From contig NZ_CP012559.1 in the NCBI RefSeq assembly GCF_000831645.3, positions 372,001 through 436,000 of the forward strand: 64,000 nucleotides of DNA, written 5' to 3'. Shown piece after piece: positions 1-64,000 of this stretch. Both the position numbers and the translations under genes were made by a program. Below the pieces are notes generated by a model, which ran no database searches, was not told the DNA's origin, and saw only the letters and a list, made by a program, of their open reading frames with translations. Every line of letters begins with the position of its first letter. The stretch's first letter is position 1. The stretch comes from Companilactobacillus heilongjiangensis (GTDB lineage: Bacteria; Bacillota; Bacilli; Lactobacillales; Lactobacillaceae).

Positions 1-1
1 T

Positions 2-499
2 GATACGTTGGAAACAACTGGCTCAGCTCTCAGTGAAGAAACGGTTAAACGAATCAAGATTGCTCAAGCAAAACGGGGCGTGATTATCTTTACTGATCCC
101 GATTTTAATGGCAATCGTCTGCGGACTATCATTCAAAAAGCTGTTCCTGATGCTAAACAAGCTTTTTTACCTCGTAACAAGGCTGTTCCTAAGCACAGCG
201 ACGGCAGTTTGGGCATTGAACACGCTAAAGATGCTGATATTAAAGCCGCTTTGGCTGCTGTTTATACCCATACCGATGAAAAATTTGCGGAATATAATCA
301 CGCTGATATGGTAAATTTAGGTTTGATTGGTGAACCAGATTCTCATCAACGTCGATTAGCAGTCGGATCCGAATTAAAAATCGGGTATACGAATGCTAAA
401 CAATTTTTGAATCGATTAAATATGTTCCAAGTTGCTCCAGCCGATTTACTAGCTGCGGTTAAAAATTTTGATAAGGGAAGTACTCATGACACAAAATAG
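2..499 (+). CDS. rnmV: Ribonuclease M5 (5'-truncated by window edge)
   Basis: Reading frame is open from the first bases, so the start lies upstream of the window. RNase M5 is a Toprim-domain endonuclease that matures the 5S rRNA precursor. The visible part begins near residue 25 of the family and carries the conserved stretch NGSALSEETVKRIK-like (here TGSALSEETVKRIK) followed by GVIIFTDPDFNG, the Toprim acidic DPD motif that binds metal. The C-terminal half includes LGLIGEPDSHQRR. It overlaps ksgA by 14 bases, the standard rnmV-ksgA arrangement in Firmicutes, implying co-transcription and translational coupling. Family and synteny agree, so I am confident. Confidence 0.93.
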   Translation, partial: DTLETTGSALSEETVKRIKIAQAKRGVIIFTDPDFNGNRLRTIIQKAVPDAKQAFLPRNKAVPKHSDGSLGIEHAKDADIKAALAAVYTHTDEKFAEYNHADMVNLGLIGEPDSHQRRLAVGSELKIGYTNAKQFLNRLNMFQVAPADLLAAVKNFDKGSTHDTK

Positions 500-1367
500 A
501 TTAAGTATTGCTGATCCTATTCGCACAAATGACATTTTGCGTAAATATAAATTACGCGCCAAGAAGAGTTTAGGACAAAATTTCTTAACCAATGAAAAAG
601 TTTTGGACGCAATCGTTGATGCCAGTGGTTTAAAGTCCGATGAAATTGCCATCGAAATTGGACCTGGTATCGGAGCTTTGACAGAAAAGTTAGCTCAAGT
701 TTCTGAACACGTCTATGCTTTTGAAATCGATGATAAGTTGATACCAGTTTTGGCCGATACATTGCAATATTACGATAATATCGATGTAATCAACCAAGAT
801 ATTTTGAAAGTTGACCTCGACGAGTTTGTTAAGGAAAACGATTTGGAAGGTAAGACTATCAAAGTTGTTGCCAACTTGCCTTACTACATCACCACACCAA
901 TCATGTTGAACTTGATTGAAAGCGACTATCCTTTCCAAACATTAGTTTTGATGATGCAAAAGGAAGTCGCCGAACGAATCACTGCCAATCCGGGGCACCG
1001 TGAGTACGGTTCACTATCAATCGCCGTGCAAACACAGATGAATGCAAGAATTGATCGTATCGTCGGTAGTAAGTCATTTATTCCTAGACCAAAAGTCGAT
1101 TCAGCGGTAGCTGTTTTGGACAGATTGCCTAAAGAACAAATTGATATCGAAGATCCTGAATTCTTCAACAAGTTAGTTCGTTCAGCTTTTATGCAAAAAC
1201 GTAAGAGTTTGATGAACAATATGCTAAATTGGTTAGGCCGTACCGATGAAAATCGTGAAAAAATTAAAAAAGTTTTTGAAAAATGTGGAATCGCGGAAAA
1301 TGCCCGTGGTGAGCAGGTTTCAATCGAACAATTTAAGCAAATGGCCATCGAATTTAGCAAAAAATAG
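486..1367 (+). CDS. ksgA: 16S rRNA (adenine1518-N6/adenine1519-N6)-dimethyltransferase
   Basis: KsgA/RsmA dimethylates two adjacent adenines in the 3' terminal hairpin of 16S rRNA late in 30S assembly, using S-adenosylmethionine; loss gives kasugamycin resistance. Visible signatures are KKSLGQNFL near the N-terminus, the SAM-binding IEIGPGIGALTEKL, and the catalytic NLPYYITTP motif. I choose the ATG at 486 (MTQNRLSIAD), preceded by AAGGGAAG, rather than a longer reading starting at 468; the protein is then 293 aa, the family norm. The start sits inside the end of rnmV. Confidence 0.96.
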   Translation: MTQNRLSIADPIRTNDILRKYKLRAKKSLGQNFLTNEKVLDAIVDASGLKSDEIAIEIGPGIGALTEKLAQVSEHVYAFEIDDKLIPVLADTLQYYDNIDVINQDILKVDLDEFVKENDLEGKTIKVVANLPYYITTPIMLNLIESDYPFQTLVLMMQKEVAERITANPGHREYGSLSIAVQTQMNARIDRIVGSKSFIPRPKVDSAVAVLDRLPKEQIDIEDPEFFNKLVRSAFMQKRKSLMNNMLNWLGRTDENREKIKKVFEKCGIAENARGEQVSIEQFKQMAIEFSKK

Positions 1368-1387
1368 ATTACAAATATATTATTTTA

Positions 1388-1416
1388 TTGAAATTTTCAG
1401 TGATACGTGGTAGAAT
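1388..1416 (+). promoter_or_regulatory. Sigma-A promoter of veg
   Basis: TTGAAA (1388-1393), 17-base spacer, TAGAAT (1411-1416), about 25 bases upstream of the veg ribosome binding site AAGGAG (1426-1431). veg is known in Bacillus for strong vegetative promoters. Confidence 0.65.
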
Positions 1417-1442
1417 TTCACTCCTAAGGAGTGATTATTATA

Positions 1443-1736
1443 ATGCCAACATCATTGAAGACAATTAAGAGTCGTTTGGATTCACACTTAGGTGAGAATT
1501 TGACCATTGTCGCACAAGCAGGTCGTAAAAAGGTTGTCCGCCGTCGCGGAACTTTATCAGAAACATTCCATTCAGTTTTTGTCGTAGATTTAGATCAAAA
1601 TGAAAACTCATTTGAAAGAGTTTCATACAGCTATGCCGATTTATTAACAAAATCTATCGATATTCAATTTGATAGCGATGAACCTGCTGAAGCAGATTCA
1701 GAATCAGATTCAGACGTTGAAGCTGAAGCTGAATAA
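1443..1736 (+). CDS. veg: Veg family protein
   Basis: Small conserved Firmicutes protein; in Bacillus subtilis Veg stimulates biofilm genes, but its biochemical role is not settled. The core shows SLKTIKSRLDSHLG, GRKKVVRRRGTL, FVVDLDQ and the hallmark NSFERVSYSYADLLT. ATG at 1443 is 11 bases after AAGGAG; a GTG at 1431 would lie on the Shine-Dalgarno itself. The 97-aa product is a little longer than the usual 85 because of an acidic Ser/Asp/Glu tail. It follows ksgA as in Bacillus and has its own promoter and terminator. Confidence 0.92.
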   Translation: MPTSLKTIKSRLDSHLGENLTIVAQAGRKKVVRRRGTLSETFHSVFVVDLDQNENSFERVSYSYADLLTKSIDIQFDSDEPAEADSESDSDVEAEAE

Positions 1737-1758
1737 ATATAATAAGCGTTCATTAGAT

Positions 1759-1792
1759 GGGTTTGAACATTTTTGTTCAGGCCCTTTTTTTG
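1759..1792 (+). terminator. Rho-independent terminator of veg
   Basis: Stem GGGTTTGAAC / GTTCAGGCCC with a T-rich loop, followed by a run of seven T's. Confidence 0.8.
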
Positions 1793-1806
1793 TTGTGTTG
1801 AAATAT

Positions 1807-1980
1807 GCCGCCCCCGGTTGCCAGAAATGTAGATACCCGCTTGTGGGACCGGTGCGAGCCAAGGTCTCGCGCCTCGCTTTTGAGCCGAAGACCGCGTCTC
1901 AAAAGACGTCCGTGGTGTAATGGCTAAAGCCATAACGCCACTTTCACAGCGGTACTACATTTCTGGCAACCGGAGGCTAG
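1807..1980 (+). repeat. Cloverleaf intergenic repeat, copy 1 (F)
   Basis: First of 26 copies. The outer arms GGTTGCCAGAAATGTAG (1816-1832) and CTACATTTCTGGCAACC (1955-1971) pair perfectly; conserved ends are GCCGCCCCCGG and CCGGAGGCTAG. Internal hairpins: H1 GGTGCGAG/CTCGCGCC, H2 TTTTGAG..CTCAAAA, H3 GTGGTGTAATGGC/GCCATAACGCCAC. Forms an F/R pair with copy 2 on the far side of the IS30 element. Confidence 0.9.
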
Positions 1981-2178
1981 GGTTTTAAAAAAATTCAATT
2001 TTTTGTATTAATAATATTTAATTATTTAATAATGGACTATTTTGGCGAAACTTCATGAATAATTTTGTGCCAAGTGTTTGAGGGTAGATTCGTTGGTGTC
2101 GTTATTTGATGAAATTATTTATTTTAAGTAGTAATTTCAATTTTTAGGATGAAATTTTATTTTCGAAAATTACAAGAA

Positions 2179-3373
2179 CAAGTTAGCCACTTGTCCAAAA
2201 AATAAATACGAAATATATCAGTGCCAGAAAAGTGCATTTCTAAACTCCACAGAAACTAGTGAATAGTTCCCGTGGAGTTTTGTAGTTCAACAACTTTCTA
2301 GGCATATCATTGAGCTTTGATTCAATAGAGGATACTAAATCTGGAGCAATAGAATCGAGTGACAGCCCTTTGGGCAAGTCACGACGAATCATTCTATTAT
2401 GTGCTTCATTGGTTCCTCTTTCTGAGGAAGTATATGGATGTGCAAAATAAACATCTGAAACTCCAGACATAACAGAATCGAGATTAGCAAATTCAGGACC
2501 ATTATCTGCGGTTATCGAGTTGATAATGTGACCGTAATTATGTTTGATCTCTTCCATAGCGTAATCAACAGAGTCGGCATCTCTACCGTCAATAAGTCGC
2601 ATTATCTCGAATCTGGATTTACGCTCAATAAGTGTTAAGACTACGCTCTCGTGACCATTTCTCTTACCAACGATAGTATCAATTTCAAAGTCACCAAAAT
2701 CTTCTCGCAAGTCAACGCTCTCAGGACGTTCCTCGATACTTCTACCCAATAGACGCTTATGTTTCTTCGAAACGTGTAGCTTGGTAGATCTATTCATTTT
2801 GTCGGTTAAGTCTATATTACGTATCTCTAAACGTTGTTCATCGATGTACTTATAAAGAGTGGTAGTTGATACCATTTCATCTTTAAAGAATAACCCATCG
2901 ACACGTGATCTACCTGCGATTATATCTGGAGACCACCCCTGTTTGAACTGTTCTACAAAGTAGCTTAGGAATTGTTTAACTCGATTAAACTTAGAAGGTC
3001 GATGACACTGCTTACGCAGCGTGTCATAACGTAATTGAGCGGTATCAGGGTAATAATCATTAGAGAAATATTGTTTCCCATTAACCTTTTTAACCTGTCT
3101 TACGGTCCCTCTGCGGATCTCATTATTAATAGTTTGAGGGCAAACGCCAACGGCGTGAGCAATCTTACGATTTGAGAATCCCAAAAGGTGAAGCGAAGCT
3201 ATTTCACCACGTTCAATTTCAGTTAAATGGTGTCCCTTAGGTCGTATTATGGTATCATTTTCTTGCATCAAGACGAAAAACCTCTTTCATTGTTTGTGTA
3301 GGAACTCCAATGATACCTGATTTTTTCGTCTTGGTGTTTTTATTTTGAGCTTTTATTGAAAGTGGCTAACTTG
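2179..3373 (-). mobile_element. IS30-family insertion sequence
   Basis: About 1.2 kb bounded by a perfect 14-bp inverted repeat, CAAGTTAGCCACTT at 2179-2192 and its complement at 3360-3373, enclosing one intact DDE transposase on the minus strand. It lies in the spacer between repeat copies 1 and 2. I could not identify a target-site duplication with certainty. Confidence 0.85.
2240..3271 (-). CDS. IS30-family transposase
   Basis: DDE transposase of 343 aa, apparently full length and intact. The N-terminal helix-turn-helix region reads HLTEIERGEIASLHLLGFSNRKIA with PQTINNEIRRGT, typical of IS30. The catalytic core has Asp198 in FEIDTIVGKRNG, Asp256 in ITADNGPEF and Glu289 in SSERGTNEAHNR, a DD(~33)E spacing. 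Translation may begin at TTG 3271 (9 bases after AGAGG) or ATG 3268; the choice changes one residue. It catalyses cut-and-circularise transposition through the terminal repeats at 2179 and 3373. No sign of decay, so the insertion may be recent. Confidence 0.93.
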   Translation of the reverse strand: MMQENDTIIRPKGHHLTEIERGEIASLHLLGFSNRKIAHAVGVCPQTINNEIRRGTVRQVKKVNGKQYFSNDYYPDTAQLRYDTLRKQCHRPSKFNRVKQFLSYFVEQFKQGWSPDIIAGRSRVDGLFFKDEMVSTTTLYKYIDEQRLEIRNIDLTDKMNRSTKLHVSKKHKRLLGRSIEERPESVDLREDFGDFEIDTIVGKRNGHESVVLTLIERKSRFEIMRLIDGRDADSVDYAMEEIKHNYGHIINSITADNGPEFANLDSVMSGVSDVYFAHPYTSSERGTNEAHNRMIRRDLPKGLSLDSIAPDLVSSIESKLNDMPRKLLNYKTPRELFTSFCGV

Positions 3374-3442
3374 ATTATAAAATTCGCCGAAATTTTATTT
3401 TATCAATTTTGAAGGATTAATGTATTCAATTAAAAAAATTAA

Positions 3443-3625
3443 TTAGTCGGAAGGGCTGAGAATATTTACCCGCTGTGGGTGTGGCGTTATGGCTTTAGCC
3501 ATTACACCACCGGGCGTGTTTGGAGACTTACCGGTCTTTGGTAAGGCTTCAAACCGAGGTTCGAGACCGTTCTTTGGCTCGGACCGGTCCGCATAGCAGG
3601 TAAATGTTCTCAGCCCTGCAGACGG
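3443..3625 (-). repeat. Cloverleaf intergenic repeat, copy 2 (R)
   Basis: Reverse copy beginning TTAGTCGGA and ending GACGG. Arms GGGCTGAGAATATTTACC / GGTAAATGTTCTCAGCCC pair with wobble-compatible differences. H3 TGGCTTTAGCCA, H2 CTTACCGG..GGTAAG, H1 TCGAGACCG..GGCTCGGA. Lies about 125 bp upstream of purR. Confidence 0.9.
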
Positions 3626-3751
3626 ACAACCATAGAAACCAACTATCAGCTTTGGAGACGGCATATTTAACATTCCTTCGAAAAAAACATGAATTGTTCA
3701 TTGTTTTGCTTTATAATCTTGTAGGAAGATATGCTTTTAGGAGAAAAAAAG

Positions 3752-4594
3752 ATGAAAACACGAAGAAGCGAACGTTTAATTGATATGACTCGCTATTTAC
3801 TGGAACGACCACATACACTGATTTCTTTGGCATTTTTCGCTGATCGTTTCGAATCAGCTAAGTCATCGATATCTGAGGATTTAGGAATTTTACGCAGAAC
3901 TTTTATGATTAGGGGCATCGGAGTTCTGGAAACATTGCCTGGCGCTGGGGGCGGTGTTATTTTTACACCTGGAATTTCCAAGAAAGAAGCTACGGAATTT
4001 GTTGAAAGCACCTCGAAACGTTTGGTTGAACCTAACCGAATTTTGCCTGGTGGCTATTTGTATTTGACTGATCTTTTGGCTGATCCCGAACTATTGAGAA
4101 CTGTCGGACGTATGATTGCAACGCAATATTCACAAAGCTCAATTGATGTCGTTATGACAGTGGCTACTAAGGGTATACCAATTGCCCAAAGTGTAGCTAA
4201 TTTCTTGAACATTCCATTTGTGATTGTTCGTCGTGATTCAAAGATTACTGAGGGCTCAACAATTAGTGTTAACTATGCCTCAGGATCATCTGATCGAGTT
4301 GAAAAAATGGAACTTTCTAAACGAAGTCTTGATGAAGGATCACGTGTCTTGGTTGTCGATGACTTTATGAAAGGTGGCGGTACTATCAACGGATTGCAGA
4401 GTTTGATTTCTGAATTTAATGCTATTTTCGTTGGTGCTACAGTCTTTGCGGAGAACATTAACATCCATAGTCAATTTAGTGATGCCGAAATCACATCAAT
4501 ATTTAAGGTAACTAAAATCGATACACACAATAAAATTTTGAACGTTGAACCAGGAAATTATTTAGCTAATACCGATTTCAGTTATTTTGAATAA
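3752..4594 (+). CDS. purR: Purine operon repressor PurR
   Basis: DNA-binding regulator of purine synthesis genes of the Gram-positive PurR type: a winged-helix N-terminal domain (residues about 1-75) fused to a phosphoribosyltransferase-like domain that senses PRPP. The PRPP loop VLVVDDFMKGGGT is at residues 199-211. I take the ATG at 3752 (MKTRRSERL), with AGGAG nine bases upstream; the 280-aa length is standard. A TATAAT box at 3712-3717 lies upstream but I see no good -35. It precedes glmU and prs, as in Bacillus, linking purine and PRPP control. Confidence 0.94.
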   Translation: MKTRRSERLIDMTRYLLERPHTLISLAFFADRFESAKSSISEDLGILRRTFMIRGIGVLETLPGAGGGVIFTPGISKKEATEFVESTSKRLVEPNRILPGGYLYLTDLLADPELLRTVGRMIATQYSQSSIDVVMTVATKGIPIAQSVANFLNIPFVIVRRDSKITEGSTISVNYASGSSDRVEKMELSKRSLDEGSRVLVVDDFMKGGGTINGLQSLISEFNAIFVGATVFAENINIHSQFSDAEITSIFKVTKIDTHNKILNVEPGNYLANTDFSYFE

Positions 4595-4613
4595 ATTCTT
4601 GATTGAGCAGTCA

Positions 4614-4635
4614 TATATAATAATGCTATTATATA
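4614..4635 (+). promoter_or_regulatory. AT-rich inverted repeat upstream of glmU
   Basis: TATATAATA, ATGC, TATTATATA: a 9-bp inverted repeat that contains a TATAAT sequence, 34 bases before the glmU start. It may be the glmU promoter -10 region with an overlapping operator; no regulator is identified. Confidence 0.35.
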
Positions 4636-4668
4636 TAAGGATATTTGAATGACTGAAGGGAGTTTCTG

Positions 4669-6057
4669 ATGTCGAATCGTTATGTAATAATTCTTGCTGC
4701 TGGAAAAGGCACAAGAATGAAGTCGAGATTATACAAAGTTTTACATCCTGTTGCAGGTAAAGCTATGGTCGACCACGTCCTAACTCAAGTAGAAAAGGTC
4801 CAACCGGACATGATTGAAACAGTTATTGGCAATGGTGCTGACAAGGTTAAAGAATTACTTGGTGACAGAACAAAGTATGCTTTGCAATCTGAGCAATTAG
4901 GTACAGGTCATGCTGTTTTGCAAACCGAAAAAGATTTAGGTGACAAAGATGGTATTACTTTAGTTGCTACTGGTGATACACCATTGTTCACTGCTGCTAC
5001 TTTTGAAAAATTGTTTGATTTTCATGAAAAAGAAGGCGCTGCTGCCACAATTTTGACAGCCCACGCTGATGATCCATTCGGTTACGGTCGTATTGTCCGT
5101 GATGGAAATGGCAACGTTGAAAAGATTGTTGAACAAAAAGATGCTTCAAGAAGTGAACAAGAAATTCAAGAAATAAATACTGGTGTTATTTGTTTTGATA
5201 ATAAGTTGTTGTTCAAGAACTTGCACGATGTTAAGAATGACAATGCTCAAGGCGAATATTATTTACCAGACGTAATTTCAATGCTTAAGGAACAAGGTAA
5301 GAAAGTCTCAGCTTATGAAATGGCTGACCTCAGTGAATCAATGGGTGTAAATGACCGTGTTGCTTTGTCTAAAGCTGAAAAAATTATGCAAACAAGAATC
5401 AACGAAGCACATATGCGTGATGGTGTTACAATCGTTGACCCTGACAATACTTACATTGATGTAGATGTTGAAATTGGCAATGATACTGTGATCGAACCTA
5501 ACGTTAAGATTTTTGGTAAGACTAAGATTGGTTCAGAATGTATTATCGGTTCTGGTTCAAGAATTTCTGATTCAGAGATTCAAGATAATGTTGAAGTAAT
5601 TAGTTCTACGATTGAAAATGCTATCATGCACAAGGGTAGCAATATCGGTCCTAATTCACATCTCAGACCTAATGCTGAAATTGGTCGCGATGTTCACATT
5701 GGTAACTTCTGTGAAATTAAAAATGCTAAAATTGGTGATAGAACTAAAGTGGGTCACTTAACTTATGTTGGTGATGCTACACTTGGAACTGACATCAATG
5801 TTGGCTGTGGAGTTGTCTTTGTAAATTACGATGGTGTTAAGAAGTGGCACAGTAATATCGGTGATCATTCATTTATCGGTAGTAACTCAAACATTATTGC
5901 TCCAGTTGAAATGGCTGACCACTCATTTATCGCTGCCGGTTCAACAATTACGAACGACATTCCTAAGCATGCAATGGCTATTGCGCGTCAAAGACAAACA
6001 AATAAAGAAGATTTTTGGGATAGATTACCACTATCAAATAGTGAAGATTGGAAATAA
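4669..6057 (+). CDS. glmU: Bifunctional UDP-GlcNAc pyrophosphorylase / glucosamine-1-phosphate acetyltransferase
   Basis: Cytoplasmic enzyme of the last two steps to UDP-N-acetylglucosamine, the shared precursor of peptidoglycan and teichoic acids. The N-terminal uridylyltransferase domain starts with [23 protein letters not shown] and the TGDTP segment belong to the nucleotide site. From about residue 250 a left-handed beta-helix of hexapeptide repeats (for example [20 protein letters not shown]) forms the acetyltransferase. Length 462 aa is typical. Start ATG 4669 follows GAAGGGAG. prs follows after 14 bases, so the two are probably one transcript. Confidence 0.97.
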
Positions 6058-6071
6058 GGGTGAATAATTAA

Positions 6072-7055
6072 ATGTCATTTCAAAATAACGAACAACAACC
6101 AATGAAGATTTTTGCATTGAATTCAAACAAGCCTTTAGCTGAAAAAATTGCTAAAGAGGTTGGCGTACCACTAGGAAAGTCATCAGTTACACGTTTCAGT
6201 GATGGCGAAATCCAAATTAATATTGATGAAAGTATTCGTGGTTCAGAAGTATTCTTGATTCAATCAACTTCAGCTCCAGTTAACGATAACTTGATGGAAC
6301 TTTTGATCATGGTTGATGCTTTGAGACGTGCTTCAGCTTCAGTTATCAACGTTGTGATTCCATATTATGGTTATGCTAGACAAGACCGTAAGTCACGTTC
6401 ACGTGAACCTATTACTGCTAAATTAGTTGCTAATATGTTAGAACGCGCTGGTGTTGACCGTGTTCTTGCACTTGATCTCCATGCTGCACAAATCCAAGGA
6501 TTCTTTGATATTCCAGTTGATCACTTGATGGGTGCTCCATTATTAGCTGATTACTTCTTGTCAAACCACCTTGAAGAAGGCGCAGTTGTTGTTTCACCTG
6601 ATCATGGTGGTGTTACACGTGCCAGAAAACTTGCTGAATTCTTGAAGACACCAATTGCTATTATTGATAAACGTAGACCTCGTGCCAATGTTGCCGAAGT
6701 TATGAACATTATTGGTAATGTTAAAGGCAAACGTGCCATCATCATCGATGATATGATCGATACAGCCGGTACAATTTCATTAGCATCACAAGCACTTATC
6801 GATGCCGGTGCTACTGAAGTTTACGCATGTTGTACACACCCAATCCTTTCAGGCCCAGCTATCGAAAGAATTGAAGCATCACCAATCAAGACTTTAGTTG
6901 TTACAGATTCAATCAACCTTCCTAAAGAAAAAATTATCGACAAGATGGTTCAAGTTTCAGTTGGACCACTTATCGGTGAAGCTATCAAACGTGTCCACGA
7001 CAATGACCCAGTTAGTCCATTGTTCAATACACGTTTCGAAAGAAAGAGCAAATAA
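6072..7055 (+). CDS. prs: Ribose-phosphate pyrophosphokinase
   Basis: Makes PRPP from ribose 5-phosphate and ATP for purine, pyrimidine, NAD, histidine and tryptophan synthesis. Signatures: [16 protein letters not shown] near the N-terminus, [38 protein letters not shown], and the PRPP-binding [15 protein letters not shown]. The 327-aa length matches class I enzymes. An internal ATG at codon 11 ([11 protein letters not shown]) is an alternative start, but AAGGGTG precedes the upstream one. Coupled to glmU. A stable hairpin and then a terminator follow. Confidence 0.97.
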
Positions 7056-7071
7056 AACAGAGAGTGGAACA

Positions 7072-7172
7072 AGCCCGGGAATTTCCGAGCATTTGCATGA
7101 CTTCACGAATTATCCGCGTACTTTGCGGATGATTTGTGAAGTTAGGCAAAGCGGAAGAAATTGGCTTGAGTA
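7072..7172 (+). other. Long imperfect hairpin downstream of prs
   Basis: About 100 bases that fold on themselves: outer CAAGCC/GGCTTG and AATTTCCG/CGGAAGAAATT, then GCATTTGC/GCAAAGC, then the inner stem ACTTCACGAAT..ATCCGC (from 7100) with GCGGAT..ATTTGTGAAGT (to 7142). Not a member of the 26-copy family and has no T-run at its end. Confidence 0.6.
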
Positions 7173-7242
7173 ACTCGTTTTAGAGCCACTGCATATTTAA
7201 GGGTTCTAAAATAAAACTGCATATAATATATATATAAGTTCA

Positions 7243-7289
7243 AAAAAGAGTTAATAATCAAGCCAATTTGATTACTAACTCTTTTTATT
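7243..7289 (+). terminator. Terminator after glmU-prs
   Basis: Near-perfect stem AAAAAGAGTTAATAATCAA / TTTGATTACTAACTCTTTTT with a short loop and flanking A and T runs; could work in both directions. Confidence 0.75.
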
Positions 7290-7368
7290 TTGCAAACGAT
7301 TTCATCCTTATCAACTTCGTGATATTATGAGCAATAGATAGGCCGATTCAAGACCAAATTGGGGTGAT

Positions 7369-8403
7369 ATGATGAAACAGTATAAAGTAATTGTTTGGGG
7401 TCTCGGCAATGTTGGCCGGGCCGCAATTAGAATGATTCAGGAAAAGGAATCTTTACAATTAGTTGCCGCAGTGGATGTCGATCCAAAGAAGATTGGTAAG
7501 GATGCTGGTGAGATTTTTGATTTTCCAAAAACTGGCGTTACTGTAACTTCTGATATTGATGAGGCATTGAAATTTGATGCGGATGTAGTTTTAGATTACA
7601 CACCTTTGGTTCGTGATGAAAAAGGCGGTTTTACACCTAGTGCAGTCGATGTTTGTCGTGTTTTGAAAGCCAAGAAGAATGTTGTTACGACTTTGCCAAT
7701 CTATTATTCACAAGCAACGACACCTGATCTTTATAAGATGATTAATGACACCGCTAAAGAGAATGGCGTTTCGTACTTGCCAACAGGCTTGTTGCCAGGA
7801 GCTTATGCATCATATATTCCAACAGTTTTGGCAGGATTAATGGGTCGTGTCGATAAGATAACAGTTCAGTCTGGTGAAGATGATCAACACAATTATTCAA
7901 GTTGGGTTAAGGTCTTCGGTTATGGAATGGATCCAGATAAGTTCCCACAAGATAAACTTAAATTGGGAATTGCATCGTATTATGTTTCAGGCGTTTACGA
8001 AATGGGTGAGCGTTTAGGATTTAATTTCGATGATATGAAGATTGAACATGAGTGGTACACAGCTCCCGAAGATTTGCATCCAACATTTGGAACAGTCAAG
8101 AAGGGCACACTATGTGGTCATAAATTTACTATGAGCGGCATGGTAAATGGTGAGGCCAAAGTAAGTTTGATATATGTCCACAAGATTTGTGATGATGTCG
8201 TTAAGACACCAGCAATTGATAATGAAATTCACATCGAAGGAATGCCAAAAGCTTTGGATATCAAGATTGATGGCATGATGCCTTTGGATGAAAGCTATGT
8301 TACAAGCGCTGCACCAAGTGTTAACGTAATTCCAATGGTAGTTGATGGCGACAGTGGATTCTTACAAGCACTCGATTTGAAAGTTGTTACACCGCTAAAA
8401 TAA
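7369..8403 (+). CDS. DapB-like NAD(P)-binding dehydrogenase (2,4-diaminopentanoate dehydrogenase family)
   Basis: A 344-aa protein with a Rossmann nucleotide-binding start, VIVWGLGNVGRAAIRMI, and a DapB-like first domain (LVAAVDVDPKKIGKD, DVVLDYTP). The remainder, including NGVSYLPTGLLPGAYASYIP and GEDDQHNYSSW, resembles the clostridial 2,4-diaminopentanoate dehydrogenase (Ord) group rather than true dihydrodipicolinate reductase, which is shorter (about 265 aa). The family oxidatively deaminates 2,4-diaminopentanoate in ornithine fermentation, but no other gene of that route is nearby, so the substrate here is unknown. Start ATG 7369 or 7372, both just after GGGGTG. Monocistronic, between the prs terminator and repeat copy 3. 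Confidence 0.7.
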   Translation: MMKQYKVIVWGLGNVGRAAIRMIQEKESLQLVAAVDVDPKKIGKDAGEIFDFPKTGVTVTSDIDEALKFDADVVLDYTPLVRDEKGGFTPSAVDVCRVLKAKKNVVTTLPIYYSQATTPDLYKMINDTAKENGVSYLPTGLLPGAYASYIPTVLAGLMGRVDKITVQSGEDDQHNYSSWVKVFGYGMDPDKFPQDKLKLGIASYYVSGVYEMGERLGFNFDDMKIEHEWYTAPEDLHPTFGTVKKGTLCGHKFTMSGMVNGEAKVSLIYVHKICDDVVKTPAIDNEIHIEGMPKALDIKIDGMMPLDESYVTSAAPSVNVIPMVVDGDSGFLQALDLKVVTPLK

Positions 8404-8407
8404 AATA

Positions 8408-8592
8408 TCCCGTCTCCAGTGATGAGAACATTTACCTGCTATGCGGACCGGTCCGAGCCAAAGTACGGTCTCGAACCTCGGTTTGAAGCCTTACCAAAGA
8501 CCGGTAAGTCTCCAAACTCTCCCGGTGGAGTAAGAGCTAAAGCTCTAACACCACTACCACAGCTGGTAAATATTCTCATCCCTTCCGACTAA
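8408..8592 (+). repeat. Cloverleaf intergenic repeat, copy 3 (F)
   Basis: Begins CCCGTCTCC seven bases after the dehydrogenase stop and ends TTCCGACTAATT. Arms GATGAGAACATTTACC / GGTAAATATTCTCATC pair with wobbles. H1 CCGAGCC/GGTCTCG, H2 CTTACC/GGTAAG, H3 AGAGCTAAAGCTCT. F/R pair with copy 4. Confidence 0.9.
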
Positions 8593-8644
8593 TTGCAATT
8601 TGCAAACTAATTTTATATGTTAGATATAAAATATTCTTAAGTAT

Positions 8645-8691
8645 AAAAAAATTCTAAGTGAGGAGTGGATTCTTCACTTAGAATTTTTTGT
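8645..8691. terminator. Bidirectional hairpin terminator
   Basis: Perfect 16-bp stem AAAAAATTCTAAGTGA (8646-8661) / TCACTTAGAATTTTTT (8674-8689) in the spacer between repeat copies 3 and 4; serves the + strand dehydrogenase and possibly mscL. Confidence 0.75.
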
Positions 8692-8762
8692 TTACTATTT
8701 GCTAAATTGATAGGTATTTTATATTTTTGCTTTTATTAATCCAAAATATAATATTAATACAT

Positions 8763-8943
8763 TAGCCGTAGGGTGCGATGAGTTTGCCAGCCATGAAAGT
8801 GTTGTTAGAACAGTGGTTTTCTGTTCTTACAACACTAACGTATTTTGAGATTTGCGTTTTGTGCAAAGCTCAGAATCGAGGTGCGAGACCTTGGCTCGCA
8901 CCGGTCCATGGCAGGCATAACTCAATCGCAACCGGAGGCGGCA
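8763..8943 (-). repeat. Cloverleaf intergenic repeat, copy 4 (R)
   Basis: Begins TAGCCGTA and ends GGAGGCGGCA, two bases from the mscL stop. Arms GCGATGAGTTTGCC / GGCATAACTCAATCGC. H3 is of the long type GTTGTTAGAACAG / CTGTTCTTACAAC; H2 GAGATTTGCG..GCAAAGCTC; H1 GTGCGAGACC..GGCTCGCAC. Confidence 0.9.
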
Positions 8944-8945
8944 GT

Positions 8946-9356
8946 CTAATACCTATTGTTATGGTCATTTCTTTGTTGATATCTTAATAAATCACGGATT
9001 TGTTGTAAGTATTCAGTTTGTGGGTCAGGTATTTCGTCACCATTTTGATCAAACTTACTACGTGAACCGTCACGGCGCATTTTGTTCATCATCTTAACGA
9101 TCATAAAGACTACAAACATAATGATTAGGAAATTGATTAATGCGTTAATGAAATCACCAATTAAAAAGTTGGCTCCTAAGACTTGAAATTTCATATCTGA
9201 TAGATCAATTTGTCCAATAAAAAGTCCGATTAGCGGATTCAAAAGGTAAGTAGTAGTCGCTGATACTAAACTATTAAAGGCAGCACCAACGATAACACCG
9301 ACAGCTAAGTCAACAACAGTACCACGGGAAATAAATTCTTGAAATTCCTTAAACAT
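8946..9356 (-). CDS. mscL: Large-conductance mechanosensitive channel
   Basis: Homopentameric membrane channel that opens on hypo-osmotic shock to release solutes. The protein starts MFKEFQEFISRGTVVDLAVG and continues VIVGAAFNSLVSA, the pore-lining TM1 helix with its Gly/Ala pattern; the second TM helix is the FINALINFLIIMFVVFMIVK stretch, followed by a charged C-terminal bundle. I set the start at ATG 9356 because GGAG precedes it; the frame stays open upstream only by chance through repeat copy 5, and that extension (RSLVRLQTEVRDR...) is not MscL. Length 136 aa is normal. The gene is bracketed by repeat copies 4 and 5. Confidence 0.95.
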   Translation of the reverse strand: MFKEFQEFISRGTVVDLAVGVIVGAAFNSLVSATTTYLLNPLIGLFIGQIDLSDMKFQVLGANFLIGDFINALINFLIIMFVVFMIVKMMNKMRRDGSRSKFDQNGDEIPDPQTEYLQQIRDLLRYQQRNDHNNRY

Positions 9357-9401
9357 TCTCGCTAAATCTCCTTCATTGATAGTATCTAAATAAAAGTTAT
9401 A

Positions 9402-9585
9402 CAGCTCCAGAGATGAGAACATTTGCCTGCTATGCGGACCGGCCCGAGCCAGAGTGCGGTCTCGAACCTCGGTTTGAAGCCTTACCAAAGACCGGTAAGT
9501 CTCCAAACACGCCCGGTGGTGTAACAGCTAAAGCTGTAACGCCACACCCACAGCGGGTAAATGTTCTCATCTCTTCCGCCTAATT
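9402..9585 (+). repeat. Cloverleaf intergenic repeat, copy 5 (F)
   Basis: Lies 46 bases upstream of the divergent mscL start, so it may fall within the mscL leader or promoter. Ends CAGCTCCAG and TTCCGCCTAATT; arms AGATGAGAACATTTGCC / GGGTAAATGTTCTCATCT. H1 CCGAGCC/GGTCTCG, H2 CTTACC/GGTAAG, H3 ACAGCTAAAGCTGT. Confidence 0.9.
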
Positions 9586-9779
9586 AAGACTAATTTGGCA
9601 GATGTGAAATCTGGTTTAGTTCTTTCGACTTTCAAATAGAACCTGTTTCAAAGTACAAGATTCACTTTACTATATTTTTGAAAAAATTAAAGAGCAGTAA
9701 TTGTTTTTTATTTAAATTTTAATAGAGGATAGAAAAAGTTGCCTTGTCGTAAGGTGCCTTGGAGGAACTGTTGAAATAA

Positions 9780-9824
9780 AAAAAGCAATCCACCGGAATT
9801 TAATTCTAGTGAATTGCTTTTAGA
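9780..9824. terminator. Orphan hairpin terminator in the copy 5/6 spacer
   Basis: AAAAGCAATCCAC (9781-9793) / GTGAATTGCTTTT (9809-9821), one mismatch, A and T flanks. No recognisable gene reads into it from the left; it can terminate the minus-strand glycerol-3-phosphate gene reading through copy 6. The rest of 9586-9876 shows nothing else I can name. Confidence 0.55.
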
Positions 9825-9876
9825 TTATTTGAATATCAATATCTCTGAATACTTTTATACTCAATTAGTAACGATT

Positions 9877-9983
9877 AATTAGTCGGAAGAGCTGGGAAAT
9901 ATTTGTGTGCTGAGACTTGAGACCGTACTTTGGCTCAAGTCGTTCCGCACAGCTTGAGAATATTTCCCATCTCTGTAGACGGG
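9877..9983 (-). repeat. Cloverleaf intergenic repeat, copy 6 (R, deletion form)
   Basis: Only about 107 bp. Retains the outer arms GAGCTGGGAAATATTTGTG / ..GAGAATATTTCCCATCTC and one hairpin, ACTTGAGACC..GGCTCAAGT (H1). H2 and H3 are cleanly missing, as if each hairpin were a removable module. Confidence 0.85.
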
Positions 9984-9987
9984 ATAT

Positions 9988-11688
9988 TTAAATTTTATTT
10001 TTAAGATATTCCGCATATTTCTTTTTGACATCACTCAGATCAGTCAACGCTAATTTCTGGTTAACTTCATCTGTCATATCCTGTTTAGTGTCATCGTCCC
10101 AGTTATAGTATTTAGTCATGTAATCAATAACGGCAGTTTTGACACTCTTCATGTGGCTGATATCAAATAACATTTGACTGCTACGGCGAAGTAGATAGTC
10201 GATTGGATGTTCAACCATTTCAAACTCAAGTCCATAATTCAACATTGCCCAGTCGATTCGTGGTAAACGAGCTTTCGTTTTGGTTTCAGGCAATAGGCGA
10301 TAAACATCGAGAACATTTGAGCCGTAACGTTGAACTAGTTTTTCGGCGTCTTCTCGATCGAGGTCATAGTTGATAATACCTTCGTGAACTTCTTGATCAA
10401 AGAAATCCATCCAGCCATTGTCGCCACCGACATCACCGCCAGATAAAGCTAAATCTTGGGTGATGGTAGCTTTGAATTCATAGTCGGTTTCAAATGCTAA
10501 TTGTTGTGCTACACGGTCGACAATTTTTTCAGCCATCTTACGATAACCAGTTAATTTACCGCCGGCAATGGAAAGAAGGTCGGAATCGGATTGGAAAATC
10601 TCATCTTTACGAGAAATTTCAGAAGGAGATTTGCCTTCTTCTTGAATTAAAGGACGAACGCCTGACCAGCCACTTTCAACATCATCGGGTGTTAAATATT
10701 GTGGTAAATCAAACATTTCGTTGGCAGCTGCTAGGATATATGTCACATCAGTTGCGGTGATATTTGGTTCCTTTGGATCTTCAGTCCATGTTGTATCAGT
10801 CGTACCGATGTAAGTTTTGCCTTCACGCGGAATTGCGAACATCATGCGTCCATCGTGGAAAGGTGTATCGAAGTAGACGGAGTTAGAAATTGGAAACTTT
10901 TCATGGTCGATAACTAAATGAACTCCTTTGGTCAAGTGTAGATGCTTGCCTTTATTGGAGTCATCCATTTGTCTAATTTCATCAACCCAAGGGCCACAAG
11001 CATTGACGACCTTTTTAGCATGAATCTCGCCAGTTGAGCCATCAATGAGATTCTTGAAAATGACGCCACAGATTTTATTGTTGGCATCATACAACAAGCC
11101 AGTTGCTTTAACATAATTGGCAATTAGAGCACCATTCTCGTTGGCCTTCTTCAAAACTTCTAGTGTCAGACGGGCATCGTCAGTTCGATATTCGACGTAG
11201 ACACCCGAACCCTTTAAGTTTTCACCCTTTAAGTATGGTTCACGTTCCAAAGTTTCGTGTGGATTGAGCATATATTTACGTTCGGAGCGTTTAACTTCAG
11301 CCAAGCGGTCGTAAACGTCCAAGCCAATTGCAGTTGAAAATGGTCCAAAAGTTCCGTCATCATAAAATGGCAACATCATTTTTAGTGGAGTCGTAACGTG
11401 TGGAGCATTGTTATAAACTAAAGCTCTTTCGCTGCCGACTTCATGAACTTCTTTAATAGCAGCTTGTTTGAGGTAACGGAGTCCACCATGGACTAATTTA
11501 GTCGAGCGGCTTGAGGTACCGGAAGCAAAATCACGCATTTCAATTAATCCAGTTTGAATATTTCTGGTTTGGGCATCGAGTGCAATACCACTACCAGTAA
11601 TACCGCCACCGATTACTAACAAATCCAATACTTGGTCCTGCATTTGTTGCAGGTTATCTGATCTCGTTTTGTTGGAAAATTCTGTCAT
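9988..11688 (-). CDS. glpD: Glycerol-3-phosphate dehydrogenase/oxidase (FAD-dependent)
   Basis: Oxidises sn-glycerol 3-phosphate to dihydroxyacetone phosphate with FAD. The FAD dinucleotide-binding motif VIGGGITGSGIALDAQTR is near residue 30, followed by GTSSRSTKLVHGGLRYL; a second conserved segment is IGTTDTTW. At 566 aa it lacks the insertion of about 50 residues that makes the H2O2-forming GlpO oxidases of streptococci and enterococci about 608 aa, so a GlpD-type dehydrogenase is slightly favoured; electron acceptor not decidable from sequence. Start ATG 11688 has AGGAGG five to six bases upstream. Single gene, no glpK or glpF beside it. Confidence 0.85.
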   Translation of the reverse strand: MTEFSNKTRSDNLQQMQDQVLDLLVIGGGITGSGIALDAQTRNIQTGLIEMRDFASGTSSRSTKLVHGGLRYLKQAAIKEVHEVGSERALVYNNAPHVTTPLKMMLPFYDDGTFGPFSTAIGLDVYDRLAEVKRSERKYMLNPHETLEREPYLKGENLKGSGVYVEYRTDDARLTLEVLKKANENGALIANYVKATGLLYDANNKICGVIFKNLIDGSTGEIHAKKVVNACGPWVDEIRQMDDSNKGKHLHLTKGVHLVIDHEKFPISNSVYFDTPFHDGRMMFAIPREGKTYIGTTDTTWTEDPKEPNITATDVTYILAAANEMFDLPQYLTPDDVESGWSGVRPLIQEEGKSPSEISRKDEIFQSDSDLLSIAGGKLTGYRKMAEKIVDRVAQQLAFETDYEFKATITQDLALSGGDVGGDNGWMDFFDQEVHEGIINYDLDREDAEKLVQRYGSNVLDVYRLLPETKTKARLPRIDWAMLNYGLEFEMVEHPIDYLLRRSSQMLFDISHMKSVKTAVIDYMTKYYNWDDDTKQDMTDEVNQKLALTDLSDVKKKYAEYLKNKI

Positions 11689-11801
11689 GATACCCTCCTG
11701 TATTTCACACATTTTGGCAAATTAAGCATAATCTCATCGGCCAGTAATTGCACAAATAAAATATCAAAATAGGCTAGTTATTATTCTAATAACCGAAAGT
11801 T

Positions 11802-11983
11802 GCCGTTTCCAGAGCTGAGAGTATTCATTCTGCTGCGCGGTACGGTTCGAGCCAAAGTGCGGTCTCGAACCTCGGTTGAAGCCTCGCAAACCCCGCGAGT
11901 CTCCAACACGTCCGGTGGTGTAAGAGCTAAAGCTCTAACGCCACTTTCGCAGCAGATGAATACTCTCAGCTCTTCCAACTAAT
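11802..11983 (+). repeat. Cloverleaf intergenic repeat, copy 7 (F, unpaired)
   Basis: Ends GCCGTTTCCAG and TTCCAACTAATT. Arms GAGCTGAGAGTATTCAT / ATGAATACTCTCAGCTC are perfectly complementary. H1 TCGAGCC/GGTCTCGA, H2 CCTCGC/GCGAG (other copies have CTTACC/GGTAAG), H3 AGAGCTAAAGCTCT. No R partner. Confidence 0.9.
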
Positions 11984-12135
11984 TTATTACGTTGATGATG
12001 AACAAATAAAGAATCGCAAATAATGAATTCAGGAACATTAAAAAAATACTTTTAGACTTGCTATAACAATGTTCATATCAGGTTCTCAACTTTCAATCTT
12101 TAGTTTAATAAAATTATGTAAAAGTTGAAAGCGTT

Positions 12136-13479
12136 TTAGTGAACGATTTTGTCATTATGGATATGTTTTTGGAATTTTTCGTAATCGTCGCTAAAAATAT
12201 CGTCAGAATGTTGAATCAACATGGATTTAGGGAAGTAGAAACGTTCGTCGCCTAAAATTTTACCGGTTAAGGCATTGACCAGGCGGCTGACTGTTGAAAG
12301 CTCAATCAATGAACCATCGTCTTGCATGATTTCAATCTGAGTTCGACTCTTGTTGGAATTAGGATTGTAAACGTCATAAGGCAAATCGTAACTTGTATTA
12401 GTAGCGGTGTAATAGTCTTTATCAAAACCAACGTTTTCAACTATTTGAGCTAACTGTGGCAACATGTGCTCAGTTTTATTGTCGTATTCAGCGGACTTAA
12501 ATGGCTTACGTGATAAGAAACGGTAGGATAGATCCTTGAGAATCTCATCAGGATAACTTTGCCAAAGGGTAAAGTAAGTATTTAAGATGCCATCATCAAG
12601 CAACAAATAATCGTTGATCGTAACTTTGTTTTCGAAAAACGGAATCAAGAGACTAGGCATTTCGAATCCGTTCATATGGTTGTGCTCATAGAGGTCTTTG
12701 GCACGTTGCAGTAACTTAGTCAAGACAACTTCCATACCTCGTGAGACGGGATGAAAATAGACCTGTTGATACATCTGGAAGCGACTGACGATATAATCCT
12801 CGACCGCATGCATTCCATCATTGTCAAAAGCAATTCCGCCTTTGTATGGACGCATAACTCGCAGAATACGTGTGAGATCGAACATTCCGTATTTAGTACC
12901 AGTGAAATAGGCATCACGTAAGAGGTAATCCATTCGATCAGCATCAACTTGACTAGAAATCATTTGGACAACTTGGGGATTTGGATATGTGTGAGCAATA
13001 ACACCAGCAACTTTTTCTGGAAAGTCATCTGAAACTTGGCGTAAAACAGCATTGATTTCAGTTTCTGGTGAAGTGATAATTCTTTGAGTCCACATTTCGT
13101 GGTCAGTATTGAAGATATGTTCAAAAGTATGCGAGTAAGCACCGTGGCCGACATCATGCAGCAAGGCAGCACACAAAGCTACGATACGTTCGTTGTCATC
13201 CCAGAGACCATCGCCTGGAGTTTTGGTTGGATAATTGCGTTGAAAGTTATCGCAAATTTGGCGTGTGATTTCGTAAACACCCATACAATGTGTGAAACGA
13301 GAATGTTCAGCACCTTGGAAAGTAAAGGATGACGTTCCCAATTGTTTAACACGACGGAGACGTTGGAATTCTTTAGTGTTGATCAAGTCGAGAATAACTT
13401 TATGTTGAATATGAATGTAGTTGTGAATTGGATCGCGGAAAACTTTTTCTCGTGGTAACATTTCGATATTGTATGGCAT
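12136..13479 (-). CDS. HD-domain phosphohydrolase (YwfO-like, dNTPase-related)
   Basis: Metal-dependent HD-superfamily hydrolase of 447 aa, close to the YwfO/EF1143 group, whose studied members hydrolyse deoxynucleoside triphosphates. Metal ligands are visible: His64 in SRFTHCMG, the His108-Asp109 pair in ALLHDVGHGAYSHTFEH, and the downstream QVDADRMDYLLRD. N-terminal VFRDPIHNYIHI is a family hallmark. Its start overlaps the stop of the upstream lipL-like gene (TAATG), so the two are translated together. In Bacillus ywfO and ywfL are near neighbours too. The true substrate is not known here. Confidence 0.85.
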   Translation of the reverse strand: MPYNIEMLPREKVFRDPIHNYIHIQHKVILDLINTKEFQRLRRVKQLGTSSFTFQGAEHSRFTHCMGVYEITRQICDNFQRNYPTKTPGDGLWDDNERIVALCAALLHDVGHGAYSHTFEHIFNTDHEMWTQRIITSPETEINAVLRQVSDDFPEKVAGVIAHTYPNPQVVQMISSQVDADRMDYLLRDAYFTGTKYGMFDLTRILRVMRPYKGGIAFDNDGMHAVEDYIVSRFQMYQQVYFHPVSRGMEVVLTKLLQRAKDLYEHNHMNGFEMPSLLIPFFENKVTINDYLLLDDGILNTYFTLWQSYPDEILKDLSYRFLSRKPFKSAEYDNKTEHMLPQLAQIVENVGFDKDYYTATNTSYDLPYDVYNPNSNKSRTQIEIMQDDGSLIELSTVSRLVNALTGKILGDERFYFPKSMLIQHSDDIFSDDYEKFQKHIHNDKIVH

Positions 13480-14291
13480 TATTTTTCCTCCAAAATAATT
13501 TTGTTACGTTTTATTAAATCAGTTAATGTAGTATTATAAGCCTTTTGGTAAGGCTCGGAGTTTTGAATAATAAAAAATTCTTCACGGTTAATTTGGTAGT
13601 GAGCAGCCAGCACATCAAGAATTTGTTGCTTAGCTTGAGCAATGGAAAGCTTTCGATCCAACAAAGTGTCGAGGTTTTCCATCGCCTGCAAGTCAATTTC
13701 TGGATATTCAAACTTTTCATGCTTGGGAAAGTTGCTGACTTCATAAAAATCTTTCATCAGTTGGCTACGTTGCTTTTGGTCGCCATTGATACTAATGTAG
13801 GCCATGACAGCCACTGCATTGCCAGCCCGTCGTTGCGAAATACCCGCAAACTTTTTACCATTGATACTGAGGTCATAAGTTCCAGGACAGTAGGAATGAG
13901 TAATTTCACCAGTCTCAATTTGAGTCGAGAAAGCTTGTTTTAATAAGGAATGCATTTTTTCATATGCATCATCGATTAAGAGATTGTCCTTGTCTGGCAA
14001 AAAAATCGTACAGTTGAGGATACCTTCATCAGTCACAACACCCAAACCACCGGAGTTACGTAAGTAAAAGAGATAATCTTTTTCCGACAGCATTTCCAGA
14101 CCAGCTTGCAAATTATGTAGTCGCTTGTCTTGCATTCCTAGGATGACAGTTGGTGGCGTTGTCCAGAAGTGAAGCACAGGTTGACGATTCTCGGAGACAA
14201 ATTTTAAAATAGCACCAGTGTCTGAAAATGGAACAAGCATATCTTTGTTAGAGCTTATTTTTTGGTCGTATAATATAATAGTATTGTTCAC
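13479..14291 (-). CDS. lipL: Octanoyl/lipoyl transferase of the LplA/LipL family
   Basis: A 270-aa member of the biotin/lipoate ligase-like fold. The best match is Bacillus YwfL/LipL, which moves octanoyl groups from GcvH to E2 subunits through a cysteine thioester. The likely catalytic Cys135 sits in HSYCPGTYDLS, followed by the substrate-loop Lys in INGKKFAGISQRR. RNSGGLGVVTDEGILN corresponds to the conserved RxSGG core. Starts at GTG 14291; the Shine-Dalgarno (GAAGAAGTG) is weak. An ordinary lipoate-protein ligase cannot be fully excluded. Overlaps the HD gene by one base. Confidence 0.8.
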   Translation of the reverse strand: MNNTIILYDQKISSNKDMLVPFSDTGAILKFVSENRQPVLHFWTTPPTVILGMQDKRLHNLQAGLEMLSEKDYLFYLRNSGGLGVVTDEGILNCTIFLPDKDNLLIDDAYEKMHSLLKQAFSTQIETGEITHSYCPGTYDLSINGKKFAGISQRRAGNAVAVMAYISINGDQKQRSQLMKDFYEVSNFPKHEKFEYPEIDLQAMENLDTLLDRKLSIAQAKQQILDVLAAHYQINREEFFIIQNSEPYQKAYNTTLTDLIKRNKIILEEK

Positions 14292-14338
14292 TTGATCACT
14301 TCTTCGTTTTTTTGTTGTTATCGTTGTTATTGAAGGAT

Positions 14339-14517
14339 GCCGCCTCCGGTCGTCAGGAATTTTCGCCTGCTATGAGGACCGACTTGAGCCAAGGTCTCAA
14401 GTCTCGCTTTGAAGCCTTGCCATAGTTCGGCAAGTCTCCAAAGTCGCCCTGTGGTGTAATGGCTAAAGCCATAACGCCACCTCCATAGCTGGTGAAATTC
14501 CTGGCGACCGGAGGCTA
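14339..14517 (+). repeat. Cloverleaf intergenic repeat, copy 8 (F)
   Basis: Ends GCCGCCTCCGG and CCGGAGGCTAG. Arms GGTCGTCAGGAATTTTCGCC / GGTGAAATTCCTGGCGACC. H1 GACTTGAG/CTCAAGTC (other copies GTGCGAG/CTCGCGC), H2 CTTGCC/GGCAAG, H3 TGGCTAAAGCCA. Sits upstream of the divergent lipL; pairs with copy 9. Confidence 0.9.
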
Positions 14518-14582
14518 GAGTATTTAAAAATTCATCCGTTCCTTCCTTGGATTTGATGCATTAGTAGTTACTTGAGGATTAA

Positions 14583-14691
14583 TCAACTCTGGTGTTTGAT
14601 AAAACACTTCTTTAGTTGCAGTCGATTCCAAATGATACGAGATAATAATTTTCGTAGTATTTAGAATCGACTGCAATATTCAGAGAGTTGA
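14583..14691. other. Independent nested hairpin in the copy 8/9 spacer
   Basis: Stem segments TCAACTCT (14583-14590)/AGAGTTGA (14684-14691), TTGCAGTCGATTC (14616-14628)/GAATCGACTGCAA (14664-14676) and an inner ATACGA/TCGTAGTAT. The 13-bp stem is perfect. It shares no sequence with the 26-copy family. Could be a small RNA or a decayed mobile element. Confidence 0.6.
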
Positions 14692-14802
14692 TTTAAACAC
14701 ACATTTCTTAGTAAAGAACATAACGAATTTATTAACACTTAATAGTAAAATATTCATTGAAGGTTGGATGCAAAAGTATCAAACTAAGACATTCGTTCAA
14801 AG

Positions 14803-14986
14803 AATTAGTCGGAGGGTTTGAGAATATTTACCGGCTGTGGGTGTGGCGTTACGGCTTTAGCCGTTACACCACCGGGCGAGTTTGGAGACTTGCGAACTTT
14901 GCAAGGCTTCAAACCGAGGTTCGAGACCGCACTTCGGCTCGGACCGTTCCGCATAGCAGGTAAATGTTCTCAAACCCGGAGACGGC
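14803..14986 (-). repeat. Cloverleaf intergenic repeat, copy 9 (R)
   Basis: Begins AATTAGTCGGA, ends GGAGACGGC. Arms GGGTTTGAGAATATTTACC / GGTAAATGTTCTCAAACCC. H3 CGGCTTTAGCCG, H2 CTTGCGAAC..GCAAGG, H1 TCGAGACCG..GGCTCGGA. Ends about 40 bases before the ywiB-like gene, so may lie in its leader. Confidence 0.9.
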
Positions 14987-15024
14987 TTACAAATATAATT
15001 TTATCATGTAGAGGCAGTAGGGTA

Positions 15025-15465
15025 TTGGAAAATAATAGTTTTGATATAAATGTCCAATTAAATATTGAGACATTGCAATCGGGAGAATTAACGCATACCA
15101 AAATTTCTGAACCGGGTAAATTTACTCAAATAGGAAATTCAATTTATTTAAGATTTAACGAAAGTCTAGAAAATAATGATAAGGCTTCAATCTTAGTTAA
15201 AATTACGGAAAAGGGTGAAATTCATGTTAAACGTGTCGCCAAATCGACTAATTTAGCATCTTTACTTTATTTCACTCATCAAGAACACAACACAGGCCAC
15301 TTGGAAACGGAATATGGTGTTTTACCTTTAGACACTTATACCAAGGATTCGAAGGTCGAAATTGTAAGTAATCCGCTTTCTGGAAAAATAAACATTGATT
15401 ATGACTTGATTTACGACAATAATGTAATAGGTAATTATAAGTTTAGATTGATTTTTGGCGCTTAG
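15025..15465 (+). CDS. DUF1934 (YwiB-like) beta-barrel protein
   Basis: A 146-aa protein of the DUF1934 family (Bacillus YwiB), predicted small beta-barrel, biochemical function unknown. Matching features are the TQIGNSIYLRFNE segment, the GEIHVKR strand and the C-terminal LSGKINIDYDLIYDNNVIGNYKFRL. There is no in-frame ATG at the right place; I choose TTG 15025, ten bases after AGAGG. The frame remains open upstream through repeat copy 9, which is artefactual. Its position just before rpoE and pyrG agrees with the ywiB-rpoE neighbourhood in Bacillus. Confidence 0.75.
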   Translation: MENNSFDINVQLNIETLQSGELTHTKISEPGKFTQIGNSIYLRFNESLENNDKASILVKITEKGEIHVKRVAKSTNLASLLYFTHQEHNTGHLETEYGVLPLDTYTKDSKVEIVSNPLSGKINIDYDLIYDNNVIGNYKFRLIFGA

Positions 15466-15511
15466 GTCTATATCATTATAAGTAAGACGCTGCGAAAGGA
15501 CGTGTACACGT

Positions 15512-16165
15512 TTGAAGTTTGACAAATTCAAGGATCAAAACAAAGACGAACTCTCATTGATCGAGGTCGCTTATGAGATTCTAAACAACAATAAAAAAGA
15601 AGTAATGAATTTCTCAGATATCATTAATGAAATTCAAGATTATTTGGGTAAGTCTGATACAGATATTAAGGAAGCACTTCCTCAATTCTATACAGATTTA
15701 AATAACGACGGTAGTTTTCTTTCACTCGGCGAAAATGTTTGGGGTCTACGTAAGTGGTATCCATATGATTCAGTCGATGAAGAAGTAAATCACCCTGAGG
15801 ATAATGGTACCGAAAATACTCACAAAGCTGCTCAAAAGGTTAATGCCTTCTTGAGTGACGATGATGTAGATGATGATGTTGTCGATTATGACGATGACAC
15901 TGATTTGAATGTGACTGATATGGATGATGACGACGAAACTGACGGTTCATCAGACAATGGTCCAGACTTATCTAAGTTTACTAATTCTGATTTAACATCT
16001 GTTGATGACGACGATGATGATGATGAACATGATGACGGTCTTGAAGATGGTATCGAAGGCCAATTATCAGAGTTTGACGCTGACGACGACGATGAAGATA
16101 TCGATCTTTCTGATGACGATGATGACGACGACGATGATGATGACGAAGAAGACGAAGATAAATAA
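15512..16165 (+). CDS. rpoE: DNA-directed RNA polymerase delta subunit
   Basis: Delta displaces nucleic acids from RNA polymerase and speeds recycling, and increases sensitivity to initiating NTP levels. The N-terminal HARE-HTH domain (about residues 1-90) reads SLIEVAYEILNNNKK, FYTDLNNDGSFLSLGENVWGLRKW. The rest is an intrinsically disordered, extremely acidic tail ending in long runs of Asp with a few Glu, a polyanion typical of delta. At 217 aa it is longer than the usual 170-190, because of the Asp runs (GAT/GAC repeats at 16000-16160). Start TTG 15512 after GAAAGGA. pyrG follows behind its own promoter. Confidence 0.93.
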   Translation: MKFDKFKDQNKDELSLIEVAYEILNNNKKEVMNFSDIINEIQDYLGKSDTDIKEALPQFYTDLNNDGSFLSLGENVWGLRKWYPYDSVDEEVNHPEDNGTENTHKAAQKVNAFLSDDDVDDDVVDYDDDTDLNVTDMDDDDETDGSSDNGPDLSKFTNSDLTSVDDDDDDDEHDDGLEDGIEGQLSEFDADDDDEDIDLSDDDDDDDDDDDEEDEDK

Positions 16166-16188
16166 GTTTACTTTTTTGAATTAAAAGT

Positions 16189-16217
16189 TTGACGACTCGA
16201 ACATATCACGGTATTAT
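16189..16217 (+). promoter_or_regulatory. pyrG promoter with GGG start site
   Basis: TTGACG (16189-16194), 17-base spacer, TATTAT (16212-16217). The expected start is at 16225, where the transcript would begin GGGCTC, the initial sequence needed for reiterative G addition in CTP-sensing pyrG leaders. Confidence 0.75.
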
Positions 16218-16224
16218 ATAGTTC

Positions 16225-16286
16225 GGGCTCTATTAGATAGACAAATTCAAGTTCCCTGTTCATGCTGAATAGGGGACTTTTTTATT
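16225..16286 (+). promoter_or_regulatory. pyrG leader attenuator (CTP-sensing type)
   Basis: Transcript start GGGCTC at 16225, then a terminator hairpin GTTCCCT (16251-16257)/AGGGGAC (16271-16277) and a T-run. In Bacillus and Lactococcus, low CTP causes extra G residues at the 5' end; these pair with the C/U-rich 5' side of the terminator and prevent termination. All the needed parts are present here; the mechanism itself is inferred. Confidence 0.75.
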
Positions 16287-16330
16287 TTTGTGAGTAAGAA
16301 ATCCCTAGAATTAATATGTGGAGGAAATCT

Positions 16331-17944
16331 ATGACTAAGTACATTTTTATTACAGGTGGAGTTGTTTCATCATTAGGTAAGGGAATTGTTGCCGCATCCC
16401 TTGGTAGACTACTAAAAAATCGCGGACTAAAGGTGACAATGCAAAAGTTCGATCCTTATATTAACGTGGACCCAGGAACAATGAGCCCATATCAACACGG
16501 TGAAGTTTATGTTACCAACGATGGTACAGAAACTGATCTTGATTTAGGACATTATGAAAGATTTATCGATAACGATTTGAACAAGTACTCAAACGTTACA
16601 ACTGGTAAAATCTATTCCGAAGTAATTCGTCGCGAACGTCACGGTGATTATAACGGAGCAACTGTTCAAGTAATTCCACATATTACAGATATGATCAAAC
16701 AAAAAATTATGCGTGCTGCTACAACAACTGATTCAGACGTTATCATTACTGAAGTTGGTGGTACTGTTGGTGATATTGAATCACAACCATACCTAGAAGC
16801 ATTGCGTCAAATGAAAGCTGAAGTTGGTTCAGAAAATGTTGTTTACATTCATACATCACTAGTACCTTACTTGAAGGCTGCTGGCGAAATGAAGACAAAG
16901 CCAACTCAACACAGTGTTAAAGAATTGCGTGGAATCGGTATCCAACCTAACATTTTAGTTGTTAGAACTGAATTGCCAATGCCACAAAACATGAAAGATA
17001 AGATTGCTTCATTCTGTGATGTTGATTCAGAAGCTGTTATCGAATCACGTGATGCAAGTTCACTTTATGACATTCCTTTGAACCTACAAGCTCAAAACTT
17101 TGATGATATCGTTTGTCGTTACTTGCACTTGGATACTAAGAAAGCTGACATGGCTAACTGGAACAAGTTGGTTGACCGTGTTCACAACTTGAAGCACAAG
17201 ACAAAGATCACTCTAGTTGGTAAGTATACAAAGTTACAAGATGCCTACATTTCAGTTACAGAAGCACTCCGTTCTGCTGGATACGCTTATAATACAGAAA
17301 TAGAACTAGAAAAGATTTCAGCTGATCTTATTACAGAAGACAATGTGGCTGATTATCTTAAAGATTCTGATGGTATTCTAGTTCCAGGTGGTTTTGGTAG
17401 CCGTGGTCTTGAAGGTATGATTACAACAATCAAGTATGCTCGTGAACATGATGTTCCATATCTTGGAATCTGTTTAGGTATGCAAATGGCAAGTATCGAA
17501 TTTGCTAGAGATGTAGCTGGTATCAAGGATGCTACAACTGGTGAAGTTGATGCTAATGCTCCACACAAGGTTATTGACATCATGGCTGATAAGAAGGATG
17601 TTGAAGATCGTGGTGGTACTTTACGTTTGGGTGCTTATCCATGTAAACTAAAAGAAGGTTCAAAAGCAGCTGCTGCTTATGACAATCAATCAGTTATCCA
17701 AGAAAGACATCGTCACAGATATGAGTTCAACAACGAATATCGTAAGCAATTTGAAGATCTTGGCCTAGTATTCTCAGGTGTTTCACCCGACAACCGTTTG
17801 GTTGAAGTTATTGAAATCCCTGAAAACAAGTTCTTCGTTGCTGCTCAATACCATCCAGAATTCTTGTCAAGACCTACTAAACCAGAAGGCTTGTTCAAAG
17901 GATTTATCGGTGCAGCTTCAGGCCTTGAAGAAGACAACATGTAG
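16331..17944 (+). CDS. pyrG: CTP synthase
   Basis: Converts UTP, ATP and glutamine to CTP. The N-terminal synthetase domain opens [21 protein letters not shown], with the nucleotide loop, and [21 protein letters not shown]. The C-terminal class I glutamine amidotransferase domain has the nucleophile Cys381 in [11 protein letters not shown] and the His-Glu pair in [11 protein letters not shown]. The ATG at 16331 follows GGAGG; an upstream ATG at 16316 would extend it by five residues but overlaps the ribosome binding site. Length 537 aa is standard. Expression is probably set by the leader attenuator. Confidence 0.97.
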
Positions 17945-17984
17945 TCTTCTTTTGAAGTAGTCAAATATAGTTAGGAAAAAGCTT

Positions 17985-19265
17985 ATGCAAAAACTTGTAA
18001 TCAACGGTGGAAAGAAATTATCGGGTGAAGTGACAATCGGTGGTGCTAAAAACAGTACCGTAGCGTTGATTCCTGCAGCCATTTTATCTGATACACCTGT
18101 AGTGTTAGATTCCGTTCCCCAAATTAGAGATGTAAAAAATTTACGTTCTATTTTGAAAGATATGAACGTTACTTCAGAAATGAATAATGATGTATTACGA
18201 ATTGATCCGACAGAGATCCAATTTGCTGAATTGCCTAGTGGTAAAGTAAGTAGTTTACGTGCCTCATATTATTTTATGGGGGCCATGCTCGGTAGATTTG
18301 GTAAAGCTGTAGTCGGTTTTCCCGGCGGCGACGATATTGGACCACGTCCTATTGATCAACATATCAAGGGATTTGAAGCATTAGGTGCACACGTTGAGAA
18401 CAAACATGGACAAATCATTATTACAACTCCTGAAGAGGGCCTTAAGGGAGCAAAAATATTTTTAGATATGGTTTCAGTTGGTGCAACAATCAATGTTATC
18501 CTCGCTGCTGTTAAAGCCAAGGGAACAACCGTGATTGAAAATGCTGCCAAAGAACCAGAAATTATTGATTTAGCAACTTTCCTTAACAACATGGGTGCTG
18601 TTATTCGTGGTGTTGGGACGGAAACGATTCGTATCGAAGGTGTTGATACGCTTCGTTCAAACAATGCACATACAATTATTCCTGACCGCATTGAAGCAGG
18701 GACTTATTTAAGTTTAGCTGCCGCAAATGGTGGAGATATCTTAGTTAAAAATATTATCAGTGAACATTTGGATGCATTTTTAGCTAAGTTGGATGAAATG
18801 GGCGTTAATTTGGAAGTTGGCGAAGACAGTATTTACGTTAAGCCATCTCCAGATTTAAAAGCTGTCAATATCAAGACGATGCCATATCCAGGTTTTGCAA
18901 CTGACCTTCAACAACCAATCACTCCGCTTTTGATGAGAGCAAGTGGTGAAGCAATGATTGTTGACACTATCTATCCCAAACGTGTGAAGCATATTTCACA
19001 ATTGGCTAAGATGGGTGCCGATATCACAAGTGAAAATGATTTGATTTTTGTTCACGGTGGTGCCAAGTTAAAAGGTGCTAATGTAACTGCTGATGAAATC
19101 AGAGCCGGTGCCTGTTTGATGATTGCTGGTCTTTTGGCTGACGGTCAAACAGTTATCGACCATGCTGAAAACATCTTGCGTGGTTACGATCAAGTCGTTT
19201 GGAAATTACACTGTCTAGGTGCAGATGTTAAATTAATCGGTGAAGACGACCTAATTGAGTCTTGA
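17985..19265 (+). CDS. murA: UDP-N-acetylglucosamine 1-carboxyvinyltransferase
   Basis: First committed step of peptidoglycan synthesis: transfers enolpyruvate from PEP to UDP-GlcNAc. Full length at 426 aa, starting with the [20 protein letters not shown] signature. In the active-site loop the usual PGGC-xIGxRPxDxH reads [14 protein letters not shown], so the catalytic/fosfomycin-reactive Cys115 is Asp116 here. That substitution is known to keep activity and give intrinsic fosfomycin resistance. Position after rpoE-pyrG matches MurZ/MurAB of Bacillus, so this may be the second of two paralogues. RBS AGGAAAAAG. The stop overlaps the promoter of the next leader. Confidence 0.94.
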
Positions 19266-19290
19266 CAGAAATGATTTAACCTGATAAATT
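19262..19290 (+). promoter_or_regulatory. Promoter of the first ABC-F leader
   Basis: TTGACA (19262-19267, overlapping the murA stop), 17-base spacer, TAAATT (19285-19290). Gives a leader of about 215 bases before the ABC-F start at 19512. Confidence 0.65.
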
Positions 19291-19296
19291 AATTAA

Positions 19297-19460
19297 TAGT
19301 TTAAAACAAGAGAGGAAGTGCGCCGTTGAGAAATTAAGTTCAAATTTTAAATTATACAAATATATTAATAATAATATTTCGTGTAGTTTGATTTGGCTTA
19401 TTTTCCCAACAGTGTCTCCTTAAAAATAATTAAGGACGCTGTTTAGCGTCCTTTTTTTGT
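19297..19460 (+). promoter_or_regulatory. ABC-F leader: short uORF, antiterminator and terminator
   Basis: After AGAGGAAG comes a three-codon reading frame TTG AGA AAT TAA (19326-19337). Further on are two exclusive hairpins: antiterminator AGTGTCTCCTTA (19411-19422)/TAAGGACGCT (19431-19440) versus terminator GGACGCT (19434-19440)/AGCGTCC (19445-19451) plus seven T's. This is the layout of ribosome-mediated attenuation for antibiotic-responsive ABC-F genes; a ribosome stalled by drug on the uORF would favour read-through. Confidence 0.65.
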
Positions 19461-19511
19461 ACGCAATTTCGTATCGCCAGATCAGCTGCACCTGAATGAG
19501 GGTGTTTTTAA

Positions 19512-21008
19512 ATGGGAACAATACAAATAGAAAACGTGAATTTTAAATATGATCAAATGATGGATAATCTATTCAGTTCATTGAATTTGAAGATTGATGA
19601 GAGCTGGAAGTTAGGTCTGATTGGACGTAACGGTCGCGGAAAGACCACTTTGATGAAGATGTTACTCGGGCAATTAGATTATTCTGGAACCATCGTGTCA
19701 AATCTCAATTTTTATTATTATCCACAGCTTGTGGCAAATAAAAATGTTCCAACTGTTGAAGTAGTGAAGAACCTAGCTCACTTGGAAGATTACGATCTTT
19801 GGAAAATTGAAATTGAATTGGAAAAATTACAAGTCAGTACCGATGTTTTACAACAGGAGTTTGCGACCCTTAGTCCGGGCGAAAGAACTAAAGTACTATT
19901 AGCCATTTTGTTTATTGATGAATCTGGATTTCAATTGATTGATGAGCCAACCAACCATTTGGATATTGAAGGACGTAAGATTGTTTCTGATTATCTAAAA
20001 ATTAAAAAAGGCTTTATCGTTATTAGCCACGACAAGTCATTCTTAAACCCAGTCATTGATCACGTGATTTCAATCAATCGTCAAGACGTTATGGTTTATA
20101 AGGGTAACTTTGATACTTGGCAAGATAATAAAGACCGTCAAGATCAATATGAAAAAGATCAAAAAGAGCAACTTCAAAAAGACATTGGTCGCCTACATGA
20201 AACAGCCGTTAAGCGGGAGAACTGGTCACAACAAGCTGAATCGCAAAAAAATAAGAAACACTATACCGAAAAAGTTAATTTGGATAAAGGTTTTCTGGGA
20301 CATAAGTCAGCTAAAATGATGAAAAAGGCAAAGACTGCAGCTAAGCGAGTTGATTCGGCTATTAGTGAAAAGCAAGGCTTGTTGAAGAATATTGAAATTG
20401 AAGAACCGATTACTTTAAATTATCAAGCAGTCAGTCATCCTAAGGTGCTGGTAGAAGTGAATGACTTATTCTTACAACATGATGAAATAGTTACACCGAC
20501 CGTTAATTTCAAAGTTGAGAATCATCAGGTTTTAGCCTTAATTGGTCAAAACGGTATTGGAAAAACGACGATTTTCAAGCAAATCTTAGGATTACCACAA
20601 CCATTCACACAACATGGATAAATTCATATTCCGAACAATTTAAAAATTTCTTACTTAGCGCAAGATAATGAATTACAAGGCAATATCCGTCAATTAGCAG
20701 AAGTCAAAAAGATCGAACCAGAATTGGTATTCTCTAATCTGAGAAAATTGGGATTTGAACGCTATCTATTTGAACAGCCAGTTGAAGAGATGAGTCAAGG
20801 ACAACGCAGAAAAGTTGCTCTAGCCTTGAGTTTGTCACAAGAAGCTAACTTATATTTTTGGGATGAACCGTTGAATTACCTGGACGTTATTACACGTCAA
20901 CAAATTATTGATGCCATAAAGAAACAACAACCTACGATGCTTTTGATTGATCATGATCAGGATTTAATTGATTCAGTTGCTACTAAAAAGGTAGTTCTGA
21001 AACATTAA
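19512..21008 (+). pseudogene. Lsa-like ABC-F protein interrupted by an in-frame stop
   Basis: Homologue of the intact gene just downstream. Codons 1-369 (19512-20618) hold the first ATPase domain (GRNGRGKTT Walker A, TLSPGERTK signature, DEPTNHLD Walker B), the linker and the second Walker A GQNGIGKTT. A TAA at 20619-20621 then stops translation. Reading on in the same frame, the sequence is continuous and normal to 21008 (KISYLAQDNEL, NLRKLGFERYLFEQPVEEMSQGQRRK, WDEPLNYLD). No shift is needed, so this is one nonsense change. ABC-F proteins of the Lsa/Vga group protect ribosomes from lincosamides, streptogramin A and pleuromutilins. Unless suppressed or a sequencing error, the product lacks a complete second ATPase site. 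Confidence 0.85.
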
Positions 21009-21026
21009 TTTGAAAAAGAGGGGAAT

Positions 21027-21146
21027 CCACAACTGAGAAAATAAGTTTGAATCTAAATTATACGAATATGTGTAGTTTAACTTGAACTTATTAGTTTAAG
21101 TGAGTATCGGAAGGTTAGGACTACACCCTGAACGAGGTGTTTTCAG
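21027..21146 (+). promoter_or_regulatory. Leader of the second ABC-F gene
   Basis: Similar to the first leader: a purine-rich AGAGGGG, then CTG AGA AAA TAA where the first has TTG AGA AAT TAA, and the shared AAATTATACGAATAT and GTGTAGTTT tracts. It lacks the terminator seen in the first. A CACC..GGTG hairpin brackets the ribosome binding site GAGGTG in both. Confidence 0.5.
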
Positions 21147-22601
21147 ATGGGAACAATACAAGTAAAGAATGTCAGTTTTAAATATCCAGCGATGGTGAAT
21201 AATATTTTTGAGTCGCTCAATTTAAAAATCGATGCTGGTTGGAAACTAGGTTTAATCGGACGTAATGGTCGGGGGAAAACGACGCTTTTAAAAATTCTCT
21301 TAGGCCAATTAACTTACCAAGGTCAAATTACGTCAGATTTAAATTTTTATTATTATCCACAAACAATTGGAAATAAAAAACTGCCAACCAGAATAGTTGT
21401 GCAAGAACTAAGCGGCTTAGCAGAATATGATCTTTGGAAAATCGAAGTTGAATTAGAAAAGCTACAATTAGATATTAAAATATTAGATCAAGAATTTGCG
21501 ACGCTTAGTCCAGGAGAACGAACTAAAGTCTTGTTAGCGGTCATGTTTGCTGATGAATCAGGATTCCAATTATTAGATGAGCCAACGAATCACTTGGATA
21601 TAACCGGACGTCAAGTAGTGGCAGATTATTTACGAAACAAGCAAGGCTTCATAGTTATTAGTCATGATAAAGCCTTTTTAAATTCAGTTATTGATCACGT
21701 AATATCGATTGATCGACAGGATGTCTCAATTTATAGAGGTAACTTTGATACATGGCAGACAGCAATTGACCAACAAAATAATTTGGAACAGAACCAGAAA
21801 AAACAGTTAAGAAATGATATTAGGCGACTACATCAAACCGCTGTGGAACGAAAAAATTGGGCGCAGAAATCAGAAGCCCAGAATCCAGATAGCACCGGGA
21901 AAAAGATGATGAAAAAATCCCAAACCGTTGCCAAACGAGTGAATCAAAAAATCATTGCTAAACAGGCATTACTAAAGAATATTGAAGTAGAAGCGCCTTT
22001 AACATTAAATTATCATCCAGTATTACATCACCAAACGGTCTTAAAAGTTAATAATTTATCGTTACAATGCGATCGAATAACAACACCAACCATCAGTTTT
22101 GAAATTGAAGCTAATCAAGTTGTATCGCTAGTAGGAAATAATGGTATCGGTAAGACAACGATTTTTAAACAACTTTTAGGAATAGCACAGCCATTTAAAC
22201 AAACCGGCACAATTGATTTTGTGAAAGATATTAAGATATCCTATTTATCACAAGAAAATGAATTAGTGGGAACCATTAAGCAAATAGCCACGAAAAGAGA
22301 GTTGGAAGTAGAGTTGATTTATTCCAATTTGAGAAAACTAGGCTTTGAAAGGGTGCTATTTGATCAACCAGTCGAAAAAATGAGTCAAGGTCAAAAGCAA
22401 AAAGTCGCTTTGGCAGTGAGCTTGTCAGAAGAAGCTAATTTATATTTGTGGGATGAACCGTTAAATTATTTAGACGTCATCACGCGACAACAAATTATTG
22501 AAGTTATAGAGAGACAACATCCAACAATGCTATTAGTTGATCATGATCAGGACTTGATTGAGACAGTAGCCAATCAAGTGGTGAGACTGGAAAATGTTTA
22601 G
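21147..22601 (+). CDS. Lsa-like ABC-F ribosome protection protein
   Basis: Soluble ABC-F ATPase of 484 aa with two nucleotide-binding domains and no membrane segments. First domain: Walker A GRNGRGKT at 38-45, signature TLSPGERTK, DEPTNHLD. Second: Walker A GNNGIGKT at 330-337, signature KMSQGQKQK, WDEPLNYLD. The inter-domain linker is rich in Lys and Gln. Sequence stretches such as NLRKLGFER and WKLGLIGRNGRGKTT resemble enterococcal Lsa(A), so the likely role is dislodging lincosamide, pleuromutilin or streptogramin A from ribosomes; a housekeeping translation factor role is possible. Tandem duplicate of the broken gene upstream. Start ATG follows GAGGTG. Confidence 0.82.
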   Translation: MGTIQVKNVSFKYPAMVNNIFESLNLKIDAGWKLGLIGRNGRGKTTLLKILLGQLTYQGQITSDLNFYYYPQTIGNKKLPTRIVVQELSGLAEYDLWKIEVELEKLQLDIKILDQEFATLSPGERTKVLLAVMFADESGFQLLDEPTNHLDITGRQVVADYLRNKQGFIVISHDKAFLNSVIDHVISIDRQDVSIYRGNFDTWQTAIDQQNNLEQNQKKQLRNDIRRLHQTAVERKNWAQKSEAQNPDSTGKKMMKKSQTVAKRVNQKIIAKQALLKNIEVEAPLTLNYHPVLHHQTVLKVNNLSLQCDRITTPTISFEIEANQVVSLVGNNGIGKTTIFKQLLGIAQPFKQTGTIDFVKDIKISYLSQENELVGTIKQIATKRELEVELIYSNLRKLGFERVLFDQPVEKMSQGQKQKVALAVSLSEEANLYLWDEPLNYLDVITRQQIIEVIERQHPTMLLVDHDQDLIETVANQVVRLENV

Positions 22602-22699
22602 TTAGAGAAAGGTAGCCTGCTTTAACGTTGTAACTAAAACTCTTAAATTTAAAATATCCACTTTTTTGTATTTATATTTTTATGTAAGAACCACTATCT

Positions 22700-22885
22700 T
22701 AGTCGTAGGTTGAAAATTAGAAGTGTCAACAGTGATAGTGGTGTTAGTACGAGTGGTTCGTCTCGTGCTTACAGCACAGGACGTATTTTGAAATTCGCGT
22801 ACTTTGCGAAGTTCAAAATCGAGCCTTGAGACCTAGGCTCAAGGCGGTCCCACTGTGGACACTTCTAATTTCCAACCGGAGACGG
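22700..22885 (-). repeat. Cloverleaf intergenic repeat, copy 10 (R, unpaired)
   Basis: Begins TAGTCGTA, ends GGAGACGG. Arms GGTTGAAAATTAGAAGTGTC / GACACTTCTAATTTCCAACC. H3 TTAGTACGAG..CTCGTGCTTA, H2 TTTTGAAATTCGCG..GCGAAGTTCAAAA, H1 CCTTGAG ACCTAGG CTCAAGG (perfect). No F partner to its left. Confidence 0.9.
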
Positions 22886-22936
22886 AATTTATCACTAATT
22901 CCAGCGTTATACAAGGTGACATTTTCCAGAATTATA

Positions 22937-22965
22937 TTGAATATTTAACAAACTCATGATATTAT
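22937..22965 (+). promoter_or_regulatory. rpmE2 promoter
   Basis: TTGAAT (22937-22942), 17-base spacer, TATTAT (22960-22965), about 65 bases before the start. Confidence 0.6.
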
Positions 22966-23030
22966 TAAACACTGTTAGTTAATATAATCTATATTTCCGT
23001 TAAGGATTTATGGCAAAGGAGCGACATAGA

Positions 23031-23279
23031 ATGAAACAAGGAATTCACCCAGAATATCGTCAAGTTGTATTTATGGATTCATCAACAGGTAAGAAGTTCT
23101 TAGCTGGTTCAACAATGAACTCAAAAGAAACAACTGATTATGAAGGTACAGACTACCCATTGATTCGTGTTGAAATTTCATCAGATTCACATCCTTTCTA
23201 CACTGGTAAACAAAAGTTTGCTCAAGCAGATGGACGTATCGATCGTTTCAACAAGAAATATGGTTTGGCAAACAAATAA
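23031..23279 (+). CDS. rpmE2: 50S ribosomal protein L31 type B
   Basis: Ribosomal protein bL31, 82 aa. It starts [16 protein letters not shown] and contains no CxxC pair, which marks it as the zinc-independent type B form. In bacteria with both types, the B form replaces the zinc form under zinc shortage; here no Zur-box is evident and it may be the only copy. ATG 23031 lies ten bases after AAGGAG; a longer frame from 23010 would run over the Shine-Dalgarno. Own promoter and terminator, convergent with the MFS gene. Confidence 0.95.
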
Positions 23280-23282
23280 AAA

Positions 23283-23314
23283 AAGTCATCCGTTCGGATG
23301 GCTTATTTTTTTGC
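23283..23314. terminator. Bidirectional terminator, rpmE2 / MFS gene
   Basis: AAGTCATCC gttc GGATGGCTT followed by a T-rich run; overlaps the stop codon of the minus-strand gene. Confidence 0.8.
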
Positions 23315-24535
23315 TTTCGTATTCTTTGGCTTCAGGTGTGAAAATACCCAAATGAAGTTGATTAAAGCTAGGAAGCTAGTACTTAGAAAGACTGCTGAAT
23401 AGCTTAGTACGCCTGATATTGAGGAACCAAGCAATGGTCCACAGACGTTACCAACTGACTGGAAGGACTGGTTATAACCGAAGATCCGACCGGTATATTT
23501 GGAATCAGTGTATTTGGCTAAAATTGTTTGTACTTGCGGAACCAGACAGGCATCGGAGATACCAACTAAGAATCTCAAGGCAGCTAACTGCCAAACGTTG
23601 GTAACAAAGGCTTGGGGAATGTATACTATGATGGCAAAAATTAAACCACCGATTAGAATTTTCCCAGTACCGATTTTATCGCCTAAAGCACCAAACCTTG
23701 GTGCGGCAATAATATTAGCGATGCCTGGCATAGCCGCGACGACTCCAGCGACTAAAGTAACTTGACTCGAATTGTGCATCAGTTGTTTAACATACAAACT
23801 GATAATCGGATTAATTGAGTTATTAGAAGCTTGGATGATCATTGTTGTAACAAACATAGCCAAAATTAAATTGGGATTTTTTAACTTGTGGAAAATTTCT
23901 TTTGTCGATTCTTCCTGACCTTTCGGAACAGGCTTGAAATCTTCCTTAATAAAAATCGTCACGAGAATAAAAGCTATAAATAGTAATGACCCAGTTATCA
24001 TGAATGGAATTCGATAACCGAAGTATTGAGCGATAACACCACCGACCAATGGACCTAACAGAGTACCAGAAATTACACCGGTATTCAGAGTTCCCAAGGC
24101 TTTACCACTTTCAGATCTTGGTGCGGTTGAAGCTATCAGGGTGTTAGAGTTACTAACGAATCCTGAGAAGACACCTTGTAGGAGTCTTAAAACAACCAAT
24201 TGCCAAGGAGCAGAGACAAAGGCTTGTAGGAAAATCACGATGGCCATACCAAGTGATGCTCGAATCAACATCAGCTTCCGACCACGACGGTCAGCAATTT
24301 TGCCCCAAACGGGTGAGATGATCGCCATGACTAGAAATGTTGATGAAAAGGCGATACCATTCCAGATTACGAGCTGACTTTTTGTGAAATTACCTAACTG
24401 GTTAATGTATAATGGCATAAAGGGTGTTATCATACTGAAGCCAATACCGGATACAAAAGTACTGAACCAAAGAACAATTAGATTTCTCTTCCAATAATTA
24501 TTCGGCTCAGCACTGTCATCTGTATTAGATGTCAT
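23303..24535 (-). CDS. MFS multidrug-type exporter (DHA1 family)
   Basis: Twelve-helix major facilitator of 410 aa. The first segment WKRNLIVLWFSTFVSGIGFSM..TPFMPLY and the motif A loop GKIADRRGRKLML (between helices 2 and 3) place it with the drug:H+ antiporters; motif C-like LNTGVISGTLLGPLVGG is in helix 5, a marker of exporters. Related lactic acid bacterial proteins are annotated PmrA-like. Substrate unknown. Start ATG 24535 is ten bases after AAAGGA; ATG 24541 and TTG 24544 are too near. Divergent from murF. Confidence 0.85.
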   Translation of the reverse strand: MTSNTDDSAEPNNYWKRNLIVLWFSTFVSGIGFSMITPFMPLYINQLGNFTKSQLVIWNGIAFSSTFLVMAIISPVWGKIADRRGRKLMLIRASLGMAIVIFLQAFVSAPWQLVVLRLLQGVFSGFVSNSNTLIASTAPRSESGKALGTLNTGVISGTLLGPLVGGVIAQYFGYRIPFMITGSLLFIAFILVTIFIKEDFKPVPKGQEESTKEIFHKLKNPNLILAMFVTTMIIQASNNSINPIISLYVKQLMHNSSQVTLVAGVVAAMPGIANIIAAPRFGALGDKIGTGKILIGGLIFAIIVYIPQAFVTNVWQLAALRFLVGISDACLVPQVQTILAKYTDSKYTGRIFGYNQSFQSVGNVCGPLLGSSISGVLSYSAVFLSTSFLALINFIWVFSHLKPKNTKAKK

Positions 24536-24625
24536 ATACATCAAATCCTTTCTAAGTATCTTAGTATACTCTTTTTTTGTTTATATCTGACATATTTAAT
24601 TTTATATAATTGAGGAAGTTTATTC

Positions 24626-25990
24626 ATGAAAATGAAGTTAAGGGAAGTCTACTCAGCATTAAAAATTCAAAGCGATACGATTGAAGACGTTGAAATTACT
24701 GGCGTTTGTTTTGACAGTCGTAAAGCTAAAAAAGGTGATTTGTTTTTTCCATTACAAGGGGACCGTGATGGACACGAATTTATCGACAGTGCCATTGAAA
24801 ATGGAGTAAGTGCAACTATCTGGCAAAGTGATCATGATATTCCTAATGACAAGATACCTTATGTTGTCGTTAAGAATGTTTCGAACGCGTTTGAAACATT
24901 GGCCAAGTATTATTTGAACAAGGTTAATCCTAAAGTTGTTGCTGTAACTGGTAGTAACGGGAAAACTACCACTAAAGATATGATTGCTAAGATTTTGAGT
25001 ACAAGCAATAATGTCGCTAAAACTCCACAGAATTTCAATAACGAAATCGGTGTGCCTTTTACAATTTTGAACATGCCTACTAATACTGAAGTATTGGTTA
25101 TTGAAATGGGCATGGACCGTCCTGGACAGATTGACCACTTGAGCAGTATTGCTAATCCCGACATTTCAGTTATCACAATGATTGGTGAAGCACATATCGA
25201 ATTCTTTGGTACTCGCGATAAGATTGCTGATGCCAAGATGGAAATTACTGATCATTTGAATGAAGATGGAACTTTCGTTTATAACGGGGATGAACCATTA
25301 TTGTTGGAACGTGCTAAAAATGTTGAACAGCGACAATTGAGTTTTGGCAGCCACGACAGTAACGATTTGTATGCAACGGAAATCCAAGCAGGTAAAACAA
25401 CGACAAGTTTTACAACCAATCAATGGCCTGACGTTAAGTTTGAAATTCCAATGATGGGTGAGTACAACGTCAATAATGCTTTGGCAGCTCTATTAGTTGG
25501 TCGCGCTTTACATATCAAACCACTAGCTATGCAAAAAGCTTTGGGTGAATTATTTGTAACAGAAAACAGAACCGAATGGCTGAAGTCCCAAAACGGGGCT
25601 GACATATTGAGTGATGTGTATAACTCTAATCCCACTGCAGCCATTGAAGTTTTACACAGTCTCAAAGATATTAAGACTGACGGACGTAAGCTGATTGTTT
25701 TAGGCGACATGCTGGAACTTGGTGATGCTTCCAAGCGGTTGCATGAGTCTTTGGCTGGACACATTGATGGGGCAGACTTTGAAAAAGTTTATCTAGTTGG
25801 TCCTGATATGAAGTATTTGCGTGACAAATTAAGTTCCAAGTATGACCAAAATGATCTGCTTTGGTACGACAAAGACCAACTGGCAGATTTGACCACAGAT
25901 TTGAAAAAAGAATTAAAACCAAATGACACTGTCTTGTTAAAAGCAAGTCATGGAATTCACTTAGAAAACGTTTTACATGAATTAATGTAG
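24626..25990 (+). CDS. murF: UDP-N-acetylmuramoyl-tripeptide--D-alanyl-D-alanine ligase
   Basis: Adds D-Ala-D-Ala to the UDP-MurNAc tripeptide, the last cytoplasmic precursor step. Mur ligase architecture: N-terminal UDP-binding domain with GVCFDSRKAKKGDLFFPLQG, the ATP loop VAVTGSNGKTTTKD (P-loop at 108-115), and the C-terminal domain with DVYNSNPTA. 454 aa, typical. ATG 24626 is seven bases after GAGGAAG. In Lactobacillaceae murF regularly precedes the cshA helicase, as here. Confidence 0.96.
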   Translation: MKMKLREVYSALKIQSDTIEDVEITGVCFDSRKAKKGDLFFPLQGDRDGHEFIDSAIENGVSATIWQSDHDIPNDKIPYVVVKNVSNAFETLAKYYLNKVNPKVVAVTGSNGKTTTKDMIAKILSTSNNVAKTPQNFNNEIGVPFTILNMPTNTEVLVIEMGMDRPGQIDHLSSIANPDISVITMIGEAHIEFFGTRDKIADAKMEITDHLNEDGTFVYNGDEPLLLERAKNVEQRQLSFGSHDSNDLYATEIQAGKTTTSFTTNQWPDVKFEIPMMGEYNVNNALAALLVGRALHIKPLAMQKALGELFVTENRTEWLKSQNGADILSDVYNSNPTAAIEVLHSLKDIKTDGRKLIVLGDMLELGDASKRLHESLAGHIDGADFEKVYLVGPDMKYLRDKLSSKYDQNDLLWYDKDQLADLTTDLKKELKPNDTVLLKASHGIHLENVLHELM

Positions 25991-26000
25991 GAGTTGTCAT

Positions 26001-26029
26001 TTGAGTTTGTGTATAAAACGTGGTAAAGT
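26001..26029 (+). promoter_or_regulatory. Candidate cshA promoter
   Basis: TTGAGT (26001-26006), 17-base spacer, TAAAGT (26024-26029); moderate fit. Confidence 0.4.
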
Positions 26030-26073
26030 AGTCAAATTGTTATTTATCGTGTTTTAAAAAATGGAGGACATTT

Positions 26074-27621
26074 GTGAAATTTAAAGAATTAGATTTAGAT
26101 CCCAGATTATTGAGTGCCGTAGACGAAGCTGGTTTTGAGGAAACTACACCAATCCAAGCTCAAACTATTCCACTAGTTATGACCGGCGATGACGTTATTG
26201 GGCAAGCTCAAACTGGTACAGGTAAGACGGCAGCCTTTGGTTTACCATTACTAAATGCCGTTGATACTCAATCAAGTGATATTCAAGCATTGATTATCTC
26301 ACCAACTAGAGAATTAGCTATTCAAACTCAAGAAGAGTTATATCGTTTAGGTAGTAAGAAGAAAGTTAAGGTTCAAAGTGTTTATGGTGGTTCTGATATT
26401 AGACGCCAAATTCGTGCTTTGAAGAGTCATCCTCAAATTATTGTCGGTACACCTGGTCGTATGCTTGACCATATCAACCGCCACACTTTGAAGTTGCACA
26501 ATGTTAAGACTGTTGTGCTTGATGAAGCTGATGAAATGTTGGACATGGGATTCGTTGAAGATATCGAAAGTATCTTATCAAACGTTCCTAACAAGCACCA
26601 AACATTGTTGTTCTCTGCAACAATGCCTAAGCCAATCATTAAGATTGCTGACAAGTTCATGACAGACCCTAAGGTTGTTAAGATCAAGTCAAAAGAATTA
26701 ACTGCTGATAACATCGAACAATACTTTGTTAAAGCCAAGGAATTTGAAAAGTTTGACTTGATGACACGTCTTTTCGACGTTCAAGCTCCAGAACTTGCAT
26801 TGATCTTCGGTCGTACAAAGCGTCGTGTTGATGAATTGACACGTGGTTTGCAAGCTCGTGGTTACAATGCTGAAGGTATTCACGGTGACTTATCACAAGA
26901 TAAGAGAACTAGCGTTTTACGTAAGTTCAAAGCCGGTAAGCTAGAATTCCTTGTTGCAACTGACGTTGCTGCTCGTGGTTTGGATATTTCTGGTGTATCA
27001 CATGTTTATAACTATGATATTCCTCAAGACCCAGACAGTTATGTTCACCGTATTGGCCGTACTGGTCGTGCCGGACATTCTGGTGTGTCAGTAACTTTCG
27101 TTACACCAAACGAAATGGGTTACTTACGTACAATTGAGAACCTTACAAAGAAACGTATGGATCCATTGGCTCCACCAACTGATAAAGAAGTTCTTAAAGG
27201 ACAACTTGAATCAGTTAAGGAAGATATCAAAGATACTTTGGCACATGACAAGCACTTGGATCGTTTCAACGATGCAGTTGAAGAATTGTTGTCAGAATAT
27301 TCTGCTGATAACATTGCTCGTATCTTCTTGAGTGAATCAATCAAGGATGCTGAAAGTGTTCCTGTTAAGATTGCTCCTGAAAGACCACTTCCATCAAGAA
27401 AAGTTAGTCACAGCCGTTCAGGCCATGGCCGTCGTGGTGGTAGAAGCAATGGTGATCACAGTTATGGTAATCATCGTGGTGGAAACAGACGTGGTAATGA
27501 TCGTCACGGTAGTGGCAATCGTAATCATGATGAAAAAGGTGGCAAACGCCGCGAACATGACAACAAACGTAATGGTCGTAGCAAGAAGTCATTCAAGATC
27601 AGAACAAATCTTGAAAAATAA
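26074..27621 (+). CDS. cshA: DEAD-box ATP-dependent RNA helicase CshA
   Basis: Cold-shock/RNA-degradosome helicase. Ordered motifs: Q motif TPIQAQTIP, motif I AQTGTGKT (45-52), [17 protein letters not shown] at 150-153 in [17 protein letters not shown], and in the second RecA domain [14 protein letters not shown] and [10 protein letters not shown]. After about residue 435 the chain becomes a basic Gly/His/Asn/Arg-rich tail, the usual RNA-binding extension. 515 aa. GTG start at 26074, ten bases after GGAGGA. A terminator follows directly. Confidence 0.95.
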
Positions 27622-27636
27622 TTAGAATTTTAATAA

Positions 27637-27671
27637 AGACAAGGTAAATTATTTTACTTTGTCTTTTTTTG
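27637..27671 (+). terminator. cshA terminator
   Basis: AAGACAAGGTAA / TTACTTTGTCTT stem with a six-base loop and a T-run. Confidence 0.85.
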
Positions 27672-27690
27672 TACAGTAAAATTGAGATGA

Positions 27691-27877
27691 GGCCGCAGGC
27701 GGGTGCTGGGATGGCAGTCAGCTGTGGGACCGGCTCGAGCCGAAGTACGGTCTCGACCCTCGATTTTGAACTTCGCAAGGTTCGCGAATTTCAAAATACG
27801 TCCTGTGTTGTAAGGTCGGAAAATCGCCGGCCTAACATCACTACCACTGCGGACTTCATCCCAGCACCCGCCTGCTA
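27691..27877 (+). repeat. Cloverleaf intergenic repeat, copy 11 (F)
   Basis: Arms GCAGGCGGGTGCTGGGATG / CATCCCAGCACCCGCCTGC are perfectly complementary and GC-rich, unlike the AT-rich arms of other copies. H1 CTCGAGCC..GGTCTCGA, H2 TTTTGAACTTCGC..GCGAATTTCAAAA, H3 AAGGTCGG..CCGGCCT. Pairs with copy 12. Confidence 0.9.
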
Positions 27878-27888
27878 GTGTATTTTTG

Positions 27889-27958
27889 GATACTGATATT
27901 GTGAGTGCTTTAAATAGGTTATTTAAAGTTGAAGTATTTCATATTTAGAATATCAGTT
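27889..27958. other. AT-rich nested hairpin in the copy 11/12 spacer
   Basis: Outer ACTGATATT/AATATCAGT and inner CTTTAAATA/TTATTTAAAG. No T-run after it. Function unknown. Confidence 0.45.
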
Positions 27959-28036
27959 GAATTAATTAAATAAGTTAAATATAAATGTTGCTATAATAGT
28001 ACTAGTTGCAGTTTACTAAGGATGTATATTAAATTA

Positions 28037-28075
28037 GTGGATAACTTTTAGAAATAATATAGCTGTTATCCACAA
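28037..28075. other. Inverted pair of DnaA-box-like sites
   Basis: GTGGATAAC (28038-28046) and GTTATCCAC (28065-28073) form a perfect 9-bp inverted repeat; the right half extends to TTATCCACA (28066-28074), the consensus DnaA box. Could equally be an AT-flanked hairpin. Confidence 0.35.
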
Positions 28076-28083
28076 GAGACAAA

Positions 28084-28266
28084 TTAGTCGGAAGAGATGA
28101 GTTTATTCACCAGCTGTGGTTGTGGCGTTATGGCTTCAGCCATTACACCACCGGGCGTGTTTGGAGACTTACCGAACTTTGGTAAGGCTTCAAACCGAGG
28201 TTCGAGACCGCACTGTGGCTCGGGCCGGTCCGCATAGCAGGTGAATAAACTCATCTCTGGAGACGG
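28084..28266 (-). repeat. Cloverleaf intergenic repeat, copy 12 (R)
   Basis: Begins TTAGTCGGA, ends GGAGACGGC. Arms GAGATGAGTTTATTCACC / GGTGAATAAACTCATCTC, perfectly paired. H3 TGGCTTCAGCCA, H2 CTTACC..GGTAAG, H1 TCGAGACCG..GGCTCGGG. Confidence 0.9.
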
Positions 28267-28332
28267 CAAACCAAAAAATGGGTATACTTTATGTATTAAC
28301 TTTTATGAATCTTATAAAATGGAGAAAAACAT

Positions 28333-28692
28333 ATGATCAAAGGTTTGGGTATCGATATTGCAGAAATCGACCGTGTGCGTAAAATTTATGGTCGTCATCC
28401 AAGATTCTTGGAAAAGATTTTGAATGCTGATGAAATTGAAGTTTTTAATTCTATGAATACTGAAAAATCGAAAATGGCTTATTTAACGGCTAGATTTTCA
28501 GTTAAAGAGGCTTTCACAAAAGCTATGGGAACTGGCTTGCGTGGCATTGGCTTTCATGATTTGAGTGTTCTGAATCATGAGTCGGGTCAGCCATACATTA
28601 ATACTGATATTTTTAAAGGCAATATTCACGTTTCAATCTCGGATACAGATGAACTAGTAATAACTGAAGTTATTCTAGAGGAGGAAGATTAA
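28333..28692 (+). CDS. acpS: Holo-[acyl-carrier-protein] synthase
   Basis: Transfers 4'-phosphopantetheine from CoA to acyl carrier protein, activating fatty acid synthesis. Contains the Mg-binding GLGIDIAEIDRVRK at the N-terminus and the second signature ARFSVKEAFTKAMGTG. 119 aa, the normal trimeric AcpS length. ATG 28333 follows GGAG. Its TAA stop abuts the ATG of alr with no gap, the conserved Firmicutes acpS-alr operon. Confidence 0.96.
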   Translation: MIKGLGIDIAEIDRVRKIYGRHPRFLEKILNADEIEVFNSMNTEKSKMAYLTARFSVKEAFTKAMGTGLRGIGFHDLSVLNHESGQPYINTDIFKGNIHVSISDTDELVITEVILEEED

Positions 28693-29805
28693 ATGTTACC
28701 ATCAATCCATCGTCCAGCCTATGTTGAAGTAGACTTGAAGAAATTACACCAAAATCTCCAAAATGAACTGGCAGCTGTTCCAGAAGGCACTAAAGTCTTT
28801 GCGGTTGTTAAAGCCAACGCTTATGGTCACGGTTTAGTTCGTGTTGCCAAGGCAGAAATTGAATTCGGAGCAAGTGGTTTATGTGTTGCTACTTTGGATG
28901 AAGCTTTAGAAATTCGTAATAACGGCGTAGACGCACCGATTCTTGTTTTAGGTATAGTTCCTGTCGAATACGCTAAAGTCGCTGCACGTGCCAATATTTC
29001 ACTAACTGTGGGTAGTTTGGACTGGTTGAAGATTGCTGTTGAGTTAAGAACAACCAATTTGAAGGTTCACCTAGGAATTGATAGTGGTATGGGTCGAATT
29101 GGTTTTCAAGAAAAAGCCGACTTGATCGAAGCTTGCAACTATTTGAATGATCATAAACAAGCATTTATTCCTGAAGGATTGTTCACACATTTTGCAACGG
29201 CTGATAATCCTGATGAAAAATACTTTGAAAAACAAGTTAAGACTTTCAAAGAAATGTCGAGTGATTTACCAACTAAATTTACTTACGTTCACTGTGCTAA
29301 TTCGGCCACTGCACTTTGGCACCAAGATTTGGCAATCAATATGGTCAGATATGGTATCGCTTTGTATGGCTTGAATCCATCACAGACTGATATTCCCGAA
29401 TTGCCTTACACATTAGAGCCAGCGTTGAGCTTGTACTCTGAATTAGTTTTCGTTAAGAAAGTTAAGGCTGGAGATAGTATCGGTTACGGTGCTACATATA
29501 CAAGTGACAAGGACGAGTGGATTGGAACCGTTCCGATTGGCTATGCTGATGGTTGGTTGAGAAGAATGCAAGGCTCAGATGTTTTGATCAATGGGCAACG
29601 TTGTCAAAATGTTGGACGTATTTGTATGGATCAATTTATGGTTCGTTTGCCAGGAGAATTGCCTGTGGGAACTAAGGTCACAATTTTGGGTAAGGATGGC
29701 GATGAAGAAATTACCGCTACCGATGCTGCCCAATATTCAGGCACAATCAATTATGAAATCCTTTGTGCATTGAGCGAACGTTTACCAAGAGTTTATAAAA
29801 ACTAG
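28693..29805 (+). CDS. alr: Alanine racemase
   Basis: PLP enzyme interconverting L- and D-alanine for peptidoglycan and teichoic acid D-alanylation. PLP Lys40 lies in FAVVKANAYGHG; the second catalytic residue Tyr is in IGYGATYTSD. 370 aa, TIM barrel plus C-terminal beta domain (VGRICMDQFMVRLP). The ribosome binding site GAGGAAG is inside the end of acpS. No toxin-antitoxin pair (mazEF) follows, unlike Bacillus; repeat copy 13 comes 12 bases later. Confidence 0.97.
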   Translation: MLPSIHRPAYVEVDLKKLHQNLQNELAAVPEGTKVFAVVKANAYGHGLVRVAKAEIEFGASGLCVATLDEALEIRNNGVDAPILVLGIVPVEYAKVAARANISLTVGSLDWLKIAVELRTTNLKVHLGIDSGMGRIGFQEKADLIEACNYLNDHKQAFIPEGLFTHFATADNPDEKYFEKQVKTFKEMSSDLPTKFTYVHCANSATALWHQDLAINMVRYGIALYGLNPSQTDIPELPYTLEPALSLYSELVFVKKVKAGDSIGYGATYTSDKDEWIGTVPIGYADGWLRRMQGSDVLINGQRCQNVGRICMDQFMVRLPGELPVGTKVTILGKDGDEEITATDAAQYSGTINYEILCALSERLPRVYKN

Positions 29806-29817
29806 GTTGATTGATAT

Positions 29818-30001
29818 GCCGTTTCCAGAGCTGAGAGTATTCATCTGCTGCGCGGCACGGTTCGAGCCAAAAGGCGGTCTCGAACCTCGGTTGAAGCCTT
29901 TCCAAAAACCGGAAAGTCTCCAACACGTCCGGTGGTGTAATTGCTAAAGCAATAACGCCACTTTCGCTGCGGATAAATACTCTCAGCTCTTCCAACTGAT
30001 T
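29818..30001 (+). repeat. Cloverleaf intergenic repeat, copy 13 (F, unpaired)
   Basis: Ends GCCGTTTCCAG and TTCCAACTGATT. Arms GAGCTGAGAGTATTCAT / ATAAATACTCTCAGCTC, close to copy 7. H2 CTTTCC/GGAAAG and H3 ATTGCTAAAGCAAT both carry compensating base pairs relative to copy 7. Confidence 0.9.
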
Positions 30002-30075
30002 TATTTTTTGAATGGATAAAATTTGAATTAACCTTTCTAGATATTTAAATAATTAGTAATCTATATTAAATAAAA

Positions 30076-30119
30076 CAAAAGAGAGTCTGTGATCAATTGA
30101 GATGCAGACTCTCTTTTTG
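30076..30119 (+). terminator. Terminator after acpS-alr
   Basis: AAAAGAGAGTCTG (30077-30089) / CAGACTCTCTTTTT (30106-30119), perfect stem with flanking A and T runs. Confidence 0.75.
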
Positions 30120-30229
30120 ACGTCTCTGAAACGCTAAGGACTAGGATATTGTTTGAGAAGAAAACGGATACATGATATGCTATAACATATTACTTTGATA
30201 AAACATTCACAAAGCAAGGAGGACTTTTT

Positions 30230-31348
30230 ATGAGAGTTGGTATACCAAAGGAACTAAAAAATCAGGAAGAACGTGTTGGTTCAACACCAGATGGCGTGGC
30301 TATTTTAGTTAATGCTGGACATCAGGTTGTCGTTGAAACGGATGCGGGGATAGGTTCAGGCTATACTAACCAGCAATATTTAGATGCCGGTGCCAAGATT
30401 AGTGATGTCGATGATGTTTGGAATTCAGAGATGATCATCAAAGTTAAGGAACCAATTGCTTCAGAATATAAATATTTTAAAGACGGCCAAATAATTTATA
30501 CATATTTACATTTAGCTGCCAACGAAACTTTAACCAAAGCACTTTTGAAGAGTAATACAACTGGAATTGCTTATGAGACTATGGTTGGACCTAATGGAGG
30601 CTTGCCATTGCTATATCCAATGAGTCAAATTGCCGGTCGAATGGCTGTTCAAGTTGGAGCTCACTTCTTAGAAGAACCACATCAAGGTAAAGGTTTGTTA
30701 TTGAGTGGTGTACCCGGAGTTAGAAAAGGTAAAGTTACAATTATCGGTGGTGGTACCGTTGGTGTAAATGCTGCCAAAATAGCCATTGGTATGGGTGCTG
30801 AAGTAACCTTGTTAGATATTAATGCCCAAAGACTAGCTGAGATTGAAGATATCTTTGACGGTAAGATTCAAACTCTGATGTCTAATTCTCAAAATATTGC
30901 TAAAACTGTCAAAGAGTCCGATTTAGTAGTCGGTGCCGTGTTGATTCCTGGTGCCGCGACGCCAAAATTAGTTACAGAAGAAATGATTGCCTCGATGGAA
31001 CCTGGTTCAGTTGTGGTTGATATTCCAATTGACCAAGGTGGATTATTTGAGACAAGTGTAAAAGCAACGACCCACGACAACCCAACATATATCGTTCATG
31101 ACGTCGTTCACTACACAGTGGCAAATATACCTGGGGCTGTACCAAAAACAGCAACAGAAGCATTATCCGGTGCAACAATGCCATATGCGGCCATGATTGC
31201 TGGAGGATTAGATATAGCCATTAATAATAAAACGATTAAAACAGGTATCAACACATATCAAGGTCATCTGACAGAAAAGGCTGTGGCGGACAGCTTGAAG
31301 ATGCCATATACGAATATAGATGACGTTGTTAAAGCAGTAGAAATTTAG
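30230..31348 (+). CDS. ald: Alanine dehydrogenase
   Basis: NAD-dependent enzyme interconverting L-alanine and pyruvate plus ammonia. Starts MRVGIPKELKNQEERVGSTP (family signature); VKEPI and the TYLHLAANE segment carry the pyruvate-site Lys and catalytic His; the Rossmann motif is VTIIGGGTVGVNAAKIA. 372 aa, full length. GGAGGAC lies eight bases before the ATG. It follows alr, so both D- and L-alanine metabolism are grouped here, but a terminator separates them. A small ORF follows. Confidence 0.96.
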   Translation: MRVGIPKELKNQEERVGSTPDGVAILVNAGHQVVVETDAGIGSGYTNQQYLDAGAKISDVDDVWNSEMIIKVKEPIASEYKYFKDGQIIYTYLHLAANETLTKALLKSNTTGIAYETMVGPNGGLPLLYPMSQIAGRMAVQVGAHFLEEPHQGKGLLLSGVPGVRKGKVTIIGGGTVGVNAAKIAIGMGAEVTLLDINAQRLAEIEDIFDGKIQTLMSNSQNIAKTVKESDLVVGAVLIPGAATPKLVTEEMIASMEPGSVVVDIPIDQGGLFETSVKATTHDNPTYIVHDVVHYTVANIPGAVPKTATEALSGATMPYAAMIAGGLDIAINNKTIKTGINTYQGHLTEKAVADSLKMPYTNIDDVVKAVEI

Positions 31349-31429
31349 CAATCCAGATAGTTGTCAGTTGATTATTCAAGGTAGTATTCTTTGTGTGAGA
31401 ATTAATGCACGAAGAAAGAAGTGTTTGTC

Positions 31430-31624
31430 ATGATGAAAAAACAGTGGCAATTATTTATGAAAAAAGTTGAGTATAAAAAATATCAAGATAGACCAGATTC
31501 GAATCGACCTTATGTAAATGATCTTCAAAAGAAGCTGATGGAAAAGTATCAATTAGAGTATTTCCGTCAATATCCGTTTGAAGATGAGTTTAATCGTCGG
31601 TCTGGGGTTAGCTTTAAGAGGTAG
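31430..31624 (+). CDS. Small hypothetical protein (64 aa)
   Basis: I do not recognise this protein. It starts MMKKQWQLFMKKVEYKK and is strongly charged, rich in Lys, Tyr, Phe and Arg, with no signal peptide or membrane segment. Two consecutive ATGs (31430, 31433) are possible starts; the upstream AGAAAGAAG is only a fair ribosome binding site. It lies 80 bases after ald and its stop codon directly abuts repeat copy 14. Codon use resembles the neighbours, which supports a real gene. No function is assigned. Confidence 0.5.
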   Translation: MMKKQWQLFMKKVEYKKYQDRPDSNRPYVNDLQKKLMEKYQLEYFRQYPFEDEFNRRSGVSFKR

Positions 31625-31811
31625 GCCGTCTCCAGGGATGAAAATATTGCACCTGCTATGCGGAACGATTCGAGCCAAAGTGCGGTCTCGAATCTCGGTT
31701 TGAAGCCTTACCATAAATCGGTAAGTCTCCAAACTCGTCCGGTGGTGTAATGGCTAAAGCCATAACGCCACACCCATAGCGGGTGAATATTCTCATCCCT
31801 TCCGACTAATT
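31625..31811 (+). repeat. Cloverleaf intergenic repeat, copy 14 (F)
   Basis: Begins GCCGTCTCC at the base after the small ORF stop; ends TTCCGACTAATT. Arms GGGATGAAAATATTGCACC / GGTGAATATTCTCATCCC pair with several wobbles. H1 TTCGAGCC/GGTCTCGAA, H2 CTTACC/GGTAAG, H3 TGGCTAAAGCCA. Confidence 0.9.
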
Positions 31812-31895
31812 GAATGTATTTGTGATTGCATGTGTATTTATTAGTTCTGAGTTATTAAATCAAATTTACTCAAGATATGTAAGCTGATAAATTAT

Positions 31896-32000
31896 TTACG
31901 GTGATAGAGTTCAGCAGTGCAGGTGGTGTTAGGTCGTAAGACCAAGGCTCGCACCGGTCGCACAGCGAACTCTATCACCGTAACCCGGAGGCGGAAGTGG
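31896..32000 (-). repeat. Cloverleaf intergenic repeat, copy 15 (R, deletion form)
   Basis: About 105 bp. Perfect arms TTACGGTGATAGAGTTC (31896-31912) / GAACTCTATCACCGTAA (31967-31983) and end GGAGGCGG, but the interior keeps only GTGTTAGGTCGTAAGACC and half of H1; H2 is gone. Confidence 0.85.
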
Positions 32001-32017
32001 CATACTTAAAGACATTA

Positions 32018-32056
32018 AAAAAACCAATACCGGCTGCGTCGGTATTGGTTTTTTAG
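32018..32056 (-). terminator. Terminator of the cbpA-like gene
   Basis: AAACCAATACCG (32021-32032) / CGGTATTGGTTT (32040-32051), perfect, with A and T flanks; can work both ways. Confidence 0.75.
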
Positions 32057-32102
32057 GTTTTGTTTTAGAACTGGTTTTGTTTTTAGAAACATTTAGAACG
32101 AA

Positions 32103-32765
32103 CTACAATGTATTCTTGTCGAGAATCTTTCCTGACTTCAAATCATCAATTTCAGAAACGATGAAACTCTTCTTTTCCAAACGTTTGATGATTTCTTTTA
32201 ATGTATCAATATCTGTTCCTGATGGCAATGTGAACAATGTTCTACGGACAACTTCATTTGATTTAGCGTCCAAGGTCATACATGCGGCAACTGAAACATA
32301 CTTTGCGAAAATCTTTGACATTTTTTCTAGATCTCCACGGTCGCCGGAAGAACTAACAGTTAGTACGTAGCTACTAATGTCGAGGTTCCAAGCGTCTGAC
32401 AACATGCTCAAGAGTCTTGAGTGAGTCAAGATACCGTAGAAAAGATTTGCTTCATCAAGAACAGCGATATATGGCAAATCCTTGATGTTGAAAAATACTT
32501 TGAAGAAAGGTGAGTCAACGCTGATCGTCTTTGTCGCATTCTTCATCAAAGTTGTTACTGGTAAACTCATGTCGCCACCACGTGATTTGTGACGGTAGAT
32601 GTGCATCTTATAGATGTTACCCCTAAATATTTGTCCGCTCTCGTCAAGAATTGGTACACAACGATAGCCAGAATCTTCGAGGACCTTTAATGCTTCCTCG
32701 AGTGTTACAGTTTCTTTAACTGTAGTAAGCTTGTCCTTTTTCAGTACAAGTGATTTCACTAACAT
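32103..32765 (-). CDS. cbpA: CBS-pair plus ACT-like protein (CbpA-like, putative c-di-AMP binder)
   Basis: A 220-aa cytosolic protein with two CBS motifs (about residues 1-135; TLEEALKVLEDSGYRCVPILDES and DLPYIAVLDEANLFYGILTHSRLL) and a C-terminal ACT-like fold (about 140-205; YVLTVSSSGDRGDLEKMSKIF, RTLFTLPSGTDI). This CBS-CBS-ACT order is that of Listeria CbpA, which binds cyclic di-AMP; CbpB/DarB lacks the ACT part. Ligand and target here are inferred. The upstream GGATGTG is a weak ribosome binding site. Downstream of ldh on the same strand, separated by a terminator. Confidence 0.7.
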   Translation of the reverse strand: MLVKSLVLKKDKLTTVKETVTLEEALKVLEDSGYRCVPILDESGQIFRGNIYKMHIYRHKSRGGDMSLPVTTLMKNATKTISVDSPFFKVFFNIKDLPYIAVLDEANLFYGILTHSRLLSMLSDAWNLDISSYVLTVSSSGDRGDLEKMSKIFAKYVSVAACMTLDAKSNEVVRRTLFTLPSGTDIDTLKEIIKRLEKKSFIVSEIDDLKSGKILDKNTL

Positions 32766-32821
32766 ATATATTCACATCCAATCAAGTATAATTGAATTAA
32801 TAATACAGTAATTCCGAACAA

Positions 32822-32864
32822 AAAAAAAGCTGAAACAAATTATTCATTTGTTTCGGCTTTTTTG
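32822..32864. terminator. ldh terminator
   Basis: AAAAGCTGAAACAAA (32825-32839) / TTTGTTTCGGCTTTT (32847-32861) with A and T runs on both sides. Confidence 0.85.
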
Positions 32865-32881
32865 AAGCGTGATATTTTGGA

Positions 32882-33874
<993 letters not shown>

Positions 33875-33907
33875 TCATCCCTTCGAAAATAATATGTTCC
33901 GTGGTTC

Positions 33908-33937
33908 ATTATACAAATAATTAAGGGTAATTAACAA
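33908..33937 (-). promoter_or_regulatory. ldh promoter
   Basis: On the minus strand TTGTTA (33937-33932), 18-base spacer, TATAAT (33913-33908), about 43 bases upstream of the start. Confidence 0.65.
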
Positions 33938-33982
33938 GTTGATTGTGAAAAAAGTGAAAAATTAGTGAAATTATGGTTGGGT

Positions 33983-34171
33983 GCCGCCTCCGGTTGAGAT
34001 GGATGGAACCTGCTGTGTGGACCGGCTCGAGCCAAAGTGCGGTCTCGACCCTCGATTTTGAACCTTGCACAGTTCGCAAGTTTCAAAATACGTCCTGTGC
34101 TGTAAGACCGGAAAATCGCCGGCCTAACACCACTTTCACTGCGGGTTCCATCCATCTCAACCGGAGGCTAA
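33983..34171 (+). repeat. Cloverleaf intergenic repeat, copy 16 (F, unpaired)
   Basis: Ends GCCGCCTCCGG and CCGGAGGCTAA. Arms GGTTGAGATGGATGGAACC / GGTTCCATCCATCTCAACC are perfect. H1 CTCGAGCC..GGTCTCGA, H2 TTTTGAACCTTGC..GCAAGTTTCAAAA, H3 AAGACCGG..CCGGCCT. The rest of 34172-34452 holds only a TATAAT at 34422-34427 that may serve pth. Confidence 0.9.
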
Positions 34172-34452
34172 TGTATTTAAGTGGGCGATGTATAAATTTT
34201 ATTTTGGGTTTTGAAGGATTGGAAATTAGACAGTATGTAAAGGTCTGTGGTGGTTGTTATTATGATTTATTTAATGTAATTTCTTAATGAAAATATCGGT
34301 GAAATATTTATGATTGATTTTTAAAAGTTTGAAGATGAAGATTTAATATAGCTGTTAACTTTTTTCCTTATTAAAAGGAATATTTCAATATAAACTCCAA
34401 GCTCATATGAAACTAACATGATATAATATAGGTTCGAAATGAGGTATTAAAT

Positions 34453-35010
34453 ATGAAACTAATTGTTGGCCTAGGAAATCCAGGTAAAAAATACGATCGT
34501 ACAAAGCATAATATGGGCTTTATGACCATCGATAAATTGATGGATGAATACGGCCAAACACAAATGAAAAAAGACTTTGAGGCTGAATACTGTAAATTCA
34601 AAGTTGATGGCGAGACTGTTTTTCTTGTTAAACCTTTAACTTTTATGAACGAATCAGGACGTGCTGTTAATTTCTTGATGGGTTATTATCAGATTCAACC
34701 TGATGAATTGATGGTTATTCACGATGATTTAGACATGCCAATCGGTAAAGTTAGACTACGGACAAAGGGTTCTGCTGGTGGTCACAATGGTATTAAGAGT
34801 ATAATCTCTGCTGTAGGTACGAAAGACTTCAGCCGTATCAAAATTGGTATACAACATCCAGCTAAACAATCGGTTGTTAATTGGGTTTTGACACCATTTT
34901 CTAAAGATGAGGAACCTGTTGCTTTGGCCGGTATTGATCAAGCAGCTACAATGGTTAAAGATTGGGTCAGTGGCACATCTATTGATCAATTAATGAATAA
35001 GTATAATTAA
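34453..35010 (+). CDS. pth: Peptidyl-tRNA hydrolase
   Basis: Cleaves peptidyl-tRNA released from stalled ribosomes. Signature KLIVGLGNPGKKYDRTKHNMGF with catalytic His19, then FLVKPLTFMNESGRAV and IHDDLDMPIGKVRLRTKGSAGGHNGIKS. 185 aa, standard. ATG 34453 is ten bases after GAGG. pth-mfd linkage is conserved in Firmicutes, but here two repeat copies (17 and 18) separate the genes, so mfd likely has its own promoter. Confidence 0.97.
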   Translation: MKLIVGLGNPGKKYDRTKHNMGFMTIDKLMDEYGQTQMKKDFEAEYCKFKVDGETVFLVKPLTFMNESGRAVNFLMGYYQIQPDELMVIHDDLDMPIGKVRLRTKGSAGGHNGIKSIISAVGTKDFSRIKIGIQHPAKQSVVNWVLTPFSKDEEPVALAGIDQAATMVKDWVSGTSIDQLMNKYN

Positions 35011-35030
35011 TGAGTGGTGTAGGTTAAATA

Positions 35031-35230
35031 TTCCGTCGGAAGAGCTGGGAAATATTCTCAAGCTGTGCGGAACGGTCCGAGCCGAAGTGCGGTCTCGAAC
35101 CTCGGTTTTGAAGCCTTGACATAGTTCGTCAAGGCTCCAAACTCGTCCGGTGATATAAGTACGGGAGATTTCTCCCGTACTTATATCACTTCCACGGCAC
35201 ACAAATATTTCCCAGCTCTTCCGACTAGTT
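35031..35230 (+). repeat. Cloverleaf intergenic repeat, copy 17 (F, replaced H3)
   Basis: Outer arms GTCGGAAGAGCTGGGAAATA / ATTTCCCAGCTCTTCCGAC are fully palindromic to the tips, unlike other F copies. H2 CTTGAC/GTCAAG is a compensated variant. H3 has been replaced by a perfect 19-bp stem with a TT loop: GTGATATAAGTACGGGAGA (35150-35168) and its complement (35171-35189). Confidence 0.9.
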
Positions 35231-35428
35231 AATCGGTAGTGGTTGAATGTAAAAGGATTCAATTGTATTTATGTTCAAGTTATCTAGACGATGAAATATT
35301 TATAACGGATTATCAATAAACACAGATCATTAATTAAATACTAAAATTTGAAAGATGACGTTGACGTTACGATTCTAATATATCTATTTAGGCAATAGAC
35401 AGTCATCGTTTAATTATAAAAAAATAAA

Positions 35429-35599
35429 TAAGTTGGAAGAGCTGAGAGTATTCATATGCAGCGAAAGTGGCGTTAGAGCTTTAGCTCTTACACCACCGGG
35501 CTACCGGTCTGTGGTAAGGCTTCAACCGAAGTCCGAGACCGTACTTTGGCTCGGACCGTACCGCACAGCAGATGAATACTCTCAGCTCTGGAAACGGCA
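35429..35599 (-). repeat. Cloverleaf intergenic repeat, copy 18 (R)
   Basis: Arms GAGCTGAGAGTATTCAT / ATGAATACTCTCAGCTC as in copy 7. H3 AGAGCTTTAGCTCT; H2 shortened; H1 TCCGAGACC..GGCTCGGA. Ends 40 bases before the mfd start. Confidence 0.88.
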
Positions 35600-35638
35600 T
35601 ACTTAAATAATCTTTTTAAATACGCAAGGGGGCAAAAA

Positions 35639-38600
35639 TTGGATTTAATAAATTTCATTACGAATAAGCTCAACCTTGGGGAATTTATTAATCAAGTTAA
35701 GCCAGATACGAAAAATTTATTGACTGGTTTGACGGGATCAACGATTTCCCTTTTTGCATTGGAAACTTTGAAACAAAAGGGTAAAAAAGTTCTGATTGTG
35801 GAAAACACCAACTTTCACGCTAACAAGGTTTATGATGATTTAAATTTGTTAGACAGTGATGTGGTGCATATTTTCCCAGTTGAGGAATCTATTTCCACTG
35901 AATTGGCCACTAGTTCACCAGACGAATTGAGTCAACGACTTGATTCATTGAGTTTCTTGGCTAGTGATGAGGCTGGTATCTTGGTAACTTCGATTGCCGG
36001 GATGGAATATGAGTTGTCAGCTAAGGAATTGTTCAAGGCTGCACAATTAGATATTAAAGTAAATGAAGAATATGACCTTGAAGATCTCAATCAAGAATTT
36101 GTGCAGATGGGATACGTTAAGGATAAGTTAGTTGCTAAACCCGGGGATTTCGCAATCCGTGGGGATATTGTCGACATCTATCCTTTGAATGTGGATAATC
36201 CTGTCCGGATTGATTTCTTTGGTAATCAAGTTGAGAAGATTAAATTTTTTGACACTGAAACACAACGTAGTATGGAAGAACTTGATGAAATTAAAGTTTT
36301 GCCTGCTAAGGATCGAATCGTAACTGATGAACAAGTTGCGACTGGTTTGAAAAAGTTACAGAAGAGCTATCAACGTCAACTTGGTGCAACTAAAGATAAG
36401 GATATTAAGAATAATCTAGAAGTTAACTTTGGTCAGACGATTGAAGAATTATCTGAAGGGATGCGTCCAGAAAATATCGGTCGAATTGCGGACTATATTT
36501 TGGAACATCCTAGTAGCTTGCTCGAATATTTGAGTGCTGACGATATTATCTTATTTGATGAATATAATCGTTTAATTGAACAGTCCAATGACAGTGCTGC
36601 TGAAAATCAATCATGGTTAGCCAGTCAGTTGGAGTTTGGTAAAGCTTTGCCAGAACAAAAAATTCGTCAGAGTTTTATTGAGTTGGTTAAAGAAGATACG
36701 CATGCACAAATTTATGTTTCGGCCTTTCAACAAGGGATGGGACACATTCGTCTCAATCAATTGCATAACGTATCGATTCGTTCGATGCAACAGTTTTTCA
36801 GTCAGATGCCATTATTAAAATCTGAAGTGGAACGTTGGCAAAAACAGGATTACACCGTTATTTTGGTAATCAACAATGAGAAACGTATCGGTGCTATCAA
36901 CAATACTTTGGTCGATTTTGGTATCAAGGCGACATTGACTGGCAAAGATAAGGTTATTGAAGATCAAACGCAGATTTTGAATGCAAGCTTGAGTTCTGGG
37001 TTTGAAATGCCAGATGAAAAAGTTGCCATTATTACTGAAAAAGAACTCTTTAATAAGCAACCTAAGAAGCGTCGTCATCAGACTTTAGCGAATGCGGAAC
37101 GTTTGAAGAGTTATAACGAACTAAAACCAGGCGATTATGTCGTTCACGTCAACCATGGTATCGGTAAATTTATCGGTATGCAGACAATGGAAGTTGACGG
37201 CAAGCACCAAGACTACATTACGATTGAATATCGTGACGATGGTCGTTTGTTCATTCCAGTTACACAGTTGGACATGGTTCAGAAGTATGTTTCAGCTGAA
37301 GGTAAGTCGCCTAAGATTAATAAATTAGGTGGTAATGAATGGCAAAAGACTAAGCGTAAGGTTCAGTCGAATATTGAAGATATTGCTGATGATTTGATTG
37401 ACCTGTACGCTAAACGTGAAGCTGAAAAAGGTTTTGCCTTTCCAAAAGATGATCAAATGCAACATGATTTCGACAATGCCTTTCCTTATCCAGAAACACC
37501 AGATCAATTGCGTTCGGTTGATGAAATTAAGCGTGATATGGAAAAACCACATCCGATGGACCGTTTGTTAGTTGGGGATGTTGGTTTCGGTAAGACTGAA
37601 GTTGCTTTACGTGCAGCCTTTAAAGCTGTGGAAGCAGGTAAGCAGGTAGTGTTCTTGGCACCAACAACCTTGCTAGTTCAACAACATTACGAAACTATGA
37701 AAGACCGATTTGAAGGTTTTCCTGTCAATATCGGAGTTTTGTCACGTTTCCAAACTCGTAAACAAAGTAAGGAAACGATTGAACAACTTGAAGATGGTTC
37801 AATTGATATCGTCGTTGGAACGCACCGTTTGTTATCAAAGGATGTTAAGTTCAGCGATATCGGTTTATTGATCATTGATGAGGAACAACGATTTGGCGTT
37901 AAGCACAAGGAAAAGATTAAGCAGTTGAAAGCTAACGTTGATGTTTTGACATTAACTGCGACACCAATTCCACGTACTTTAAATATGTCGATGCTCGGTG
38001 TGCGTGACTTGTCATTGATTGAAACAGCTCCAAGCAACCGTTATCCAGTTCAAACTTATGTTATGGAACAGAATTATGAAGTCATTGCAGGCGCTATCAA
38101 ACGTGAAATGGCCCGTGGCGGACAAGTTTTCTACCTACATAATCGAGTTGAAGATATGGATCAAGTGGCAGGTCAACTGCAGGCTTTGATTCCGGAGGCG
38201 CGAATTGCGACAGCTCATGGACGAATGACAGAAACGCAGATGGAAGGCGTTATTGCTGACTATTTGGCTGGTGAATATGACGTGTTGGTTACGACGACCA
38301 TCATTGAAACCGGTGTGGATATGCCTAACACCAATACATTGATTGTGGAAAACTCTGACCGTTATGGTTTATCACAGCTTTATCAAATTAGAGGACGTGT
38401 CGGTCGTTCCAATCGTGTTGCCTACGCCTACTTGATGTATAAGCCTAACAAGGTTTTGACAGAAGTCGGTGAACAACGTTTGGAAGCTATCAAGAACTTT
38501 ACTGAATTAGGTTCCGGATTCAAGATTGCTATGCGTGACTTGTCGATTCGTGGTGCCGGTAATCTGTTAGGTAAACAACAACATGGTTTCATCGATTCAG

Positions 38601-39163
38601 TTGGTTTCGACCTTTATACACAGATGCTAAATGATGCCGTTGCGAAAAAGCGTGGTCATACTAAAGCTGAGAAGACTAACGCTGAAGTTAATTTGGCATT
38701 GGAAGCATACTTGCCAGCTGACTATATTACGGATCAACGTCAAAAAGTTGAGTTGTACAAACGTATCAGACAGATTGACTCTTTGGAAAATTATCAAGAA
38801 GTTAAGTCAGAGCTGTTGGATCGATTTGGCGATTATCCACAGGAAGTTGGCAATTTGTTAGACATTAGCTTGTTGAAGAATTCGTTCGACGAGTCATTAG
38901 TTAAGAGTGTAATCATGCGAAATGGTATGATTGCTATTAAGTTTTCTAAGAAAGCTAGCGATTACTTAACTGGCGATTTAGTCTTTAAGTTCTTAGCTAA
39001 CACAACTATGAAAGCTAAAGTTAATGATAAGAACGGTGAATTTACGATTACGTTAGATTCCGGTAGTGTCAAAAAAGACGAGTGGTTTGAACAATTAGAA
39101 ACGTTTGCCAAGAAGATGGCAGCAGGATTCGATAATTTAAAGAAAGAAAAAATTAAAAACTAA
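35639..39163 (+). CDS. mfd: Transcription-repair coupling factor
   Basis: ATP-driven translocase that removes RNA polymerase stalled at DNA damage and recruits UvrA. 1174 aa: UvrB-homology N-terminal region, the RNA-polymerase-interacting domain (GDYVVHVNHGIGKFIGM), then the RecG-like helicase with Walker A GDVGFGKTE, DEEQRFG (motif II), TATPIPRT and RGRVGRSN, and a C-terminal regulatory domain. TTG start at 35639, seven bases after AAGGGGG. It heads an operon with the flippase gene (one-base gap) and rqcP. Confidence 0.97.
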   Translation: MDLINFITNKLNLGEFINQVKPDTKNLLTGLTGSTISLFALETLKQKGKKVLIVENTNFHANKVYDDLNLLDSDVVHIFPVEESISTELATSSPDELSQRLDSLSFLASDEAGILVTSIAGMEYELSAKELFKAAQLDIKVNEEYDLEDLNQEFVQMGYVKDKLVAKPGDFAIRGDIVDIYPLNVDNPVRIDFFGNQVEKIKFFDTETQRSMEELDEIKVLPAKDRIVTDEQVATGLKKLQKSYQRQLGATKDKDIKNNLEVNFGQTIEELSEGMRPENIGRIADYILEHPSSLLEYLSADDIILFDEYNRLIEQSNDSAAENQSWLASQLEFGKALPEQKIRQSFIELVKEDTHAQIYVSAFQQGMGHIRLNQLHNVSIRSMQQFFSQMPLLKSEVERWQKQDYTVILVINNEKRIGAINNTLVDFGIKATLTGKDKVIEDQTQILNASLSSGFEMPDEKVAIITEKELFNKQPKKRRHQTLANAERLKSYNELKPGDYVVHVNHGIGKFIGMQTMEVDGKHQDYITIEYRDDGRLFIPVTQLDMVQKYVSAEGKSPKINKLGGNEWQKTKRKVQSNIEDIADDLIDLYAKREAEKGFAFPKDDQMQHDFDNAFPYPETPDQLRSVDEIKRDMEKPHPMDRLLVGDVGFGKTEVALRAAFKAVEAGKQVVFLAPTTLLVQQHYETMKDRFEGFPVNIGVLSRFQTRKQSKETIEQLEDGSIDIVVGTHRLLSKDVKFSDIGLLIIDEEQRFGVKHKEKIKQLKANVDVLTLTATPIPRTLNMSMLGVRDLSLIETAPSNRYPVQTYVMEQNYEVIAGAIKREMARGGQVFYLHNRVEDMDQVAGQLQALIPEARIATAHGRMTETQMEGVIADYLAGEYDVLVTTTIIETGVDMPNTNTLIVENSDRYGLSQLYQIRGRVGRSNRVAYAYLMYKPNKVLTEVGEQRLEAIKNFTELGSGFKIAMRDLSIRGAGNLLGKQQHGFIDSVGFDLYTQMLNDAVAKKRGHTKAEKTNAEVNLALEAYLPADYITDQRQKVELYKRIRQIDSLENYQEVKSELLDRFGDYPQEVGNLLDISLLKNSFDESLVKSVIMRNGMIAIKFSKKASDYLTGDLVFKFLANTTMKAKVNDKNGEFTITLDSGSVKKDEWFEQLETFAKKMAAGFDNLKKEKIKN

Positions 39164-39164
39164 T

Positions 39165-40730
39165 ATGCAAAAAGAAGTGTCTAGGGCTATTAAGGGGACC
39201 TGGATTCTGACTATTGCCTCATTGTTCTCGGAACTTTTGAGTGCTATTTATCGGATTCCATTACAGAATATTGTTGGGGATCGTGGTTATTTTATTTATC
39301 AACAGGTTTATCCCATTTACGGTATTTTCTCCGTTTTGGCTCTGTCCGGCTTGCCAGTGGTGATTTCAAAAACTTTTGCACAGCAGGAGTCAATCGCTGC
39401 TAAACATAATTTATTGAAGAAGACTTTCAGTATTTTAATGGCTGGAAGTGTGGTCATTATGGCTTTGTTGTGGATATCTTCAAGATATTTGGCAAGTATG
39501 ATGGGAGACCAAAATTTGTACTGGGAAGTACGAGTAGTGGCGTTGACGTTTTTATTAGTTCCTTTTGAAGCTAGTTTGAGAGGCTATTTTCAGAGTGATT
39601 TAATTATGGAACCGAGTGCAATTTCACAAGTTTCGGAACAATTTTTCCGCATCGTGATTATCATTGCAAGTGCTATGTTGTTTGGACATGGTGTTTTGGA
39701 TGTCTATCAGATGGGAACATTGGCCAATTCTGGTGCCTTTATTGGCGGATTATTGGCCGTAGCAATTTTAGTCGTGAAGTTTTTGAAAAATAGAGCGATC
39801 GAAGTTGAAGTTCCCAACGCGGATAAAACGATTAAATTGGAACATGGTTTAGCGTTAGAGATAGTTTTAATCGTAGTTTTTACAGGTATCACAATTTTTT
39901 ATCAGTTTATCGATTCCTTCTCGACCGTGCGGTTATTGTTGCATTCGGGGATGGCTTTGAATCAAGCTGAGATTCAAAAAGGAATCTTCGACCGTGGGCA
40001 ACCGTTGTTACAATTGGGAATTGTTATTTCCCTGTCGTTTGTTTCAACCATCATGCCGCAGTTGAAAGAGACCAATCGAATTCAACAAAATAAGAACACG
40101 ATTCAAAAAATGGTACGTGTCTGTCTCTGGTTATCAGTTGCTGAAACAGCTGGTTTGATCGCATTGATGCCAGAAATAAATACAATGCTGTTCACTGATA
40201 CGAGTGGTTCGAAGACTTTGAGTATTTACATGCTGTCGATTTTAATCGTTTCCTTTATTAATTTATTAATAGCTGTTACAAGTGGCGACGACGAAAAAAA
40301 CTTCCATAAGTTGATTTTGTTCGGGATGTCCCTAGTAACAAAGGTAGCGTTGAATATCATTTTGGTGCCAAAATTTGGAATTGCTGGTGGAGCCATTGCC
40401 ACAGTTTTGAGTGAGTGCGTAATTTTGTTTGGAATCATGACGATTTACAAGTTTGACCGAAAGTTCTTGTCGCTCGATAGGAAATTCGTACGTAATATGA
40501 TCAAGCTTGGTTTGATTATGGCAATTTTTGTCAGAATCGTCGTCAAAATTTTAGCTAGTTATCTAGTGATGACTCGAGCTAATTGTGTTTTGATCAATAT
40601 TATTGCCATACCTTTGGGAGCGATTGTTTATTTAAAGCTTTCAAAACGTTGGCATATGTTGACCAAAGAAGAGTGGGAGATTTTACCCATGGGCAAATAT
40701 ATTACTAAGTTTATGAAAATAGAGGATTAA
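39165..40730 (+). CDS. MurJ/SpoVB-like polysaccharide biosynthesis flippase (YabM-like)
   Basis: Integral membrane protein of 521 aa with about 14 predicted helices, MOP superfamily. It starts KGTWILTIASLFSELLSAIYRIP and includes the family pattern GDRGYFIYQQVYPIYGIFSVLALSGLPV. In Bacillus yabM also follows mfd. The superfamily exports lipid-linked oligosaccharides; whether this copy is the lipid II flippase or handles another glycan cannot be told. Starts one base after the mfd stop, so translation is probably coupled; rqcP follows after two bases. Confidence 0.85.
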   Translation: MQKEVSRAIKGTWILTIASLFSELLSAIYRIPLQNIVGDRGYFIYQQVYPIYGIFSVLALSGLPVVISKTFAQQESIAAKHNLLKKTFSILMAGSVVIMALLWISSRYLASMMGDQNLYWEVRVVALTFLLVPFEASLRGYFQSDLIMEPSAISQVSEQFFRIVIIIASAMLFGHGVLDVYQMGTLANSGAFIGGLLAVAILVVKFLKNRAIEVEVPNADKTIKLEHGLALEIVLIVVFTGITIFYQFIDSFSTVRLLLHSGMALNQAEIQKGIFDRGQPLLQLGIVISLSFVSTIMPQLKETNRIQQNKNTIQKMVRVCLWLSVAETAGLIALMPEINTMLFTDTSGSKTLSIYMLSILIVSFINLLIAVTSGDDEKNFHKLILFGMSLVTKVALNIILVPKFGIAGGAIATVLSECVILFGIMTIYKFDRKFLSLDRKFVRNMIKLGLIMAIFVRIVVKILASYLVMTRANCVLINIIAIPLGAIVYLKLSKRWHMLTKEEWEILPMGKYITKFMKIED

Positions 40731-40732
40731 TT

Positions 40733-40972
40733 ATGAGATTAGATAAGTATCTAAAAGTAAGTCGTATTATCAAGAGAAGAACCGTCGCTAAGGAGTTTGC
40801 AGACAACGGCCGTGCATCAATCAATGATCATGTTGCCAAATCGTCTAGTGAAGTTTCAGTAGGTGATGTATTAGAATTACACTTTGGGGAGAGAACTATG
40901 AAAGTTCGTGTTCTCAACATCAAAGAAACAACTAAGAAAACTGATTCTACAGATATGTATGAAGAAGTTTAA
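40733..40972 (+). CDS. rqcP: RNA-binding S4 domain protein RqcP (YabO)
   Basis: A 79-aa S4-domain protein: MRLDKYLKVSRIIKRRTVAKEF, with the alpha-L RNA-binding motif through about residue 60 (GRASINDHVAKSSSEVSVGDVLELHFG). Bacillus RqcP works with RqcH in adding alanine tails to nascent chains on obstructed 50S subunits; the older name is Hsp15/HslR-like. Last gene of the mfd operon as in Bacillus (mfd..yabM-yabN-yabO); yabN is missing here. RBS GAGGA lies eight bases upstream. Confidence 0.9.
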   Translation: MRLDKYLKVSRIIKRRTVAKEFADNGRASINDHVAKSSSEVSVGDVLELHFGERTMKVRVLNIKETTKKTDSTDMYEEV

Positions 40973-40983
40973 TCTTAGTTATG

Positions 40984-41161
40984 GCCGCCTCCGGGCGTCA
41001 GTAATATAGTCCGCTATGGGGACCGGTGCGAGCCAAGGTCTCGCGCCTCGCTTTGAATCCTTGCAAGTTCAGCAAGTATCCAAAGTCGCCCCGTGGTGTA
41101 ATGGCTAAAGCCATAACGCCACCTCCATAGCAGGACTATATTACTGACGCCCGGAGGCTAG
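40984..41161 (+). repeat. Cloverleaf intergenic repeat, copy 19 (F)
   Basis: Ends GCCGCCTCCGG and CCGGAGGCTAG. Arms GGGCGTCAGTAATATAGTCC / GGACTATATTACTGACGCCC are perfectly complementary. H1 GGTGCGAG..CTCGCGCC, H2 CTTGCAAGTTCAGCAAG, H3 TGGCTAAAGCCA. Pairs with copy 20. Confidence 0.92.
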
Positions 41162-41307
41162 TGTATTTTTTTGATTTAGGTTAATTGGATTTATTTCAAA
41201 TTATTTATTCAAAAAGTAGGTAAATATCATAATGGTTATTCATCAACTAAAGTAATAGTGAAACATCAAATTTCTTATATCGAATATTTATGTGTTAAAA
41301 AATACAT

Positions 41308-41488
41308 TAGCTGAAGGTAGCGAGGGGAAAATCTATCAGCAGTGCAGGTGGCGTTAGGTCGTAAGACCTTACCCCACCGACGTATTTTGAGATTTGCGGT
41401 CTATGCGAAGCTCAAAATCGAGACTTGAGACCTCGGCTCAAGTCGGTCGCACAGCAGATAGATTTTCCCCTCGCAACCGGAAGCGGCA
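41308..41488 (-). repeat. Cloverleaf intergenic repeat, copy 20 (R)
   Basis: Begins TAGCTGAA, ends GAAGCGGCA. Arms GCGAGGGGAAAATCTATC / GATAGATTTTCCCCTCGC, perfect. H3 AGGTCGTAAGACCT, H2 TTTTGAGATTTGCG..CGAAGCTCAAAA, H1 GACTTGAG..CTCAAGTC. Confidence 0.92.
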
Positions 41489-41617
41489 GTTTTCAATGAG
41501 CTAAACAAAATAATTCAACCTAAAAATTAGAAATGGATTAAAATTAGCAATTTAATCATTCAAATAATGGCTTAAACTTGTTATACTCAAAGTAATCATT
41601 TCTAGGGGAGTAGTGGC

Positions 41618-42010
41618 ATGGAAATACGTAAACTAAATTCTAACGTTTCTGTATTACAACCAAAAAAAGCACCAACTCCTAATCCCGGTCATCATAACTA
41701 TGTTAAAAAAGTGCATCGTAGACGGATGGCTATGATTGGAATTGTTTTTGCAATAATTTTGGTTGTATTTGGCGTTCAAATTTTTAATGCTCACCGAACT
41801 TATGCCAATACAATGGAACAGATAGAAATTAGCAAACAGAAGCTGGATAAGCAAAAGTCGACGCAACGTGATTTGAAACTTGAGGTTAGTCAACTTCGTG
41901 ACACGAATTATATTGAGAAGTATATTCGTGAAAAGTACATGTATAGCAAACCGGGTGAACAAATCTACAATTTGCCTGATGATGTGAAGACCACTACGAT
42001 TCAAAAATAG
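41618..42010 (+). CDS. divIC: Septum formation initiator DivIC/FtsB family protein
   Basis: Bitopic division protein of the FtsL-DivIB-DivIC complex. A basic cytoplasmic N-terminus (about 1-35) precedes one membrane helix (MAMIGIVFAIILVVFGVQIF, about 37-56), then an extracytoplasmic coiled coil (TMEQIEISKQKLDKQKSTQ.. LKLEVSQL) and the conserved end DTNYIEKYIREKYMYSKPGEQ. 130 aa. ATG 41618 follows GGGGAG. Located before the S1 gene and tilS as in Bacillus. Confidence 0.93.
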   Translation: MEIRKLNSNVSVLQPKKAPTPNPGHHNYVKKVHRRRMAMIGIVFAIILVVFGVQIFNAHRTYANTMEQIEISKQKLDKQKSTQRDLKLEVSQLRDTNYIEKYIREKYMYSKPGEQIYNLPDDVKTTTIQK

Positions 42011-42033
42011 GGAAAGGAATTATTTTTAATTAG

Positions 42034-42450
42034 ATGACAGTTGAAGTAGGAGCTAAAACAGAAGGTAAAGTAACAGGAATTACAAATTTTGGGGCTTTTG
42101 TAGACCTTGGAGAAGGACAAAGCGGAATGGTGCACATCAGTGAAATTGCTGACGGTTATGTCAAAGATATTCATGATGTGTTAAACATTGGCGATACTGT
42201 TAAGGTTTTAGTTCTTAGTGAGAAGGATCATAAAATTGCACTTTCAATTAAACAAGCTTCAGATAAGCCAAAACCAAAATATCATGCACATCGTTCACAC
42301 GAGCGTAATGATAGAAAGCCACAACAACATAAGCCAGAAAGCTTCGATGATATGATGTCTGGATTCATGAAAGAGAGTGAAGAAAGACTCAGTGTTATCA
42401 AGAAGAATACTGAAGGCAAGCGTGGTGGCCGTGGCGGACGCCGTAGTTAA
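42034..42450 (+). CDS. yabR: S1 RNA-binding domain protein (YabR-like)
   Basis: A 138-aa protein with one N-terminal S1 domain (residues 1-72: GKVTGITNFGAFVDLGEGQSGMVHISEIADGYV, then DKVKVLVL-like GDTVKVLVLSEKDHKIALSIK) and a basic, disordered tail ending GKRGGRGGRRS. Homologues (YabR, GSP13) associate with ribosomes; exact role unknown. GGAAAGGAA precedes the start. In the divIC-yabR-tilS order standard for Firmicutes; a terminator-like hairpin separates it from tilS. Confidence 0.88.
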   Translation: MTVEVGAKTEGKVTGITNFGAFVDLGEGQSGMVHISEIADGYVKDIHDVLNIGDTVKVLVLSEKDHKIALSIKQASDKPKPKYHAHRSHERNDRKPQQHKPESFDDMMSGFMKESEERLSVIKKNTEGKRGGRGGRRS

Positions 42451-42467
42451 TAAATGTATATCAGGGG

Positions 42468-42496
42468 TTGGGACTATGTCTCAGCCTTTTTTAATT
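42468..42496 (+). terminator. Terminator-like hairpin between yabR and tilS
   Basis: GGTTGGGAC / GTCTCAGCC with two G-T wobbles, followed by TTTTTTAATTTT; may only partly reduce read-through into tilS. Confidence 0.6.
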
Positions 42497-42510
42497 TTAT
42501 GGAGGAGCAG

Positions 42511-43845
42511 ATGGAACTAGATAACAGAATCACCGATACAGCAAAAAAAGTTTTAAAACGTTATCAGGCTAAAAAAGTTCTGATTGCAGTCTCTGGTGGC
42601 GTTGACTCGATGGTTTTACTGAATGTCATCGCCCAAATTTTACCGAAAGATAAATTTGCAGTTGTGAATGTCGATCATGATTTACGACCGGAAAGCAGCG
42701 CTGAAGTGGAGTTTGTTCAAAAAAACTGTGTTAAGAATGGCTATCAATTTTTTACTACCAAGTGGGAAGATAAGCCAAGTGACGATATAGGTATGGAGGC
42801 TGCGGCTAGAAAGTTTCGTTATAGCTTTTTCAAGCAAATTATGGTTTCAGGACAGTTTGATACTTTGCTGACAGCGCATCATGGCAATGACTTGGCTGAG
42901 AATATTTTGATGAAATTGATTCGTTCCGGTAACGCTTATGAAGTAGTCAGCTTGAAAGAGCAGCGTCCCTTTGGTGAAAATGGCCAAATAGTTCGACCAT
43001 TATTGGATTTCTCAAAACGAGAATTGGCTGAATATGCGGATATCCATGATATAAAACATGTTCAGGACGAAACAAATTTTGATAATATAACTTTACGCAA
43101 TCGACTTCGAAACAATATTTTCCCTCAATTACAAAAGGAAAACGGACAGTTGTTGGCGCATTTTCGATTTTTTGACCAGCAGGTGACGGCATTGGTCAGT
43201 TTGGCTAAAAAACAGTTCAGTCAAATTGAAGCTGATATGTCGTTGGAAGAATCGCCACAACAAATTATCGGTTGGATAAAACCGATATTAAATTTAGATA
43301 CTGAACAACAAACGTTGTTCTGGGGCAATTTCTTTACAAAACGAAAACTGGACATTTCCATCAGTAATCGTCAGATAGACCAGATTATTGAAATTGTCTG
43401 TTCAGATGATGCTAATGCCTCAATCAATTTAGCGGATTCGTGGGAATTTATCCGAACGTATGACAGATTCGTTGTCAAAAAGTCGACACCACAGATTCTG
43501 GACGAAATGGATGTTTCTATCGGTAAAGAAGTGACTTGGGGCAATAAAAAATTGACCATTACAACTGACGATAGCGATTACACATTAACTACAGAAAATA
43601 TTCCCCAAACGATTACGTTGAGAACGCGCCGTGACGGTGATAAACTGCTTTTATCAAATGGTCGCCATCAAAAATTAAGTAAACGATTTATAAATGAAAA
43701 AGTCCCAGCCTATGAGCGTGACAACTATTTGGTTTTATTATTTGATAATCGGATAGTTTGGGTTGAAAAAATTTATAATTTGGGTGATTATTTAAAAAAA
43801 GGTAAAAATCATTACAAAATTAACTTTGTTGAGGTAAAAGAATGA
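42511..43845 (+). CDS. tilS: tRNA(Ile)-lysidine synthetase
   Basis: Converts C34 of tRNA-Ile(CAU) to lysidine so that it reads AUA. PP-loop SGGVDSM at 28-34, then NVDHDLRPES and the TAHHGNDLAENILMKLIRS signature; the C-terminal domain has RTRRDGDKL. 444 aa. I take ATG 42511 (MELDNRITDT), just after GGAGG, rather than the 42454 frame start, which would span the terminator-like hairpin. Overlaps hpt by four bases (ATGA). Confidence 0.95.
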   Translation: MELDNRITDTAKKVLKRYQAKKVLIAVSGGVDSMVLLNVIAQILPKDKFAVVNVDHDLRPESSAEVEFVQKNCVKNGYQFFTTKWEDKPSDDIGMEAAARKFRYSFFKQIMVSGQFDTLLTAHHGNDLAENILMKLIRSGNAYEVVSLKEQRPFGENGQIVRPLLDFSKRELAEYADIHDIKHVQDETNFDNITLRNRLRNNIFPQLQKENGQLLAHFRFFDQQVTALVSLAKKQFSQIEADMSLEESPQQIIGWIKPILNLDTEQQTLFWGNFFTKRKLDISISNRQIDQIIEIVCSDDANASINLADSWEFIRTYDRFVVKKSTPQILDEMDVSIGKEVTWGNKKLTITTDDSDYTLTTENIPQTITLRTRRDGDKLLLSNGRHQKLSKRFINEKVPAYERDNYLVLLFDNRIVWVEKIYNLGDYLKKGKNHYKINFVEVKE

Positions 43846-44387
43846 ATTCAGATATTGAGAAGGTTTTAGTTTCCACAGAGGAGATTGAAGCCGCAAACCA
43901 ACGTCTTGGAAAGCAATTAGCTGAAGAATACCGTGGTAAGAATCCATTGTTCGTTTGTATTTTACGTGGTGCAGCTATGTTTATGATGGATTTAGTTAAG
44001 CAACTTGATATTGAAATGGAATATGATTTCATGGACGTATCTAGTTATGGTGGTGAAAATACCATGACAACTGGTGATGTTCGAATTATTAAAGATTTGG
44101 ATACACCGCTTCGTGATCGTGATGTTGTAATCGTCGAAGATATTATCGACACTGGCTACACTTTGGATCGTCTAAAGGAACTCTTTGATGCTCGTCATGC
44201 TAAGTCCATTAAAATCGTCTCTTTCTTGGATAAGCCAGCCCGTCGAATCAAGCATGTCAAAGTAGATTACGTCGGTGTTCAAATTCCTGATGAATTCGTT
44301 GTTGGTTATGGAATGGATTATAACGAGCATTACCGTAATTTACCTTATGTGGGCGTTTTGAAACGAGAGATATATAGTACAAAATAA
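43842..44387 (+). CDS. hpt: Hypoxanthine-guanine phosphoribosyltransferase
   Basis: Purine salvage enzyme making IMP and GMP from PRPP. PRPP motif DVVIVEDIIDTGYTLDRL, plus CILRGAAMFMMDL and the FDMVSSYG-type segment FMDVSSYGGENT. 181 aa. Starts inside the tilS stop and has a GAGGTAAAAG ribosome binding site; the conserved tilS-hpt-ftsH cluster. FtsH follows behind its own promoter region. Confidence 0.96.
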   Translation: MNSDIEKVLVSTEEIEAANQRLGKQLAEEYRGKNPLFVCILRGAAMFMMDLVKQLDIEMEYDFMDVSSYGGENTMTTGDVRIIKDLDTPLRDRDVVIVEDIIDTGYTLDRLKELFDARHAKSIKIVSFLDKPARRIKHVKVDYVGVQIPDEFVVGYGMDYNEHYRNLPYVGVLKREIYSTK

Positions 44388-44411
44388 TTTAGTTAGAGTT
44401 ACAATTATTAT

Positions 44412-44445
44412 TGTGTTACTGTTCACCAATGTTACAATATGTAAC
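44412..44445 (+). promoter_or_regulatory. ftsH promoter with overlapping palindrome
   Basis: Possible TTGTGT (-35, 44411-44416) and TACAAT (-10) 16 bases apart; the -10 lies within GTTACAATATGTAAC (44431-44445), an inverted repeat GTTACA/TGTAAC. Further GTTAC copies stand just upstream, suggesting an operator for an unidentified regulator. Confidence 0.45.
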
Positions 44446-44469
44446 GTCTAAGTAATTAGGAGGAAATGT

Positions 44470-46665
44470 ATGAAAAATAATCGAAATAGGTTAATCAATA
44501 ATAGCCTGTTTTACATCTTGCTCTTTGTTGTTTTGGTTCTTGCAGCGAGTTGGTTTGCTGGTGGTCAATCCTCAGACCAATCAAAAACATTAAGCCAAGA
44601 CCAATTCATCACACAATTGAAGCAAGGCAAAGTGAAGAATTTCAAACTAGAACCTATTGGAGGAGCTTATCAAGTAACTGGTGAATACAAGAAAGCTCAA
44701 AAAGCTGAAACAACACGTTCCGTTTCATTGTTCAGCCGTAACCAAGCTACGACTTCTAGTGAAGTAACTTCATTCAGTTCAACTGTTTTGCCTAACAATG
44801 ATACGTTAAAGATGATTAATAGTGCCGCTATGGCTAAAGGGGTTAAGACTACTGCAGCTCCTAAGTCACAATCCGGACAATGGATCTCATTGATCTTAAC
44901 GGTTATTGTTCCATTTGCATTATTCTTCTTTATAATCTTTGCGATGATGGGCCGAGGAGGCCAAGGTGGTGGCGGTGCAAACCGTGTCATGAACTTTGGT
45001 AAATCCAAGGTTAAACCAGAAGATCCAAAGAAAAACAAAGTTAGATTTTCTGATGTTGCCGGTGCTGAAGAAGAAAAACAAGAACTTGTTGAAGTTGTTG
45101 AATTTCTAAAAGATCCAAGAAAATTTGTCTCTCTAGGTGCCCGAATACCGGCTGGTGTTCTTTTAGAGGGTCCTCCCGGGACTGGTAAAACTTTACTAGC
45201 TAAGGCTGTTGCTGGTGAAGCTAAAGTTCCTTTCTATTCAATCTCTGGTTCAGATTTCGTTGAAATGTTCGTTGGTGTTGGTGCATCACGTGTTCGTGAC
45301 TTGTTCGAAAATGCCAAGAAAGACGCTCCATCAATCATCTTTATCGATGAAATTGATGCTGTTGGTCGTCAACGTGGTTCTGGTACCGGTGGTGGTAATG
45401 ATGAACGTGAACAAACTCTTAACCAATTATTGATTGAGATGGATGGATTTACAGGTAATGAAGGTGTCATCGTTATGGCTGCTACTAACCGTTCTGATGT
45501 CCTTGATCCTGCCTTGCTACGTCCAGGTCGTTTCGACAGAAAGATTCTTGTTGGTCGTCCTGATGTTAAAGGCCGTGAAGCTATTCTTAAAGTTCACGCT
45601 AAGAACAAACCATTTACAGATGATGTTGATTTGAAAGCAATTGCTCAACAAACTCCAGGTTTTGCTGGTGCTGATCTAGAAAACTTACTAAACGAAGCCG
45701 CACTTGTTGCTGCAAGACGTGGTAAGCAAAAGATTGACCCAACTGACCTTGATGAAGCTGAAGATCGTGTTATTGCGGGTCCAGCTAAGAAGAATCGTGT
45801 TATTCCTGAACAAGAGCGTCATACAGTTGCCTACCACGAAGCAGGACATGCTTTGATTGGTTTAGTATTGAGTGATTCTCGAGTTGTTAGAAAGGTTACT
45901 ATCGTGCCTCGTGGACGTGCCGGCGGTTACGCTATCATGCTTCCTAAGGATGATCAAAACCTTGCTACTAAGAAGGAATTGAACGAACAAATTACTGGAT
46001 TGCTTGGTGGTCGTACAGCTGAAGAAATTATCGTCGGTCAACCATCATCAGGTGCTTCAAATGACTTTGAACAAGCAACTCAAATTGCTCGTACAATGGT
46101 TACAGAATATGGTATGACAGACCGTTTAGGTACTGTTCAACTTGAAAAGAATGGTCAACCATTTAGTGGTGGTAACTATCGTGCTGAACCAGCATATTCA
46201 CAAGATACTGCCATGGCTATTGATCAAGAAGTTAAACGCATTATCGATGAAGATCACGAACGTGCTCGAGAAATTCTTCAATCACATCGTGAACAACACA
46301 AGATTATTGCCGAGGCTTTGTTGAAGTATGAAACACTTGATGAAAAGGAAATCTTGAGTTTGTATAACACAGGAGCAATGCCTGCAAACGATGCAAATCA
46401 ACAATTCCCAAGTGAAAGTGCTGCAACATTTGAACAAGCTAAGAAGGCTGCTGAAGCCAAAGATGCTGCTAAACAAAAATCAGAAGAATTAACTAAGGAT
46501 GATTCACCAAAATCAGATGATTCTGATGTTGATGAAACAACATATCCTTCAGAAAACAAAGATAAGCCAGCTGACGATACAAAGTCTGATACTGATACAT
46601 CTAAGAATGATAATTCTGAAGATTCAAATAGCGACAAGAATGATGATAATAACAATCAAGAATAA
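44470..46665 (+). CDS. ftsH: ATP-dependent zinc metalloprotease FtsH
   Basis: Membrane-anchored AAA+ protease that degrades damaged membrane proteins and regulators. Two membrane helices (about 12-30 and 138-160) flank an external domain; the AAA module has Walker A GPPGTGKT at 234-241, [13 protein letters not shown] and the second region of homology; zinc site H456-E-A-G-H460. The last 100 residues or so form an acidic Ser/Asp/Lys-rich tail. 731 aa, slightly long because of that tail. RBS AGGAGG. Followed by a terminator and hslO. Confidence 0.97.
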
Positions 46666-46674
46666 TAATTAATC

Positions 46675-46706
46675 AGAAAAAGCGACTCGTGAGAGTCGCT
46701 TTTTTG
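46675..46706 (+). terminator. ftsH terminator
   Basis: AAAAGCGACTC gtga GAGTCGCTTTTTT, perfect stem; it overlaps the space before hslO, which may be partly attenuated. Confidence 0.85.
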
Positions 46707-46722
46707 AACGGAGGAATCAAAT

Positions 46723-47604
46723 ATGACTGATACTTTAACTAAAGCCGTTTCAACCGATGGTAAGTTTCGTGCTTACGTCGTCAACGCTACAGAAATGATT
46801 CAAGAAACACAAAAACGCCACGATACATGGAGAAACTCTAGTGCCGCTTTAGGTAGAACAATGGTTGGCTCACTATTAGTTGCCACTTCAACTTTGAAGG
46901 AAGATGAAGTTTTGACAACAAGAGTACAAGGCGATGGACCAGTTGGCACAATTGTTGTTGATGCTAATGCTAAAGGTGACGTCAAAGGATATATTTCTAA
47001 TCCACACGTTGCTTTGAAGGCTAGAGAAGACGGCCATATCGACGTTAAAGCAGCTGTCGGTACAAAAGGAACATTAAGTATCACCAAAGATTTACATTTA
47101 AAGGCACCATTTACTGGTTCAGTACCATTAGTTTCCGGTGAAATCGGCATGGATTTTGCCTACTATATGGCTAAATCAGAACAAATCCCTTCAGCAATCG
47201 GTGTGTCAGTTTTCGTAAACCCTAACGAAACAATCGGAGCAGCTGGCGGATTCTTGATTCAGACATTGCCAGGAGCAACAGATGCAGATATTGATAAAAT
47301 TGAAGCCAATTTAAAGATTGTGCCAAATATGTCAACATTGCTTAAAGAAGGCTTGAGTAACAAAGATGTCATGGAAAAAATCATGAACGGCATCGAAATG
47401 AAGTATCTTCAAGACATGCCAGTCAAGTTTCAATGCGACTGTTCAAAAGAAAGATTTTCAAAGGCTCTAGCAACATTATCACGAGCAGAGTTACAGGCAA
47501 CGATCAAAGAAAATCATGGTGCCGAAACAGTCTGCAAGTTCTGTGGCAACAAGTATCAATTCTCAGAAGCAGAATTAAAGGATATCGTTGCTAATAAGGA
47601 TTAA
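46723..47604 (+). CDS. hslO: Redox-regulated chaperone Hsp33
   Basis: Holdase chaperone switched on by oxidative unfolding. Zinc/thiol ligands are intact: Cys238 and Cys240 (QCDCSKERF) and Cys271 and Cys274 (VCKFCGNKY). The core has GRTMVGSLLVAT and GGFLIQTLPGA. 293 aa. GGAGG precedes the ATG by seven bases. Lies between ftsH and dus as in many lactobacilli. Confidence 0.96.
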   Translation: MTDTLTKAVSTDGKFRAYVVNATEMIQETQKRHDTWRNSSAALGRTMVGSLLVATSTLKEDEVLTTRVQGDGPVGTIVVDANAKGDVKGYISNPHVALKAREDGHIDVKAAVGTKGTLSITKDLHLKAPFTGSVPLVSGEIGMDFAYYMAKSEQIPSAIGVSVFVNPNETIGAAGGFLIQTLPGATDADIDKIEANLKIVPNMSTLLKEGLSNKDVMEKIMNGIEMKYLQDMPVKFQCDCSKERFSKALATLSRAELQATIKENHGAETVCKFCGNKYQFSEAELKDIVANKD

Positions 47605-47614
47605 TAAAGGGGTT

Positions 47615-47791
47615 GCCGCCGAAGGTGGTCAGTAATGTTAGTCTGCTATGAGGACCGGCTCGAGCCGAAGAGCGGTCTCGACCCTCGCTTTTGAGCCGAA
47701 AATCACGTCTCAAAAGACGTCCTGTGGTGTAATGGCTAAAGCCATAACGCCACCTTCACAGCAGACTACATTACTGACCACCTTCGGCTAG
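47615..47791 (+). repeat. Cloverleaf intergenic repeat, copy 21 (F)
   Basis: Outer stem GCCGAAGGTGGTCAGTAATG / ATTACTGACCACCTTCGGC, then AGTCTGC/GCAGACT. H1 CTCGAGCC..GGTCTCGA, H2 TTTTGAG..CTCAAAA (as copy 1), H3 TGGCTAAAGCCA. The tip CCGAAGG/CCTTCGG replaces the usual CCTCCGG/CCGGAGG. Confidence 0.92.
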
Positions 47792-47999
47792 GTTATTGGT
47801 CCGCATGATGTTTTGTAGAAATATCTAGACTGGTTATTAAGAATTGATATTGCTTTATAAAATTTTATTCAAATTAATCTATTTTGAATGTGTTAGATAA
47901 TTGGTTGGTTTACGTGGATTTATTTAGTCTATATTTGAATACTGTTAATTGAAATTATAGTAATTGGAAACAACAGAAAATTAGTTATCACAGAAACAC

Positions 48000-48176
48000 T
48001 AGCCGGAGGGAGCAAGGAAAATCCATCAGCAGTGCAGGTGGCGTTAGGTCGTAAGACCTTACCCCACCGACGTATTTTGAAATTCGCGTACTTTGCGAAG
48101 TTCAAAATCGAGGCGCGAGACCTTGGCTCGCACCGGTCGCACAGCAGATGGAATTTTTCTTGCTCCAGGAGGCGGC
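48000..48176 (-). repeat. Cloverleaf intergenic repeat, copy 22 (R)
   Basis: Begins TAGCCGGA, ends GGAGGCGGCA. Arms GGAGCAAGGAAAATCCATC / GATGGAATTTTTCTTGCTCC with one irregular position. H3 AGGTCGTAAGACCT, H2 TTTTGAAATTCGCG..GCGAAGTTCAAAA, H1 GGCGCGAG..CTCGCACC. Confidence 0.9.
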
Positions 48177-48195
48177 ATTTTTAAATGACTTACCA

Positions 48196-48225
48196 TTGCC
48201 TTTTAGATAGAAAATTTGTTATTAT
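48196..48225 (+). promoter_or_regulatory. dus-lysS promoter
   Basis: TTGCCT (48196-48201), 18-base spacer, TATTAT (48220-48225), 36 bases before the dus start. Confidence 0.5.
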
Positions 48226-48260
48226 TACGAGTTGTAATCGAATAATAAGAGGTAAAAAGT

Positions 48261-49265
48261 ATGGAATGGAAAATAGGCAACGTCACAATCCCCAATCAGG
48301 TTGTCGTTGCGCCTATGGCAGGTATTACTAATTCGTCCTTTCGAGTTACAGCTAGAGAATTCGGCGCGGGCTTAGTTGTCTGTGAAATGATCAGTGATCA
48401 AGGTATCAAATATGGTAACTTGAAAACTTTGGGCATGATGTTCGTGGATCCAAAAGAACATCCAGTCAGCATTCAGATTTTTGGCGGTACAACGGAATCA
48501 CTCGTTAACGCAGCTAAATATGTATCTGAAAATACTGGTGCCGATATTATTGATATTAATATGGGCTGTCCAGTCAAAAAGGTTACTAAGATTGGTGCTG
48601 GTTCAAGCTGGCTCCGTGATCCTGATAAGCTTTATGGCATGGTCAAAGAAGTCAGTTCGGCTGTTGATAAGCCAGTTACCGTGAAAATGCGGACTGGGTG
48701 GGACGCTGACCATATTCTGGCAGTTGAGAATGCATTGGCAGCGCAAGAGGCTGGAGCTTCTGCTGTGGCTATGCATGGACGAACGAAGGCACAGATGTAT
48801 ACCGGACATTCCGACTGGGAACTCTTACATGAAGTGGCTCAACATTTAACCATTCCTTTCATTGGAAATGGCGATGTGAAGACGCCTCAAGATGCTAAAA
48901 CAATGATTGAAGACGTTGGAGCTGATGCTGTAATGGTTGGTCGGGCAGTGCTCGGCAATCTCTGGCGTTTAAATGAAATGAATCATTATTTGGAAACTGG
49001 CGAGATACTTCCTGAACCAAGTGTTGGAGAAAAAATTAATATAGCTAAACTTCAACTCCAACGTCTGGTAGACTTAAAAGGTGAGCATGTTGGTGTTCCA
49101 GAATTTCGTCAACAGGCAGCATATTATCTAAAGGGGATTCCCCATGCAGTCAGAACTCGTGCTAAAGTAATGAATGAAGATTCAATGCAAGAAGTTTTTG
49201 ACACGTTAGATCAATTTGTTGAAAGTTACGAACAACGAGAAGCGAGATCATCAAAAATTTCGTAG
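48261..49265 (+). CDS. dusB: tRNA-dihydrouridine synthase
   Basis: Flavoenzyme reducing uridines in tRNA D-loops. FMN barrel begins VVVAPMAGITNSSFR; catalytic Cys103 in DINMGCPVKKVTK; VKMRTGWD, MHGRTKAQMY and GNGDVKTPQDA follow; the C-terminal helical domain is complete. 334 aa, DusB-type. AAGAGGT precedes the ATG. lysS begins 15 bases after its stop, the conserved dus-lysS operon. Confidence 0.94.
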   Translation: MEWKIGNVTIPNQVVVAPMAGITNSSFRVTAREFGAGLVVCEMISDQGIKYGNLKTLGMMFVDPKEHPVSIQIFGGTTESLVNAAKYVSENTGADIIDINMGCPVKKVTKIGAGSSWLRDPDKLYGMVKEVSSAVDKPVTVKMRTGWDADHILAVENALAAQEAGASAVAMHGRTKAQMYTGHSDWELLHEVAQHLTIPFIGNGDVKTPQDAKTMIEDVGADAVMVGRAVLGNLWRLNEMNHYLETGEILPEPSVGEKINIAKLQLQRLVDLKGEHVGVPEFRQQAAYYLKGIPHAVRTRAKVMNEDSMQEVFDTLDQFVESYEQREARSSKIS

Positions 49266-49280
49266 ACAGGGGGAAAAATT

Positions 49281-50831
49281 TTGAGTAACGAAAATAAGAA
49301 GAAGCAACCAACTAAAGAAGAGATAAAGAAGACAAGAGTCATGAATGACCAACTACGGGTTAGACGTGATAAACTTCAAGAATTATATGATGAAGGCGTT
49401 GATCCATTCGGTTCAAGATTCGAAAGAACTGCTTTGGCTCAAGACATTCATGACAAGTACGGTGACGAGGACAAAGAAACTCTTGAAGAACAAGATTTGC
49501 CTGTTGTTATTGCTGGTCGTATGATGACAAAACGTGGTAAAGGTAAAGTTGGTTTTGCTGATCTACGTGATAGAAGTGGCAAGATTCAAATTTATGTTCG
49601 TAAAGATGTTGTCGGTGAAGAAAACTATCACATCTTTAAGCGTTCAGATATTGGTGATCACCTAGGTATCCATGGTGAAATCATGAAAACTGACATGGGT
49701 GAATTAACTGTTAAAGCAACCCACGTTACAATGCTTTCTAAATCACTACGTCCATTGCCTGATAAATTCCATGGTTTAACAAACGTTGAACAAATTTATC
49801 GTCAAAGATATTTGGACTTAATTGCTAACCAAGATAGTTTTGACCGTTTCAAGAAGCGTACTAAGATTATTTCAGCTGTTCGTGAATATTTGGATGGTGA
49901 AGGCTTCATGTCAGTTGAAACTCCTGTCCTAAATACTCAAGCCGGTGGTGCTAGTGCCCGTCCATTTATCACACACCACAATGCGATGGATATGACAATG
50001 TATCTTCGTATCGCTTTGGAGCTACCTTTGAAGAGATTAATTGTTGGTGGTTTTGAACGTGTCTATGAAATTGGTCGTGCTTTCCGTAACGAAGGTATGG
50101 ATCCACAACATAATCCTGAATATACTTCATTGGAAACATATGCCGCTTATTGGGATATGACAGATGTTATGAAGGAAGTCGAAGGAATGTTCAGACATGC
50201 TGCTGAGAAAGCTAATGGCTCACAAGTTGTTAGCTATCAAGGTGAAGAAATTGATTTGAGCAAGCCTTTCAAACGTATTAAGATGGTTGATGCTATCAAG
50301 GAACAAACAGGTATCGACTTTAGTCAAGATATGGACCTTGAACAAGCTCGTAAGTTAGCTGACGAAAAGGGAGTTCACTATGAAGACTTCTGGGGTGTTG
50401 GTCACATTATCGCTGAATTCTTCGAAGAATTTGTTGAAGATACTTTGAAGCAACCAACATTCGTTTATGAATATCCACTTGAAGTTTCACCATTAGCTAA
50501 GAAGAGCAAGGATAACCCTAACTTTACAGATCGATTTGAAGTTTATATCTTAGGTCACGAATACGGTAATGCCTTTACTGAATTAAATGACCCAATTGAT
50601 CAAAGAGAACGTTTTGAAGCACAAGCTGCTGAACGTGAAAAGGGTAATGACGAAGCTGAACATATCGATAACGATTACGTAGAAGCCATGGAATATGGTA
50701 TGCCACCAACTGGTGGACTAGGAATCGGTATTGATCGTTTAGTTATGCTATTAACTGATGCACCTTCAATCCGTGACGTTATTTTGTTCCCAACAATGAG
50801 ACCAGAAGATAACGCTGATAACGAAGAATAA
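49281..50831 (+). CDS. lysS: Lysyl-tRNA synthetase (class II)
   Basis: Charges tRNA-Lys. OB-fold anticodon-binding N-domain ([20 protein letters not shown]) and class II catalytic core with motif 1 region [15 protein letters not shown], motif 2 [15 protein letters not shown], and motif 3 [13 protein letters not shown]. 516 aa; the additional N-terminal residues [14 protein letters not shown] are a basic extension. TTG start at 49281 after AGGGGGA. A terminator follows. Confidence 0.97.
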
Positions 50832-50837
50832 AATAAT

Positions 50838-50872
50838 TAAGAGTTAGGGCGAAAAGTTCTAGCTCTTTTTTC
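50838..50872 (+). terminator. dus-lysS terminator
   Basis: AAGAGTTAG (50839-50847) / CTAGCTCTT (50859-50867) and a T-run. Confidence 0.75.
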
Positions 50873-50883
50873 TTTGGTTTTTT

Positions 50884-50959
50884 GCCGCCGGAGGGTGTGT
50901 GAGATGCAATTAATGCTGTGGGATTGGTTCGAGCCAAAGTGCGGTCTCGAACCTCGATT
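50884..50959 (+). repeat. Cloverleaf intergenic repeat, copy 23 (F), left part
   Basis: Left half of a copy split by an IS110-type element: GCCGCCGGAGG end, arm GTGTGTGAGATGCAATTAATGC, and all of H1 (TCGAGCC..GGTCTCGA). Breaks off after ACCTCGATT, at the base of H2. Continues at 52522. Confidence 0.9.
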
Positions 50960-51069
50960 CCTACGATTAGTCAAGTGAGAATCAGGAAAATGAGAGTATT
51001 CTAAACAGTACTTCATAACTTATGACTTTAAAATTATGAAGGTAAGAGTTAGTATTTGGAATAGAGATA

Positions 51070-52287
51070 CTAGAGTGTCTCTATGGACCTTGAGTCCGTA
51101 TATGCATAAGCATATTTAGTCTTGTTTCTAATCATGGAGAACAGACATTTCAGTGTCTTGTTCATGCAAGCCACTGTGGCAACCTTGTCCCTTTTAGGGA
51201 CGGGTTGCCTTTTTAGTTTGTAGTAATAGTCCACGATGTGATTAGGTGCAGCTGCTTGTTGCTTTATCATATTTCTGACAGTGAGGAATAGAATCTCTCT
51301 TGCTTTGGGATTTCCACGTTTATTTATGTGATCTTTTCTGAGATACTGACCAGATTGGTACCTAATAAGGTCAATCCCAACGTAAGCATTCAATTGATTA
51401 GAAGTATCAAATCTGGCGAAATCTCCGATTTCACCCAGTAACATGGCAGCTGTTAATTCACCAATGCCTGGCATTGAAGCAATAATTTCAAATTCGGGTA
51501 ATGTTTTTCCGAGTTGAATCATTTGTTTTCTAAGTTTTCTTTTTTCAATAGTGAGGTCTTTTAATTTACGTGCATAATATTTAACTTCTTGCACTTGAAC
51601 ATTATCTACACGTACTGCTGGAGAGCTATTCTTAGCAAAGACTATTAACTTTTCAGCATACTCCAGTGCTTTATCACTGGAGATTTTTTTATCGGTCTTA
51701 CTCATCAAAATATTCTTTAATTTTGTCCTAGAAATACCAGACACTAAATCAGGATGCGGAAAAAGACTAACCAAATTTAAAGATAGAATAGATGTCTTAT
51801 TAGTAAACAGTTGTTCCATTTCTGGAAACGTCTGTTGTAACTCGTTATGTAATTCAACTTTATTGAATTTACGAGAGTCTTCGACTCTCTCGTAAAATCT
51901 ACACCATTCTCTAAGATCTAGATATTTAGGATTTTGAAATGCCATCAACCGATAACTATTATCATAGGCGCTAAGAGCTATCTTATGCGCATCTTTATTA
52001 TCGGTTTTAACACGACGCAAATTCTCTGTCTTGAGGTGTAATTCAAGAGGATTTAACAAAGCATAGGGTATCTTATTATCCCTGCAAAATCTTTCTATGG
52101 GGCGAGAGTATATACCCGTAGCCTCAAAATAAAAAGTTGGATTATTAGCACGTTTAACGGTTTCGCTTAGTTTGGCGAAACCTAGTTTATTATGTTCAAA
52201 ATCAAATTCTTTCACGCAGTTACCATCGCTGTAATGCACACAATAACTGTGTCCTTTGGACACATCTAAAGCAATTATATCTGACAT
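51070..52287 (-). CDS. IS110-family transposase
   Basis: DEDD/RuvC-like recombinase of 405 aa. N-terminal catalytic residues are Asp8 (IIALDVSKG), Glu55 (FYFEATGIY), Asp96 and Asp99 (KTDNKDAHK). The C-terminal Tnp domain has IIASMPGIGELTAAMLLGEIGD and the catalytic Ser312 in RYQSGQYLRK, followed by KRGNPKAREIL. All active residues are present and the frame is open, so it is probably functional. Start ATG 52287 (MSDIIALD) after GGAAA; the longer frame to 52332 would read into the putative bridge RNA. These enzymes insert using a bispecific guide RNA made from the element. Confidence 0.92.
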   Translation of the reverse strand: MSDIIALDVSKGHSYCVHYSDGNCVKEFDFEHNKLGFAKLSETVKRANNPTFYFEATGIYSRPIERFCRDNKIPYALLNPLELHLKTENLRRVKTDNKDAHKIALSAYDNSYRLMAFQNPKYLDLREWCRFYERVEDSRKFNKVELHNELQQTFPEMEQLFTNKTSILSLNLVSLFPHPDLVSGISRTKLKNILMSKTDKKISSDKALEYAEKLIVFAKNSSPAVRVDNVQVQEVKYYARKLKDLTIEKRKLRKQMIQLGKTLPEFEIIASMPGIGELTAAMLLGEIGDFARFDTSNQLNAYVGIDLIRYQSGQYLRKDHINKRGNPKAREILFLTVRNMIKQQAAAPNHIVDYYYKLKRQPVPKRDKVATVACMNKTLKCLFSMIRNKTKYAYAYTDSRSIETL

Positions 52288-52502
52288 ATTTTTCCTTTCT
52301 AAAGCTATCCGTATCAACATTTCGAATCTCATTTCCTAAACACGAACTCGAAGTCCCACAACCTAAAACCTGATTAAAGAAATGAAGATAACGGAGATCA
52401 TTTTTTAATACGGACTCGAAGTCCCGAGGTTCATGCACGATCTTAGCTTTGTCTCCAGTGTACAAAAAAAGTTCTAAGAGAAGAAATTGATCTTCCCTCA
52501 GA
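52288..52502 (-). ncRNA. Candidate bridge RNA region of the IS110-type element
   Basis: Non-coding segment upstream of the transposase. It carries two copies of a GGGACTTCGAGT hairpin (on +, ACTCGAAGTCCC at 52346-52357 and 52414-52425), the second closing perfectly (GGACT/AGTCC) and the first with a wobble, consistent with two similar guide-bearing stem-loops. Boundaries and folding are inferred, not shown. Confidence 0.45.
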
Positions 52503-52521
52503 ACTAATCTTAGGTTGTTTT

Positions 52522-52642
52522 TTGAGCTTTGCAAAAACCGCAAATCTCAAAATACGTCCGTGCTGTAAGAATGGAAAATCGCCATTCTAACACCACAATC
52601 ACAGCATTATTGCATCTCGCACACCCCCTGGCTATTTTTGTT
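52522..52642 (+). repeat. Cloverleaf intergenic repeat, copy 23 (F), right part
   Basis: Resumes with TTGAGCTTTGC of H2, then H2 3' side GCAAATCTCAAAA, H3 AAGAATGG..CCATTCT, and arm GCATTATTGCATCTCGCACAC, which pairs with the left arm at 50893-50917. Ends CCCCCTGGCTA. Confidence 0.9.
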
Positions 52643-52737
52643 GGTCTCCTCTTAAGATTTTTTTATTTGGAATTTCTTTTAGGATTTCTAATATCAAATA
52701 GCGATTATTTCAAACTAATATAAAGGTCAGTTAAAAG

Positions 52738-52922
52738 AGCTGGAGGTTGATAGGAGAATACACTAGCAGTGAAGGTGGTGTTAGGACGGCGGTTTTATGC
52801 CGTTCTTACAGCACGGACGACTTTGGAGACTTGCTGGTTTTGCAAGGCTTCAAAGCGAGGCGCGAGACCTTGGCTCGCGCCGGTCCTCACAGCCAGTGTA
52901 TTCTCCTATCAACCGGAAGTGA
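52738..52922 (-). repeat. Cloverleaf intergenic repeat, copy 24 (R)
   Basis: Arms GGTTGATAGGAGAATACACT / AGTGTATTCTCCTATCAACC, perfect over 20 bp. H3 AGGACGGC..GCCGTTCT, H2 CTTGCTGGTTTTGCAAG, H1 GGCGCGAG..CTCGCGCC. Ends 20 bases before the tRNA promoter. Confidence 0.92.
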
Positions 52923-52941
52923 AAATTAATAAAAAATGTTG

Positions 52942-52971
52942 TTGACAGATTTATTTCTCAAAAGGTATACT
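52942..52971 (+). promoter_or_regulatory. tRNA cluster promoter
   Basis: Consensus TTGACA (52942-52947), 18-base spacer, TATACT (52966-52971), 30 bases before tRNA-Val. Confidence 0.8.
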
Positions 52972-53000
52972 AATATAGTTGTTTCAAACGAAACACATAT

Positions 53001-53073
53001 GGAGGATTAGCTCAGCTGGGAGAGCATCTGCCTTACAAGCAGGAGGTCACAGGTTCGATCCCTGTATCCTCCA
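53001..53073 (+). tRNA. tRNA-Val(UAC)
   Basis: Acceptor GGAGGAT/ATCCTCC, D arm GCTCAGCTGGGAGAGC, anticodon loop CTTACAA (anticodon TAC), T arm ACAGGTTCGATCCCTGT, discriminator A. The 3' CCA is not encoded. Confidence 0.97.
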
Positions 53074-53111
53074 TTAAGCAAAATGCTTAGTGGAAATATC
53101 TTAAGTTTTTT

Positions 53112-53194
53112 GCGGGTGTGGCGGAATTGGCAGACGCGCTAGATTTAGGTTCTAGTGTCCAGTGGACATGAAGGTTCAAGTCCTTTCACCCGTA
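53112..53194 (+). tRNA. tRNA-Leu(UAG)
   Basis: Class II tRNA of 83 bases with a long variable arm (TGTCCAGTGGACA). Acceptor GCGGGTG/CACCCGT, anticodon loop TTTAGGT (TAG), T arm GAAGGTTCAAGTCCTTT. CCA not encoded. Confidence 0.96.
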
Positions 53195-53257
53195 TTAATA
53201 ATTAGTCTTGCAAAATGATTGATTATTATGTATTATGTTAATTGTTGTTGACATAAT

Positions 53258-53330
53258 GCCGACTTAGCTCAGTTGGCAGAGCACCTGTCTTGTAAACAGG
53301 GGGTCGGAGGTTCGAATCCTCTAGTCGGCA
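53258..53330 (+). tRNA. tRNA-Thr(UGU)
   Basis: Acceptor GCCGACT/AGTCGGC, anticodon loop CTTGTAA (TGT), T arm GGAGGTTCGAATCCTCT. CCA not encoded. Confidence 0.97.
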
Positions 53331-53340
53331 TCGTCATAAT

Positions 53341-53412
53341 GCGGAAGTAGTTCAGTGGTAGAACATCACCTTGCCATGGTGGGGGTCGCGGGTTCGAATC
53401 CCGTCTTCCGCT
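53341..53412 (+). tRNA. tRNA-Gly(GCC)
   Basis: Acceptor GCGGAAG/CTTCCGC, D arm GTTCAGTGGTAGAAC, anticodon loop TTGCCAT (GCC), T arm GCGGGTTCGAATCCCGT. CCA not encoded. Confidence 0.97.
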
Positions 53413-53429
53413 TCAGAGAATTTGATAAA

Positions 53430-53474
53430 TAAAAAAGTGATTAATTCTAAAATTAGGATTAATTACTTTTTTTT
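53430..53474 (+). terminator. tRNA cluster terminator
   Basis: AAAAAAGTGATTAAT / ATTAATTACTTTTTTTT with one G-T wobble. Confidence 0.8.
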
Positions 53475-53577
53475 CGTTCTCTAAAAATAAATCTAGCATA
53501 TATGTCTATCTTAATTGAGTATATTAATTCCTTGAATGTGGTACGATTCTTAAAGAAGGCAATTATTTCTTTGGTCT

Positions 53578-53767
53578 GCCGCCTTCGGTTGTGAGATATA
53601 GAGTTATGCTGTGGGACCGGCTCGAGCCAGAGTGCGGTCTCGACCCTCGCTTTTGAACTTTGCACAGTTCGCAAATTTCAAAAGACGTCCTGTGCTGTAA
53701 GAACGGAAAATCGCCGTCCTAACACCACTATCACTGCATAACTCTATATCCCACAACCTCCGGCTAG
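53578..53767 (+). repeat. Cloverleaf intergenic repeat, copy 25 (F)
   Basis: Ends GCCGCCTTCGG and CCTCCGGCTAG. Arms GTTGTGAGATATAGAGTTAT / ATAACTCTATATCCCACAAC, nearly perfect. H1 CTCGAGCC..GGTCTCGA, H2 TTTTGAACTTTGC..GCAAATTTCAAAA, H3 AAGAACGG..CCGTCCT. Confidence 0.92.
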
Positions 53768-53873
53768 TTTGTTTTCTTCTATATATGTATTTAATATTAT
53801 ATGTATTTAATATTTAAATTTTTACGTATTTTAAATATTGAATAGGAACCAATCATCAGATTGAAACAAAACC

Positions 53874-54055
53874 TTAGTCGGAGGGTGTCAGTAAATATAG
53901 ACAGCTGTGGGAGTGGTGTTAGGACTTTAGTCCTTACTCCACTGACGTATTTTGAGATTTGCGGTTTGTGCAAAGTTCAAAATCGAGGTTCGAGACCGAA
54001 CTTTGGCTCGCACCGGTCACATAGCAGGCTATATTTACTGACGCCCGGAGACGGC
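53874..54055 (-). repeat. Cloverleaf intergenic repeat, copy 26 (R)
   Basis: Begins TTAGTCGGA, ends GGAGACGGCA. Arms GGGTGTCAGTAAATATAG / CTATATTTACTGACGCCC. H3 AGGACTTTAGTCCT, H2 TTTTGAGATTTGCG..CAAAGTTCAAAA, H1 TCGAGACC..GGCTCGCA. Last copy in the window. Confidence 0.92.
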
Positions 54056-54093
54056 AGACGACATACATTTAATAATGAAATAAGATAAATTAA

Positions 54094-54121
54094 TTGCTTT
54101 TTTTCAAAACACAATTATACT
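54094..54121 (+). promoter_or_regulatory. clpC promoter
   Basis: TTGCTT (54094-54099), 16-base spacer, TATACT (54116-54121). No CtsR heptad (GGTCAAA) direct repeat is visible around it. Confidence 0.5.
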
Positions 54122-54157
54122 TTCTAAACAGACACTTAAAAAGTAGAGGTAACATTA

Positions 54158-56662
54158 ATGGACAAAGTATTTACCGAAAGCGCCAAGAATGCACTTGTTT
54201 TAGCACAAGAACAAGCTAAGACATTTCATCATAATGCCGTTGGAACAGAACATATTCTGCTCGGCTTAGTAATGGAAAATGATGGTATCGCCGGTATTAC
54301 TTTGAGGGATCTAGCTGTTAGTGACCGAGATGTTGAAGAGGAGATTGAACATCTGACTGGTTACGGCGATGTCTCATCTAATACCGCTAAGGGGATTTAT
54401 CTACCATATTCTCCAAAGGGACAATTAATTTTAAGCGAGTCAGAAGAGACTTCTAATCTATATAAAGCCAATCGCATTGGAACAGAACATATTTTATTAG
54501 CCATTCTTGATGACACTGATAATTTAGCAAATCGTATTTTAGTTAATTTAGGACTCAGTCTAGCAAAGACTAAGTCATTATTATTAAGCAAGATGGGTGT
54601 TTCTAATAAAGCTGCCCGTCGAGGCTTTGCTGCAAATATGGCAGCAACTGCCAAGAAACAACAAGCTAAGGCCAATGGTAACGGTGGTACGCCAACACTT
54701 GATTCCTTGTCACGTGATTTGACAAAGATGGCTCAAGAAAATCAAATCGACCCAGTTATCGGACGCAAGTCTGAAGTTGAAAGAACTATTCAAATTCTCA
54801 GTCGTAGAACAAAGAATAATCCTGTCTTGGTCGGTGAACCTGGTGTTGGTAAGACTGCTATTGCTGAAGGTTTAGCTATTGCTATCGTCAAGAAGGATGT
54901 TCCTGTCGATATGCAAAATAAACGTATCATGATGCTTGATATGGGCTCATTAGTAGCTGGTACTAAGTATCGTGGTGAGTTTGAAGACCGTTTGAAGAAA
55001 GTTATTGAAGAAATTTACCAAGACAAGCATGTCATTTTATTCATCGATGAATTGCATACTTTGATTGGTGCTGGTGGTGCCGAAGGTGCTATTGACGCTT
55101 CAAACATCTTGAAACCTGCTTTAGCTCGTGGTGAGTTGCAACTAATTGGTGCAACAACTTCTAATGAATATCAAAAATATATTGAAAAAGATACAGCTCT
55201 AGAACGTCGTTTTGCCAAGGTTCATGTTGAAGAACCTAGTGCCGACGATTCAATCAAGATTTTGGAAGGACTTCGTCCAAGATATGAACAACATCATGGC
55301 TTGACGATTTCTGACGAGGCGGTTGAAGCAGCTGTTCGTTTTTCAACACGTTACTTAACAAATCGTTTCCTACCTGATAAGGCAATCGATTTGATGGATG
55401 AAGCCTCAGCTAAGGTTAGAATCCACAACGTATCAAAGAATAACAAGCTGGAAGAATTGACTGATCAATCAATGAAATTGTTGAACGATAAAAACAATGC
55501 CATTCTTGATCAAGATTTCGAAAAGGCTGCTAAGATCCGTGAACAAGAACAAGATGTTCAAGAACAACTCAGCAAGTTAAAGGATAAGAAAGCTGCTGAT
55601 AACAAGAAACCAGTTGTTACTGCCGATGACATTGCTGAAGTTATCGCACAATGGACTGGCGTTCCTGTTAAGCAAATTACTCGTAAAGAGAGTGAGAAAC
55701 TACTTAACCTTGAAAAAGAACTCCACAAGCGTGTTATTGGACAAGAAGATGCTATCAATGCAATTTCACGTGCTATCCGTCGTGCCAGAAGTGGTATGAA
55801 GGATCCAGCTCGTCCAATTGGTTCATTTATGTTCTTAGGACCTACTGGTGTAGGTAAGACTGAGCTAGCTAAGTCAATAGCTGAAGTAATGTTTGGTTCA
55901 GAAGACAATTTGATTCGTGTCGATATGTCTGAATACATGGAACAATACAGTACTTCCAAATTGATTGGTTCAGCTCCTGGTTATGTAGGATTTGACGAAG
56001 GTGGTCAACTAACTGAAAAGGTTAGAAATGAACCATACTCAGTTGTCCTACTTGATGAAGTTGAAAAAGCTCATCCAGATGTCTTCAACATTTTGTTGCA
56101 GGTTCTCGATGATGGTATTTTGACTGATGCTAAGGGTCGTAAAGTTGATTTTAGAAATACAATCATCATTATGACTTCTAACTTGGGTGCTAGATCACTT
56201 GAAGAGAACAAAGAAGTTGGTTTCGGTGCTCGTGACGTTCACGATGACTACAAGGAAATGCAAGAACGAATCAATGTTGAATTGAAGAAGTTCTTCCGTC
56301 CAGAGTTCTTGAACCGTGTCGACGAAACTATCGTCTTCAAGTCACTTAACAAGGAACAATTGAAGGCTGTTGCTAAGATTATGAGTAACAACTTGAGAAA
56401 ACGCCTTGCTGAAAGAGAAATCAAGTTAGTTATTTCTCCATCTGCATACAGCGACTTAGTTCGTGACGGGTACAATCCTGAATATGGAGCTCGTCCAATG
56501 AGAAGAACGATTCAACGTGAGATTGAGGACCCAGTCAGTGAACAACTCTTAATGGGTAATGTTAAAGCTGGTGACGAAATCAAAGTTGGTTCTAAGAAAG
56601 GTAAGTTGACAGTAACTGTTGGCAAGCCTGAAGAAAAGAAAGCACTAACTCATCAAAAGTAA
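54158..56662 (+). CDS. clpC: ATP-dependent Clp protease ATPase subunit ClpC
   Basis: HSP100 unfoldase that feeds ClpP. 834 aa: N-terminal double Clp-N repeat (1-145; [17 protein letters not shown]), first AAA domain with GEPGVGKTA, a middle domain containing a UVR-like segment ([15 protein letters not shown]), second AAA domain with [21 protein letters not shown] precedes the ATG. In many lactobacilli ctsR lies directly upstream; here the preceding gene is a tRNA and the gap holds only repeats 25 and 26. ClpE lacks this N-domain pattern, so ClpC is preferred. Confidence 0.95.
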
Positions 56663-56673
56663 GACCTTGACTA

Positions 56674-56702
56674 TTGACAAGATAAGTGGTTAAGAGTATT
56701 AT
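56674..56702 (+). promoter_or_regulatory. rpoBC promoter
   Basis: TTGACA (56674-56679), 17-base spacer, TATTAT (56697-56702): near-consensus, starting just after the clpC stop. Predicted start around 56709, giving a 205-base leader. Confidence 0.75.
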
Positions 56703-56708
56703 CTTTTT

Positions 56709-56813
56709 TGAGATTCAAAGTTCAAATCGCATATCACGATCTATTGTCCGTGGTTATGCTAAATAAAAAACACAAAAATAGATATTAGATTCTATTTTTG
56801 GTTTTTTTTTGCC
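56709..56813 (+). promoter_or_regulatory. rpoB leader with attenuator hairpin
   Basis: The leader contains a perfect terminator, CAAAAATAGA (56773-56782)/TCTATTTTTG (56791-56800) followed by nine to ten T's, about 100 bases before rpoB. An upstream ATCTATT (56739-56745) is complementary to AATAGAT (56777-56783) and could act as antiterminator. May correspond to the Lacto-rpoB leader motif reported for lactobacilli; I cannot confirm identity. Confidence 0.6.
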
Positions 56814-56913
56814 TAAAAATAGGTTGAAAAACCGTTTTCATGCAAAATGTAATCAAACTGTAATATTTATTTTTGATTGCGATTTGGACAAATTAAATGT
56901 TGAGGTGAAAAAT

Positions 56914-59900
56914 TTGACTTATCATAACGTTAATTATGGTGCACACCGTGTTCGTCGTAGTTATGCAAAGATCAAGGAAGTTCTTCCACTGCCAAATTTA
57001 ATTGACATTCAAACAAATTCTTATAAGTGGTTCTTAGATGAAGGACTTAAAGATATGTTTGACGACATAATGCCAATTGACGATTTTGCTGGAAATCTTT
57101 CTTTGGAATACGTTGATTACAAGTTACTAGAACCAAAATATACTGTTGAAGAAGCTAGAGCACATGATGCTAACTTCTCAGCACCATTACATGTAACTTT
57201 GAAGTTGACTAATCATGAAACTGGTGAAATCAAGACACAAGATGTTTTCTTCGGTGATTTCCCTATCATGACTGATGAAGGAACTTTCATCATCAACGGT
57301 GCTGAACGTGTTATTGTTTCTCAATTAGTACGTTCACCTGGTATTTATTACAATCAAGATACTGATAAAAATGGTCGTGTAAACTTTGGTACAACTGTTA
57401 TCCCTAACCGTGGTGCTTGGTTGGAATATGAAACAGATGCTAAAGGTCTAGGTTATGTAAGAATCGATAGAACTAGAAAATTACCTATTTCTGAACTAGT
57501 TAGAGCCCTAGGTTTTGGTGAAGATTCAGAAATTCTTGATATTTTCGGTGATAACGATACTTTGAACCTTACTATGGAAAAAGATGTTCATAAGGATACT
57601 AGCGACTCACGTGTCGAAGAAGCCTTAAAAGACGTCTATGAAAGACTTCGTCCCGGCGAACCAAAGACTGCAGATAGTTCTCGTTCATTGCTATATGCTA
57701 GATTCTTTGACCCACGTCGTTATGATTTAGCTCCAGTTGGTCGTTACAAGATCAATAAGAAGTTAAACCTTAAGACAAGACTTTTGAACAAGACTTTGGC
57801 TGAAACACTTGCTGATCCAGATACTGGTGAAGTTGTATTGGCTAAAGACACATTGCTTGATCGTGAAGCTATGCAAACTTTGAGTACATATCTTGACCGT
57901 GAAGATTTCAAGACTGTTACATTGAATCCTTCTGATGAAGGTGTTCTAACAGACCCTATCACTGTTCAAATTATCAAAGTTTACTCAGAAGCTGATAACG
58001 AAAAGGTTGTTAACGTAATTGGTAATGGTCACATTCCAGCTACTAACCGTACAATCACACCTGCTGATATCTTGGCTGGTATCAACTACTTCTTGAACCT
58101 TAAAGAAGGAATTGGTTCAACTGATGATATTGATCACTTGGGTAACCGTCGTATTCGTTCAGTCGGTGAATTGCTACAAAACCAATTCCGTATTGGTCTA
58201 TCACGTATGGAACGTGTTGTTCGTGAAAGAATGTCAATTCAAGACTCAGCTACTGTTACACCTCAACAATTGATCAATATTAGACCTGTTGTTGCTTCAA
58301 TTAAGGAATTCTTTGGTTCATCACAATTGTCACAATTCATGGATCAAACTAATCCACTTGGAGAACTAGAACACAAGCGTCGTCTATCAGCCCTTGGACC
58401 TGGTGGTTTGACTCGTGATCGTGCCGGATATGAAGTTCGTGATGTTCACTATACCCACTATGGTCGTATGTGTCCTATTGAAACTCCCGAAGGTCCTAAT
58501 ATCGGACTTATCAATAACTTGGCCTCATACGCTATCATCAACAAGTATGGTTTCATCGAAACACCATATCGTCGTGTTTCATGGGATACACATAAAGTAA
58601 CTGACAAAATCGATTACTTGACTGCTGATGAAGAAGATAACTATGTTGTTGCTCAAGCCAATACACCATTGAACGATGATGGTTCATTTACTGACAACAG
58701 TATTTTGGCTCGTCACCAAGATGACAATATTGAAACAACTCCAGAAAAAGTCGATTACATGGATGTTTCTCCTAAGCAAGTAGTTTCTGTAGCTACTGCA
58801 TGTATTCCTTTCTTGGAAAATGATGATTCAAACCGTGCCTTGATGGGTGCTAACATGCAACGTCAAGCTGTTCCTTTGATTAATCCACATGCACCACTTG
58901 TTGGTACTGGTATGGAATACATTGCTGCCCACGATTCTGGTGCCGCATTGTTAGCTGAACATGCTGGTGTCGTTGACTATGTTGATGCTAAAAAGGTTAC
59001 TATCAAACGTGACGAAGATGGCACAACTGATGAATATAAAGTAACCAAGTTCCGTCGTTCAAATAATGGTAAGAGTTACAACCAAAGACCTATCGTCCAC
59101 AAGGATGAGGTTATTAAGAAGGGTGATATCATCGCCGATGGTCCAGCAATGGAAAACGGTGAATTAGCTCTTGGTCAAAACCCATTGATTGCCTTTATGA
59201 CATGGAACATGTACAACTACGAAGATGCGATTGTACTTTCAGAAAAATTAGTGCGTGAAGATGCTTATACTTCAATTCATATTGAAGAGTACGAATCAGA
59301 AGCACGTGATACAAAACTTGGACCTGAAGAAATCACACGTGAAATTCCTAACGTTGGTGAAGATTCATTGAAGGATCTTGACGAATTCGGAATTATCCGT
59401 ATTGGTGCTGAAGTTCGTGATGGCGATATCTTAGTTGGTAAGGTTACACCTAAGGGTGTTACAGAATTATCAGCCGAAGAAAGATTGCTACATGCTATCT
59501 TTGGTGAAAAAGCTCGTGAAGTCCGTGATACTTCACTTCGTGTACCACATGGTGGTGGCGGTATTATCCAAGACGTTAAGGTATTTACTCGTGAAGCCGG
59601 CGACGAACTTGATCCTGGTGTTAACATGTTAGTTCGTGTTTACATTGCTCAAAAGCGTAAGATTCAAGTTGGTGACAAGATGTCAGGTCGTCATGGTAAC
59701 AAAGGTACTGTTTCAATCGTTGTACCTGAAGAAGATATGCCTTACATGCCAGATGGTACTCCAGTAGATATCCTATTGAACCCAATGGGTGTTCCATCAC
59801 GTATGAATATCGGACAAGTTCTTGATCTTCACTTAGGTATGGCTGCTAGAAAACTTGGTATCCATGTTGCAACACCTGTTTTCGATGGTGTTAGTGATGA

Positions 59901-60522
59901 CGAATTATGGGACATTGTTAAAGAAGCTGATATGGATTCTGATGGTAAGTCAATCCTTTATGATGGACGTACTGGTGAACCATTCAAGAACCGTGTTGCT
60001 GTTGGTGTCATGTACTACTTGAAACTAGCTCACATGGTTGATGATAAGATTCATGCTCGTTCAATTGGACCTTACTCACTAGTTACTCAACAACCACTTG
60101 GTGGTAAAGCACAATTTGGTGGACAGAGATTTGGTGAAATGGAAGTTTGGGCCCTTGAAGCTTATGGTGCCGCTTATACACTTCAAGAAATCTTGACATA
60201 CAAGTCTGATGATGTTGTCGGACGTGTTAAGACTTATGAAGCTATCGTTAAGGGTGAAAGTATTCCTAAGCCTGGTGTTCCTGAATCATTCCGTGTTCTT
60301 GTCAAAGAACTACAAGCTCTAGGACTAGACATGAAAGTTCTAGACTCACACAAGAAAGAAATCGAACTTAGAGATATGGATGACGATGAAGATGCTGTAA
60401 GTATCGACGCTCTATCTAAGTTTGCTAAACAACAAGAACAAAAACGTGCTGAAGAGGAAGCTAAGAAGCTTGAAGCCTCAAAAGATTCAGCTGAATCAAC
60501 TAGTACAAAATCAGAAAACTAG
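56914..60522 (+). CDS. rpoB: DNA-directed RNA polymerase subunit beta
   Basis: Catalytic beta subunit, 1202 aa. I choose TTG 56914 ([29 protein letters not shown]..), six bases after GAGGTG; an in-frame ATG does not occur near, and the frame upstream to 56809 covers the leader terminator. Key regions: rifampicin pocket [20 protein letters not shown] and [10 protein letters not shown] with wild-type residues, [13 protein letters not shown], and [13 protein letters not shown] near the active centre. The C-terminus carries a Glu/Lys-rich tail. rpoC follows after 24 bases. Confidence 0.98.
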
Positions 60523-60546
60523 TCAAAACTTTAGGGAGGTTACCTT

Positions 60547-63500
60547 TTGATAGACGTTAATAAATTCGAAAGTATGCAAATTGGTTTAGCATCTCCGGAC
60601 AAGATTCGTAGTTGGTCTTATGGAGAAGTTAAGAAACCAGAAACTATCAACTACCGTACTTTGAAACCAGAAAAAGATGGTCTATTCGATGAAAGAATTT
60701 TCGGACCAACTAAAGACTGGGAATGTGCCTGTGGTAAGTACAAACGTATCCGTTATAAGGGTATTGTTTGTGACCGCTGTGGTGTTGAAGTTACTCGTTC
60801 AAAGGTTCGTCGTGAACGTATGGCTCATATCGAATTGGCTGCCCCAGTATCACATATCTGGTACTTCAAGGGTATCCCATCACGTATGGGACTTGTTTTG
60901 GACATGAGTCCAAGAAACTTGGAAGAGATTATCTACTTTGCATCATACGTAGTTATCGACCCAGGCGAAACAGATCTAGAAAAGAAACAACTTTTAACTG
61001 AAACTGAATATCGTAAGAAACGTGAAGAATTTGGTAACAAGTTCGTTGCTAAGATGGGTGCCGAAGGTATCCGTGATTTACTTAGCCAAGTTGATATGGC
61101 TGCTGAAGTTAAAGAACTTCGTGAAACTCTAAAGAGTGCACAAGGTCAAAAACGTACACGTGCTATCAGACGTTTGGATATTTTGAGTGCCTTCCAAAAA
61201 TCAGGTAACAAACCTGAATGGATGGTAATGGAAGCAATTCCCGTTATCCCACCTGATCTACGTCCAATGGTTCAACTTGAAGGTGGCCGTTTTGCCACTT
61301 CTGATTTGAACGATTTGTACCGTCGTGTAATCAACCGTAACAACCGTTTGAAGAGATTGTTGGATCTTAATGCTCCTAACATCATTGTTCAAAACGAAAA
61401 GAGAATGTTACAAGAAGCTGTTGATGCTTTGATCGATAATGGTCGTCGTGGCCGTCCTGTTACAGGACCTGGTAACCGTCCATTGAAGTCACTTTCTCAC
61501 ATGCTTAAAGGTAAGCAAGGACGTTTCCGTCAAAACTTACTTGGTAAACGTGTTGATTATTCAGGACGTTCAGTTATTGATGTTGGACCTACATTGAAGT
61601 TCTATCAATGTGGACTTCCACGTGAAATGGCTTTGGAATTGTTCAAGCCATTCGTTATGCATGAACTTGTTAAACGTGAAATTGCTTCTAACGTTAAAAA
61701 TGCTAGAAGAAAGATTGATCGTCAAGATGATGATATCTGGGATGTACTAGAAGACGTTATCAAAGAACGTCCAGTATTGCTTAACCGTGCCCCTACACTT
61801 CACAGACTTGGTATCCAAGCCTTTGAACCTGTTTTGGTTGATGGTAAGTCAATGCGTTTGCACCCACTTGCTTGTGAAGCTTACAATGCCGATTTTGATG
61901 GTGACCAAATGGCTATCCACGTGCCACTATCAGACGAAGCCCAAGCTGAAGCACGTATGTTGATGCTTGCTGCCCACCATATTCTTGCTCCTAAAGATGG
62001 TAAGCCTATCGTTACTCCTTCACAGGATGTTGTTTTAGGTAACTACTATCTAACAATTGAAACAAGACATATGACTGGTGAAGGTAAGATCTTCAAGGAT
62101 TCTAACGAAGTTCAAACAGCCTTATTGAATGGTGATATTCACTATCACACAAGAATTGGTATCGCTGTTGATTCAATGCCTAACAAGCCATTCAAGGATG
62201 ACCAAAGAGATAAGATTATGATTACTTCTGTTGGTAAGGTTATCTTTAACGAAATTCTTCCAGAAGATTTCCCATACTTGAATGAACCAACTGATGACAA
62301 CTTGATGCACGGTGTTCCTGACAAATACTTCCTTGGCAAAGGTGAAGACATTAACAAACGTCTTGACGAAATGGATTTGATTGACCCATTGAAGAGTGGT
62401 TATCTATCAGATATCATTGCCCAAGTATTCAAGATTTATCGTGTTCAAAGAACATCATCATTGCTTGATGACATGAAAGAATTAGGTTACACAATTTGTA
62501 CACTTTCTGGTTTAACAGTCGGTGTTACAGATGTTCCTAATTTGACTCAAAAACCTGAAATTATTGAAAAGGCCCACAAACAAGTTGCTTCAATTTCTAA
62601 GCAATTCCGTCGTGGACTAATCACTGACTCAGAACGACACGATCGTGTTATCAGTGTTTGGAACGATACAAAGGATGAAATTCAACAATTGTTGATTGAT
62701 TCATTTGATCCTACAAACCCTATCTCAATGATGTCTGATTCTGGTGCCCGTGGTAACATCTCAAACTTTACACAACTTGCCGGTATGCGTGGACTTATGG
62801 CTGCCCCTAATGGTGGTATGATGGAAATCCCAGTTATTTCTAACTTCCGTGAAGGCCTATCAGTTATGGAAATGTTCATGTCAACCCACGGTGCCCGTAA
62901 AGGTATGACCGATACAGCGTTGAAGACAGCTAACTCAGGTTACTTGACTCGTCGTTTGGTTGATGTTGCGCAAGATGTTATTGTTCGTGAAGAAGATTGT
63001 GGTACTGACCGTGGACTTGTTGTAAGTTCAATTATGGAAGGTACAGATATGATCGAACCATTGTATGACAGACTTGTTGGTCGTTATACACAAAAGACAG
63101 TTAAAGATCCTAAGACAGGCGACGTAATCGTACCTCGTGGTGTCTTGATGGATGAAACCATTGCTCAAAAGGTTGTTGACGCTGGTGTTACTCACGTTAC
63201 AATTCGTTCAGCATTCACATGTGATACAAAACATGGTGTATGTAAGAAGTGTTACGGTCGTAACCTTGCTACTGGTGAAGAAGTTGAAATTGGTGAAGCA
63301 GTTGGTACTGTTGCTGCTCAATCAATCGGTGAACCAGGTACACAATTGACAATGAGAAACTTCCATACCGGTGGTGTTGCTGGTGGTGACGATATTACAC
63401 AAGGACTTCCTCGTGTTCAAGAAATCGTTGAAGCTAGAAACCCTAAAGGTCTTGCTATCATTTCAGAAGTTGATGGTATTGTTACATCAATCGACGAAAA

Positions 63501-64000
63501 CCAAGCAGAACACACTAAGGAAATTACTGTCGAAGGTGAAACTGATTCTAGATCTTATAGTGTTCCTTATACATCAAGTGTTGCGGTTGCCGAAGGTGAT
63601 CACGTTAAACGTGGTGGTAAGTTAACACAAGGATCAATCGACCCTAAGGAATTGATCAAAGTTACAAACGTTCTACATACAGAAAACTATTTGCTTGCTG
63701 AAATTCAAAAAGTTTACCGTATGCAGGGTGTTGATATCTCTGATAAGCACTTTGAGGTTATGGTTAGACAAATGCACAGAAAGATCCGTATTCTTGATCC
63801 TGGTGACACAGATGTATTGCCTGGTCAATTGATGGATATTGCTCAATTTACTGACCATAACCGTGAAACATTGTTTAATGGTGGTATTCCAGCTACTGGA
63901 CGTCCTGTCCTTCTTGGTATCACTAAGGCTTCTCTTGAAACAAACAGTTTCTTGTCAGCCGCTTCCTTCCAGGAAACAACAAGAGTTCTTACTGACGCTT
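60547..64000 (+). CDS. rpoC: DNA-directed RNA polymerase subunit beta' (3'-truncated by window edge)
   Basis: Catalytic beta' subunit; about 1151 codons are visible and the frame is open to the last base. TTG start at 60547 ([20 protein letters not shown]) after GGGAGGT. Zinc ribbon [20 protein letters not shown] near residue 60-80; the Mg-binding NADFDGDQM is intact; the trigger-loop and bridge-helix region ([22 protein letters not shown]) and the second Cys cluster [13 protein letters not shown] are present. Ends mid-gene in the C-terminal jaw/clamp part. Confidence 0.98.

Follow-up and report, generated by a model that had tools for sequence, protein, structure and literature searches.

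The stretch of DNA that we analyzed (the window, 64,000 nucleotides of the Companilactobacillus heilongjiangensis genome) contains 26 copies of a repeat that folds into a cloverleaf. These copies are probably non-autonomous transposable DNA elements, forming a superfamily of MITE-like repeats that bear a cloverleaf, with an IS982-type route in subfamily I. The repeat is apparently undescribed, as judged from the open-access PubMed Central literature and Rfam.

A covariance model was made from 22 of the window copies, which match it by construction. Leaving aside reverse-strand shadows of palindromes and one sub-fragment, cmsearch recovered the 26 copies that the preliminary description had counted: 23 full-length (124 to 200 bits), 2 shortened, and 1 split by an IS110 element. 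They occupy 7.1% of the 64 kb, or ~4.6 kb, in agreement with the earlier figure of ~4.5 kb. The proposed plan of an outer stem, followed by hairpins H1 (GAGCC..GGTCTC), H2 (TTTG..CAAA), and H3 (GTGGTGTAA..TAACGCCAC), is also present in the predicted folds. The exceptions to the full plan are the shortened copy at 9880 to 9983 (minus strand, 50.0 bits), which keeps only the outer stem and H1, the shortened, fused fragment at 31893 to 31989 (minus, 17.1 bits, E=0.011), and the cloverleaf at 35430 to 35598, in which H2 is shortened.

The first copy (1807 to 1979, plus, 135.5 bits, with a predicted fold) faces another at 3444 to 3626 (minus, 192.5 bits), with an IS30-like gene in between. The copy at 8409 to 8591 (plus) begins 5 bp after a stop codon, and 3 bp separate its paired copy at 8763 to 8942 (minus) from the stop of the adjacent gene. 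Pairs with the plus-strand member on the left are also formed by 9400 to 9582 with the shortened 9880 copy, 14339 to 14517 with 14806 to 14986, 27692 to 27877 with 28085 to 28267, 31625 to 31808 with the fused 31893 copy, 40984 to 41160 with 41308 to 41487, 47615 to 47790 with 48000 to 48176, and 53578 to 53766 with 53875 to 54055. The split copy (plus) has its left half at 50884 to 50959 (match 50884 to 51028, 30.3 bits) and its right half, with H2, H3, and the right arm, at 52520 to 52634 (match 52448 to 52634, 52.8 bits). The IS that splits it codes for an IS110-family transposase (51070 to 52332, minus, NF033542, E=4.7e-53), and its paired copy lies at 52737 to 52923 (minus). Further copies are found at 22700 to 22886 (minus) and 29818 to 29998 (plus, subfamily II).

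Because the window was chosen for its copies, we excluded it from the copy-number estimate and included it in the counts of pairs and gene context. A 400-kb systematic sample of the genome holds 79 copies (103 matches minus 24 reverse-strand shadows), from which we estimate ~550 copies per genome, or 3.5% of its bases. Matches were found in 30 of 36 Companilactobacillus genomes and in 63 of the 251 Lactobacillaceae genomes (representing 12 of 40 genera), together with weak matches in other Lactobacillales families; the H1 and H3 motifs are kept in variant form in different genera and, weakly, in different families of this order. Spread by plasmids or phages was rejected: with one copy as the query, plasmids gave a single partial match, in Limosilactobacillus reuteri, and phages gave none. 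The preliminary description knew of no described family with this plan, and we likewise found none in Rfam or among the titles listed from the open-access PubMed Central literature. A search of the window with Rfam 15 gave only tRNAs and an L31 leader, and over the copies at 8409, 8763, and 9400 no score exceeded the gathering threshold, so membership in an Rfam family was rejected. The same applies to BOX, since a real copy (BOX copy L209) scores 1.3 bits against the cloverleaf model with filters off and has no H1 or H3 motif.

The hairpins pair far better than in shuffled sequences, both in folding energy and in covariation. Folding z-scores, computed for 22 full copies and 9880 to 9983 (23 of the 26) with 60 dinucleotide shuffles per copy, range from -5.0 to -16.0 with RNA parameters (median -9.2) and from -5.3 to -12.8 with DNA parameters (median -8.4). 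Pairing holds in 95.8% of cells of the 22-copy alignment, against 32 to 41% when the partners are slid by 1 to 3 columns, and double changes, present in 32 of 54 pairs, amount to 200 cells against 60.6 +/- 6.4 in shuffles, a value that none of 500 shuffles reached. Mean column identity is 0.49 in the distal outer stem versus 0.90 in H1. The outer stem is hypervariable yet complementary, and some mismatches, the H1 bulge among them, are seen again and again in different copies. Departures from pairing show a G-T:A-C ratio of 96:91 in the outer stem and of 44:98 over all stems, the latter excluding columns with few letters and pairs whose Watson-Crick cells fall short of half (a single H3 pair, with T-G in 39 of the 74 copies). 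As a control, 16 tRNAs from the same DNA gave 21:0, although ARAGORN may not bracket mismatches.

Changes at sites shared with relatives are in favor of a structure at the DNA level. At four sites common to the genome holding the window (G000) and a relative, both partners changed at 27 paired positions that are still Watson-Crick and at 1 that lost its pairing; another 12 changed on one side, of which 9 became a mismatch other than G-T and 3 went between Watson-Crick and G-T. The one-sided changes include two between T-G and Watson-Crick that the script tallied as the same. The comparison of relatives G023 and G034 (4 double changes that kept pairing, 8 one-sided changes that broke it, and 1 G-T) was left out of this count because its boundaries are offset.

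The proposal that the repeat is a non-autonomous mobile element is supported by empty sites in relatives, by the inverted ends and duplications of subfamily I, and by an IS of the IS982 family whose ends are the same. The stretch 35010 to 35616, which holds two units, is missing in four relatives (G011, G023, G031, and G034). In the printed sequences, the subfamily-I unit at 35010 to 35330 (plus; left end, cloverleaf at 35032 to 35227, tail, right end) is flanked by the 6-bp duplication TAATTA (35004 to 35009 and 35331 to 35336), and the subfamily-II unit at 35340 to 35615 (minus, with the 35430 cloverleaf), which lies tail-to-tail with it, by TTAAAT (35334 to 35339 and 35616 to 35621). As two distinct units are involved, each with a duplication of its own, this pair arose in two steps. 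Site 11792/12099 is empty in G011, where the inserted unit (~11780 to 12098) that carries the subfamily-II copy at 11802 to 11981 (plus) is missing. Sites 14304/14992, 33966/34414, and 40971/41526 are empty in G031, which thereby lacks the 14339 and 40984 pairs and the copy at 33983 to 34170 (plus); the reverse case was found as well, with two copies in G031 where G000 has a 26-bp gap. At site 33983, G011 has a copy with a different outer stem: the left flank is 97% alike in both genomes, and the outer stems are unrelated but each complementary.

In the two subfamilies with visible ends, a unit consists of a left end, a cloverleaf of 170 to 195 bp lying ~22 bp inside it, a tail of ~90 to 125 bp, and a right end. 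Subfamily-I units carry ACGCRTGGTGCTAGTTRA at both ends, which fits the IS982 end consensus AC(N)6T(N)5TT given in PMC7335449, where direct repeats of 6 to 9 bp, among others, are tabulated. Among 23 subfamily-I end pairs, defined by up to two mismatches in the ends, 8 have an exact duplication of 7 to 10 bp and 10 have none; counting duplications that are exact or have at most one mismatch at 8 to 10 bp, the number is 13 of 23, versus 2 of 506 mixed flanks. A looser search (three mismatches) gave 30 pairs, some plainly spurious, of which 3 are exact at 9 bp and 5 at 8 bp. Units of subfamily I measure ~100 to 400 bp, too short for a transposase gene, and are sited between genes. Judged by its sequence, this youngest subfamily is a MITE with IS982-type ends, and its ends and duplications point to ordinary double-stranded DDE transposition.

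A candidate partner was found in C. nantensis only, with G000 searched with half of the transposase: a 961-bp IS with near-identical ends, whose IS982 transposase is in two pieces, broken by a stop, and at whose sequence five contigs of that assembly start or stop. The first half of this transposase gave no match in G000, G011, G034, or G031. Subfamily-I ends (at most one mismatch) occur in only 4 of the 36 Companilactobacillus genomes, those of subfamily II are different (about CTRAAGRTTGAAAG), and most G000 copies have no recognizable ends. In two genomes of other genera, with three copies aligned each, nothing or only a tail is common beyond the cloverleaf, and no inverted ends with duplication were seen in these six copies. 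A candidate autonomous transposon at G000 1490996 to 1493977 was rejected, as its left end belongs to a separate 321-bp unit; by eye, the three ORFs between its inverted ends resemble ordinary genes. The cloverleaf is missing from one 101-bp unit whose 9-bp duplication is perfect, so the fold may not be needed, although a later deletion fits equally. Deletion derivatives were rejected as proof that the cloverleaf is dispensable because the common junction of three 214-bp units lies at a short repeat; other differences among them suggest separate deletions.

The copies have a strong bias in arrangement. In the window and sample together, 33 of 34 neighbors within 400 bp are convergent (P=3.5e-19 under random orientations), as are 10 of 11 in other genera (20 loci picked among the best matches), and convergent pairs dominate in every lineage examined. 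None of the 101 copies of window and sample lies inside an ORF, by a crude call that drops ORFs made largely of a copy. Where the 5' end of a copy is within 60 bp of an ORF, it follows a stop codon in 28 of 38 cases. The 5' end is the side nearer to a gene in 82 of 95 copies (26 of 35 singles, 56 of 60 paired), but we rejected this as a separate signal, since it largely results from pairing and from unit shape, with 22 bp before the cloverleaf and ~100 bp after it.

For the non-autonomous elements that we favor, the likely route would be an IS982-type transposase binding both unit ends in trans. The unit would then move as double-stranded DNA into AT-rich gaps near gene ends, duplicating 6 to 9 bp, and insertion tail-to-tail beside an earlier unit would give the convergent pairs. 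After insertion, ends and tail would decay beyond recognition, while the cloverleaf would be kept and its arms would remain complementary; older copies presumably moved like those of subfamily I. The core would act as a structure at the DNA level, with its conserved H1 and H3 hairpins read by a protein, and complementarity could be renewed by template switching from arm to arm and by conversion between copies. The core is found with IS982-type ends in one clade, and with other ends or none seen elsewhere. It is possible, if doubtful, that the cloverleaf is an old DNA module found across Lactobacillales, with a recognition protein of its own that reads the folded or cruciform four-way junction through H1 and H3, and that it has moved between unrelated transposon backbones and rewrites its complementary outer stem.

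Three other explanations have to be weighed. Movement as a folded single strand, the substrate suggested in the preliminary description, perhaps with the tail-to-tail pair as the unit and with recognition by an enzyme of the HUH/Y1 or integron type, comparable to REPIN/RAYT or attC, would make the IS982 ends an acquisition of one young branch only. The common sequence does begin at the cloverleaf in two genomes of other genera, convergent pairs prevail in all lineages examined, and the outer stem is variable but complementary with recurrent mismatches such as the H1 bulge; however, the ends and duplications of subfamily I are typical of a DDE transposase, and the pair at 35010 to 35615 was formed by different units in two steps, which leaves this route unlikely. 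The repeat could also be a purely passive passenger, whose young copies are perfect because they come from a perfect source and whose concerted change is ectopic gene conversion among the ~550 copies. Site 33983, with its kept flank and unrelated complementary stems, is what conversion of whole elements would give, and the symmetry of G-T and A-C in the outer stem is that of neutral decay. We nevertheless consider a mere passenger quite improbable, as variant H1 and H3 motifs are still present in different genera, and weakly in different families, despite a changing outer stem, and a passenger has no need to keep pairing over such a distance.

A structured RNA (leader, sRNA, or mRNA 3' stabilizer) spread by transposition, the other reading in the preliminary description, fares worst and appears very unlikely. 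It would account for the strong covariation and folding energy, for the position of 28 of 38 copies near ORFs after a stop codon, and for the H3 pair in which 39 of 74 copies have T-G. Yet there is otherwise no preference for wobble, G-T being no commoner than A-C among the departures (96:91 and 44:98 versus 21:0 in tRNAs, with the ARAGORN caveat), there is no Rfam match, and pair members stand in opposite orientations within one gap, which means that one would be read as the complement.

Several known systems share some of these traits. REP/BIME and REPINs are, like the cloverleaf repeat, intergenic, present in hundreds of copies, frequently found as inverted pairs, and landing sites for IS110-type elements, but REPs are single hairpins and far shorter, and we know of no inverted ends with duplications among them. 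Integron attC sites also have conserved ends, a variable but complementary stem, and extrahelical bases, whereas the cloverleaf repeat is a four-way junction with three conserved hairpins and its subfamily I moves with duplications. BOX of Streptococcus pneumoniae is a close analogue: it is (PMC3049150) a small, interspersed, strongly folded repeat with mutually paired ends, many copies per genome (125 in one), and reported inverted ends and duplications, but with a modular A-B-C plan and fewer copies than ours. MITEs mobilized by IS982-family elements resemble the cloverleaf repeat in their AC(N)6T(N)5TT ends and 6- to 9-bp duplications (PMC7335449), in the IS982-family IS of a sister species with the same ends, and in their short intergenic units; they differ in that the cloverleaf repeat has a conserved 180-bp core, also present in units with other or no recognizable ends, stands in convergent pairs, and is spread over many genera.

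The repeat has ~550 copies, makes up 3.5% of a genome, and has relatives in a quarter of the Lactobacillaceae genomes sampled. Three questions thereby become testable in food bacteria: by what means a passenger element preserves a complex fold under a changing outer stem, what places copies tail-to-tail, and how IS110 chooses a repeated structured target. The repeat may also disturb genome assembly and annotation in Companilactobacillus. In the relatives, rearrangements adjoin the repeat, namely a gene inversion and hybrid copies. Last, IS110 copies stand at one point inside a cloverleaf in four of four cases.

The cloverleaf family is real and abundant, and we found no published description of it in the open-access PubMed Central literature searched. 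The preliminary description counted 26 copies in the window, which belongs to a single 2,790,548-bp contig of Companilactobacillus heilongjiangensis, and this number is borne out by a model search of the window and by predicted folds. Full copies there span 169 to 196 bp and have conserved tips, e.g., GCCGYCTCC and GGAGGCTA (alternatively TTCCGACTA), and an outer stem of 20 to 30 bp, inside which hairpins H1, H2, and H3 are arranged round a junction. Chance pairing, one of the outcomes named beforehand as refuting the observation, does not explain these folds, as pairing is much above that of shuffles and slid alignments. Another 74 copies show 96% Watson-Crick pairing in the distal outer stem, while its columns are only 49% identical among copies, versus 90% for H1; the outer stem is therefore hypervariable but still complementary.

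Copy number was estimated from twenty 20-kb stretches sampled systematically from the rest of the genome, where 103 raw matches minus 24 reverse-strand shadows leave 79 copies, extrapolating to about 550 copies per genome and 3.5% of its bases. A model search of the entire genome gave at least 150 matches, and all 150 candidates scored were matched. The distribution extends to 30 of 36 Companilactobacillus genomes (from 1 to at least 74 matches per positive genome), 63 of the 251 genomes of the family (12 of its 40 genera sampled), and 29 of 395 genomes of the order, 8 of these outside the family. The fetched extra-family matches have folds resembling the cloverleaf plan, and several of them again show GAGCC..GTCTC (the H1 motif) or an H3 core like GTGTAACGGCTAAAGCCGT. 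We read matches inside and outside the family as one superfamily, although the extra-family scores are low (28 to 52 bits).

The family had been proposed to be either a mobile element or a structured RNA; empty sites, ends, and duplications favor the first, and the lack of a G-T excess over A-C speaks against the second. The pair at 35010-35615 lies directly 3' of the stop codon of a peptidyl-tRNA hydrolase gene, and its site is uninterrupted in C. huachuanensis, C. nantensis, C. suantsaicola, and another relative (G034), with the sequence itself read in C. huachuanensis, C. suantsaicola, and G034. In the sequence, unit 1 (35010-35330) has TAATTA on both flanks, and unit 2 (35340-35615), on the opposite strand and of another subfamily, has TTAAAT on both flanks and was inserted just to the right of unit 1, in its flank. 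This tail-to-tail pair was therefore made by two insertions. Further clean empty sites occur between C. heilongjiangensis and relatives in both directions, and in many other gaps the relatives carry copies of their own.

Such pairs are the usual arrangement. Among 34 neighbors no more than 400 bp apart in the window and sample, 33 are convergent (tails inward) and 1 is tandem, and the three divergent neighbors are each more than 450 bp apart. Loci of C. suantsaicola hold four convergent pairs with gaps of 270 to 563 bp, and 20 loci of other genera, picked from the best matches, hold 10 convergent neighbors and 1 tandem within 400 bp. The usual gap within a convergent pair is about 180 bp, the length of two tails, and sequential insertion beside a resident right end would produce tail-to-tail pairs with this two-tail gap. 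It is possible that the pairs arise instead from selection or from transposition as a pair. Short hybrid copies in C. huachuanensis (contig C6, 76263-76372 and 79217-79326) resemble a left half fused to an inverted left half, which is what a deletion between partners of a tail-to-tail pair would be expected to leave. The gene at window 8946-9387, which we take to be mscL, is inverted in C. nantensis and G034 relative to C. heilongjiangensis, C. huachuanensis, and C. suantsaicola, and in C. nantensis cloverleaf copies lie on both sides of the corresponding gene.

By their end sequences, the youngest members (subfamily I) appear to be IS982-type MITEs. Their inverted ends, ACGCRTGGTGCTAGTTRA, agree with the consensus for IS982 ends in PMC7335449, AC(N)6T(N)5TT, and occur with at most one mismatch in C. 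heilongjiangensis, C. huachuanensis, C. nantensis, and G034 and in 0 of 32 other genomes of the genus. Duplications flank 13 of 23 end pairs, 8 of them exact at 7 to 10 bp and the other 5 with a single mismatch; mixed-flank controls gave 2 of 506. C. nantensis carries a 961-bp element in which subfamily-I-like ends enclose an IS982 transposase in two pieces with a stop codon between them (E = 2e-20 and 2.4e-32, both scoring under the curated cut-off). Five contigs of that assembly start or stop at its sequence, as would be expected of a collapsed multicopy IS. Against the IS982 link, half of this transposase found zero matches in C. heilongjiangensis. Subfamily II has different ends (about CTRAAGRTTGAAAG), and in two genomes of other genera, with three copies aligned each, the common sequence is the cloverleaf alone or with only the tail, so the core looks older and more widely distributed than any single end set. 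Apart from these ends, the core persists, and its hypervariable outer stem stays complementary. A 101-bp subfamily I unit at 67737-67837 of the C. heilongjiangensis genome has both ends, the tail, and a perfect 9-bp duplication without a cloverleaf.

An RNA made from the top strand should depart from pairing by G-T more often than by A-C, which is not the case. The outer stems of 95 copies give 96 G-T and 91 A-C, in an alignment that favors neither. Over all stems of 74 copies the count is 44 to 98 with one H3 pair omitted, or 83 to 98 including that pair, which is T-G in 39 of the 74; the A-C surplus is partly due to a few columns that hold A-C in one subfamily. Sixteen tRNAs from the same DNA give 21 to 0, a soft control, as ARAGORN may leave mismatches unbracketed. 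Residual mismatches in single copies may also be neutral decay, symmetric whatever the model. At four sites common to C. heilongjiangensis and a relative, double changes kept the pairing at 27 pairs and broke it at 1, and one-sided changes comprise 9 that broke pairing and 3 between Watson-Crick and G-T. Copy 33983 has a left flank that is 97% identical in C. heilongjiangensis and C. huachuanensis, but the outer stems are unrelated and each self-complementary, which is most simply explained by conversion from a different copy.

The cloverleaf is itself a landing site. An IS110-family element has 4 copies in C. heilongjiangensis (window 50960-52519 and genome positions 100372, 662950, and 1124499), mutually identical over 1,564 bp and all inserted at the base of H2, in one orientation, in four different cloverleafs; it has a preference for a repeated target.

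Other features lie among the copies. Between copies 1807 and 3444, a transposase-like gene (2240-3400; HTH_38, weak rve), presumably IS30-like, is absent from this place in C. huachuanensis; C. suantsaicola has many occurrences of its flanking stretch 3269-3400. The repeat at 7049-7261, with 81 to 93% matches at many scattered sites in C. huachuanensis, C. nantensis, and G034, is not a cloverleaf. A diverged tandem duplication at 19697-22595 (blocks of 296 to 300 bp, 72 to 75% identity, 1.6 kb apart) involves two open reading frames of 369 and 484 amino acids, and an L31-Firmicutes ribosomal protein leader (22989-23021, 34.0 bits) lies near copy 22700. The alanine dehydrogenase gene (30167-31348) is missing from this gap in C. 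huachuanensis and G034, present in C. nantensis, and at least partly present in C. suantsaicola.
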